NCBI GenBank assembly: GCA_017556045.1
Contig: JAFZFF010000003.1
Span: 1 to 39,933 of the forward strand
Origin: Bacteroidaceae bacterium
GTDB taxonomy: Bacteria > Bacteroidota > Bacteroidia > Bacteroidales > Bacteroidaceae
Direction of reading: 5' to 3'
DNA: 39,933 bases
This document shows positions 1 to 39,933 of the stretch, in pieces; within the stretch, counting starts at the first letter, position 1; each line of letters begins with the position of its first letter. The notes beneath the pieces were generated by a model. That model saw nothing but the letters and a program-made list of their open reading frames with translations. It ran no database searches and had not been told where the DNA came from. Made by a program: the position numbers and the translations under genes.

Positions 1-332
1 AACCGGAGGGTGAAGCACGAGTCGCCATCCGCGGGCATATCGAGTTCCTCATCTATCTCCACATCTCTGCTGCCAAGTAACCTGTATTCCACACCTTGCG
101 CAACAAGGTGGGTGTATGAGGGCACTCTGATCCATTCGTTCGGGCGACTGAATCCGCGCACGGTGAGCACCGTGGCCGTATCGGTGAGCTCCACTTTCTC
201 AAGGACGATGCTGGTAGTGTTTGCCGCGCCTACCAAGGGGAACTCAATCACTCTGTTCTCTCTCGTACATGCCCCTAGCAGCACCGCCATGGCAAGGGCA
301 AGGAATAGTTTGGTTGGTTTCATTGTGTTCAT
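1..332 (-). CDS. Lipoprotein, N-terminal part of a TlpA-like disulfide reductase family protein (partial)
   Basis: Only the first 110 codons are present; the gene runs off the left edge of the window. The product starts MNTMKPTKLF, has a hydrophobic stretch and then a lipobox LLGAC, so it should be lipid-anchored. The following beta-rich region contains IVLEKVELTDTATVL, RPNEWIRVPS and DEELDMPADG. From memory this resembles the N-terminal domain of Bacteroidales TlpA/AhpC-type thioredoxin-fold proteins that act in periplasmic thiol chemistry or oxidative stress. The thioredoxin domain with its CxxC would lie outside the window, so the family call is inference. A second in-frame ATG lies at 323. 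It is probably the last gene seen of the sigma-factor cluster, 110 bp after the anti-sigma-like gene; that gap shows no terminator. Confidence 0.6.
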   Translation of the reverse strand, partial: MNTMKPTKLFLALAMAVLLGACTRENRVIEFPLVGAANTTSIVLEKVELTDTATVLTVRGFSRPNEWIRVPSYTHLVAQGVEYRLLGSRDVEIDEELDMPADGDSCFTLR

Positions 333-442
333 CTTGTGTGTTATTCCATCTATAAGACGGAGAAAAGCCCCGAATATTGCAGCGAGGTGAAAATTTATTT
401 GTGATTGCTAGCGGGCTAAATAACCTATCACGATATGGCTTC

Positions 443-778
443 TCACTTTACCAGCAGCGCAAAGTTGACATCACCCGCAGCGAGGCTACGGCCTAGGGTG
501 TGGCTGGTGTCGGCGAGCAGGGTGGTGTACTCTCTTGCGGCGATGCTGGTGTCGCGCGGCACGGCCATGCCGAGCATGAAGCCAAGCACGGAGGCGGCAA
601 CAAGCCAGTAGGGGCTGATGCGGAGGCTCCTTCTCTTGCTGGGACGGGGACACGGGGCCACGCGTAGGGTGGCGTTGTCTTCGTCGCGCACCTCGCGGAG
701 CAGGGAGAGGAGGGCGGCTGACTCTTGCTCTATTCTTTTCAGTTCGTTATCGTTCATAGGAGTATTATTTATAGGCAT
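443..778 (-). CDS. Small single-pass membrane protein, probable anti-sigma factor
   Basis: A 111-residue protein directly after the ECF sigma gene. The N-terminal ~35 residues are charged and probably helical (ELKRIEQESAALLSLLREVR). One transmembrane segment follows at about residues 55-73 (SPYWLVAASVLGFMLGMAV), then a short extracytoplasmic tail. This cytoplasmic helix - membrane helix - short tail layout and the position beside sigma are typical of anti-sigma factors, but no zinc-binding HxxxCxxC motif is present, so the role is inferred from context. The ATG at 778 overlaps the end of the sigma gene by 14 bp. An alternative ATG at 757 lies 7 bp after the sigma stop and is equally possible. 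Translational coupling with sigma is likely either way. Confidence 0.7.
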   Translation of the reverse strand: MPINNTPMNDNELKRIEQESAALLSLLREVRDEDNATLRVAPCPRPSKRRSLRISPYWLVAASVLGFMLGMAVPRDTSIAAREYTTLLADTSHTLGRSLAAGDVNFALLVK

Positions 779-1334
779 TCATTTGTTTCTTGATAGTGGT
801 CAATGCTGTAGCGAGGCGCGACTTCACCGTTCCTTCGGGGCAGCCGACGATACGAGCCACCTCAGGCACGGAGAGCTCCTCATCGTAGTGGAGCAGGAAG
901 GCGTCGCGCTGCGCCTCGGGCAGCGCCTGCACGGCTTGGCGGAGCAGCTGGCGCAGTTCGCTGCGCTCGAGGGCCTCGTCCGTTGTGGCGATAGGCTCTT
1001 CGCGTAGTGAGCACTCTGCTACATAGCCTTGGCGCACCTCCTGGTGGCGATAGTCGTTCTTGCAGAGGTTGTAGGCCATGGCGTAGAGCCACGTGGTGAA
1101 GGGCTGCGAGGGGTGGTAGCTGGAGCGGTGTGTCCAGACGCGGATGAAGAGCTCCTGCACCATGTCTTCGGCCTTGGCCGTGTCGTAGGCGAGCATGCGG
1201 AGGAAGAATCCGCCCAGCCTCTGCGCGTGTCGCTCGTAGAGCACCTCGTAGGCCTCGTGCCCGCCCTGCCCGACGCGCAGCATCAGCTCGGCATCGGGCA
1301 AGGATGGCAGGGTGTCAGCGGTCAATCTCCTCAT
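765..1334 (-). CDS. ECF-type RNA polymerase sigma factor
   Basis: A 189-residue sigma-70 family protein of the extracytoplasmic-function class. Region 2 lies in the N-terminal half (EVLYERHAQRLGGFFLRM, then AEDMVQELFIRVW, then TTWLYAMAYNLCKNDYR). Region 4 lies at the C-terminus (LPEAQRDAFLLHYDEELS, then VARIVGCPEGTVKSRL), which is the helix-turn-helix that reads the -35 element. Region 3 is missing, as expected for ECF sigmas. The start is placed at the ATG at 1334 (MRRLTADTL). It overlaps the end of the upstream gene by 20 bp, and an extension to 1364 would deepen that overlap. Genes on both sides suggest a cell-envelope stress or surface-sensing regulon. The target promoters cannot be read from this window. 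Confidence 0.93.
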   Translation of the reverse strand: MRRLTADTLPSLPDAELMLRVGQGGHEAYEVLYERHAQRLGGFFLRMLAYDTAKAEDMVQELFIRVWTHRSSYHPSQPFTTWLYAMAYNLCKNDYRHQEVRQGYVAECSLREEPIATTDEALERSELRQLLRQAVQALPEAQRDAFLLHYDEELSVPEVARIVGCPEGTVKSRLATALTTIKKQMNAYK

Positions 1335-2490
1335 AGTACTTCTGTTTTTCTTCGTCGGGCACATTGATTTGTTCCACGATGCGCAGCATTAGACGGCGCA
1401 GTTCGTCGTAGCGTGTGGTGTTGCCTGTCTGCTTGTAGTGGTCGAGGAGCGACTTGAAGCAAGGTACATAATTCAAGTTAAATTTGTTTGCGGAAGCCGG
1501 GTAGCTCTCGGGGAGGAAGTTCTCGCGAAGGTAGTCGGTAAGGTAATTCTCCTCGAAGTTCTTGCGCTTGATGGCCAAGTTGTCATAAGGTTTTTCGCTA
1601 TAGCGCATCACGAGTCCCTCGGAGTAGAGCTTGTCCTTGAACGACGGCATATTCATCAGTGCAGAGAAGTATACGGCGGGGCGGCGAGTGTGCTTGATGA
1701 TGTGTAGCATCATTTGGTCAGTGTATTTGTCGGCCTCCTCCTGACTCGAAATCTGTGGTATAGGCTCGAAGTCAGGAATACTCAATCGCTCGCATACCAG
1801 TTTCCTGTAGTTGGATGCCCACATCATGCTTATGCATATGACATCAATGTCTTCGAAGAGATCTTTCCCGTATTGCACCAGCAGTTTTGAGAATGTCGGT
1901 GAGTCTCCGCTGACAAAAATAATGCTGTTTGCCTTCATGCCGCTAAGCTCGTTGTAGGCATAGTTGAGCAGAGAAGGCGAGTAGGTGCCACTGTTGTACC
2001 ATCGCTTCAGTATGTCGGCCATCAACTCTTCGTCTTCCGTTTGCATCAGGTAGCTAACGTAGTCAGGATACATCTCCACATTGTCCGGGCGCATCTGTAT
2101 GGCCTTTTTCATATTTGGAGCAGCGTTGACATCGCCCTTATGGTAATAATCCATAATGTACATCGTGTAGGTGTCGGGAATCGCCTTGCCCATGTCCTCT
2201 ACAATGGCATTGAGCCGTTCGTTGATGTCGGGCATGCTCTCGCACCAACTTCTATATCTCACTGCACGGTAATAGTTGCCCCACGCCTCCTCATTCTGAG
2301 GGTTCTTGTCAATCTCGGCTTTCCAAAGGCGCTCTTGGGTCTTGTACCACTCGGCACTTTGGTGTACCTTGACAGGCGTCTCCACCTTCTGAGGTTCTTC
2401 TACTTTGGTTTGTGCTTGCGCTGCATCGGTCATTGATGCCAACCCTATCATTGCCGCGAGGCAGAGGGCGAATGCGTATCTTCTTCTCAT
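1315..2490 (-). CDS. Secreted TPR-like protein of unknown function
   Basis: A 391-residue protein with a clear Sec signal peptide (CLAAMIGLASMTDAAQA, cleavage near residue 26). The mature part starts with a helical, tetratricopeptide-like region (AEWYKTQERLWKAEIDKNP, then EEAWGNYYRAVRYR). Further on are ANSIIFVSGDSPTFSKLLV and FEDIDVICISMMWASNYRK, which resemble a Rossmann-like stretch seen near DUF2723-type proteins (weak resemblance). No catalytic motif is recognised. It is the first gene of the leftward cluster and its last codons overlap the sigma gene, so the two are almost certainly co-transcribed and translationally coupled. It could be the signal-sensing or output component of the sigma system; this is inference. 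I could not find a consensus housekeeping promoter in front of it. Confidence 0.75.
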   Translation of the reverse strand: MRRRYAFALCLAAMIGLASMTDAAQAQTKVEEPQKVETPVKVHQSAEWYKTQERLWKAEIDKNPQNEEAWGNYYRAVRYRSWCESMPDINERLNAIVEDMGKAIPDTYTMYIMDYYHKGDVNAAPNMKKAIQMRPDNVEMYPDYVSYLMQTEDEELMADILKRWYNSGTYSPSLLNYAYNELSGMKANSIIFVSGDSPTFSKLLVQYGKDLFEDIDVICISMMWASNYRKLVCERLSIPDFEPIPQISSQEEADKYTDQMMLHIIKHTRRPAVYFSALMNMPSFKDKLYSEGLVMRYSEKPYDNLAIKRKNFEENYLTDYLRENFLPESYPASANKFNLNYVPCFKSLLDHYKQTGNTTRYDELRRLMLRIVEQINVPDEEKQKYYEEIDR

Positions 2491-2639
2491 GTGATTGGTG
2501 TTTTTAGTTTTTAGTTTTTCGGTTCATATGTTCACTACAAAAACGCGTCTTTTCACATTTGCATACACGCCACCCTGCCAATCGTTCGGTGATGTAACGT
2601 TTTTTTTTCTGTTTTTTTTTAGGAGATACTATAGCTGTT

Positions 2640-2690
2640 TGCCCAGAGGGTCTTGCCATCCCGACAGAGCGCAGCGGAGGATATAAGGAG
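2640..2690 (-). repeat. Dispersed palindromic-type intergenic element
   Basis: Between the two leftward gene groups lies a G+C-rich block that includes CATCCCGACAGAGCGCAGCG on the plus strand and continues into GGAGGATATAAGGAG. Blocks of this kind (CATCCCGAC...AGCG...GGAGG) recur as intergenic repeats in many Bacteroidetes genomes, as far as I recall. It has no coding potential in keeping with its neighbours. It directly adjoins the stem-loop at 2691-2726 and the heptamer array at 2727-2767, so the three together may be one composite repeat. Only one copy is in this window, so repeat status is inference. Confidence 0.45.
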
Positions 2691-2726
2691 ATCAGAGCCA
2701 CCCGACGCGTTGCGGATGGCTCTGAT
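2691..2726 (-). terminator. Stem-loop after the alpha-galactosidase gene, possible terminator
   Basis: A perfect 10-bp inverted repeat, ATCAGAGCCA (2691-2700) and TGGCTCTGAT (2717-2726), encloses a 16-nt loop that can form three more G-C pairs. It lies 32 bp past the galactosidase stop. No T-run follows on the minus strand, so it may be a 3' stabilising hairpin or part of a repeat rather than a true intrinsic terminator. Confidence 0.5.
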
Positions 2727-2767
2727 GCTGTTACTTGATGCTTGTTGCTTGTCACTTGTCACTTGAT
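2727..2767 (-). repeat. Heptamer repeat array overlapping the alpha-galactosidase stop codon
   Basis: Read on the minus strand, the sequence falls into degenerate 7-bp units: GTGACAA, GTGACAA, GCAACAA, GCATCAA, GTAACAG. The TGA stop of the galactosidase gene (2761-2759) lies inside the first unit, so the array starts exactly where the coding sequence ends. The same 7-bp periodicity appears with other unit sequences at 4864-4940 and 7202-7236. Confidence 0.7.
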
Positions 2768-4531
2768 GACCTTCTTCCCTCCCACGATGTAGACCCCTTG
2801 GGGGAGCGTGTGGAGAGGGGCGCTGATGCGCTGGCCCTGTAGGGTGTAGATGGTGTCGTCGGTAGGCCCTGCGGGGATGAAGGGGACTGACGCGGTGGTC
2901 TCCTCCTCGGCTTCGCCCTCGGCAAGGCCCTTCTTGGTGAGGGTCATCTTGTCGATGTCGGCCATCCAGCCGTCGGCGTTGTAGAGGCGTATGGTGTTGT
3001 CGCCCTTGCTGAGTGTCACGCTGAACTCGGCATAGCCCACGGTGCCCCATCCGCCGGAGTTGCCCGTGTAGGTCTGCTCCTGGGTGCCGTTCACGCTGAG
3101 CGTCATGGAGCGGTCCTCGCCCGTGATGAAGTGGACGCGCAGGGTGTAGTCGCCTCCCTCGGGGCTGTGCACATGGCGCCACTGCAGGTCGTTGTGGCCA
3201 CCGCGGCCCAGCCAGCCCACCATCATGCCGCCCGAGCAGGCGTTGCTCTCGCTATAGATGGCGGTGCCCAGGGCTTCGTTGTTCTTGATCTCCTGATAGG
3301 CCGACAGCCATGCCGTCTCGGCTTCGTAGAGGGTGCGCACGAGGCGTCGCTCGGCCTCGAAGGTGTAGATGCGGGTGCCATGGGCGGGGACGGTGACCGT
3401 GTAGGCGTCGTCGTAGATGCCCAGGTCGCGGTGCTCAAAGAGGTCGCGCACCTTGATGCGTCCTGCGAGGTCGACCTCCTCGGGGGTGATGCTCATGGTG
3501 ATGGGGGCGTCGGTGGGGTTGTAGAAGGCTACGGCACGCTTCAGCCCGTAGCGCACCTCGACATCCTTGGTCAGCACGTAGCCGCCCTGCTCACGCTTGA
3601 CGACGTAGGCCTGCAGGCTGAGGGGGTCTTGGTCGAGGGCGATGAACTCCTTGTTCTGCATCAGCGCGAGGGCGTTGCCCTTGATGTCGTGCATGTCGCA
3701 CCCGATGAGCAGGGGCGAGCTCATCATGCACCACATGCCGAAGTGGGTCTTGTCCTCCTCCTCGGTGAGGCCGCGGCCCACCTCGAGCATGTCCATGTCG
3801 TTGTAGTGCCCGGGGCTGGTGTAGGCCGAGAGGTAGAGGCTCTGCCCGATGATGCTCTTGATGGAGGCCCAGCCGAGGTAGATGTCCTCGGTCGTGCGCC
3901 ACGAGTCGGCTATGTCGCAGGCCCATGTGCCGGGGAAGGCCCAGCGGCAGATGTTCCATGTGATGTCGGTGCGCCCTGTGGCCTGGAGCGCTTGGGCTAT
4001 CTCCTTGTAGCGCTGCTCGACGTCGAGGTCGAGCCCCTCGGCGTTGTTGCGGCTGTCGGCACCGCAGTAGTCGATCTTGATGAAGTCGAAGTCGAGTTCG
4101 TTGAAGTAGAGGTCAAAGTCCTGGGCGTCGTGTCCGTAGAGGCCCACGCCGATGCCGATGGTGTCCTTGGGCTGGCCCCAGTAGGAGGCGCAGGTGTTGC
4201 GACCCGCGTCGGAGTAGATGCCTGCCTTGAGCCCCTTGGAGTGGATGTAGTCGACGAGCGGGCGCAGCCCGAGGGGGAAGCGGGTGGGGTGGATGAGCAG
4301 CTTGCCATCCTTGGCTCGCCCTCCGAAGAAGCCGTCGTCGATGTTGATGTGGTCGTAGCCGCAGTCCTTGAAGCCGAGGTCGACCATGGCGTCGGCCTGT
4401 GCCTTGAGCACGGAGTCGTTGATCTGGTACCCGTAGGTGTTCCATGAGCTCCATCCCATGAGGGGAGGGTTCTGAGCTGTCAGCATCAGAGGCAGCGCGA
4501 GGGCTGCGAGCGAGAGGGTTCGTCTCTTCAT
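2759..4531 (-). CDS. Alpha-galactosidase, glycoside hydrolase family 27, with C-terminal carbohydrate-binding module
   Basis: A 590-residue secreted enzyme that releases terminal alpha-linked galactose from oligosaccharides and galactomannans. A signal peptide (SLAALALPLMLTAQ, residues 6-20) precedes a GH27 (beta/alpha)8 barrel. Family landmarks are PPLMGWSSWNTYG (22-34), INIDDGFF (62-69), GIYSDAG (104-110), FIKIDYCGAD (150-159) with probable nucleophile Asp154, and CDIADSWRTTED (205-216) with probable acid/base Asp209. An all-beta domain follows to about 400. Then comes a CBM35/CBM6-like module (about 402-531: YEAETA, GGWGTVGYAEF, LYNADGWMADIDKM). The C-terminus (IYTLQGQRIS...GVYIVGGKKVIK) matches a motif common on secreted Prevotella/Bacteroides proteins and may be a sorting tail. 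Its ATG overlaps the stop of the upstream ATP-grasp gene (ATGA). The region is clearly G+C richer than the rest of the window. Confidence 0.95.
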   Translation of the reverse strand: MKRRTLSLAALALPLMLTAQNPPLMGWSSWNTYGYQINDSVLKAQADAMVDLGFKDCGYDHINIDDGFFGGRAKDGKLLIHPTRFPLGLRPLVDYIHSKGLKAGIYSDAGRNTCASYWGQPKDTIGIGVGLYGHDAQDFDLYFNELDFDFIKIDYCGADSRNNAEGLDLDVEQRYKEIAQALQATGRTDITWNICRWAFPGTWACDIADSWRTTEDIYLGWASIKSIIGQSLYLSAYTSPGHYNDMDMLEVGRGLTEEEDKTHFGMWCMMSSPLLIGCDMHDIKGNALALMQNKEFIALDQDPLSLQAYVVKREQGGYVLTKDVEVRYGLKRAVAFYNPTDAPITMSITPEEVDLAGRIKVRDLFEHRDLGIYDDAYTVTVPAHGTRIYTFEAERRLVRTLYEAETAWLSAYQEIKNNEALGTAIYSESNACSGGMMVGWLGRGGHNDLQWRHVHSPEGGDYTLRVHFITGEDRSMTLSVNGTQEQTYTGNSGGWGTVGYAEFSVTLSKGDNTIRLYNADGWMADIDKMTLTKKGLAEGEAEEETTASVPFIPAGPTDDTIYTLQGQRISAPLHTLPQGVYIVGGKKVIK

Positions 4532-5874
4532 AGGTTTCCTTGTGTTAGGGGATATGAATGGGGTTTATGTTGCTTGTCCTCAGCTTGATTCGCATCTTGC
4601 GGCCGACACACGATGTAGGCGTGGTGGCGCGTGTGGGGATAGATGGGCGTCAGGGGGTGATACCCCGCGACGATCAGTCCCTCGGTGTCGGTGCTGGTGG
4701 GGTAGCGGGTGGCGTGGCACTCCTGGAACTGGAGCGCATCCTCCGTGGAGGCGAAGGTGGTGACGTGGAAGGTGCCCACGCTGCCTGGGGCCACGAGCTG
4801 GCGGCGCACCTCGTGGGCGATGATGCCCATGTTGAGGCGGAGGTTGATCTCGACGCAGGGGTGCAATTTGAATTCTGAATCTTGAATCTTGAATTCTGAA
4901 TCTTGGATTCTGAATCTTGAATTGTCGATTGTGCATTGTCTGCCATCCTTCACCACCATCATGTCGATGCCGAAGTAGAGGGGGTGGCGGGTGGTGTCCC
5001 ACACGGCGGGGACGATGTGGTGGGCGTGAGCGATGATCCACTCGCGCACCTCGTGGAGGGCTGCGAGGGGGACGTGCTGAGCCAGGAGGAGCTCGATGGC
5101 CTCGTCCTCCATGAGGAGGTTGGCCTCGTAGCGGCCGTGGGCATTGGTGTTGAAGAGGGAGTAGCCGATGAAGCGGCAGGTGTCGTCGGTGACGATGAAC
5201 TCCATGGCAAAGTCTTGCACCTTGTCGTAACAGGGCTCGGCGGTGAGGTAGCCGTGGCGGCGGATGAGGGCATTGGCCCAAGAGGAGATCCTCTCCATCC
5301 CTCCCTGTGAGGGTGAGGGCGTTGACATCGAGGTGCTTTCAGCGGGGTTGGACTCCCCACCCTGTGTGGGAGAGGGTGTTGATATCGAGGTACTTTCAGC
5401 GGGGCTGGACTTCCCTCCCTCACAGGGAGGGTTAGGGTGGGTCGTCACGTGCCGCAACCCCTTGCCACTGCTCGAGTAGGGAGCCTTGAGGATGACGTGA
5501 TGGTGATGGGCGACGAAGGGGGTTAGCTGGTCGGTGTCGGTCACGATGATGCTCTCACCGGTGTAGGGACCCCCGGCATGCTGGGCATGGAACATGCTGA
5601 GTAGCTCGTGGGCCGACTGGCGCCCCGAATGCCCGCGCAGCGATGCGAGAGCCTCGGCACTGGGTAGCTCGTCGGCAGGGATGCCCATGCGCAGCAGCTG
5701 CTCGCAGATGGCGTGGTCCCAACCCCACACAAGAGGGCCGTCGCTCCCGACGTAGCTCATCAGTGGGGCCAAGTCACGAGCCATGTCGCGGATGTTTTGG
5801 GGCGCGATGAAGTGCCTGTCGCCATTGGAGAGCGCCATGTCGTGCTCGGGATTGAAGACCTTGGTCGGATTCAT
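4528..5874 (-). CDS. ATP-grasp-like protein carrying two in-frame repeat insertions
   Basis: A 448-residue cytoplasmic protein of a Bacteroidales family that begins FNPEHDMALSNG. ATP-grasp signs are VILKAPYSSSGKGL (127-140; nucleotide-binding Lys130 and glycine/serine loop) and CVEINLRLNMG (340-350; metal-binding Glu/Asn). The substrate is unknown; ATP-grasp enzymes join a carboxylate to an amine or thiol through an acyl phosphate. Two low-complexity inserts interrupt the fold. One lies at about 145-192 (two copies of a 19-residue unit rich in Ser, Pro and Thr). The other lies at about 313-336 (RIQDSEFKIQDSEFK type). Both match repeat DNA described separately and lie next to the active-site motifs, in what should be loops. 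The frame stays open, so the gene may still be functional. It starts at the ATG at 5874, about 30 bp after a predicted promoter, and overlaps the galactosidase start by 4 bp. Confidence 0.8.
   Translation of the reverse strand: MNPTKVFNPEHDMALSNGDRHFIAPQNIRDMARDLAPLMSYVGSDGPLVWGWDHAICEQLLRMGIPADELPSAEALASLRGHSGRQSAHELLSMFHAQHAGGPYTGESIIVTDTDQLTPFVAHHHHVILKAPYSSSGKGLRHVTTHPNPPCEGGKSSPAESTSISTPSPTQGGESNPAESTSMSTPSPSQGGMERISSWANALIRRHGYLTAEPCYDKVQDFAMEFIVTDDTCRFIGYSLFNTNAHGRYEANLLMEDEAIELLLAQHVPLAALHEVREWIIAHAHHIVPAVWDTTRHPLYFGIDMMVVKDGRQCTIDNSRFRIQDSEFKIQDSEFKLHPCVEINLRLNMGIIAHEVRRQLVAPGSVGTFHVTTFASTEDALQFQECHATRYPTSTDTEGLIVAGYHPLTPIYPHTRHHAYIVCRPQDANQAEDKQHKPHSYPLTQGNL
4864..4940 (-). repeat. 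In-frame array of eleven heptamers inside the ATP-grasp gene
   Basis: On the minus strand these 77 bp divide cleanly into eleven 7-bp units: GACAATG, CACAATC, GACAATT, then mixtures of CAAGATT, CAGAATT and CAGAATC, ending CAAATTG. The A+T-rich array stands out against the G+C-rich gene. Because 7 is not a multiple of 3, the peptide repeats every 21 bases (QDSEFKI). It lies immediately before the conserved HPCVEINLR block. Confidence 0.85.
5293..5440 (-). repeat. 57-bp tandem repeat with palindromic G+C-rich ends inside the ATP-grasp gene
   Basis: Two near-identical cores (5321-5353 and 5378-5410) are spaced 57 bp apart, which is 19 codons, and differ at only three positions. They are bounded by palindromic blocks of the type CCCTCCCT...AGGGAGGG (clearest at 5413-5431). 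The reading frame stays open on the minus strand and yields repeats containing STSISTPSPTQGG and STSMSTPSPSQGG. The palindromic ends look like an intergenic repeat that has entered a gene. Confidence 0.8.
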
Positions 5875-5908
5875 GGTGCGAAGATAATGAAAAAATATTA
5901 TATTTTTG

Positions 5909-5916
5909 CAAAGTTA
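5909..5916 (-). promoter_or_regulatory. Predicted -7 box for the ATP-grasp/alpha-galactosidase pair
   Basis: The minus strand reads TAACTTTG, a perfect match to the Bacteroidetes -7 consensus TAnnTTTG. It would place the transcript start about 30 bp before the ATG at 5874. No clear TTTG -33 box is seen 19-20 bp upstream. Confidence 0.5.
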
Positions 5917-5919
5917 GCA

Positions 5920-5950
5920 TTGCAAAAGAAGAAAAAAGTTTATATCTTTG
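5920..5950 (+). promoter_or_regulatory. Predicted promoter for the AAA ATPase gene
   Basis: TATCTTTG at 5943-5950 matches the Bacteroidetes -7 box TAnnTTTG, with TTGC at 5920-5923 as a partial -33 box after a 19-bp spacer. The 5' leader would be about 30 bp, to the ATG at 5984. It interleaves with the divergent minus-strand promoter in the 109-bp gap. Confidence 0.55.
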
Positions 5951-5983
5951 TCGGTCGATATTGTTAGAAGAAAAAACTTTCGT

Positions 5984-7162
5984 ATGGAAGCATTCTATAA
6001 AACACACGAATACTTGCTGTTGCACACCGAGGCTCCTGTGCGACGGGCATTGATGGACGAGATTGACTGGAACGACCGCTTGATAGGCATCAAGGGGACG
6101 CGCGGTGTGGGTAAGACCACATTCCTTATACAATACGCGCAGGAGAAGTTCCGCTATGACCGTTCGTGCTTGTATGTGAACATGAACAACTTCTACTTCC
6201 AAGGCAAGAGCCTGGTGGAGTTTGCCGAGGAGTTTATACGCCGAGGTGGCAAGGTGTTGCTCGTGGACCAAGTATTTAAAATCCCCAACTGGAGCCATCA
6301 GCTGCGCGAGTGCTATGACCGATTCCCCACGCTGAAAATCGTGTTCACCGGTACGTCGGTGATGCGACTCAAGGAGGAGAACCCCGAGCTGAACGGCATA
6401 GCCAAACCCTACAACCTGCGCGGACTATCGTTTCGTGAGTACCTCAACCTCATGACGGGTAACAACTTCCGTAGCTACACGCTCGAGGAGATACTCACCG
6501 ATCATGAGCAGATAGCACGAACGATACTGCCAAAGGTGAGCCCCAACGCGTTCTTCCAGAACTATCTGCATCACGGATTCTACCCCTTCTTCCTCGACAA
6601 ACGCAACTTTGCCGAGAACCTCCTGAAGACGATGAATGCCATGATCGAGGTGGATATCCTCATCGTGCAGCAGATGGAGCTGAAGTATCTGGCAAAGATC
6701 AAGAAGCTGCTCTACCTGCTGGCTGTCAATGGACCCACGGCGCCCAATGTGAGCAAGCTGGCAGCAGCCATCAATACGTCGAGAGCAACGGTGATGAACT
6801 ATATCAAGTACTTGGCCGATGCACGACTCATCAACATGGTCTACAACCCAGGAGAGACCTTCCCCAAGAAACCAGCCAAGATCATGCTCCACAACACGAA
6901 CCTCGTGTATAGCATATATCCCGTGAAGGTGGAGGAGCAAGATGTGCTCGAGACCTTCCTGGCCAACTCGCTATGGAAGGACCACACCGTGAGCAAGGGC
7001 ACCAAGGGACTCTCCTTCATCGTCGACGACAAATTGCAGTTCCGCGTGTGCACGGAGGGATTCCGCAAGAAGACCAAGGCGGACGTCTACTACGTCATGC
7101 AGAAGCGTGAGCTGGGACGAGGCAATGAAATCCCATTGTGGCTCTTCGGATTCTTATATTAA
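5984..7162 (+). CDS. AAA_14-type ATPase with a divergent Walker B box
   Basis: A 392-residue protein of the Bacteroidetes/archaeal AAA_14 (DUF4143-like) ATPase family. The P-loop GTRGVGKTT (38-46) is intact. The Walker B region reads KVLLVDQVFKIPNWS (90-104). Family members usually have Asp-Glu-(Ile/Val)-His here, so the catalytic Glu is Gln96 and the His is Phe. IVFTGTSVMRL (119-129) and LRGLSFREYLNL (145-156) are conserved. The Arg-Arg pair usually found just before the latter (SRRA) is replaced by NGIAKP. A winged-helix-like part (SKLAAAINTSRATVMNYIKYL) and the nuclease-like end (IPLWLFGFLY) complete the usual length. The start is the ATG at 5984; an upstream TTG at 5948 lies inside the predicted promoter. 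The biological role of this family is largely unknown. Confidence 0.85.
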   Translation: MEAFYKTHEYLLLHTEAPVRRALMDEIDWNDRLIGIKGTRGVGKTTFLIQYAQEKFRYDRSCLYVNMNNFYFQGKSLVEFAEEFIRRGGKVLLVDQVFKIPNWSHQLRECYDRFPTLKIVFTGTSVMRLKEENPELNGIAKPYNLRGLSFREYLNLMTGNNFRSYTLEEILTDHEQIARTILPKVSPNAFFQNYLHHGFYPFFLDKRNFAENLLKTMNAMIEVDILIVQQMELKYLAKIKKLLYLLAVNGPTAPNVSKLAAAINTSRATVMNYIKYLADARLINMVYNPGETFPKKPAKIMLHNTNLVYSIYPVKVEEQDVLETFLANSLWKDHTVSKGTKGLSFIVDDKLQFRVCTEGFRKKTKADVYYVMQKRELGRGNEIPLWLFGFLY

Positions 7163-7201
7163 GATAGGACCCTTATATTATAAATAGGTATAGATATAGT
7201 T

Positions 7202-7236
7202 TTAAATAGTAAATAGTGAATTGTTAAATAGTAAAT
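7202..7236 (+). repeat. Short A+T-rich heptamer-type repeat upstream of the pyruvate oxidoreductase gene
   Basis: The 13-mer TTAAATAGTAAAT occurs at 7202-7214 and 7224-7236, exactly 22 bp apart. Between them the units AGTAAAT, AGTGAAT and TGTTAAAT continue a roughly 7-bp rhythm. The array ends 9 bp before the start codon and forms most of the leader. No consensus promoter is seen in the 83-bp gap. Confidence 0.6.
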
Positions 7237-7245
7237 TTTATAGCT

Positions 7246-10200
7246 ATGGCTAAACAGAAGAAATTTATCACCTGTGACGGTAACCAGGCAGCTGCGCATA
7301 TCTCGTATATGTTCTCCGAGGTGGCAGCTATCTATCCTATCACACCGTCATCAACAATGGCTGAGTATGTCGACGAGTGGGCTGCTCAGGGCCGTAAGAA
7401 TATCTTCGGCGAGACAGTACTCGTACAGGAAATGCAGTCCGAGGGCGGTGCTGCGGGTGCCGTACACGGCTCACTCCAGGCTGGTGCCCTGACCACTACA
7501 TACACCGCATCGCAGGGTCTCTTGCTGATGATTCCCAACATGTATAAGATTGCCGGTGAGTTCCTCCCCTGCGTGTTCCACGTATCGGCTCGTACCTTGG
7601 CGTCTCACGCACTCTGTATCTTCGGTGACCATCAGGACGTGATGTCGACCCGTCAGACAGGCTTCGCCATGTTGGCCGAGGGCTCTGTACAGGAGGTCAT
7701 GGACCTCGCTGGTGTGGCTCACCTCTCTACCATCAAGAGCCGTGTGCCCTTCGTGAACTTCTTCGACGGTTTCCGTACCTCACACGAGATTCAGAAGATT
7801 GAGATGCTCGAGAACGAAGACCTCGCTCCGCTCGTTGACCAGAAGGCACTCGCCGAGTTCCGCAGCCGCGCACTCACTCCCGAGCACCCCGTGGCACGTG
7901 GTATGGCCGAGAACCCCGACACCTTCTTCGCTCACCGCGAGAGCTGCAACAACTACTACGCTAACGTACCTGCCGTGGTAGAGGAATATATGGAGAAGAT
8001 CTCAGAGATCACTGGTCGCAAGTATGGCCTCTTCGACTACTATGGCGCTGAGGATGCCGACCGCGTGATCATCGCTATGGGTTCGGTGACTGAGGCTATC
8101 CGCGAGGTGGTAGACCACCTCACCGCTCAGGGCGAGAAGGTTGGTCTCGTAGCCGTACACCTCTATCGTCCCTTCTCTGCAAAGCACTTCCTCGCTGCTG
8201 TGCCCAAGACTGCCAAGCGTATTGCCGTGCTTGACCGCACCAAGGAACCCGGAGCTAATGGCGAGCCCCTCTACCTCGACGTGAAGGACTGCTACTATGG
8301 CCAGCCCGACGCTCCCGTTATCGTGGGCGGTCGCTATGGTCTCGGCTCTAACGATACCACTCCCGCACAGATCCTCGCCGTATATGAGAACCTCGCTATG
8401 GCTGAGCCCAAGAACCAGTTCACCGTGGGTATCATCGACGACGTCACCTTCACCTCACTCCCCCAGAAGGAGGAGATCGCTATGGGTGGCGACGGCATGT
8501 TCCAGGCTAAGTTCTACGGCCTCGGTGCCGACGGTACAGTAGGTGCCAACAAGAACTCAGTGAAGATCATCGGTGACAACACCGACAAGCACTGTCAGGC
8601 ATACTTCTCATACGACTCAAAGAAGTCGGGCGGCTTCACCTGCTCACATCTCCGCTTCGGTGATAGCGAAATCCGCTCTACCTACTTGGTAAATACACCT
8701 AACTTCGTGGCTTGCCACGTACAGGCCTACCTGAAGATGTATGATGTGACTCGTGGCTTGCAGAAGAACGGAACCTTCCTGCTCAACACCATCTGGGAGG
8801 GCGACGAGTTGGCTGCAAACCTCCCCAACAACATCAAGAAGTACTTTGCTGACAACAACATCAAGGTATACTATATCAACGCTACCAAGATTGCACAGGA
8901 GATTGGCCTCGGCAACCGCACCAACACCATCCTCCAGAGTGCCTTCTTCCGCATCACTGAGGTGATCCCCGTTGACTTGGCCATCGAGCAGATGAAGAAG
9001 TTCATCGTGAAGTCATACGGCAAGAAGGGCGAGGATATCGTCAACAAGAACTACGCTGCCGTTGACCGCGGAGGCGAGTACAAGGAACTCGTAGTGGATG
9101 CTGCATGGAGCAGCCTCCCCGCTGATGAGAAGGTGGCCAACGACGACCCCGCATTCATCAACGAGGTAGTGCGCCCCATCAATGCGCAGAATGGTGACCT
9201 GCTCCCCGTATCAGCCTTCAAGGGCTACGAGGATGGTACATGGCCTCAGGGTACATCGGCTTATGAGAAGCGCGGTGTAGCTCCCTTCGTTCCCGTTTGG
9301 GATGCAGAGAAGTGTATCCAGTGTAACAAGTGTGCATTCGTTTGTCCTCACGCTTGTATCCGTCCCTTCGTGATGGACGATGCTGAGGCTGCTGGCGTTA
9401 ACGGTGACATGATTGACATGAAGGCTCCCGCTGCGATGAAGGGCATGAAGTTCCGCATCCAGGTGGGTGTGATGGACTGTCTCGGTTGCGGCAACTGCGC
9501 AGATGTATGTCCTGGCAACCCCAAACTCGGTGGTCCTGCCCTCAAGATGGTGCCCCTCGAAGGCGAGCTCAAGGAGGCAGCCAACTGGGACTACTGCGTG
9601 AAGAACGTGAAGAGCAAGCAGCACCTCGTAGACATCAAGTCTAACCCCAAGAACTCACAGTTCGCTACTCCGCTCTTCGAGTTCTCAGGTGCATGCTCTG
9701 GTTGCGGTGAGACACCCTATGTGAAGCTCATCTCTCAGCTCTATGGTGACCGTCAGATGGTGGCCAACGCTACTGGTTGCTCATCAATCTACTCAGGCTC
9801 AATCCCCTCAACACCTTATACAACCAACGAGAAGGGTCAGGGTCCCGCATGGGCCAACTCACTCTTCGAGGACTTCTGCGAGTTTGGTCTCGGTATGGTG
9901 CTCGCCAACAAGAAGATGAAGACTCGCGTGCAGGCTCTCTTGGAAGAGATGATTGCCAGCGACAAGGTGTCTGCCGAATATAAGGAGGCTGCCCAGGCCT
10001 GGATTGCTGGTCAGGACGATGCTGATGCCTCTAAGGTTGCTGCCGCAGCATTGCTGCCCCACATCGAGGCAAGCGCAGCTGCTGGTTGCCCCGTATGTGC
10101 TCAGCTCAAGGAACTCAGCCACTACCTCGTGAAGCGCTCACAGTGGATCATCGGTGGTGACGGTGCCTCTTACGATATCGGTTACGGCGGTCTCGACCAC

Positions 10201-10791
10201 GTGATTGCTTCGGGTGAAGATGTAAACATCCTCGTGCTCGACACAGAGGTTTACTCTAACACCGGTGGTCAGTCATCAAAGGCTACTCCGCTCGGCGCCA
10301 TCGCCAAGTTTGCCGCTTCAGGTAAGCGTGTTCGCAAGAAAGACCTCGGCATGATTGCTACTACCTACGGCTATGTATATGTAGCACAGGTGGCTATGGG
10401 TGCCGACCAGAGCCAGTGCCTCAAGGCTATCCGCGAGGCTGAGGCTTATCCCGGTCCCTCAATCATCATCGCTTACGCTCCCTGTATCAACCACGGATTG
10501 AAGAAGGGTATGGGTAAGGCACAAGCCGAGGAGGCTGCTGCTGTAGCATGTGGTTACTGGCACCTCTGGCGCTTCAACCCCGCACTCGAGGCTGAGGGCA
10601 AGAATCCGTTCACACTCGACTCTAAGGAGCCGCAGTGGGAGGGCTTCCAGGACTTCCTCAAGGGTGAGGTGCGCTTCGCTTCGGTGATGAAGCAATATCC
10701 CGCTGAGGCTGCCGACCTCTTCAATGCTTGCGAGGAGATGGCCAAGAGACGCTATCAGAGCTATGTGCGCATGACTAAGATGGAGTATTGA
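7246..10791 (+). CDS. nifJ: Pyruvate:ferredoxin (flavodoxin) oxidoreductase
   Basis: A 1181-residue single-chain enzyme, the normal size for the fused form. It converts pyruvate and CoA to acetyl-CoA and CO2 and passes electrons to ferredoxin, a central reaction of fermentative anaerobes. Domain order is as expected. The N-terminal pyrimidine-binding domain has AIYPITPSSTMAEYVDEW, and a CoA-binding/transketolase-C-like region follows. Two 4Fe-4S clusters have CIQCNKCAFVCP (Cys690, 693, 696, 700) and CLGCGNCADVCP (Cys745, 748, 751, 755). The third cluster's cysteines start at GACSGCGE (817, 820). The TPP/Mg site includes GGDGASYDIGYGGLDH and LDTEVYSNTGGQSSKATP. Codon use strongly favours C-ending codons, consistent with high expression. 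It starts at ATG 7246. Read-through from the ATPase 83 bp upstream cannot be excluded. Confidence 0.98.
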   Translation: MAKQKKFITCDGNQAAAHISYMFSEVAAIYPITPSSTMAEYVDEWAAQGRKNIFGETVLVQEMQSEGGAAGAVHGSLQAGALTTTYTASQGLLLMIPNMYKIAGEFLPCVFHVSARTLASHALCIFGDHQDVMSTRQTGFAMLAEGSVQEVMDLAGVAHLSTIKSRVPFVNFFDGFRTSHEIQKIEMLENEDLAPLVDQKALAEFRSRALTPEHPVARGMAENPDTFFAHRESCNNYYANVPAVVEEYMEKISEITGRKYGLFDYYGAEDADRVIIAMGSVTEAIREVVDHLTAQGEKVGLVAVHLYRPFSAKHFLAAVPKTAKRIAVLDRTKEPGANGEPLYLDVKDCYYGQPDAPVIVGGRYGLGSNDTTPAQILAVYENLAMAEPKNQFTVGIIDDVTFTSLPQKEEIAMGGDGMFQAKFYGLGADGTVGANKNSVKIIGDNTDKHCQAYFSYDSKKSGGFTCSHLRFGDSEIRSTYLVNTPNFVACHVQAYLKMYDVTRGLQKNGTFLLNTIWEGDELAANLPNNIKKYFADNNIKVYYINATKIAQEIGLGNRTNTILQSAFFRITEVIPVDLAIEQMKKFIVKSYGKKGEDIVNKNYAAVDRGGEYKELVVDAAWSSLPADEKVANDDPAFINEVVRPINAQNGDLLPVSAFKGYEDGTWPQGTSAYEKRGVAPFVPVWDAEKCIQCNKCAFVCPHACIRPFVMDDAEAAGVNGDMIDMKAPAAMKGMKFRIQVGVMDCLGCGNCADVCPGNPKLGGPALKMVPLEGELKEAANWDYCVKNVKSKQHLVDIKSNPKNSQFATPLFEFSGACSGCGETPYVKLISQLYGDRQMVANATGCSSIYSGSIPSTPYTTNEKGQGPAWANSLFEDFCEFGLGMVLANKKMKTRVQALLEEMIASDKVSAEYKEAAQAWIAGQDDADASKVAAAALLPHIEASAAAGCPVCAQLKELSHYLVKRSQWIIGGDGASYDIGYGGLDHVIASGEDVNILVLDTEVYSNTGGQSSKATPLGAIAKFAASGKRVRKKDLGMIATTYGYVYVAQVAMGADQSQCLKAIREAEAYPGPSIIIAYAPCINHGLKKGMGKAQAEEAAAVACGYWHLWRFNPALEAEGKNPFTLDSKEPQWEGFQDFLKGEVRFASVMKQYPAEAADLFNACEEMAKRRYQSYVRMTKMEY

Positions 10792-10814
10792 TTTCTTATT
10801 GAATAGATTGTAAG

Positions 10815-10848
10815 ATGGTAGCCAGGTGTCTTGACGCTTGGCTATCAT
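10815..10848 (+). other. Stem-loop between nifJ and the small membrane-protein gene
   Basis: The arms at 10815-10828 (ATGGTAGCCAGGTG) and 10835-10848 (CGCTTGGCTATCAT) form an uninterrupted 14-bp RNA helix with three G-U wobbles around a 6-nt loop. No U-run follows, so it is probably an mRNA 3'-end stabiliser or partial attenuator rather than a full terminator. Confidence 0.6.
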
Positions 10849-10887
10849 TGAAGATTTAATAACTCAAACTTAAAAAAAGTAATAAAA

Positions 10888-11076
10888 ATGATCGGAACTA
10901 TTATTTACATCGTTGGTTTGGTTCTTGCTATTAAGGCAGTACTTGAGATTTTGCAGATGCCCATGGGTATGGCAGGTAAGGTGATTAGCGCTGTGCTCGT
11001 GCTTTGCACCTCATGGGTTGGTCTGGCTGTATACTACTTCTATGCCAAAGACAAACTGGTAAGCTGGTTCAAGTAA
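10888..11076 (+). CDS. Small two-helix membrane protein
   Basis: A 62-residue protein with two predicted membrane helices: about residues 3-21 (GTIIYIVGLVLAIKAVLEI) and about 30-51 (GKVISAVLVLCTSWVGLAVYY). A short basic tail follows (AKDKLVSWFK). It begins at ATG 10888 after an A-rich leader and sits 96 bp downstream of nifJ, separated only by a stem-loop, so it is probably on the same transcript. A strong terminator follows 24 bp after its stop. I recognise no family function. Its layout resembles phospholipase-D-like N-terminal membrane modules, but that similarity is weak. Confidence 0.8.
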   Translation: MIGTIIYIVGLVLAIKAVLEILQMPMGMAGKVISAVLVLCTSWVGLAVYYFYAKDKLVSWFK

Positions 11077-11100
11077 TAGCAATAGCCTTTAAGCATTTTA

Positions 11101-11143
11101 AGAGGGTGTGTCAAAAAATACAGACGCACCCTCTATCTTTTTT
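11101..11143 (+). terminator. Intrinsic terminator of the nifJ transcript
   Basis: A 12-bp stem, AGAGGGTGTGTC (11101-11112) with GACGCACCCTCT (11123-11134, one G-U wobble), has a 10-nt A-rich loop. It is followed by ATCTTTTTT. This is a classic Rho-independent terminator 24 bp after the small gene. Confidence 0.92.
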
Positions 11144-11201
11144 GTCGCTATAGAAGGTGGGTGGTCTCTCTCTTCCAATGTTAACTTTTGTTGCTCATAT
11201 T

Positions 11202-11232
11202 TTTGTCATTCGAAGAAATATGGTTACTTTTG
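11202..11232 (+). promoter_or_regulatory. Consensus Bacteroidetes promoter for the DUF6057/PD40 gene pair
   Basis: TTTG at 11202-11205, a 19-bp spacer, and TACTTTTG at 11225-11232 match the TTTG / TAnnTTTG consensus exactly. The transcript would start near 11237, about 65 bp before the ATG at 11303. Confidence 0.8.
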
Positions 11233-11302
11233 CAGATTGCAAAGTAGGCACCATTTTGCAGCCTTTGCAGATGGACTAGGAATACAAAATACACAAAATA
11301 AG

Positions 11303-13177
11303 ATGAAAGACAATAAGAACATGAATCCACAAAGCATGCCTGTCGCCACGTTAGAGACAGGGCGCATCAAGCGATTGCCCCTCATAGCAGGTCTGTCGTT
11401 TGCTGCGGTGGTGTGGGTGCTCCTGAATGTGTTTGAGCACGAATACCTGTTCCGAGTACAAGAACTGTCGTTGTGGTTGCCAACCAAGGTGTTTTTTGAC
11501 GAACGGATGCTTGTTCCTGGAGGCTTGATGAGCTACATCGCCTGCTTCTTCATGCAGTTCTTCTATTACCCCATGCTCGGCTCGCTTATCTATGTGGCTC
11601 TGCTGCTTCTGGTGCAGTGGTTGGTGATGAAGGTTTTCCGCATCTCGTCGCGTCATGCACTGCTCGCGTTGATACCAAGTGTGCTGATACTCTGCTGCTC
11701 TATGGAAGCTGGCTACTGGATATTCCAGATCAAGACGCAAGCGTACTTCTACTCTATGCTCATTGGATTCATTTTCACACTCTCGTCCATGCGCCTGTAT
11801 CAAGTGGCAAAAGGCTGGTGGCGCTATCTTGTCATGATTGGGATTGCTGCAGTGGGATATCCTTGCTTCGGTGTTTACGCCCTGTTGGCTTTGCTGGGCA
11901 TTGCGGCCATGGCATTGCGCCGTGCTGAAGAGGGTAGAGGTATCGTTGCGCTTCTTTGTGTAGCGTCAGTGGTAGCTACACCTATATTATATTATAGTGT
12001 CTATGAGCAGACCCGCTTTGCCATGATGTATGCCGTGGGTATGCCTGCGTTTGAGTTCTCAAAGCGCGACCTCTTCCTTTGGACCCCTTATGTGCTCCTT
12101 TACCTCTATCCCTTGGTGATGGCATTCGTCTCTCTTAGCCGAGATGAGGGCGAGGTTTCTCGAAAGGCCTTCTTTATAGAGGGGGCTATCACGACACTGT
12201 TGATTGTGGCTCTTCCTCTGATCTTCTGGTTCAGAGACCCCAATTTCCGCGCAGAAATAAAGATGAACCACTATATGGAGCGTCTCGAGTGGCGCAAGGC
12301 ACTCGATGTGGCCAAGAAACAGAAACAGACCCCCACGCGTCTCATTGTACTCAACAAGAACTTGGCCCTGCTCAAGCTTGGCAGGATAGGCGAAGAGATG
12401 TTCCATTACCTTGATGGAGGTGAAGTGCCCAAGTCGACCCTGCAGATACGTTTGATGCAGGTGGGTGGCAAGATGCTCTATTATCATTATGGTAAGATGA
12501 ACTTCTGTTATCGCTGGTGTCTCGAAGATGCCGTGGAATATGGATGGAAGGTCGATTACCTCAAGTATATGGTGCGCACCTCTCTCATCTCTGGTGAACC
12601 CGAACTGGCCAAGAAATACATCCGTACCTTGAAGAAAACTCTCTTTCATCGCGGATGGGCTGAGAAATATGAGAAGATAGCCAATACCCCGGAACTTATA
12701 GCCAAAGACAGAGAGATGGCGAGCATTCTCCCTCTCTATCAGTATGGCGACCAGTTGGATGCCGACAATTCGTTGGTAGAGATATACCTGCTCAACTACT
12801 TTGCACATACCTATATCGAACACAGCACACCGATGTTTGATGAGGCTGGACTCATGTGTGCCCTTACGCTCAAGGACATTCCTACATTCTGGAACAACTT
12901 CTTCCGTTATGCATACAGCCACAAGGCTGATCGTATGCCTACACACTATCAAGAGGCTGCACTGCTCTATGGCAATCTGGAGAAGAACGTAGATGTCAGC
13001 AAAATGCCGTTCGACAAGTCGGTGAAGCTGCGCTTCCAGGATTTCATGCGTTTTGCGCAGAAGCATGCGGTAGAGAATATCGAGCGCGACCCAGAGGTCA
13101 AGCAGCTCTTCTATGAACGTTATGGCAACACGTTCTGGTATTTCTACTTCTTTATCAGAGATGTGAAGTCATATTAA
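11303..13177 (+). CDS. DUF6057-like integral membrane protein
   Basis: A 624-residue protein with a multi-helix membrane half (about residues 25-330) and a soluble helical C-terminal half. Segments such as LPLIAGLSFAAVVWVLLNVF, LLALIPSVLILCCSMEAGYW and LVMIGIAAVGYPCFGVYALL are clearly transmembrane. The C-terminal half (RLEWRKALDVAKKQKQTP, LISGEPELAKKYIRTLKK) resembles tetratricopeptide-type helical pairs. I recall this arrangement as a Bacteroidales family annotated DUF6057; its function is unknown. The start is ATG 11303. A longer reading from GTG 11108 would run through the terminator and promoter and is rejected. It is followed 32 bp later by the CxxCH/PD40 lipoprotein and is probably a two-gene operon with it. 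Confidence 0.82.
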   Translation: MKDNKNMNPQSMPVATLETGRIKRLPLIAGLSFAAVVWVLLNVFEHEYLFRVQELSLWLPTKVFFDERMLVPGGLMSYIACFFMQFFYYPMLGSLIYVALLLLVQWLVMKVFRISSRHALLALIPSVLILCCSMEAGYWIFQIKTQAYFYSMLIGFIFTLSSMRLYQVAKGWWRYLVMIGIAAVGYPCFGVYALLALLGIAAMALRRAEEGRGIVALLCVASVVATPILYYSVYEQTRFAMMYAVGMPAFEFSKRDLFLWTPYVLLYLYPLVMAFVSLSRDEGEVSRKAFFIEGAITTLLIVALPLIFWFRDPNFRAEIKMNHYMERLEWRKALDVAKKQKQTPTRLIVLNKNLALLKLGRIGEEMFHYLDGGEVPKSTLQIRLMQVGGKMLYYHYGKMNFCYRWCLEDAVEYGWKVDYLKYMVRTSLISGEPELAKKYIRTLKKTLFHRGWAEKYEKIANTPELIAKDREMASILPLYQYGDQLDADNSLVEIYLLNYFAHTYIEHSTPMFDEAGLMCALTLKDIPTFWNNFFRYAYSHKADRMPTHYQEAALLYGNLEKNVDVSKMPFDKSVKLRFQDFMRFAQKHAVENIERDPEVKQLFYERYGNTFWYFYFFIRDVKSY

Positions 13178-13209
13178 GAATCCAAAGAACCTATATATAA
13201 CTATTGACT

Positions 13210-14724
13210 ATGCAGATGAAACACAAATATATCGTATCCTTGATTCTTGGGGGGGCTCTCTTTGCTGGATGTACTGCCACAATTCCCAATCAGTATGCCG
13301 AGGAGGAGTCGTACCCGGTCATTCATCCAGCCTATGAGGATGGCATTACTATACCTTATAATATAGCGCCTCTCAATGTTGCCTATGAGATGGAGGGGCA
13401 GGAGTTCATTACCGAACTGAAGGCGGGAGAGCGCATACTTGTGATGCGGGGTAAGCAGACAGATTGGAAAATCAAGCAATGGCAAGAGCTGCTCTCCTCG
13501 GCCAAAGGCTCTTCAGTGGAACTCATCACCTATGCAAAGACCGATAAGGGGTGGGTAAAGTATTGCCCCATCGCATGGCAGGTAGCCGAGGAACCTATCG
13601 ACCCCTATATCTCTTATCGTATCATTGCTCCCTCGTATGTTACCTATGAGGACCTTAGCATACGACAACGCGAACTCGCTAGCTTCGACGAGCAGATGAT
13701 CTATAATAACATGTTGATCAGTACAGACAAGGATGGCCAGTGTATCAATTGTCATTCCTATAAGAATTATAAGACCGACAATATGCAGTTTCATGCGCGC
13801 CAGTACAAAGGAGGCACCCTGCTCGTGACGAATGACGGAGTCAAGAAAATCAATCTCAAGACCGATTCGACAATCTCCGCAGGTGTGTACCCTGCATGGC
13901 ATCCTACACACGATTTTATTGCCTATTCGATCAACGAGACGGGCCAGTCGTTCCACACAAAAAATAACAACAAGATTGAGGTACAAGATCTCAGAAGCGA
14001 TTTGGTGCTCTACGACATCAAGCGCAACGAGGTGAGGTTTATCGAACATGATACACTTGAGTGGGAGGTATTCCCCACATGGTCTCCCGACGGTAAGACT
14101 CTCTATTACTGCTCGGCTCATATGGAGATACAGAACCATGCGCAGCGAGAAGGGGAGATCATTGATCGTTACAAGGACTTCAAATACAATATTTACCGCA
14201 AAGTATTTGATCCCGAGACAATGACCTTTGGCCCTTCTGAACTCGTCCTTGATGCAAGAAGCATGAACAAGAGTGCTACGTTTCCCCGTGTCTCGCCCGA
14301 TGGGCGCTACCTGCTCTTTGGATTGGGCGAGTATGGCTGTTTCCATATTTGGCACAAGGATGCTGATTTGCATATGATAGATTTGCAGACGATGCAGTTT
14401 CATGATATAAGCAAAGTCAATAGCCCCGATGTGGAGAGCTATCATGCTTGGTCTAGCAACGGACGCTGGATGCTCTATACCTCGCGCCGCGATGATGGAG
14501 GTTACACCCATCTCTATATGGCCTATTTCGACGAGCAGGGTAGGGCACACAAACCCTTCCTCCTTCCTCAGCGTAGTCCCTATTTCTATGATGACTACTA
14601 CAAAAGCTACAACGTTCCCGAGTTTATGATCGAGCCGGTTACGATTACTCCTCAAGAGTTTGCCCGTTATCTCGATGCTGATGCTCAAGCAGTGACGTTT
14701 TGCTGTCAGGCAGACGAAAAATAA
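13210..14724 (+). CDS. PD40-repeat (TolB-like) lipoprotein with a c-type haem motif
   Basis: A 504-residue lipoprotein (lipobox LFAGC, lipidated Cys21). A single haem-attachment motif CINCH (Cys178, Cys181, His182) lies ahead of a beta-propeller. PD40/WD40-like blades are visible at about 226-241 (VYPAWHPTHDFIAYS), 287-301 (VFPTWSPDGKTLYYC), 358-371 (FPRVSPDGRYLLFG) and 410-425 (YHAWSSNGRWMLYTS). The haem motif suggests an electron-transfer or redox-sensing role at the envelope; the propeller suggests binding of a protein or peptide partner. I know of such CxxCH-PD40 proteins in Bacteroidales but not of an established function. The start is ATG 13210 (MQMKHK); ATG 13216 is possible. The last residues include FCC. 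The promoter of the FAS1/Sus operon lies 60 bp downstream. Confidence 0.85.
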   Translation: MQMKHKYIVSLILGGALFAGCTATIPNQYAEEESYPVIHPAYEDGITIPYNIAPLNVAYEMEGQEFITELKAGERILVMRGKQTDWKIKQWQELLSSAKGSSVELITYAKTDKGWVKYCPIAWQVAEEPIDPYISYRIIAPSYVTYEDLSIRQRELASFDEQMIYNNMLISTDKDGQCINCHSYKNYKTDNMQFHARQYKGGTLLVTNDGVKKINLKTDSTISAGVYPAWHPTHDFIAYSINETGQSFHTKNNNKIEVQDLRSDLVLYDIKRNEVRFIEHDTLEWEVFPTWSPDGKTLYYCSAHMEIQNHAQREGEIIDRYKDFKYNIYRKVFDPETMTFGPSELVLDARSMNKSATFPRVSPDGRYLLFGLGEYGCFHIWHKDADLHMIDLQTMQFHDISKVNSPDVESYHAWSSNGRWMLYTSRRDDGGYTHLYMAYFDEQGRAHKPFLLPQRSPYFYDDYYKSYNVPEFMIEPVTITPQEFARYLDADAQAVTFCCQADEK

Positions 14725-14784
14725 GCGTTAAATAATGCCGCAAAGGTTAAAATTTTTCTTAACGAGAAAAGAGATGCGAATAAA

Positions 14785-14816
14785 TTTGCTTGTATAAAGA
14801 AAGATTTCTACCTTTG
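14785..14816 (+). promoter_or_regulatory. Consensus promoter of the FAS1-SusCD operon
   Basis: TTTG (14785-14788), a 20-bp spacer, and TACCTTTG (14809-14816) match the Bacteroidetes housekeeping consensus. The predicted leader is short, about 38 bp, with no riboswitch-like structure. I see no operator repeats, so control may be by the housekeeping sigma alone or by trans factors. Confidence 0.8.
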
Positions 14817-14858
14817 CCTTATTAATTAGGTTTAATATACATTAACTAATATCAAAAT

Positions 14859-17765
14859 ATGAACAAGAAACACGTTTCAAAGGTGGGCAAGTACATCGGT
14901 ATGGCTTGTCTGTTGTTTGTTTGTGCCACTGTTCAGTCATGTCGTGACGAGTATTACTACGACGACAGAGAACCGGACTTCTTGGGCTCAAGCATTTACG
15001 ACTATCTGGATGAACAAGGTAATTTCACCCACTTCTTGCAGGTGATTAACGACCTTGGAGAGAAAGAAGTGTTGAAGAAAACGGGTAGTAAGACCCTTTT
15101 TGTAGCTGATGACGCAGCGTTCATGCGCGGAATCAAGGCAGAATGGGGATTCGATAGCTATGCCCAGCTTACTCCAGCACACAAGAGAATTATTCTTTAC
15201 AGCGCGATGCTTGACAATGCCTACCTGTTGGAGATGTTGTCAAAGTTGCAGTCTACAGGTATCAACGCTGAGCCCGTGCCGGGTAAGTGTCTGCGTCGCG
15301 TGTCTTCTGCTTCTGTGGTTGACACCATCGGCCTGTTCGCTTACAAGGACCTCCCCAAGAACAATCCGGATTGGGAAAGATTCCGCGATGACAGCGTACG
15401 CTTGGCATTGGATGCTACACAGCCGATGATGTTGCACTTCATTCAGGACTACCTGTACCAGAATGGTATTACCCAAGAGGACTTGGGCGTTATGGTTAAT
15501 GATTTCTCTGCCAATTGGTCTGATATCTATATTTACGACAAGAAGGTAATCAAGGATAGAAGCGATGTGACTTGTAAGAACGGTTATGTTCATCAGTTGG
15601 ATGGTCTTCTTATTCCTCCTTCAAACATGGCCGAGGAGTTGCGTGTGAATGCAAACAAAGACATGCTTCTTACTGGCGAACTTGATTTGGCCGCTTTGAA
15701 GGACAACTATCACACCACGATGCTCTTTAGCCGTATGTTGGATCGTTTCGCAGTACCTGTTCCCATTGATGAGGAGAGTGAGATTGCTGAGACTTTCCAT
15801 CGTCGTTATGTAGCAGAGGGTGTTACAGAACAATTGTACGAGAAGAGATATTACACCGACGGCTCTGAGAGAGGCGCAAAGAAGGAGGATGGTTTCAAGT
15901 CTTATGTCGATGTTGAGGAAAACTTGCACGAGGCTAAGGGTTCACTCTTCTTTGATCCAGGATGGAACGCTTTCAAGGGTACATCAGAACAGAAAGAGAA
16001 AGAGGTAGATATGGCTGCCATCTTTGCTCCTTCTGATGCTGCTGTAATCTCTTTCTTTACTGAATATCCCAGTGGAAAGACCTTGATTGACAAGTATGGC
16101 GTCGGTAAGGGTGTAGTAGATCCTTATGGCACAGGACTCTTGCAGGCTATTGACAGTATCGACCTCGACATCCTTCAGGCTTTGGTACGCAATCACATGC
16201 AGATGTCATTCGTTTCTGCAGTTCCCTCAAAGTTTGAACTCGTGGTTAACGATGCTCGTGACCCCATGAACATCTCAAAGAATGATGTGAGTCACACCAT
16301 CTTGGCCAACAACGGTGTGATTTATGTGATGAACAAGCTTTATCCTCCTGCCCGTTACGAGTCAGTTATTGCTCCCGTAGATTTGGATGACTCGTTGGCA
16401 GTGTTCAATAAGTTTATCGTAGATCTGGATTACGACAAGTATCTCCTCTCTATGGGTAATAAGTTCACACTTATCGCTCCTTCTGATACTTGTATGGTAT
16501 ACTATGCTCCCGACACCGATGTTAAGGGTGGCATAGGTGACCGTGATGCTTACTACTTCAAGAAATCATTCAACAGCGAAGGTAACCTCGTCGTTCAGGC
16601 CTTGGTATATAAGTATAAGCCTGAAACATACAACGTTGAGACCAATACATATACACTGACTAAGGGTTCTAGCACCAGAGAGTTGGATCCCACGAAGTCT
16701 AACCTATTGAAGGAAATCATGGAGTACAACATTGTCTTGGGTGATGTGAACTCTGAAAAAGACCAGAATTCGGGTAAGAAGTACTATATGTCAAAGGGTT
16801 ACGGAACTGTTAAGGTTCAGCGTGGCGAAGATGGGTATGGTCTTGTAACTGGTATCGCAGGTGGTCGCGAACTTCAGAATGGAGCTATGATTCCTATTCT
16901 TGATGGCGACGTGAAGGAGATGAAGAATGGTCAGACCGTGAAGCTCAGAACCTCTATGGTACAGCCTCCTGTACAGTCTGTATACAATGTTCTCTCGACA
17001 ACCCCTGAGTTCCAGGAGTTCTATTCTCTTTGCATGCCCAATCCTGAGGTATTGAAGTATCTCTTGGGTGAAGAGACCGCCAAGGATGAGTGGAATAAGT
17101 ATCGTATCTTCGATAAGAAGACCAATCTTGTTCGCATGTTCGATACCTATCACTATACAGTATATGTCCCCGATAGCACATCACTCTTCCAGGCTTACGA
17201 GCAGGGCTTGCCCAACTGGGAGACTCTTGTAGCGGAGATGACTTATGCTAAGACCGTTACTGACAAAGCAAAGCAAGACTCGTTGAATGCTGATCTCCTC
17301 GCTGGTGTTGAGTTGTTGACAAAGTTTGTTCGTTATCACTTCCAAGATAACTCAGTGTATGCAGATATTCCCCAGCACGTGCTCGAGGTGGAGGGTCAAG
17401 CTCCTGAGTATCAGGTAAACTATGAAACTGCAGCGCTTAACGGCAAGACTGGTCGTTTCTGCTCTGTACTCGTACAATCTGCTGAGTACAATGGCAAGCA
17501 GACTATCGCAGTGCGTGGTGACTTCGGTGAGGATGATAAGGATGATTTGGGTACATGCGTCAATGCTTGTTATGTTGTAAATCAAGACCCTGCGCTCGAG
17601 AACAAACTTTACAATGTGATGACACGTGATATCATATTCAAGGGTAGTCCATCTTGGGATGTTTCTACCTCTTCATATGCTGCTGTTCATCAAATCAATG
17701 GATGCCTTAAGTTTGGTGGCGAAGGTGGTATTTACGATAAAGAAAAGAGTCAATTTATTAGATAA
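14859..17765 (+). CDS. Large fasciclin (FAS1) domain surface lipoprotein, first gene of the operon
   Basis: A 968-residue lipoprotein (lipobox VQSC, Cys28, followed by RDEYYYDD, an acidic stretch fitting surface export). About four divergent FAS1 repeats can be seen. The first (about 45-255) opens SSIYDYLDEQGNFTHFLQVI, with KTLFVADDAAFMR, and closes NGYVHQLDGLL. The second (about 265-505) has AAIFAPSDAAVISFF and NGVIYVMNKLYPP. The third (about 515-715) has DDSLAVFNKFIV and KFTLIAPSDTCMV. The fourth (about 715-955) has HYTVYVPDSTSLFQAYEQG and closes VHQINGCLKF. FAS1 domains mediate adhesion and protein or glycan contacts in other organisms; the ligand here is unknown. The gene starts at ATG 14859, 38 bp after a predicted transcript start, and is followed 11 bp later by SusC. 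It probably serves as an accessory binding protein of the transporter. Confidence 0.9.
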   Translation: MNKKHVSKVGKYIGMACLLFVCATVQSCRDEYYYDDREPDFLGSSIYDYLDEQGNFTHFLQVINDLGEKEVLKKTGSKTLFVADDAAFMRGIKAEWGFDSYAQLTPAHKRIILYSAMLDNAYLLEMLSKLQSTGINAEPVPGKCLRRVSSASVVDTIGLFAYKDLPKNNPDWERFRDDSVRLALDATQPMMLHFIQDYLYQNGITQEDLGVMVNDFSANWSDIYIYDKKVIKDRSDVTCKNGYVHQLDGLLIPPSNMAEELRVNANKDMLLTGELDLAALKDNYHTTMLFSRMLDRFAVPVPIDEESEIAETFHRRYVAEGVTEQLYEKRYYTDGSERGAKKEDGFKSYVDVEENLHEAKGSLFFDPGWNAFKGTSEQKEKEVDMAAIFAPSDAAVISFFTEYPSGKTLIDKYGVGKGVVDPYGTGLLQAIDSIDLDILQALVRNHMQMSFVSAVPSKFELVVNDARDPMNISKNDVSHTILANNGVIYVMNKLYPPARYESVIAPVDLDDSLAVFNKFIVDLDYDKYLLSMGNKFTLIAPSDTCMVYYAPDTDVKGGIGDRDAYYFKKSFNSEGNLVVQALVYKYKPETYNVETNTYTLTKGSSTRELDPTKSNLLKEIMEYNIVLGDVNSEKDQNSGKKYYMSKGYGTVKVQRGEDGYGLVTGIAGGRELQNGAMIPILDGDVKEMKNGQTVKLRTSMVQPPVQSVYNVLSTTPEFQEFYSLCMPNPEVLKYLLGEETAKDEWNKYRIFDKKTNLVRMFDTYHYTVYVPDSTSLFQAYEQGLPNWETLVAEMTYAKTVTDKAKQDSLNADLLAGVELLTKFVRYHFQDNSVYADIPQHVLEVEGQAPEYQVNYETAALNGKTGRFCSVLVQSAEYNGKQTIAVRGDFGEDDKDDLGTCVNACYVVNQDPALENKLYNVMTRDIIFKGSPSWDVSTSSYAAVHQINGCLKFGGEGGIYDKEKSQFIR

Positions 17766-17776
17766 ATATAAGTATC

Positions 17777-20700
17777 ATGAAAGTTTATAAGTATATTCTA
17801 CTGACCGTTCTTTGCTTCGTAGCATCTGCCGTCAAGATTAATGCGCAGCAACGTATCTCTGGTCAGGTAAGTGACGAATTAGGACCGTTGATGATGGTTA
17901 ACGTGGTCGAGGTGGATAAAGACGGACGTTTTATCAATCACGCTACTACTGACTTCGATGGTAACTTCACAATGATTGTGAAGAACAATAAGAATAAGTT
18001 GAAAATCACTTATGTGGGTTTCAAGGATGAGCTCCTTGAGATTGGTGATCGCACCGTTTTCAATGTGGTGATGAAGGATGAGAACCTCATTCAGGAGGTT
18101 GTGATTCAGGCTAAGCCTCGTACAAACTCCGGTGGTCTCAACATCCTTGAGCGTGAGGTCTCTGTAGCGAAGCAGACCTTTAAGATGAGTGAGATGGAGG
18201 GTCTTTCGTTTGCCTCTGTCGACGAAGCTCTTCAGGGACAGATTGCCGGTCTTGACATCGTGTTCAACTCGGGTGACCTAGGTGCAGGTACTCAGATGCG
18301 TCTGCGTGGTACCTCTACCATCGGTGGTAACCAGGAGCCTTTGATCGTGGTGAACGATAATATCTTCGAGATGCCCGATGGTGAAGATTTCGACTTCTCT
18401 ACTGCCAATGAGGAAAAGTTTGCTCAGCTTCTGACCGTAAACCCTGACGATATCGAGAGCATTGAGGTATTGAAGGATGCTTCTGCTTCGGCAATCTATG
18501 GTTCTCGCGGTTCTAATGGTGTTATCATGATTAAGACCAAGCGTGGATCTCGTGGTAAGACAAAGGTGACCTATTCATATCGTTACTCTAACGCTTGGAT
18601 TCCTAAGGGATTGAACCTCCTTTCTGGTGATGACTATACCATGCTTCTTAAGGAGTCACACTTCAACCCTACACAAAGTAGCACGGCGTCTGATGCGGAT
18701 GAGTTGTCATACGACAAGAACTTCTCTGAGTATGCTAACTACATCAATAATACCAAATGGGTAGAGGAAATTTCTAAGCATGGTCATACCCACGATCATA
18801 ATATCTCACTCAATGGTGGTGGTGAAAAGGCTACTTTCCGTATCTCTGGTGGTTACTATACACAGAACGGACAGATTATCAAGCAGAACCTTGACCGATT
18901 CACTACTCGTATGGCTTTGGACTATTTCGTGTCTGACCGTATTAAGGTGTCTTCTGACTTCTCATTGACCTATACGAACAATGATCAGAACTACGAAGGA
19001 CTCTTGGCCAACGCGCAGATAATCATGCCTAACATGAGCGTTTATTCGCAGTATTTCTTGGATCCCAATGACCCCAATTCTCTTGTGGTTACAGACGACT
19101 ACTATCTCATGCGTCAAGATGCATGGAACAAGTTTGACGGAAACCAGAAGAATATCGTGAACCCCGTAGCTATGGGTAATCTGGCGTGGAAGAACGAGAA
19201 GAGCTATCGTATCTCTCCCCAGATCTCGCTTGACTATCAGCTCTTGGGACTTGAGCATGACCAGACTCAGCTCCGTTACTATGGTATGGTGTATATGGAC
19301 GCAAGTACCTTGTCAAACTCTTCGTATCGTCCTGGTAGCTTGACTAATAAGGGATTTGCCGATGCTAGCTATAATGCTACTTCTGTAAACGACAATAAGA
19401 CTTTGTCATTCAACACTCGTCATCGCTTGACTTTCACTCCTCATTTCGAGAACGAAAATCACATGCTTACCATGATGGGACAGTTTGAGTTGACCTCAGG
19501 TAATGGTAATAGCCAGAGCTCAAGCTCTTATGGTGTGCCTACTGGTATTACAAGTACAACGGTAGGTACATACCTCAGCGGTAGCTCTACCTCTACTTGG
19601 CAGTGGCGTTCAGTTGCTATGGTTTACTCTGCTGTATATTCTTATATGGAGGGACGCTATAGTGCTACGGCTACTCTCCGTCGTGACGGTAGTACCAAGT
19701 TTGGTGCTAATAACCGTTGGGGTAACTTCCCTGGTCTCTCTTTCCGTTGGAACATCATCGACGAGCCTTGGATGCAGTGGGCAAAGGACAATGCTAAGTT
19801 GAGCATGCTCTCATTCCGTCCAGGTTGGGGTATGACAGGTAACCAGCCTGGTGCTGAGTATCTGCACTACACCACATATGACACTAAAGGTCAATACATG
19901 GGAATCACATCTATCGCACAAGGTGGTTTGATGTTGACAGACCTCAAATGGGCTAAGAAGAGCGAGTATAACCTCGGTGCCGACTTCGGTTTCTTCAATG
20001 ACAAACTTACCGGTGGATTCAACTACTATGACAACACTACATCAGATCAGTTGATGGGTGGCTATGCTATTCCTTCTTCAAATGGTTACACTTCATTGGC
20101 TTATAAGAATACCGGTGCTGTGCGTAACTATGGTTGGGAATTGAATGTCAATGGTAATAAGTTCCTTGAGTTTGGTAAGTTCTCAATCAGTGCCTATGCC
20201 AACGTATCGCAAAACTTCAACACCATTCTTGAAATGGAGGAGAGTATCTTGAACAATGCGAACTCAGACTTTGACTATAACAACGGCTCTTACCTCTCTC
20301 GTATCCAGATTGGTAATCCCTTAGGTTCAATCTACGGATTCAAGTTCAAGGGCGTTTATCGTAACAACTACAATGTGTCTTGGACTCCTCAAGATTGGGA
20401 AAATGCCCGTCTGAAGGCTGCAGAGCAAGGTTATGAGCTCCATGACCTTTATCCCGTAGCTTGTGACAACCAAGGCAACACACTTTATGGTAGTGATCGC
20501 AAGCCTTTGCGTATGGTATATAACTATAAGGATGGTCAGGCTACTTATCCCTTCCGTGGTGGTGATGCTATCTACGAGGATATCAATAACGACGGTAACA
20601 TCAACGAACTTGATATCGTATACCTTGGTAACTCTAACCCCAAGCTTCAGGGTGGTTTCGGTTTGACATTCCAGTACAAGCGCTTGTCTTTGAAGACTCA

Positions 20701-21127
20701 GTTTACCTATCGTTATGGTGTGGATGTAATCAACTCTGCACGTATGAACGTTGAGAATATGTATACCAACAACAACCAGAGTTTTGCTGTAAACTGGCGT
20801 TGGAGAAAAGATGGTGACGTTACCATGATGCCTCGTGCATTGTATTCAACAGGTTACAACTGGTTGGGTAGTGACCGCTATTTGGAGGATGCTTCATACC
20901 TTCGTATGTCATACCTGCAGCTCTCTTATTCGGTAGATCCCAGTGTATTAAAGAAGTATGGTCTCAATCAGCTCTACCTCTCAGGTTCTGCTAACAACCT
21001 CTTCTTCCTCACCAAGTACACAGGTCTTGACCCCGAAATCGGTGCAGACAACTGGGGACGTGCTTTTGATGGTTCGAAGACACCTCGTTCACGTTCGTTC
21101 ACATTGTCAATGACTGTAGGATTCTAA
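17777..21127 (+). CDS. SusC-like TonB-dependent outer-membrane transporter (first copy)
   Basis: A 1116-residue protein with signal peptide MKVYKYILLTVLCFVASAVK, cleaved near residue 23 (INA/QQ). A CarboxypepD_reg-like domain follows (about 26-100: ISGQVSDELGPLMMVNVVEV and DFDGNFTMIV). A TonB-box-like QEVVIQ lies at 106-111. The plug domain is at about 145-257 (ALQGQIAGLDIV, MRLRGTSTI, IESIEVLKDASASAIYGSRG). The 22-strand barrel takes up the rest and ends in the aromatic SMTVGF. A calcium-loop-like DINNDGNINELD occurs late in the barrel, as in many SusC proteins. It imports a substrate bound by the SusD lid, driven by TonB. The lid gene is 22 bp downstream. The substrate cannot be deduced; no degradative enzyme is encoded in the operon. 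Confidence 0.96.
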   Translation: MKVYKYILLTVLCFVASAVKINAQQRISGQVSDELGPLMMVNVVEVDKDGRFINHATTDFDGNFTMIVKNNKNKLKITYVGFKDELLEIGDRTVFNVVMKDENLIQEVVIQAKPRTNSGGLNILEREVSVAKQTFKMSEMEGLSFASVDEALQGQIAGLDIVFNSGDLGAGTQMRLRGTSTIGGNQEPLIVVNDNIFEMPDGEDFDFSTANEEKFAQLLTVNPDDIESIEVLKDASASAIYGSRGSNGVIMIKTKRGSRGKTKVTYSYRYSNAWIPKGLNLLSGDDYTMLLKESHFNPTQSSTASDADELSYDKNFSEYANYINNTKWVEEISKHGHTHDHNISLNGGGEKATFRISGGYYTQNGQIIKQNLDRFTTRMALDYFVSDRIKVSSDFSLTYTNNDQNYEGLLANAQIIMPNMSVYSQYFLDPNDPNSLVVTDDYYLMRQDAWNKFDGNQKNIVNPVAMGNLAWKNEKSYRISPQISLDYQLLGLEHDQTQLRYYGMVYMDASTLSNSSYRPGSLTNKGFADASYNATSVNDNKTLSFNTRHRLTFTPHFENENHMLTMMGQFELTSGNGNSQSSSSYGVPTGITSTTVGTYLSGSSTSTWQWRSVAMVYSAVYSYMEGRYSATATLRRDGSTKFGANNRWGNFPGLSFRWNIIDEPWMQWAKDNAKLSMLSFRPGWGMTGNQPGAEYLHYTTYDTKGQYMGITSIAQGGLMLTDLKWAKKSEYNLGADFGFFNDKLTGGFNYYDNTTSDQLMGGYAIPSSNGYTSLAYKNTGAVRNYGWELNVNGNKFLEFGKFSISAYANVSQNFNTILEMEESILNNANSDFDYNNGSYLSRIQIGNPLGSIYGFKFKGVYRNNYNVSWTPQDWENARLKAAEQGYELHDLYPVACDNQGNTLYGSDRKPLRMVYNYKDGQATYPFRGGDAIYEDINNDGNINELDIVYLGNSNPKLQGGFGLTFQYKRLSLKTQFTYRYGVDVINSARMNVENMYTNNNQSFAVNWRWRKDGDVTMMPRALYSTGYNWLGSDRYLEDASYLRMSYLQLSYSVDPSVLKKYGLNQLYLSGSANNLFFLTKYTGLDPEIGADNWGRAFDGSKTPRSRSFTLSMTVGF

Positions 21128-21149
21128 TTACACGTAAATAATTTAAGCT

Positions 21150-23039
21150 ATGAATAACGATAAAAGAATAATCGCTCGTGTAGCCCGCACCTTCAAGACA
21201 TTGCTCTTGGGCGCGATGGTAGCTATGACATGCTCGTGCGAAGATTTCCTCACGATCTCTCCTACAGATAAGATTGTATTGGAGGATTTCTGGAAGAGCA
21301 AGGCCGATGTAGAGAATGTAGTTGCAGAAAGTTACCGATTGATGACACAGTTCGATGTGCTCTCTCGCGTAATCGTATGGGGTGAACTGCGTGGAGACAA
21401 CGTAGTAGAGGGCAACTATGGTGGAAACAATGATATCAAGAATATCATGGAAGCCAACCTCCTCCCTACCAATTCATATAACTCTTGGGCTCCTTTCTAC
21501 AAAATCATCAATAACAGTAATATTGTTCTTAAGTATGCCCCTGGTGTTCTTAATGAAGACCCTGATTTTACACAAGGTGACCTTGATGTTGTGTCAGGTG
21601 AAATGTTGGCTTTGCGTGCACTGTGTCACTTCTACTTGGTGCGTACATTCCGTGACATCCCCTTGCTGACTGAGGCAATGGTAGATGACAGCCAGAATCT
21701 GTATCAGTTGCAGGTTTCACCTATTGTGGCTTTGGATAGCTGTTTGGCAGACTTGAAGAGAGCTGAGAACCTTGTCCTCACCACAGGTAACTATCCTGAC
21801 GATAAGAATCCTGTGGAGAATCGCAACATGGGTCGCATCACCAAGGACGCTGTGCGTACAATCATTGCTGATGTTTGTTTGTGGAAGGCTGCCTTCTTGA
21901 CACAGCAAGCTGGTGGTGATGCATCGGCTGCCATGGAGTGGTACAACGAATGTATCAACTATTGTGATGTAGTGCTCAATACTCGCATGAAATATGCACA
22001 GAAGTACATGGAGGAGAATCGCAACAATACTGTTGTGCTCAATGAAAAGTATCCTATTCTTTACCCTTCTGATGCTAATGAAGGATATTCATATAAGGAT
22101 CGATTCCCCCACATGCCCTACATGATGATGTATGCTGGTGGATATAACGGATGTAATAATCCCGTGGAGAGCATCTTTGAATTGCAACATACAGAAGAGC
22201 AGGGGGCAGGTAACTATGAAGTTCCTTACTTCTATTCTTACTCTGACGACGGTAATGCTTGTAAGGTAGGTATGCTTTCAGCTTCTCGTCACCTCTCATT
22301 GATGGGTAAGGGACGTTTGTATTGGCGTACCGACTTCCGCCGTGTAAATAATGTCTTCTCACAAGCCAATGCGGGTGAGGATTTGGATAAGTACATTATC
22401 ATCAAGTATGCTCACTACAGTGCCAGCGAGAATCGTGATAACGTAGATAGCGAATACAACTTTGGTAAGATTAGCTATAAGTTCTCACAGCACAACACTG
22501 GTGGTGGAATGAAGTATTACTCAGGTGATAACAATCGCGGTAAGGTCAATTGGATGATTTATCGCATCAGTGATGTGATGCTGATGAAGGCCGAGGCCTT
22601 GGCATTGCGCAATGCTGGCGGTGATGCTGAAGAGGCACGTAGCATCGTGAAGGCGATTTACAATCGTTCTCAGACAGGCTATATGAATGGTCCATCTAAA
22701 GTGGGAATTCTTGATGCTAAGCAGGATGATTTCGATCTCTTGAATGCCGATAAGACTGTGATGCAGCTTGTTCTTGACGAGCGTCAGCGCGAATTGGCTT
22801 TTGAGGGTAAGCGTTGGTACGACTTGGTACGTGTGGCATTGCGTGATAATAGCACTTCTAATATGTTAACTATGTTTGTCGACAAGAAGTACGAAGGCAC
22901 CAGCACCGAGCAGTACTCTTCTAAGATGGCGACTTTGGATCACCTCTTCTTCCCCATCGCAGAGAACGAGCTGAAGACCAATCCTGGATTGATTCAGAAT
23001 AAAGCTTACGAGAAGGCGAACGAGATTGAAAAGAACTAA
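21150..23039 (+). CDS. SusD/RagB-like lipoprotein, partner of the first SusC
   Basis: A 629-residue surface lipoprotein (lipobox region MTCSC, probable lipidated Cys30, then EDFLTISPTDKI). Family signatures are GEMLALRALCHFYLVRTFRD near residues 150-170 and, near the C-terminus, LVLDERQRELAFEGKRWYDL. The product should form the helical lid on the SusC barrel and capture ligand. It is somewhat longer than typical SusD (about 530-580 residues). It starts 22 bp after SusC and 19 bp before the next FAS1 gene, clearly in one transcript. Confidence 0.96.
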   Translation: MNNDKRIIARVARTFKTLLLGAMVAMTCSCEDFLTISPTDKIVLEDFWKSKADVENVVAESYRLMTQFDVLSRVIVWGELRGDNVVEGNYGGNNDIKNIMEANLLPTNSYNSWAPFYKIINNSNIVLKYAPGVLNEDPDFTQGDLDVVSGEMLALRALCHFYLVRTFRDIPLLTEAMVDDSQNLYQLQVSPIVALDSCLADLKRAENLVLTTGNYPDDKNPVENRNMGRITKDAVRTIIADVCLWKAAFLTQQAGGDASAAMEWYNECINYCDVVLNTRMKYAQKYMEENRNNTVVLNEKYPILYPSDANEGYSYKDRFPHMPYMMMYAGGYNGCNNPVESIFELQHTEEQGAGNYEVPYFYSYSDDGNACKVGMLSASRHLSLMGKGRLYWRTDFRRVNNVFSQANAGEDLDKYIIIKYAHYSASENRDNVDSEYNFGKISYKFSQHNTGGGMKYYSGDNNRGKVNWMIYRISDVMLMKAEALALRNAGGDAEEARSIVKAIYNRSQTGYMNGPSKVGILDAKQDDFDLLNADKTVMQLVLDERQRELAFEGKRWYDLVRVALRDNSTSNMLTMFVDKKYEGTSTEQYSSKMATLDHLFFPIAENELKTNPGLIQNKAYEKANEIEKN

Positions 23040-23058
23040 TTCGTAATAATAGTAAGAT

Positions 23059-25140
23059 ATGAAATCTAAATATAGTAAATTGGCAGCCTTGAGTTGTGCT
23101 GCGATGCTGACATTCAGCGGATGTGTAGAGCATATCGATGAGGGGGCTCGTTTCACCTTCGTGGGTAATACTGTAGCCACTTATCTTGAAGAACAGGAAC
23201 AGTGCAGCCACTTCGTAGAGATTTTGACACGCGGTGAGCAGATTGGTCTGATGAAGGCTTATGGTCAGTACACCTGTTTCGCTCCTACCAATGAGGCTAT
23301 CGAGGCTTTCGTTGCCGAGCAATATAATATCTGGAATGAATCGAAGAACAACCCTGAAAAGAAGGAAATTTGGACAGGTGTCGTTTCTCCCGTATGGACT
23401 GAGCTGACAGACTCTATGTGTGAGATCATCTCGCGCAATCATATCATTCCTAAGATGTTCTTGGGTGTTGACTTCAGTGGTTCTAGTATTCCTGAGGCAA
23501 ACATGAATGGACGTGACTTGACACTTGCCTTCACAGATACGACCTATGCAGAGGCGGGTGTACCTTTGATTAATAGCACCGCTATGGTCATCGAAGAGAA
23601 AGAGGTGGAGAATGGTGTTGTTCACATCGTAGATGGTGTCATCAATCCCTCATCATCACGTATGGCAGCCTTGTTGGATGAATACACCTATTTCAGTGTC
23701 TTCTTGAAGATGTTGGAGGCTACGGGTTACGCTGACAAACTCAATGAGGTAGAAGATAAGAACTATACTGAGGGTGATAAGACCACTAAGGGTATTTACA
23801 CCAAACAGGATGCTCCTTATCCTGCAGCACGTAAATTAGGTTTTACAGTCTTTGTTGAGCCTAATGAGGTGTTGGCTAAATATGGTATCACTGAGGATGA
23901 AGAGTCTTGGTATGAGTATTGTCGTACCATCTTCCCCGAGGGAATGATTGTGTGGGATCACACAGGTTTAAAATCGGACCCGGTTAACTTTAAAGCTCCT
24001 TTGGACGATTGGCGTAATCCCGTGAACCAGTTTATCGGTTATCATATTCTCGATCGTAAGCTCTCTTACAATTACCTTGTTTGCTACAATATCGTGGAGA
24101 AGAACTATGGTATTGAGTTTAAGTCTGAGGGTGACTTCCCTGGTACTGCCGATCGTAATGAGTTCTATGTGACCATGAACAATCGCGTTGTTAAAGTGAC
24201 TATGCCTCGTAACTCGGATAGTGGTAACGACTTTGGTAAGATTTTCTTGAACTATGCGCCCGTAGGAGATGATGGCCTTAGTGGACAAAACGTAAGGGTA
24301 ATCAATCCTTCTGAATTTAAGAAGGGTGCAGGTCACGAAAGCTTCAATCCTGAGGCACTCAATGGCGCGTTGAATGTGCTCGATGATATTCTTTACTATG
24401 ACGAAAATGTCATGGTGGGTAAGGTTCTCAACTGTATCATGCGTTTCGACGTTTCTTCTATCTGCTCAGAGTTGACCAACAATCGTATTCGTTGGAAGAT
24501 TAGCAGTAACTTGAGTTCAGATGCCGAGGTGTTTATCCCTCATACCTATTGTCCTTCTCGTTTGAAGGTGTATGCTGATGCAACTCGCTTGTTCTACCTT
24601 GCTCCTCACACTGGTTGGCATAACTACCAGGGTGACGAGATGATGGCTCTCGGTCTTTTCGACTTTGCTTATCGCCTGCCTCCCGTACCTGCTGGTACTT
24701 ATGAGATTCGTATGGGATACTCGGCTAGTATATATCGTCACGTCGTTCAGGTTTATTTGGACGATCAGGTAACAGGTCTTCCCATCGACCTTCGTCTGAC
24801 TGGTGAGTCGCCCATGGTGAACTGGAAGTCTGACAAGGATGACTTGAAGAACGACGAGGAGCAGATTGCTGCGAATGACAAGGATATGAAGAACCGTGGC
24901 TATTTGAAGGGCCCGACTACCTTCTATGATCATGAGTCTGGTTTGGCTCGCCACAACAACCTCTGCTTGCGTGCCGTTATCGCTACAAAGTACCTCACTG
25001 CAGGTTCTCACTGGTTGCGTTTCAAGAATGTGAACGATGAGGATGATGGTAGCGCACAGTTTATGCACGACTACTTTGAGATTGTACCTATCTCTTACTT
25101 GCGCGATGAGAGCGTTCCTGTAGAAGACAGACGTAAATAA
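23059..25140 (+). CDS. FAS1-domain lipoprotein with a beta-rich C-terminal module
   Basis: A 693-residue lipoprotein (lipobox TFSGC, Cys22). The first FAS1 unit starts near 35 (ATYLEEQEQCSHFVEILTRG) with GQYTCFAPTNEAIEAF and ends NGVVHIVDGVINPS near 195. A second, more divergent unit follows (about 205-430: YFSVFLKMLEATGYADKL to NGALNVLDDILYYD). The last ~250 residues have no FAS1 pattern. They read as a beta-sandwich-like module (RLPPVPAGTYEIRMGYSA, VVQVYLDDQVTGLPIDLRL, AGSHWLRFKNV) of the sort that binds carbohydrate or protein; this fold guess is inference. It starts at ATG 23059, 19 bp after SusD. It likely occupies the slot that SusE/SusF-like binding proteins hold in glycan loci. Confidence 0.88.
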   Translation: MKSKYSKLAALSCAAMLTFSGCVEHIDEGARFTFVGNTVATYLEEQEQCSHFVEILTRGEQIGLMKAYGQYTCFAPTNEAIEAFVAEQYNIWNESKNNPEKKEIWTGVVSPVWTELTDSMCEIISRNHIIPKMFLGVDFSGSSIPEANMNGRDLTLAFTDTTYAEAGVPLINSTAMVIEEKEVENGVVHIVDGVINPSSSRMAALLDEYTYFSVFLKMLEATGYADKLNEVEDKNYTEGDKTTKGIYTKQDAPYPAARKLGFTVFVEPNEVLAKYGITEDEESWYEYCRTIFPEGMIVWDHTGLKSDPVNFKAPLDDWRNPVNQFIGYHILDRKLSYNYLVCYNIVEKNYGIEFKSEGDFPGTADRNEFYVTMNNRVVKVTMPRNSDSGNDFGKIFLNYAPVGDDGLSGQNVRVINPSEFKKGAGHESFNPEALNGALNVLDDILYYDENVMVGKVLNCIMRFDVSSICSELTNNRIRWKISSNLSSDAEVFIPHTYCPSRLKVYADATRLFYLAPHTGWHNYQGDEMMALGLFDFAYRLPPVPAGTYEIRMGYSASIYRHVVQVYLDDQVTGLPIDLRLTGESPMVNWKSDKDDLKNDEEQIAANDKDMKNRGYLKGPTTFYDHESGLARHNNLCLRAVIATKYLTAGSHWLRFKNVNDEDDGSAQFMHDYFEIVPISYLRDESVPVEDRRK

Positions 25141-25170
25141 TAGGAGTCTAATATTAATACACAATAAGAT

Positions 25171-26943
25171 ATGAAAAGAAAATATATAAATAGTATCTTG
25201 GTAGGTTGTGCCTTGTGTGCTTTCTCGGCTTGTACCGATGTGTGGGACGAGCATTATCAAGCCAACAAGCCAATACCAGGACAGGAATCTGCCGATAAGA
25301 ACCTCTGGGAGTTGATTAGTGCAGATCAGGACCTTGAGGAGTTTGCAGCACTCTTGCAAGCAACAGGTTATCACGAGTTGTTGATGCAGAATCGTTGTTA
25401 CACTGTGTGGGCACCTGCTGATGGCTCAGGATTTATCGATGTAACTCTTCTCGAGAATGCCTCTAAGGAGGAGATAGAGAGCTATAAGAAGCGTATTGTT
25501 GAGAATCACATTGCAAACTTCAATCACGCAGCAAGTGGTATCCGCGATAAGGAAGACCGCAAAAACTACGAGATGATTGAGATGCTCAATACTAAGAAGT
25601 ACGACTTCGAAGGCAAAAAGGCTGGTGAATACACCTTTGATGGTTTGGATTTGCAGCAAGAGAACATCGTAGCAAAGAATGGTGTCCTTCATAAGTTGGA
25701 TGGCTATGTAAGTTTTGCTGCCAATATCTGGGAGACTTTGGGTGATGAGGGCTTACGTACCGACGAGCTTGGTATCAGTGAGTTGTGGAACTTCTTGAAG
25801 AAGGATTTCAAGAGTGAGTTCAATCCCGCAGCTAGTGTTCAAGGTCCCGTTGTTGATGGTCAGGTTACATGGCTCGACTCTTCGTTCACTGAGTCTTGCC
25901 GCTGGTTCGGTGAGATTGGTTGGCTGGATCGTGAGGATAGTTCATATACCATGTATGCATTGACCAACCGTGCTTGGGGCGAGATGTATGAGATGACCAA
26001 AAAGTATTATGCTTATCCTTTCGGCATGAAGACATTGCCTGCTAAGGGTAGCATGAGTGCAGAGCAAGCTACAGATTCTATTGTTAAGGACTTGATGGTT
26101 CGCAACTTGGTATTCAGCAACACCGTGAACAAGAAGTTCTTTGATGGTGTAAAGGATACGCTGATTTCAAACTATCGCTACGGTTATCAAATCTTCGAGA
26201 ATGAAGAGGCACATGCTTTGAGCAACGGCTTGGTGGGTGAGCCCTTCGAGTTGAGTAACGGCTCATTGTATATCGTAGATGAGGTCAATTATAATCCCAT
26301 GTCTATCTGGCACGACACATTGCGTGTCGAGGGTGAGTTCTTGTCTGATGCAGATGAAACACGTGTAGGCTTCAAATCTGTAAATAAGACAATGCATATC
26401 ATACATCGTGACAGTCTCTATCATGATTCGTTCTCAAGTCATGGTGTAGGTGTATTCGAGGCTTTTGCTGGTCAATACAATCCTGAGTTCCATTTCTATG
26501 TGGATAACGTGTTATCTGCATACTATGACATTAAGCTTGTGTTGGTTCCTGCTAAGGTGATTGAGCCCTATGACTCTACACTGTTTATCAAACCCAATAA
26601 GTTTGCTGCTCGTTTGTACTACAACGATGGTCTGTCTTCTAAGAACATAGAGTTGAGAACAGAAGCAGGAGATAGCATCTTCTTCTCTGATCCTACAAAA
26701 ATCGATACCATTGTATTGGCAAAGAATTTCTTTGTTCCCGTTTGTGAGTTCGACCTTAAGGGATTGAGCGGAAGCATGCCTCAGACAAGGGTGTTTATCG
26801 AGTCAAAGATTGAATTTGGTTCGAACCGTGTTCCCAAAGAGAACAATGGTAACGATAGAGATAGCACCAAGTGGATGTATGACAACCACTTCCGTATCGA
26901 CCAGCTCATATTCGAGCCTGTCGTAGATCCTACGGTTGAATAA
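25171..26943 (+). CDS. FAS1-domain lipoprotein, third of the operon
   Basis: A 590-residue lipoprotein (lipobox FSAC, Cys21, then TDVWDEHYQ). FAS1 unit one covers about 45-185 (NLWELISADQDLEEFAALLQ, CYTVWAPADGSGFIDV, NGVLHKLDGYVSF). Unit two covers about 195-385 (SYTMYALTNRAWGEMYEMTK, NGSLYIVDEVNYNP). The remaining ~200 residues form a beta-rich tail similar in layout to the C-terminus of the previous gene (GVGVFEAFAGQYNPEFHFYV). Its size, domain order and immediate neighbour suggest it and the preceding gene are diverged paralogues. It lies 30 bp after one FAS1 gene and 30 bp before the second SusC. The ligand is unknown. Confidence 0.88.
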   Translation: MKRKYINSILVGCALCAFSACTDVWDEHYQANKPIPGQESADKNLWELISADQDLEEFAALLQATGYHELLMQNRCYTVWAPADGSGFIDVTLLENASKEEIESYKKRIVENHIANFNHAASGIRDKEDRKNYEMIEMLNTKKYDFEGKKAGEYTFDGLDLQQENIVAKNGVLHKLDGYVSFAANIWETLGDEGLRTDELGISELWNFLKKDFKSEFNPAASVQGPVVDGQVTWLDSSFTESCRWFGEIGWLDREDSSYTMYALTNRAWGEMYEMTKKYYAYPFGMKTLPAKGSMSAEQATDSIVKDLMVRNLVFSNTVNKKFFDGVKDTLISNYRYGYQIFENEEAHALSNGLVGEPFELSNGSLYIVDEVNYNPMSIWHDTLRVEGEFLSDADETRVGFKSVNKTMHIIHRDSLYHDSFSSHGVGVFEAFAGQYNPEFHFYVDNVLSAYYDIKLVLVPAKVIEPYDSTLFIKPNKFAARLYYNDGLSSKNIELRTEAGDSIFFSDPTKIDTIVLAKNFFVPVCEFDLKGLSGSMPQTRVFIESKIEFGSNRVPKENNGNDRDSTKWMYDNHFRIDQLIFEPVVDPTVE

Positions 26944-26973
26944 TTTGTTGGACAAAGCTAATAAATAAAGACA

Positions 26974-29900
26974 ATGAAAACATACAATAAATTTATGCAG
27001 ATTCGTTTGGCTGTATTCATGGTGTTTGCAGCGCTCTCAATGGGAGTGGTTCCTGTAAATGCGCAGAATAATGCGGCTACCGCTAGCCAGCAAGATGAAG
27101 TGGAAGAGATCGTAGGTACAGTGATTGATGCTGTGACCAAGGAGCCTATTGCCGGTGTTCGTGTGGAAGCACTCGGAAACAATCGTTACACCGCCATGAC
27201 CAAGGTGGATGGTATCTTCTCTATCAAGGTTCCTAGGCATGTGGTGTCCCTTTATGTGTCTACTCCAGGATATGAGAGTGTAATCATCAAGGCACGTCAG
27301 AATAAGGCTATCACTGTGGCTCTCTATAGTGAGGACTTTAGCTCTTACGTTGAGAATGGTTTTGACGTTACTTCTGTAGGCGAAGCCGTTATTGATATGG
27401 CTAAGTCTACCACCTTTGAGACAGAGTTGCAGAAGCAGCTCGGTGCTCAGGTTCGCACGGTGACCCGCTCTGGTACGGTAGGACTTGGTGCGTTGATGAC
27501 AATTCAGGGTATCAATACGCTGAATTCATCGGTTCAGCCTCTCATCGTATTGGATGGTGTGATTCAGGACTTGCAGGATGGCTATGCAGCGATGCATGAT
27601 GGCTTCTTCAATAATACCTTGGCGGCTATTGACGTGAATGATATTGAAAAGATTACTGTCCTCAATAATGCTACTTCTATCTACGGTGCTCGTGGTGCTA
27701 ATGGTGTTATTCTTATTGACACAAAGCGTGGACATAGCATGGCTACTCGCATCGATGCTCAGGCTTTTGCTAGCTATTCGATGAAGCCCCGTCTGCCACA
27801 GATGATGAATGCTGAGCAGTATCGTATCTATGCCAATGAGTTGATGGGAAGCTATGGATATACCTCTGAGGCACTCTCTAAGGTTCCTTTCCTCTCTGAT
27901 GACAAGAGCAAGTATTACTACAACACGTATCACAATGACACTAACTGGGCAACAGATCCAGAGAATGGCGTCTATCAGAATGCTGTTGCGCAGAACTATC
28001 GCGTAAATGTACAGGGTGGTGACGAAGCTGCTATGTATAACTTCTCTCTCGGATTCTCTGATGGTGCAAGCACAATCAAGAGCAATGACTTCAATCGTTT
28101 GAACATTCGTTTCAATACAGACGTGAACTTGGCTAAGAATCTCGATACTCGCTTTGACATCGCTTATAGCCGTATTGCACGCGACTTGCGTGACGATGGT
28201 ATCCGTGAAGATCTCACAGCAGGCCCCGTTGTATCACCTGGTTTCTTGTCGCTCATCAAGTCTCCTTTCCTCTCTCCTTATACTTATAATAATAAGGGTC
28301 AGTTGACAGGTGCGCTTTCTGCAGCAGACAGCTTTGCTCCTGGCACAAATAACAGCTTTGCAAACCCCTTGTCTATCTTTGAGTATGGTGATGGTAACAA
28401 TAAGAACAATCAAGAGTACACAGTGTTCAATGTTACTATCGCTCCGAAGTTGACTTTAGGTAAGGGTTGGGCTGTATCTACACTCTTCAACTATACGTTG
28501 CATCGCACAAGTGAGAAGTACTTCCGTCCGATGACTGGTACTCCAGTGTTCTACATCGAGGGTCTTGGACGTTCTGAAAATGAGGTTCGCTCATTCTTCT
28601 CTAAGGAGGAGGAGCTCTACTCTGATACTCGTGTGTCATGGGATAAGCACCTTGGTGGACATACCTTCAATGCATTCGGAGGTATCCGTTACTCAAACTT
28701 CGCTTATGACTCAAACTACGCATCATGTCACAATACAGGTAACGACAAGTTGCCCGACGTAAAGTCTGAGTATTCTTATGCTAAGACTGATGGTGCATAT
28801 GACGTATGGCGCAACCTTAGCTACTATGCCAACTTGGATTATAACTATCGCAATAAGTATTACTTGCAAGGTAGCGTAGCTGCTGAGACCTCTTCACGCT
28901 TCGGTCGTGACACGAACGATGGTATTAAGTTGGGCGGTGTATGCTGGGGTGTGTTCCCCTCATTGCAGGCTGGATGGTTGGTTTCATCTGAAGATTTCTT
29001 CAATGTTGCTCCCATCAACTATTTGAAACTGACTGCAGGTGTCGATTGGTCGGGTAATGACAACATCAGCAATAGCGCAGCATTCTGCTACCATGAGAAT
29101 GTGAAGTATTCTGACAAGTCTATGGGTCTTGTGCTGGGTAACATTGAGAACCAATCAATCCAGTGGGAGACAACACGTCGTATGAATGCAGGCTTTGACC
29201 TTCAGGCATTCAATAACCGTCTGAGATTGACTGCTAATGTGTTCAGTAACGCTACAAACAATCTCCTGACTTTGAAGAAACTTGATCCTTTGGCTGGTCT
29301 TGAATATGCATGGTCTAATGGTGGTGCTCTGCAGAACAATGGTGCTTATGCTGCAGCTAACGTGAGAGCGGTGAATACCAAGAGCTGGAAGTGGGAAGTA
29401 GGTGCTAGTGTTGGTACTTACAAGAATGAGATTACTGAACTCCCTGACCAAACTATTGTCAATAAAAACTGGACCAAGAAGGATGGTGAGCTCCGCGGAT
29501 ATACAACCGATATCTATGGCGCAACAATCCTTACCGCTGTAGGTCAATCTGCAGGTGTTTTCTTTGGCTATGAAACAGAAGGTGTGTTTGCAACAACAGC
29601 TGAAGCATGGGATGCAGAGAAGGGTGACTGGCGCTTGAAGACTCAAGATGTAGCTACAGGTGTTCTCACTCCGTTTGAGGCTGGCGATGTTAAGTTTGTT
29701 GACCAAAATGGCGACGGCATGATTAACTTGGATGACCGCGTGATCATTGGTAACCCCAATCCTGATTTCTATGGTAACATCAGCAGCAATCTGACCTTTA
29801 AAAACCTTTCGCTCAGCGCTACTGTAAACTACTCTCTTGGTAATGATGTTTATAACTACCAGCGTGCTCTGCTCGAGAGTGGTAGCAGTTTCTATAATCA

Positions 29901-30249
29901 GACAGTAGCCGTTACCAATCGTTGGAAAGTTGAGGGACAGCAGACTGACATGCCTCGTGCATCGTATGGCGACCCCAAGGGTAACAACCGCTTCTCTGAC
30001 CGTTGGATCGAGGATGGCTCATATCTCCGTCTGAAGGATGTGACTCTCTCTTACAAGGTGCCCGTATCGGCTTCATGGCTCCAGGGTCTCACCGTATGGT
30101 GTGCAGGTACAAACTTGTTGACATTGACTAACTACTTGGGCAGCGATCCTGAGTTCTCATTCAGCAACAATGTATTGTATCAAGGTATCGACAATGGGTT
30201 GCTCGGCCAAAGCCGTAGCTTCCATGTAGGTGTGAAGATTAACCTCTAA
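26974..30249 (+). CDS. SusC-like TonB-dependent outer-membrane transporter (second copy, atypical N-terminus)
   Basis: A 1091-residue protein with a signal peptide cleaved near residue 30 (VPVNA/QNN). A spacer and a CarboxypepD_reg-like domain follow (about 45-117: EIVGTVIDAVTKEPIAGVRV and KVDGIFSIKVP). Between this domain and the plug, the usual EVVVVGYG-type TonB box is not visible (SYVENGFDVTSVGEAV instead). The plug carries TIQGINTLNSSVQPLIVLDG and DIEKITVLNNATSIYGARG. The barrel contains QNGDGMINLDDRVIIGNPNP. The terminal residues are VGVKINL, ending in Leu rather than the usual aromatic. It is only distantly similar to the first SusC, so the two are unlikely to be recent duplicates. It shares the leader AATAAAGACA-ATG with the SusD that follows 25 bp later. 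Confidence 0.95.
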   Translation: MKTYNKFMQIRLAVFMVFAALSMGVVPVNAQNNAATASQQDEVEEIVGTVIDAVTKEPIAGVRVEALGNNRYTAMTKVDGIFSIKVPRHVVSLYVSTPGYESVIIKARQNKAITVALYSEDFSSYVENGFDVTSVGEAVIDMAKSTTFETELQKQLGAQVRTVTRSGTVGLGALMTIQGINTLNSSVQPLIVLDGVIQDLQDGYAAMHDGFFNNTLAAIDVNDIEKITVLNNATSIYGARGANGVILIDTKRGHSMATRIDAQAFASYSMKPRLPQMMNAEQYRIYANELMGSYGYTSEALSKVPFLSDDKSKYYYNTYHNDTNWATDPENGVYQNAVAQNYRVNVQGGDEAAMYNFSLGFSDGASTIKSNDFNRLNIRFNTDVNLAKNLDTRFDIAYSRIARDLRDDGIREDLTAGPVVSPGFLSLIKSPFLSPYTYNNKGQLTGALSAADSFAPGTNNSFANPLSIFEYGDGNNKNNQEYTVFNVTIAPKLTLGKGWAVSTLFNYTLHRTSEKYFRPMTGTPVFYIEGLGRSENEVRSFFSKEEELYSDTRVSWDKHLGGHTFNAFGGIRYSNFAYDSNYASCHNTGNDKLPDVKSEYSYAKTDGAYDVWRNLSYYANLDYNYRNKYYLQGSVAAETSSRFGRDTNDGIKLGGVCWGVFPSLQAGWLVSSEDFFNVAPINYLKLTAGVDWSGNDNISNSAAFCYHENVKYSDKSMGLVLGNIENQSIQWETTRRMNAGFDLQAFNNRLRLTANVFSNATNNLLTLKKLDPLAGLEYAWSNGGALQNNGAYAAANVRAVNTKSWKWEVGASVGTYKNEITELPDQTIVNKNWTKKDGELRGYTTDIYGATILTAVGQSAGVFFGYETEGVFATTAEAWDAEKGDWRLKTQDVATGVLTPFEAGDVKFVDQNGDGMINLDDRVIIGNPNPDFYGNISSNLTFKNLSLSATVNYSLGNDVYNYQRALLESGSSFYNQTVAVTNRWKVEGQQTDMPRASYGDPKGNNRFSDRWIEDGSYLRLKDVTLSYKVPVSASWLQGLTVWCAGTNLLTLTNYLGSDPEFSFSNNVLYQGIDNGLLGQSRSFHVGVKINL

Positions 30250-30274
30250 TGAAAACTATTAAAAAATAAAGACA

Positions 30275-32083
30275 ATGAAAAGCAAATCAATTATAGCGGC
30301 ACTGCTTGCCGTCTTTACATTGGGTGTGACTACCTCTTGTGAAGATATGTTTAGCATTGACTCTAATCGTGTGGTCTTGGAGCATGAGATCAACACCTCG
30401 GCCGACTCTGTATATACAACTTTGGGTGTATTGCAGTGTGTACGCAAAGTAGCAGACCGCTACGTGATTCTCGGTGAGGCACGTGGTGATAATGCCCAAA
30501 TCGATGAGAAGCGTACCAAGACTTCGTTGCGTAACTTAGCTAATTTTGAGTTTGAGGATGAGAACGAATACCTTAACGTGAGAGACTACTATGCAGTTAT
30601 CAATAACTGTAACTACGCATTGGAGCACATGGATAAGGATTTGAAGCTCAATAACAAGCCTGTACTCATGGATGAGTATGCAGCACTGCTGGGTATTCGT
30701 GCATGGACCTATTTGCAATTGGCAATTAACTACGGAAAGGTGCCCTATTATACCTATCCTGTAGTTACTGAGGCTGATGTAGAGAGAGCTTATTCAGATG
30801 AGCCAAAGGATATCGTGGCTATTGCTGCAGACCTTGCTCCTCAGTTGGTCCCCTACTTGGATGAGGAACTTCCCACCTTTGCAGCTACTGGTGTTGTGTA
30901 TCCCCAGTTGCGTTTGGTGCTCGCTGAATTGTATCTCTGGAGTGGTGATTATGAGAATGCAAAGAAGTATTATGAGGAGTATTTCATGAAGAATGAAAAG
31001 TTTGAGCTCAAGATGAGCGATGACAATGGTACTGTGATGCAGGCTGGCTATCTTGAGTTTGGTGGTGCCTTCGCTACATGGGATGGTAGAACTCCTAAAG
31101 GTGATCTTTTACCCACGTTTACAGTATCTACTCCTAATGACACTAAGAAGGAGGCTGATATGATTTCAGCTATCACAATGGAAACATCGAGCGCTAGCGG
31201 TACTGTTTCTGAGGTAGCAAACCTCTTCCGTCAAGGCTACTTGCTCCCTTCTGCTTCATGGAAGTCTCTCTGCAATGCGCAGCAGGTATTCCTTGTAACA
31301 GAAACAGCTGCTGACAGCAAGCGCACACTCAACTCTACAGACAAGGTCGGTGACATGCGTAAGTATGCTTACACGACGACTAGTCGTTTCTTTTCTACTG
31401 CAGATGATGGTCTAGAAGAGGCTGAGGAAAAGCTGATCTTTACAAAGCACAAAGAGGGACGTATCGTGACACAACGCTCGTCTATCGCTTGCTTGCGTTG
31501 GGCCGAGGCTATGAATGCGTTGTCAAGACAACAGTATGCTGTAGCAGCTGACTCTGCTCAGTATGCTCAGGCTCGTATGAATGCAATGAACGCATTCTAT
31601 TTGCTCAAGGATGCCTTTAAGGTGTTCTTCCCCGAGGGCAGCGAGGTGGCTAAGAACTTCGAACGTTTCCATGACATCATTGATCCTGCAAAGAATGACC
31701 TACAGAAGATGTATGTAGGTATCCATGGTAGAGGTACTGGTGACGTATACTACGATGATAAGTATTACGTGCTGACTCCTGAGGTTATTGGTCAGCGTTT
31801 GAATAAGGAGCCTATAGACGTTACATTCAACGATACAGTACAGTTTATCGATGAGCTTATTATCGACGAGTTGGCTCTCGAGAGCACTATGGAGGGTAAT
31901 CGATTTGGTGACTTGATTCGTTTTGCAAAGCGTCGTCAGGCATGGGGAGACAGCGAGTATCGCGATTTCCTTGCTCTGCGTGTTGCTAACAGAGGTGGCG
32001 AAGAGGCTGAAGCTGAGGAACGTGATGCTCTCTATAATAAGTTGAGCGGCTCTGAGGAGTATTGGTATCTCCCCTTCAAATAA
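30275..32083 (+). CDS. SusD/RagB-like lipoprotein, partner of the second SusC
   Basis: A 602-residue lipoprotein (lipobox TTSC, Cys22, then EDMFSIDSNRVVLEHE). SusD features are LLGIRAWTYLQLAINYGKVP around residues 147-166 and LIIDELALESTMEGNRFGDL near the C-terminus. The end, EEYWYLPFK, fits the common SusD close. It differs strongly from the first SusD, arguing for two separate transporter pairs with different ligands or roles. It is the last gene of the operon; a terminator starts 20 bp after its stop. Confidence 0.94.
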   Translation: MKSKSIIAALLAVFTLGVTTSCEDMFSIDSNRVVLEHEINTSADSVYTTLGVLQCVRKVADRYVILGEARGDNAQIDEKRTKTSLRNLANFEFEDENEYLNVRDYYAVINNCNYALEHMDKDLKLNNKPVLMDEYAALLGIRAWTYLQLAINYGKVPYYTYPVVTEADVERAYSDEPKDIVAIAADLAPQLVPYLDEELPTFAATGVVYPQLRLVLAELYLWSGDYENAKKYYEEYFMKNEKFELKMSDDNGTVMQAGYLEFGGAFATWDGRTPKGDLLPTFTVSTPNDTKKEADMISAITMETSSASGTVSEVANLFRQGYLLPSASWKSLCNAQQVFLVTETAADSKRTLNSTDKVGDMRKYAYTTTSRFFSTADDGLEEAEEKLIFTKHKEGRIVTQRSSIACLRWAEAMNALSRQQYAVAADSAQYAQARMNAMNAFYLLKDAFKVFFPEGSEVAKNFERFHDIIDPAKNDLQKMYVGIHGRGTGDVYYDDKYYVLTPEVIGQRLNKEPIDVTFNDTVQFIDELIIDELALESTMEGNRFGDLIRFAKRRQAWGDSEYRDFLALRVANRGGEEAEAEERDALYNKLSGSEEYWYLPFK

Positions 32084-32102
32084 TCATTGATTAATAGTTG
32101 AT

Positions 32103-32150
32103 GAAAGGCTGCTCCGAGCCAAGCTCGTGAGTGGCCTTTCTTTCATTTTT
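32103..32150 (+). terminator. Terminator of the FAS1-SusCD operon
   Basis: The outer stem GAAAGGC (32103-32109) pairs with GCCTTTC (32134-32140), and the inner stem CGAGC pairs with GCTCG. The sequence TTTCATTTTT follows. This is a bipartite but convincing intrinsic terminator 20 bp after the last SusD. Confidence 0.85.
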
Positions 32151-32212
32151 CCTTCTCTTCCGGATTAGTACACAAATATTTTTCCAAGTCTACAAAAATA
32201 TTTTTCTCTATA

Positions 32213-33385
32213 ATGAAACGATATTTTATACTGATTCTGTTCTTTATATCACTGGTCTTGAATGTAGGGGCTAAGGATTTTATTGTGATGATTGATGCTG
32301 GTCATGGAGGAAAAGATCCAGGTGCTGTAAGTGCCAATGGTAAAGTCCGTGAGAAGGATGTGACACTAAAAGTCGCCTTGCTCGTAGGTGATGCAATCGC
32401 TGCAAGATATCCCGAAGTGAAGGTGTTGTATACTCGAAAGACAGATAAGTTTGTAGGTGTGAGTGAACGAGCTCGTATGGCCAACAAGGCTGGCGCAGAT
32501 CTTTTTATCTCCATTCATGTCAATGCTGCAGAAAATCGTTCAGCAAAAGGGGCCGAAACCTATACCTTGGGGGTGGAAGAGGCTCGTACAGAGCGAAGCC
32601 TTGAAGTTGCAAAGCGTGAGAATGGTGTTATTCTTCTAGAGGAGGATCATGAGAAGACTTACGCAAACTTCAATCCTAATTCCCCGGAGAGCTATATTAT
32701 ATTCGAGTACATGCAAAGTGAGTTTGTGAAGGAGAGTATTCATCTAGCCCAATATGTGCAGGAAAACTTTGCTAGTGATGCCAATCGCAAGGATCGAGGA
32801 GTACGTCAAGCTGGATTTCTTGTGCTTAATGCTACTTCCATGCCCAGCATTCTAGTCGAATTAGGCTATGTGAGCAATGCTGAAGAAGCGAAGTATCTAG
32901 CAACCTCTTCAGCTCAGCAACGATTAAGCAACTGCATCAGCAAAGCTTTTGACCGGTATTATGCCGATTTGGTGAAGCTAAAATCCGCAACATCTGGTAC
33001 TGAAGTTTCGAATGCTGTGCGAACGTCAACAGAACAATCGACTTCGGTCAATCCTTCTTTACAAGACGTACAAGAGCGTGTGTCAATATCTGATGATGCA
33101 ACAAGCGCCGATGCTCCAATATTTAAGGTGCAGATCTTTTCATCTTCAAAACTATTGGCAAATGGAGATGGGGCTTTCAAAGGACTTAGTCCTGTGTCCT
33201 ATTATGAGGAAAAAGGGCTTTACAAATACACATACGGTTCGTCTCCTAACTATAACGAAATCCTTCAGATTAAACGCAAGGTGAATGAGAAGTTTAAGGA
33301 TGCTTTTGTTGTTGCGTTCATTAAGGGAGAGCGAGTAGATACCCAGCAAGCTATTGCTCTTTTTCGTAAGTATAATTCGCAATAG
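32213..33385 (+). CDS. N-acetylmuramoyl-L-alanine amidase with C-terminal SPOR-like domain
   Basis: A 390-residue periplasmic cell-wall hydrolase that cuts the bond between muramic acid and the stem peptide, as needed for daughter-cell separation. A signal peptide (ILILFFISLVLNVGA) is followed by an Amidase_3 domain to about 253. DAGHGGKDPGAV has zinc ligand His31, REKDVTL has Glu47, SIHVNA has His102, and ILVELGYVSN has catalytic Glu216. After a Ser/Thr-rich linker (about 255-305) comes a SPOR-like domain (FKVQIFSSSKLL, YKYTYGSSPNYNE, FVVAFIKGERV), which targets denuded glycan at the septum. It starts at ATG 32213 with almost no room for a leader after an A+T-rich block. It is followed 59 bp later by the MCE gene, probably one operon. 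Confidence 0.95.
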   Translation: MKRYFILILFFISLVLNVGAKDFIVMIDAGHGGKDPGAVSANGKVREKDVTLKVALLVGDAIAARYPEVKVLYTRKTDKFVGVSERARMANKAGADLFISIHVNAAENRSAKGAETYTLGVEEARTERSLEVAKRENGVILLEEDHEKTYANFNPNSPESYIIFEYMQSEFVKESIHLAQYVQENFASDANRKDRGVRQAGFLVLNATSMPSILVELGYVSNAEEAKYLATSSAQQRLSNCISKAFDRYYADLVKLKSATSGTEVSNAVRTSTEQSTSVNPSLQDVQERVSISDDATSADAPIFKVQIFSSSKLLANGDGAFKGLSPVSYYEEKGLYKYTYGSSPNYNEILQIKRKVNEKFKDAFVVAFIKGERVDTQQAIALFRKYNSQ

Positions 33386-33444
33386 GCTCTGAGATAAAAA
33401 ATAGAGGAAGTTGGGGATATGTTACAATTTAAAAGGATTATCTG

Positions 33445-34332
33445 ATGAAACGTTTTACAAAGGAGATTAAGATTGGAGGCGCTTTTTTGTTTTGCTTGGC
33501 GATGCTCTATATAGGTGTCAATTTTTTGAAGGGTAATAATGTCTTTTCCACCGATAGTACCTACTATGCGGTGGTAAGTAATACAGGAGGTATAGTTCCT
33601 TCTTCTGTTATTACAACCAATGGATTTCAAGTAGGAACCGTGAGTGGTGTGGACTATGATTATGCCAATCCTAACCGAATAGTTCTTACGCTAAAGATTA
33701 AAGAATCACTTCGTATACCTAAGGGAAGTAATGCTGTATTGGTGAATTCCTTATTAGGAGGGGTAAGTGTAGACCTTCGTTTGTCACAGGGTGACTCTTA
33801 CTGTACAGAAGGAGATACACTTCTTAGTGGCTTCTCTGGAGGCTTGACGGATCAAATAGAGCATGTGATGTTGCCGCAAATCACGACTCTTGTACCCAAG
33901 GTGGATAGTCTTATTACCTCTCTCAGTGCTTTAGCGGCAGACCCATCTTTAGGTGTTGCGCTGAATAATTTGGAGGATCTTAGTCGAAAGATTAATCAGA
34001 TGTCAGACGAGCTAAATGGAATTTTAAATAACGAAGTGCCCATTCTGCTAGCGGACTTGCAAGGTGCAGCTCATAATGTGTACTCCATCTCGGGAAAACT
34101 GGATAATGTGGATTACGAGAGCTTAGTGTGCAGACTGGATAGCACCATTAGCAATCTTCAAATGCTCTCAGTTGCCCTGATTGATGAGGACAATACTGTG
34201 GGAAGTTTGCTTTCCTCTTCAGAGTTATATGATAGCATCAGAAGCATTTGTACTAATGCGAATGCTCTTATAGAGGATGTGAAGGCACATCCTTCCCGAT
34301 ATATTAATATCTCTGTGTTCGGTAAAAAATGA
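33445..34332 (+). CDS. MCE/MlaD-family lipid-transport protein
   Basis: A 295-residue protein with one N-terminal membrane anchor (about 11-28: GGAFLFCLAMLYIGVNFL). An MCE domain follows at about 38-115 (YYAVVSNTGGIVPSSVITTNG, FQVGTVSGVDYD, SLRIPKGSNAVLVNSLLGG). The C-terminal helical, coiled-coil-like tail covers about 140-245 (LNNLEDLSRKINQMSDELNG). MCE proteins form hexameric rings or tunnels that pass phospholipids between inner and outer membranes with an ABC transporter. The permease and ATPase genes are not next to it here, as is often the case in Bacteroidales. The amidase-MCE order just upstream of dnaA fits an envelope-maintenance context. It starts at ATG 33445 and no promoter is seen in the 59-bp gap. 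Confidence 0.92.
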   Translation: MKRFTKEIKIGGAFLFCLAMLYIGVNFLKGNNVFSTDSTYYAVVSNTGGIVPSSVITTNGFQVGTVSGVDYDYANPNRIVLTLKIKESLRIPKGSNAVLVNSLLGGVSVDLRLSQGDSYCTEGDTLLSGFSGGLTDQIEHVMLPQITTLVPKVDSLITSLSALAADPSLGVALNNLEDLSRKINQMSDELNGILNNEVPILLADLQGAAHNVYSISGKLDNVDYESLVCRLDSTISNLQMLSVALIDEDNTVGSLLSSSELYDSIRSICTNANALIEDVKAHPSRYINISVFGKK

Positions 34333-34827
34333 TTAGAATCGTATTGGCTCTACGTTATTACTATCAATCTTAATAAATCATAGCCTCAACTATTAGTGGC
34401 CTTGAGGCGTGTGTGCATGAAACATTTTGTTTCACGAATAAATTCTTTTCAGCAATCTCTTTGATGCGGATTCTTTTCCTCGTGGCAACCACGGATGTGA
34501 AATTTTAGGCGCTTAAAATCGCTTAAAATGAGGAAGCTTCTAGTGACTTGATCTCTTGTTGATATGGGTAAAATTAGACTTTGTCTAAAAAAGAGTGGGT
34601 CGTAAAAATACTTATAAAATATAGGTTTACATACCTTAAAACTGCATGGATTAAGGGGGATATGCTGTGTATTCTCAGTCAGTCGAACAGATGATGATGT
34701 GAAAGTGATTGTTTTTCAGAGTGTTTGATATGTGCAAGAGGGAATGCTCATGAAAAAAAACGACTCAATGCAAATGGCTGAATTTTAGCATCTTTGAAAA
34801 CAACAAATATTTGAGAAATAAAAGAGG
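34333..34827 (+). other. Gene-free structured region between the MCE gene and dnaA
   Basis: About 500 bp without a plausible gene. It contains a series of short perfect inverted repeats: GCCTCAA/TTGAGGC (34383-34408), TGAAACA/TGTTTCA (34418-34434), CGTGG/CCACG (34481-34493) and TTAGAC/GTCTAA (34574-34588). The last three have 3-nt loops. A tandem pair of CGCTTAAAAT lies at 34510-34529, followed by the palindrome GAAGCTTC (34533-34540). No clear cluster of TTATCCACA boxes is found. It may hold a replication-control site, an untranslated RNA, or the 3' end of the MCE transcript. Confidence 0.45.
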
Positions 34828-34859
34828 TTTGAAAAATAAGAATAAGTGATGTAACTTTG
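34828..34859 (+). promoter_or_regulatory. Consensus promoter of dnaA
   Basis: TTTG at 34828-34831, a 20-bp spacer, and TAACTTTG at 34852-34859 match the Bacteroidetes consensus. The leader to ATG 34897 would be about 33 bp. Confidence 0.8.
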
Positions 34860-34896
34860 CATACGTAGAAGTAAAAGATTAAAGAACAAAACAGTC

Positions 34897-36312
34897 ATGA
34901 CTGAGACGCAACTCGTAGGACTTTGGAACAAGTGTTTGCAGATTATCCATAGCAATGTGGATAGGGCTGTCTTCGATACGTGGTTTGCATGCACAAAACC
35001 AGCATCGTATGCCAATAAGGTATTGACCTTGTTTGTCCCTAGTCAATATGTGTACGAGCATATCGAGAATAACTATGTGGATTTGCTGAGCGCCGTGATC
35101 TATCGCATATTTGGCGAAGATACAGTGCTGAACTATCGTGTTCTTACTGATCGCCAGAACCAATTGGTGATGGATCAGCAATCGGAACATCAGACGAAGA
35201 AACCACATTCTGTAGGATCTGAAACAAAAGTATTGGTTGGCAATACGACTCCTCCTTCAGTCCCTGTGCCTGTACGAGATCTTGACCCGATGTTGCGTAG
35301 CAATTATAGTTTTGATAATTTTATAGAAGGGTTAAGTAATCGCTTGCCGCGTGCAGCAGCTGAAAGTATTGCACAAAAACCTGGAAAGACAGTCTTCAAT
35401 CCATTGTTTTTATATGGAGCGTCGGGTGTCGGAAAAACTCATTTGGCTAATGCTATAGGTCTGAAGGTCAAAGAGCTTTACCCCGAGAAGCGAGTGCTCT
35501 ACGTTTCTGCTCATCTCTTCAAAGTTCAGTATACTGATTCAGTACGTAAGAATACGGTTAACGACTTCATTAATTTCTACCAGAGTATTGATGTGTTGAT
35601 TATTGATGATATTCAAGAATTTGTGGGTGTTGAGAAGACACAAAATACATTCTTCCATATCTTTAATCACTTGCATCAGAATGGTAAGCAGTTGATTATG
35701 ACCTGTGATCGTCCTCCTGTGATGCTTCAGGGAATAGAGGAGAGGTTGATTACTCGTTTTAAGTGGGGACTTACAGCTGAGATTGAGCGGCCCAACTTGG
35801 ATCTTCGCCGTAGCATATTGGAAGATAAAGTTCGTCGCGAAGGTATAGCTGTGGCGCCTAGAGTTCTTGATTATGTGGCGGAGAATGTCACGGATAGCGT
35901 TAGAGAACTTGAGGGAATCTTGATTTCACTTCATGCGCATTCGGCGCTCTATGGCCGAGAGATTGACATGACTCTAGCTGAGCGCGTTATCAGTAAGGCT
36001 GTTCGTGTTATGGAAAAAGAGCTTACTGTGGATGATATTGTAAACTCTACTTGTGAGTATTATCATGTGAAAACGGATAGTGTTTTCTCATCTTCTCGCA
36101 AACGAGACATCGTGCTAGCTCGTCAAGTGTCGATGTATTTAGCTCACAAGCATTTGCCTAGTTTGTCTTTGGTACGTATCGGACAGTGCATCGGGTCGAA
36201 AGATCATTCTACAGTATTGCATGCATGTCGTACAATAGAGGATCAACTAGAAATAAATAAGATCGTAGAACAGGCCATAGATGAGATTGAGGCCAAACTT
36301 AAGACCAGATAA
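34897..36312 (+). CDS. dnaA: Chromosomal replication initiator protein DnaA
   Basis: A 471-residue AAA+ protein that binds DnaA boxes and opens the replication origin. Domain I (1-80: LWNKCLQIIHSNVDRAVFDTW) and a low-complexity linker (about 90-130) precede the AAA+ core. Walker A is GASGVGKTH (174-182) and Walker B is VLIIDDIQEF (233-242). The arginine-finger/sensor region includes ERLITRFKWGLTAEI (282-296). Domain IV carries SSSRKRDIVLARQVSMYL and the signature VRIGQCIGSKDHSTVLHACR (426-445), the helix-turn-helix that reads the box. It is full length, starts at ATG 34897 and is transcribed alone between its own promoter and a strong terminator. Two DnaA-box-like sequences lie in its first codons (see findings). 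Confidence 0.98.
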   Translation: MTETQLVGLWNKCLQIIHSNVDRAVFDTWFACTKPASYANKVLTLFVPSQYVYEHIENNYVDLLSAVIYRIFGEDTVLNYRVLTDRQNQLVMDQQSEHQTKKPHSVGSETKVLVGNTTPPSVPVPVRDLDPMLRSNYSFDNFIEGLSNRLPRAAAESIAQKPGKTVFNPLFLYGASGVGKTHLANAIGLKVKELYPEKRVLYVSAHLFKVQYTDSVRKNTVNDFINFYQSIDVLIIDDIQEFVGVEKTQNTFFHIFNHLHQNGKQLIMTCDRPPVMLQGIEERLITRFKWGLTAEIERPNLDLRRSILEDKVRREGIAVAPRVLDYVAENVTDSVRELEGILISLHAHSALYGREIDMTLAERVISKAVRVMEKELTVDDIVNSTCEYYHVKTDSVFSSSRKRDIVLARQVSMYLAHKHLPSLSLVRIGQCIGSKDHSTVLHACRTIEDQLEINKIVEQAIDEIEAKLKTR

Positions 36313-36337
36313 ACTAATTTAGTATGGATAAAGAATG

Positions 36338-36376
36338 GGTGCCTTGCGCAATGCGCAAGGCACCTGTGTTTTTTTT
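36338..36376 (+). terminator. Intrinsic terminator of dnaA
   Basis: A perfect 12-bp stem, GGTGCCTTGCGC (36338-36349) with GCGCAAGGCACC (36353-36364), has an AAT loop and is followed by TGTG and eight Ts. It lies 26 bp after the dnaA stop. Confidence 0.95.
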
Positions 36377-36407
36377 ATGATAAGTGTGTTTTATGTGTTG
36401 ATTGTTC

Positions 36408-36486
36408 TTTTGGAAAACTTTCTTCCTCTTCCTAAAATATAAATAACACATTAACAGTATTGTAAGGTTTTGTTTTGGAAAACTTT
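36408..36486 (+). promoter_or_regulatory. Paired direct repeats upstream of the ribonucleotide reductase promoter
   Basis: TTTTGGAAAACTTT occurs identically at 36408-36421 and 36473-36486, 65 bp apart. Each contains the small inverted repeat TTTT-GG-AAAA. They lie 31-96 bp upstream of the predicted -33 box, a fitting place for an activator or repressor pair. No cobalamin riboswitch or clear NrdR box is recognised in this 313-bp gap. Confidence 0.45.
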
Positions 36487-36516
36487 GTTGTTGTTATAAT
36501 TTTCATTGTTGTAAAA

Positions 36517-36548
36517 TTTGGACAATACGGAAAGGTTGTGTAATTTTG
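36517..36548 (+). promoter_or_regulatory. Consensus promoter of the class II ribonucleotide reductase gene
   Basis: TTTG at 36517-36520, a 20-bp spacer, and TAATTTTG at 36541-36548 match the Bacteroidetes consensus. The leader would be about 73 bp. Confidence 0.78.
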
Positions 36549-36625
36549 CAGAGCTTTTGTTCTTGAAGTTTCTTGCTTCTACATTTAGAACTTTCTTGAA
36601 CGGTAATTAAAACTTTAAAAATACA

Positions 36626-39184
36626 GTGGAACAGAAAACTTACACTTTCGAAGAGGCGCAGAACGCTACACTTGAATATTTTGGTGGCGATGCGCTTGCG
36701 GCTAGGGTTTGGGCCAATAAGTATGCTATGAAGGACTCTGCGGGTAATATTTATGAGCAGACTCCCAGAGATATGCATTGGCGAATAGCTAATGAGATAG
36801 CTCGTGTCGAGGCTAAGTATCCTAATGCGTTATCAGCACGTCAGTTGTTTGACTTGCTTGATCATTTCAAGTACATAGTGCCTCAGGGTAGTCCTATGAC
36901 TGGTATCGGTAACAATCATCAGATAGCTTCGCTTTCAAATTGCTTTGTTATTGGTATGGATGGTAATGCAGATTCGTATGGTGCTATTATCCGTATTGAC
37001 GAAGAGCAGGTTCAGCTAATGAAGCGTCGTGGAGGTGTAGGTCACGATCTTTCGCATATCCGTCCTAAGGGTTCGCCTGTGAAAAACTCAGCGCTGACAT
37101 CGACGGGGCTTGTTCCTTTTATGGAGCGTTACTCTAACTCTACTCGTGAAGTGGCTCAAGATGGTCGTCGTGGCGCATTGATGCTCAGTGTGTCTGTGAA
37201 GCATCCTGACTCGGAGTCTTTTATCGATGCGAAGATGACCGAGGGTAAGGTGACTGGAGCTAATGTGTCCGTAAAGATGGATGACGATTTTATGCGTGCA
37301 GCTGTTGAGGGTAAGACATATACTCAGAAATATCCTATCGATAGCAATGAACCACTATATACAAAGGAGGTAAATGCATCTGAACTTTGGAAGAAGATTG
37401 TGCACAATGCTTGGAAGAGTGCTGAGCCTGGTGTGCTTTTCTGGGATACGATCATTCGTGAGTCAGTGCCCGATTGTTATGCGGATCTTGGTTTCAAGAC
37501 GGTATCTACCAATCCTTGCGGTGAAATCCCTCTATGTCCTTACGATTCATGTCGTCTGTTGGCTTTGAATCTTTACTCCTATGTGGTAAATCCTTTTACT
37601 CCCGAGGCATACTTTGATTTTGATCTTTTCAAGAAGCATGTGGCTATTGCGCAGCGAATCATGGATGATATTATCGATCTTGAGATTGAGAAGATTGAAG
37701 CTATCATGGACAAGATCGAGAGCGATCCGGAGAGCGAGGAGGTGAAGGGTGCGGAGCGCACTTTGTGGCAGAAGATTATGGATAAGAGTTGTCTGGGACG
37801 TCGTACTGGTGTTGGTATCACTGCTGAGGGTGATATGATTGCAGCTATGGGTTTGCGCTATGGAACTGACGAGGCAACAGATTTTTCAGAGAAGGTACAT
37901 CGTACTATCGCCATCGAAGCTTATCGCTCATCTGTACAGATGGCTAAGGAACGCGGCGCTTTTAAGGTTTATGATAGCGAACGCGAAAAGAATAATCCCT
38001 TCATTAATCGTTTGAAAGACGCTGATCCAGCGCTCTATGATGAAATGAAGAAGTATGGCCGTCGTAATATCGCTTGCTTGACCATTGCTCCTACAGGAAC
38101 TGTGAGCTTGATGACGCAGACTACCTCTGGTATTGAGCCTGTATTTATGCCTGTGTATAAACGTCGTCGTAAGGTGAATCCAAACGATCCTGATGTTCGT
38201 GTTGATTTTACTGATGAAACAGGTGATGCTTTCGAGGAATTTATTGTATATCATCCCAAGTTTATGACTTGGATGGAAACCAAGGGATACGATACTACCA
38301 AACGTTATTCTCAAGAGGAGATAGATGCTATGGTGGCTGAGAGCCCCTATCATAAAGCTACAGCAAACGATATCGATTGGCTTAAGAAGGTACAGATGCA
38401 GGGGCGCATCCAGAAGTGGGTAGACCATAGTATTAGTGTGACTATCAACTTGCCTGCAGATGTAAGCGAGGAACTTGTGAATGAACTTTACGTTGAAGCC
38501 TGGAAGTGTGGTTGTAAGGGTTGTACGGTATATCGTGACGGTTCGCGTAGTGGTGTGCTTGTGTCTACAGATAATAAGAAGAAGGGTGCCGATGGTAAGC
38601 CTGTTGAGGAACCATGTACTTGCAAGCCTCCCGTAGTCGTTGAAACTCGTCCTCGTGTGCTTGAGGCTGAAGTGGTACGTTTTCAGAATAATAAGGAGAA
38701 GTGGGTGGCATTCGTTGGACTGCTTGAAGGGCGTCCCTACGAAATCTTTACAGGTTTGGCAGACGATGAAGAAGGCATCCTCCTTCCCAAGTCGGTGACC
38801 AATGGCTATATTATCAAAAATGTAGACGAGAATGGTGTGAAGCGTTACGATTTCCAGTTTAGTAACAAGCGTGGCTATAAGACTACCATTGAAGGTTTGT
38901 CTGAAAAGTTCGATAAGGAGTATTGGAACTATGCTAAGCTTATCTCTGGTGTGCTTCGTTATCGTATGCCGATCGAACAGGTGATAAAGCTTGTTAGTTC
39001 ATTGCAGCTGGATAGTGAGAGTATTAATACTTGGAAGGTCGGCGTAGAGCGTGCCTTGAAGAAATATGTGCAGGATGGTACTGCCGCTAAGGGTCAGGTG
39101 TGTCCGAATTGTGGTCAGGAGTCTCTCGTGTACCAAGAGGGTTGTCTCATTTGTACCAATTGTGGAACTAGTCGCTGTGGTTGA
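36626..39184 (+). CDS. nrdJ: Adenosylcobalamin-dependent (class II) ribonucleotide reductase
   Basis: An 852-residue enzyme that makes deoxyribonucleotides using a thiyl radical generated from vitamin B12 coenzyme, so it works with or without oxygen. Visible signatures are SLSNCFVIG (redox Cys106), STNPCGEIPL with the catalytic trio Asn296, Cys298 and Glu300, and the substrate loop IACLTIAPTGTVSLM. GCKGCTVYRDGSRSGV is typical of B12-type reductases. A C-terminal zinc-ribbon-like tail has CPNCG and CTNCGTSRCG (Cys826, 829, 843, 846). It starts with GTG at 36626 (read as Met): the sequence EQKTYTFEEA immediately after fits the family's N-terminus and no better ATG lies nearby. It is a single-gene transcript with its own promoter and terminator. 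The host must make or import cobalamin. Confidence 0.95.
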   Translation: MEQKTYTFEEAQNATLEYFGGDALAARVWANKYAMKDSAGNIYEQTPRDMHWRIANEIARVEAKYPNALSARQLFDLLDHFKYIVPQGSPMTGIGNNHQIASLSNCFVIGMDGNADSYGAIIRIDEEQVQLMKRRGGVGHDLSHIRPKGSPVKNSALTSTGLVPFMERYSNSTREVAQDGRRGALMLSVSVKHPDSESFIDAKMTEGKVTGANVSVKMDDDFMRAAVEGKTYTQKYPIDSNEPLYTKEVNASELWKKIVHNAWKSAEPGVLFWDTIIRESVPDCYADLGFKTVSTNPCGEIPLCPYDSCRLLALNLYSYVVNPFTPEAYFDFDLFKKHVAIAQRIMDDIIDLEIEKIEAIMDKIESDPESEEVKGAERTLWQKIMDKSCLGRRTGVGITAEGDMIAAMGLRYGTDEATDFSEKVHRTIAIEAYRSSVQMAKERGAFKVYDSEREKNNPFINRLKDADPALYDEMKKYGRRNIACLTIAPTGTVSLMTQTTSGIEPVFMPVYKRRRKVNPNDPDVRVDFTDETGDAFEEFIVYHPKFMTWMETKGYDTTKRYSQEEIDAMVAESPYHKATANDIDWLKKVQMQGRIQKWVDHSISVTINLPADVSEELVNELYVEAWKCGCKGCTVYRDGSRSGVLVSTDNKKKGADGKPVEEPCTCKPPVVVETRPRVLEAEVVRFQNNKEKWVAFVGLLEGRPYEIFTGLADDEEGILLPKSVTNGYIIKNVDENGVKRYDFQFSNKRGYKTTIEGLSEKFDKEYWNYAKLISGVLRYRMPIEQVIKLVSSLQLDSESINTWKVGVERALKKYVQDGTAAKGQVCPNCGQESLVYQEGCLICTNCGTSRCG

Positions 39185-39245
39185 TTGATATGGATCTAGG
39201 CTGAAAAGTTAGCGAAAGAATCTTTTTCTTTTACATACGTTGGAG

Positions 39246-39287
39246 GGAGAATTACTCATTTTTTTGAGTATTCTCCTTCTTTTTTTA
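39246..39287 (+). terminator. Terminator of the ribonucleotide reductase gene
   Basis: GGAGAATTACTCA (39246-39258) pairs with TGAGTATTCTCC (39265-39276), with a single bulged T and a T-rich loop. TTCTTTTTTT follows. It is an intrinsic terminator 62 bp after the stop. Confidence 0.88.
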
Positions 39288-39457
39288 TGTATGAGTTGAA
39301 TCGGTTTGTGCTAAAAAGTTATACGATAGGGGAGGATTGTTATGTAAAGATACAGCTATGCCCGGGATATTTTAAGTGGGAAAAAGAGGCAAAAAGTATG
39401 GTTTTTGATGATTTTTGTGGAAAAAACACTATTTTCTGTATTTTTTTTTAGGATTTG

Positions 39458-39488
39458 TTTGGTGAATCAAAAAAAAGCAGTACCTTTG
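39458..39488 (+). promoter_or_regulatory. Consensus promoter of the tRNA cluster
   Basis: TTTG at 39458-39461, a 19-bp spacer, and TACCTTTG at 39481-39488 match the Bacteroidetes consensus. A run of A/T tracts lies just upstream (39410-39450), possibly an UP-like element. The first tRNA begins about 95 bp after the predicted start. Confidence 0.78.
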
Positions 39489-39588
39489 CACTCGCAAAAC
39501 GGAAACAAACCGAATGCTCCTTGAAATATTGAACAAACAAAAAAACGTAGTTACGCAAATCTTCGAAAGGGGATAACGTAAGATTAAT

Positions 39589-39661
39589 GCGGAAATAGCT
39601 CAGTTGGTAGAGCACAACCTTGCCAAGGTTGGGGTCGCGAGTTCGAGTCTCGTTTTCCGCT
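39589..39661 (+). tRNA. tRNA-Gly (anticodon GCC)
   Basis: A 73-nt cloverleaf. The acceptor GCGGAAA pairs with TTTCCGC, followed by discriminator T. The D-arm is AGCTCAGTTGGTAGAGC. The anticodon stem CAACC/GGTTG has loop TTGCCAA, with anticodon GCC at 39622-39624. The T-arm contains GTTCGAGTC. CCA is not encoded. Confidence 0.96.
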
Positions 39662-39704
39662 CACAAGTTTGAATTTGTGTCTACAACCGAAGTGTCGGTG
39701 TAAA

Positions 39705-39785
39705 GCCCAGGTGGCGGAATGGTAGACGCGCTCGTTTCAGGTGCGAGTGTTGAGAGACGTGCAGGTTCGAGTCCTGTTCTGGGCA
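39705..39785 (+). tRNA. tRNA-Leu (anticodon CAG)
   Basis: An 81-nt class II tRNA with a long variable arm. The acceptor GCCCAG pairs with CTGGGC, followed by discriminator A. The D-arm is GGCGGAATGGTAGACGC, typical of Leu. The anticodon stem CTCGT/GCGAG has loop TTCAGGT, anticodon CAG. The T-arm is GGTTCGAGTCC. Confidence 0.95.
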
Positions 39786-39822
39786 CAAACCAAACGAGTA
39801 TTTGACTTAATGAACAGATAAT

Positions 39823-39906
39823 GGAGAGATGGCGGAATTGGTAGACGCGCTACTTTGAGGGGGTAGTGACCGTTGGGTCGTGTGAGTTCGAGTCTCATTC
39901 TCTTCA
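39823..39906 (+). tRNA. tRNA-Leu (anticodon GAG)
   Basis: An 84-nt class II tRNA. The acceptor GGAGAGA pairs with TCTCTTC (one G-U), followed by discriminator A. The D-arm is GGCGGAATTGGTAGACGC. The anticodon stem CTACT/GGTAG has loop TTGAGGG, anticodon GAG. A long variable arm precedes the T-arm GAGTTCGAGTCTC. It sits 37 nt after the previous tRNA in the same transcript. Confidence 0.95.
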
Positions 39907-39918
39907 CGAAAATTGATT

Positions 39919-39933
39919 GCGGAAATAGCTCAA
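39919..39933 (+). tRNA. Start of another tRNA, probably a second tRNA-Gly (partial)
   Basis: The last 15 bases, GCGGAAATAGCTCAA, repeat the first 14 bases of the tRNA-Gly at 39589. The anticodon lies beyond the window, so the identity is inference. Confidence 0.6.

Follow-up and report, generated by a model that had tools for sequence, protein, structure and literature searches.

An enzyme-free seven-gene FAS1-SusC-SusD operon in a ruminant-gut Bacteroidaceae bacterium, probably derived from a rhamnogalacturonan-I uptake core

What might a surface system with two SusC/SusD transporter pairs, three FAS1 lipoproteins and no adjoining enzyme take up, and where did it come from? Such a system is encoded in the stretch of DNA analysed here, a contig of 39,933 nucleotides from a Bacteroidaceae bacterium, which we call the window. 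The open reading frame (ORF) list shows seven genes on a single strand, the forward one, separated in order by 11, 22, 19, 30, 30 and 25 bp. FAS1a (14859..17765) encodes a 968-residue lipoprotein with a Fasciclin domain, and is followed by SusC1 (17777..21127), a TonB-linked outer-membrane transporter of 1116 residues, and SusD1 (21150..23039), a SusD/RagB lipoprotein of 629 residues. FAS1b (23059..25140; 693 residues) and FAS1c (25171..26943; 590 residues) are two further FAS1 lipoproteins, and the series closes with the 1091-residue TonB-linked outer-membrane transporter SusC2 (26974..30249) and the 602-residue, diverged SusD/RagB lipoprotein SusD2 (30275..32083). The classical Sus system consists of SusCDEF with SusG and SusR. 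The window shares with it SusC/SusD pairs encoded by adjacent genes and accessory surface lipoproteins, but it has FAS1 proteins in place of SusE/SusF, two pairs, and no adjacent amylase or regulator.

A sequence-only reading of this DNA had proposed a single transcription unit, and at the level of sequence this holds. Besides the short gaps, there is one exact match to the Bacteroidota-type promoter consensus TTTG-N19-21-TAnnTTTG, with a 20-base spacer (TTTG-N20-TACCTTTG, 14785..14816, forward strand), 74 bases before the FAS1a start codon, and one strong intrinsic terminator, a hairpin followed by a U-rich run (32103..32140, forward strand; -28.8 kcal/mol, z -6.24, none of 200 shuffles as good). 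The consensus occurs five times in the window, against 0.26 expected, and not once within the operon. Two relatives, G014 and G006, have a match at the equivalent position, six other loci of the window copy's clade (clade A, beside the amidase-mlaD genes) keep nine of the ten consensus bases, their -33 box reading TTAG, and the same promoter type was found at all nine clade-A loci examined. More widely, the exact consensus precedes FAS1a in five of 49 loci, the other 44 operons being without it. A scan for E. coli-type promoters gave 34 sites against 36.1 in shuffles; as these are no commoner than in shuffles, they were set aside and the Bacteroidota consensus was used instead. The terminator part of that simple scan does not list the hairpin at 32103-32140. 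A single promoter of housekeeping type suggests that the operon is probably expressed constitutively, with no dedicated regulator.

The claim that no enzyme or regulator is linked to the operon was also borne out. The nearest enzyme gene seen is a GH27/CBM gene (2759-4531) and the nearest regulator gene an ECF sigma factor (765-1364), both on the opposite strand and more than 10 kb from the operon. Pfam matches and flank annotation gave no PL9/PL11 lyase or glycosidase adjoining it, and one HTCS query found no HTCS regulator in 14.9 kb upstream and 7.8 kb downstream. The neighbours, which lie outside the unit on the same strand, are a gene for a PD40 beta-propeller protein (13204..14724), whose homologues adjoin seven other clade-A operons, and on the other side N-acetylmuramoyl-L-alanine amidase and MlaD genes (32213..34332), then dnaA and ribonucleotide reductase. 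This amidase-mlaD-dnaA-ribonucleotide reductase context is common to relatives, and the syntenic place argues against a recent horizontal island; GC content is 44-46% in the operon, 40-43% downstream and 51-61% over the window's first 12 kb. Phase variation was also considered and set aside, with no inverted repeats of at least 18 nt across 14000-33500 (seed 13).

Both SusC proteins match Pfam Plug and CarbopepD_reg_2 as well as NCBIfam TIGR04056 (SusC1 657 bits, SusC2 568 bits), and both SusD proteins match Pfam SusD families. Over their best aligned parts, SusC1 and SusC2 are 27% identical, and SusD1 and SusD2 26%. The trees also took in other SusC proteins (about 30) and other SusD proteins (26). 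In these, each of the four window proteins groups with its Bacteroides/Phocaeicola counterparts in a monophyletic clade (support 0.988-1.0); SusC1 and SusC2 form sister clades, as do SusD1 and SusD2 (joint clade support 0.97), and every clade holds members from the window's genus and of Bacteroides type. The gene trees rule out a recent duplication of the pairs, in agreement with what had been read from the window.

The three accessory proteins all exceed the curated Pfam cut-off for Fasciclin (FAS1a 36.7, FAS1b 47.4 and FAS1c 35.6 bits), and the match extends to 35 of 35 aligned members of the FAS1a family, 48 of 48 of FAS1b and 44 of 51 of FAS1c. The description of these proteins as multi-FAS1 lipoproteins stands as to the domain and is less firm as to its number: Pfam recognises no more than a single FAS1 stretch per window protein, while in Phocaeicola two are seen in the FAS1b homologue and two in that of FAS1c. 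Identity between the window proteins and the aligned Bacteroides-type ones is as low as 13-22%; hhalign comparison of profiles from the genus with those of Bacteroides type gives E-values of 4e-62 for FAS1a, 1e-72 for FAS1b and 1e-48 for FAS1c. For FAS1b the match spans nearly the whole length, and its C-terminal part shares homology with the DUF5108 portion found in relatives of Bacteroides type; 16 of 48 family members match DUF5108, the window protein itself having no Pfam match to it. AlphaFold predicts FAS1b and FAS1c with good confidence (pLDDT 89.2 and 85.3). A lipobox cysteine followed by acidic residues can be made out by eye in FAS1a (Cys28, CRDEYYYDD), SusD1 (Cys30), FAS1b (Cys22), FAS1c (Cys21) and SusD2 (Cys22), and predicts that the FAS1 lipoproteins lie at the cell surface; a pattern search caught FAS1a, FAS1b and SusD2 only. 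Searching the PDB with FAS1c and SusD2 of Phocaeicola gave no matches.

We then asked how far the arrangement is kept. Four or more of the genes are present at each of the 71 loci compared, which belong to the window's genus of ruminant-gut Bacteroidaceae, to Prevotella, to Phocaeicola and to related genomes. The full order is kept at 53 of them (counted on all ORFs, as longer antisense ORFs otherwise hide genes), a contiguous part at 12 and a slightly changed order at six. The loci were retrieved through matches to FAS1c, SusC2 or DUF5108 and are therefore not a random sample; DUF5108 itself occurs in only 20 of 301 sampled genomes of the family, and 17 of 28 DUF5108 places were taken, plus six of 11 further ones. 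Duplicates were dropped (L055-L062, L065 and L073), as were generic SusC rows that had passed the loose score limit in the SusC tree (L067, L069 and L083), in which one SusC2 (L070) is present twice. Within the genus, FAS1 genes adjoin SusC2 at 50 of 52 SusC2 places, and at the remaining two a contig edge falls inside SusC2, so that the suggested check of whether FAS1 genes always accompany these transporters came out in favour. Gene trees built from 44 complete loci place 42 of these in the same six groups, which were defined from the SusC tree, and gene-to-gene distances correlate at 0.92-0.99, both in this set and in the 28 loci inside the genus. From such co-inheritance of seven proteins over many loci, a stable complex of several proteins is likely, and this can be tested.

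The locus had been thought to differ in kind from known Sus loci. This view was not supported: genomes of Phocaeicola/Bacteroides type carry the identical seven-gene order, and 12 of 23 such loci have a pectin enzyme in the visible flank, among them PL11 and PL9 'BT_4170-like' rhamnogalacturonan lyases. In Phocaeicola coprophilus An818 (L073/L104), whose FAS1b has DUF5108, PL11 lies 618 bp downstream, where the window copy has none beside it, with GH28, GH105 and other markers within 14 kb. SASA, GH106, GH28 and GH88/105 lie downstream at L107/L108, a PL9 gene with BT_4170-like_C directly 3' of the operon at L142, PL11 at L144 and a pectinesterase at L130. The survey used 13 marker proteins and was not a general enzyme search; it missed the L142 gene, which has overlapping ORFs and was counted from a separate observation. 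The other 11 of the 23 loci have no pectin-specific marker in the visible flank, so the link to pectin is not universal.

The best-studied relative is in B. thetaiotaomicron, where BT4164-69 include SusC/RagA, DUF5108 and TonB receptor genes (PMC10434189). According to a review (PMC8002723), BT4167 binds rhamnogalacturonan-I (RG-I), BT4164/65 and BT4168/69 import it and BT4170 cuts it. Like the window, BT4164-BT4169 comprise two SusCD pairs, and a DUF5108 protein is among them. The window copy differs in that its flank, as far as examined, holds neither lyase nor HTCS nor glycosidase, and in having a consensus promoter of its own. On the strength of the pectin enzymes at 12 of 23 loci, and through DUF5108, BT_4170-like_C, PF16380, gene order and these papers, we would file the operon with the transport and glycan-binding core BT4163-69, in a numbering that we partly infer; BT4163 is probably the FAS1a counterpart, and FAS1c would, from the numbering, be the positional counterpart of the RG-I-binding BT4167. 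The literature covered here gave no description of the FAS1-SusCD arrangement; one paper (PMC10434189) names the DUF5108 protein only in a table row.

Inside the genus the operon occurs both with and without a lyase. A paralogue with the same seven genes and order (clade B) differs from the window copy in having PL11 just upstream at four of five informative loci (G011:C105, G013:C26, G001:C6 and G007:C44), as a protein of 1512-1522 residues 219-285 bp away. At the 18 clade-A loci none of the 13 markers was found in the visible flanks, the upstream flank being long at eight of them, 8.1 kb at one and at most 2.1 kb at nine; GH2-like matches lie 8-13 kb distant at five. In the window's own lineage of three genomes (G000, the window's genome, with G014 and G006; 62-78% complete), PL11, GH28 and L-rhamnose isomerase (RhaA) were not found, whereas all six sister genomes have them. 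The window's genome (78% complete) has one GH88/105 gene; GH106 was not found in it, which, together with the missing RhaA, weakens RG-I as the present ligand.

With a probability of about 0.72, we read the operon as encoding an outer-membrane uptake machine with two transporters, enzyme-free and derived from the core that serves Bacteroides and Phocaeicola for RG-I; it would import oligosaccharides that others produce, possibly no longer RG-I. The three surface FAS1 lipoproteins would bind glycan and pass it to the two SusD lids, each closing over its own SusC channel, and, as expected of the SusCD family, TonB-driven import would bring oligosaccharides into the periplasm. With no lyase or hydrolase seen beside the clade-A operon and PL11, GH28 and RhaA not found in the lineage, it is most likely a scavenger of soluble oligosaccharides released by other bacteria; scavenging is read from absence, just as constitutive expression is read from a consensus match. 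The idea of a ready-to-import ligand fits this enzyme-free context. No positive evidence was found for the forms proposed (a peptide, a metal complex or a host-adhesion ligand), nor for an adhesin with Sus as its scaffold. FAS1 domains seem little discussed as SusCD partners, yet the arrangement is central to a pectin locus that has been well studied. Sister lineages that have the machine, some together with its enzymes and some lacking them, offer a natural experiment on how gut bacteria go from degraders to scavengers and how SusCD ligands change.

In the window lineage the ligand has quite possibly shifted away from RG-I. A fuller version, to which we give somewhat less than an even chance, is exaptation: rhamnogalacturonan and rhamnose use would have been lost, the constitutive enzyme-free machine kept at its fixed place beside cell-envelope genes with its two-SusCD architecture, and the FAS1 and SusD proteins reshaped for another oligosaccharide, a glycopeptide, or a host or bacterial glycan, no one of which is particularly indicated. 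In that case FAS1 domains would make up a general and evolvable type of surface binding protein for SusCD transporters, parallel to SusE/SusF. Beyond the missing enzymes, this is favoured by the ratio of within-lineage to sister-genome distances, about 2.0-2.5 for FAS1a/b/c and SusD1 against 0.9-1.2 for PD40, amidase and mlaD, although only three lineage genomes are compared with four to seven sisters and the mlaD tree splits the lineage. Faster divergence of the binding proteins than of flanking genes is thus suggested by within-lineage distances but not by outgroup ones, whose ratios (operon 1.02-1.47, flanks 1.30-1.37) do not separate the two. Consistent with exaptation, too, 15 of 19 genus genomes have two to six SusC2-type places; the three in G000 include contigs that are foreign or possibly foreign. 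Its bin has a second operon on contig C78 and a partial third on C89, both closer to other genus species than the window copy is, and C89 bears a second dnaA and a second ribonucleotide reductase. A second species has probably contributed contigs to G000; we treated C89 as foreign and C78 as uncertain.

Incomplete assembly also leaves room for an ordinary RG-I/pectin operon whose enzymes lie elsewhere in the genome and were missed. Genus genomes keep PL11 (15 of 19), GH28 (15 of 19) and RhaA (14 of 19), mostly at other loci, and the clade-A operons of those genomes likewise showed no pectin marker; G000, at 78% completeness, does have its GH88/105 gene. The chance of missing one single-copy gene in all three lineage genomes is about 0.03, but for three unlinked genes it falls to about 2e-5 under simple independence, and the same lineage has the faster-diverging binding proteins; we consider this explanation rather unlikely.

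FAS1 domains are known mainly for adhesion or protein binding, and FAS1b has periostin and TGFBI among its matches to solved structures; FAS1 is a generic fold, so the periostin matches tell little about the ligand. An adhesin, or a complex for host interaction with Sus as its scaffold, could also draw on FAS1-mediated adhesion in animals and on the role proposed in bacterial host contact (PMC6032426), but co-inheritance with two complete SusCD pairs, the pectin enzymes beside Bacteroides-type homologues and the RG-I-binding protein of the matching B. thetaiotaomicron locus give a genetic context that favours uptake and make an adhesin very improbable.

RagAB is a peptide importer with one SusC/SusD-type pair and no known FAS1 partners. 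A RagAB-type peptide importer is just as hard to credit: RagA is among the matches of both transporters, but such remote matches do not predict a ligand, no peptidase is adjacent, relatives often adjoin pectin enzymes, and the best RagA ranks below two other SusC homologues for SusC1 (2.9e-52 against 5.1e-84 and 2e-60) and for SusC2 (6.2e-33 against 3.8e-86 and 1.4e-45).

The operon described in the sequence-only reading was recovered as proposed: seven open reading frames, FAS1a, SusC1, SusD1, FAS1b, FAS1c, SusC2 and SusD2 (14859-32083), lie at the predicted positions on a single strand, separated by gaps of 11-30 bp. Pfam matches above the curated cut-offs identify three proteins with Fasciclin, two with Plug and CarbopepD_reg_2 and two with SusD families, and both SusC proteins belong to NCBIfam TIGR04056. 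The signals said to enclose the operon were also upheld. A Bacteroidota-type consensus promoter, TTTG-N20-TACCTTTG, is present at 14785-14816; a scan of the window with this pattern gave five matches against 0.26 expected, none of them inside the operon. The operon is closed by a hairpin with a U-rich tract behind it (z -6.2), which is absent from the output of a simple terminator scan. The 5' genes encode PFOR, DUF6057 and PD40 proteins, and the 3' genes an amidase, MlaD, DnaA and ribonucleotide reductase; the claim that no hydrolase, protease or regulator is linked stands, as the neighbors include no such enzyme or regulator gene. An ECF sigma factor gene (765-1364) and a GH27 alpha-galactosidase gene with a CBM-like domain (2759-4531) are both on the opposite strand, >10 kb from the operon. 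The ribonucleotide reductase (36626-39184) is 95-96% identical to those of relatives at loci L056, L060 and L065, in strong contrast to dnaA a few kb away, for which identity to the same loci is just 73-76%.

FAS1c matches were found in 17 of 19 genomes of the window's ruminant-gut genus (16/18 excluding its own). Six genomes of the same family but of other genera gave none, and of 16 genomes of the order outside the family one gave a weak match. SusC2 searches returned 52 places in 17 of the 19 genus genomes (E up to 1e-100), with up to six per genome. The expected association with FAS1 holds: a FAS1 gene adjoins 50 of these places, and the remaining two (G006:C211 and G004:C236) start inside SusC2 at a contig edge. 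Among 47 loci with a SusC2 relative in named genomes (pattern scan), FAS1 genes of the operon kind occur at all 11 with SusC2 identity of at least 46% and at three of 26-31% identity (L066, L070 and L073); our models detected none at the other 33. Phocaeicola coprophilus An818 is one of the named carriers, as are two Prevotella MAGs and MAGs of ruminant-gut Bacteroidaceae. The form bearing DUF5108 is not general, being found in 20 of 301 sampled family genomes and in 10 of the 80 genomes sampled in one further genus.

After removal of duplicates, 71 fetched loci carry at least four of the seven genes, a non-random sample chosen through FAS1c, SusC2 or DUF5108 matches. Gene order is complete in 53, is a contiguous part, mostly ended by a contig or region boundary, in 12, and is changed in six: SusC1 is split over two frames in L043, FAS1b is missing from L053, FAS1c is unmatched by the model in L116 and L150, FAS1a scores as FAS1c in L142 and several genes are fragmented in L151. 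In L030, one of the 12, the first half of the operon is replaced and was not found when sought at the locus; a protein of 1611 aa bearing an F5/8 type C domain (L030:11933-16768) occupies the expected place of SusD1, SusC1 and FAS1a. In one branch of the genus (L026-L029), three tandem FAS1b copies occur inside operons of clade A, the group containing the window copy.

The seven genes have been inherited together. All seven protein trees of the 44 complete loci recover the same six groups, which were taken from the SusC tree (the smallest with two loci) and cover 42 of the 44, and pairwise distances correlate at 0.92-0.99 among the proteins, both overall and within the genus only (28 loci). 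Against about 30 other SusC, SusC1 (60 sequences) and SusC2 (74, of which one is a repeat entry) each form a single clade, and the two clades are sisters with support 1.0; nearer unsampled SusC may exist, because these outgroups derive from a SusC2 search. SusD1 (63) and SusD2 (73) are likewise monophyletic (0.988 and 1.0) and group together at 0.97 against 26 other SusD, and homology also links the three FAS1 proteins. An ancient duplication of a FAS1-SusC-SusD module would explain this most simply. Conservation is highest in SusC, with median distances of 1.45-1.74 versus 2.9-3.5, about twice as large, for FAS1 and SusD.

The rhamnogalacturonan-I (RG-I) locus of B. thetaiotaomicron spans BT4145-83 (PMC3243724), of which BT4164-69 are listed as SusC/RagA, a DUF5108 protein, hypothetical proteins and a TonB receptor (PMC10434189). 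One review assigns RG-I binding to BT4167, RG-I cleavage to BT4170 and import of the products to BT4164/65 and BT4168/69 (PMC8002723). From gene order we infer BT4163 as the counterpart of FAS1a and BT4167 as that of FAS1c. As the core of a known locus type, the cassette is no new kind of system.

Pectin enzymes accompany many relatives. In P. coprophilus, where FAS1b carries DUF5108, a PL11 rhamnogalacturonan lyase lies 3' of the operon, as it does directly after the operon in L144; L107/L108, from a genome of the same genus code, continue with a SASA esterase, GH106, GH28 and GH88/105. The next gene encodes a pectinesterase in L130 and, in L142, a PL9 lyase carrying Pfam's 'Rhamnogalacturonan lyase BT_4170-like, C-terminal' domain. 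Overall, marker proteins for pectin-specific enzymes (PL11, PL9, GH28, GH105, GH106, CE8 and SASA) were found in the flanks seen, of varying length, at 12 of 23 Bacteroides/Phocaeicola-type loci and were absent at 11; six of the 23 belong to genomes of the window's genus (G005 and G016). Within the genus, a PL11 gene (1512-1522 codons) precedes the clade-B paralog by 219-285 bp in 4/5 informative loci. Such lyases directly upstream of the operons are encoded at L122:511-5046 and, as homologs, in L123-L125; that of L122, the one scanned, also bears passenger-associated-transport repeats. Another protein family recurs near Bacteroides-type operons (L108:9923-12037, L111, L113, L114, L147 and L151), gave no Pfam match for any of three scanned members (703, 705 and, cut, 587 aa) and is perhaps an unrecognized pectin enzyme.

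The window copy belongs to clade A. PD40 homologs lie upstream of eight clade-A operons, the window's included, with amidase-mlaD downstream of those compared. The flanks seen at 18 clade-A loci hold no pectin-specific marker; they extend upstream at least 13 kb in eight, 8.1 kb in one and at most 2.1 kb in nine, and downstream at least 7.8 kb in five; GH2-like matches lie 8-13 kb from the operon in five. Of nine clade-A loci tested, three (the window's and the two most closely related to it) have the full promoter consensus, and in the other six 9/10 bases agree, the -33 box reading TTAG; over all groups, just 5/49 operons have the exact consensus.

In the tree, the closest relatives are in genomes G014 and G006 (SusC2 80% identical). 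PL11, L-rhamnose isomerase (RhaA) and GH28 were not found in either of these or in the window's own bin, G000, and all are present in six sister genomes (G002, G004, G007, G011, G013 and G015); under simple independence, the chance of missing three unlinked genes in all three genomes is about 2e-5. Of two genomes without a SusC2 match, G008 yielded none of the three genes and G010 no RhaA. GH106 was not found in the window's genome, the sole one searched, which has one GH88/105 gene. Within-lineage distances are about 2.0-2.5 times those among sister genomes for the FAS1 proteins and SusD1, about 1.5 times for SusC and SusD2 and 0.9-1.2 times for the flanking PD40, amidase and mlaD (3 versus 4-7 genomes); this contrast is absent in distances to the outgroup, and the mlaD tree leaves the lineage ungrouped.

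SusC is a TonB-dependent channel with SusD as its hinged lid, and accessory lipoproteins concentrate glycan. In the mechanism we propose, the FAS1 proteins, of which FAS1b and FAS1c have confident AlphaFold models (pLDDT 89.2 and 85.3, pTM 0.84 and 0.80), would capture at the surface oligosaccharides produced by other bacteria for import through the two SusCD units, with the operon expressed without dedicated control. Family membership points to RG-I as the ligand, and the absent rhamnose isomerase points away from RG-I as the present one. As far as our literature searches go, three features are new: the recognition that two SusCD pairs form a conserved unit with three FAS1 lipoproteins, the multiplication of the cassette in this genus, and the existence of an apparently constitutive form that has no enzymes and seems to persist beyond the pectin pathway.

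The window's bin probably holds a second species, since locus L012 (G000:C89) has a second dnaA (75% identical), a ribonucleotide reductase (95%) and a partial clade-A operon. Three lone FAS1b genes (L011:5048-7075 on contig C50; L013:8984-11092 and 17889-19922 on C23) are also in this bin. They are 44-46% identical to the window FAS1b, with no SusC or SusD of the operon kind in the 18-20 kb seen, and that of L011 adjoins an opposite-strand GH92 gene.
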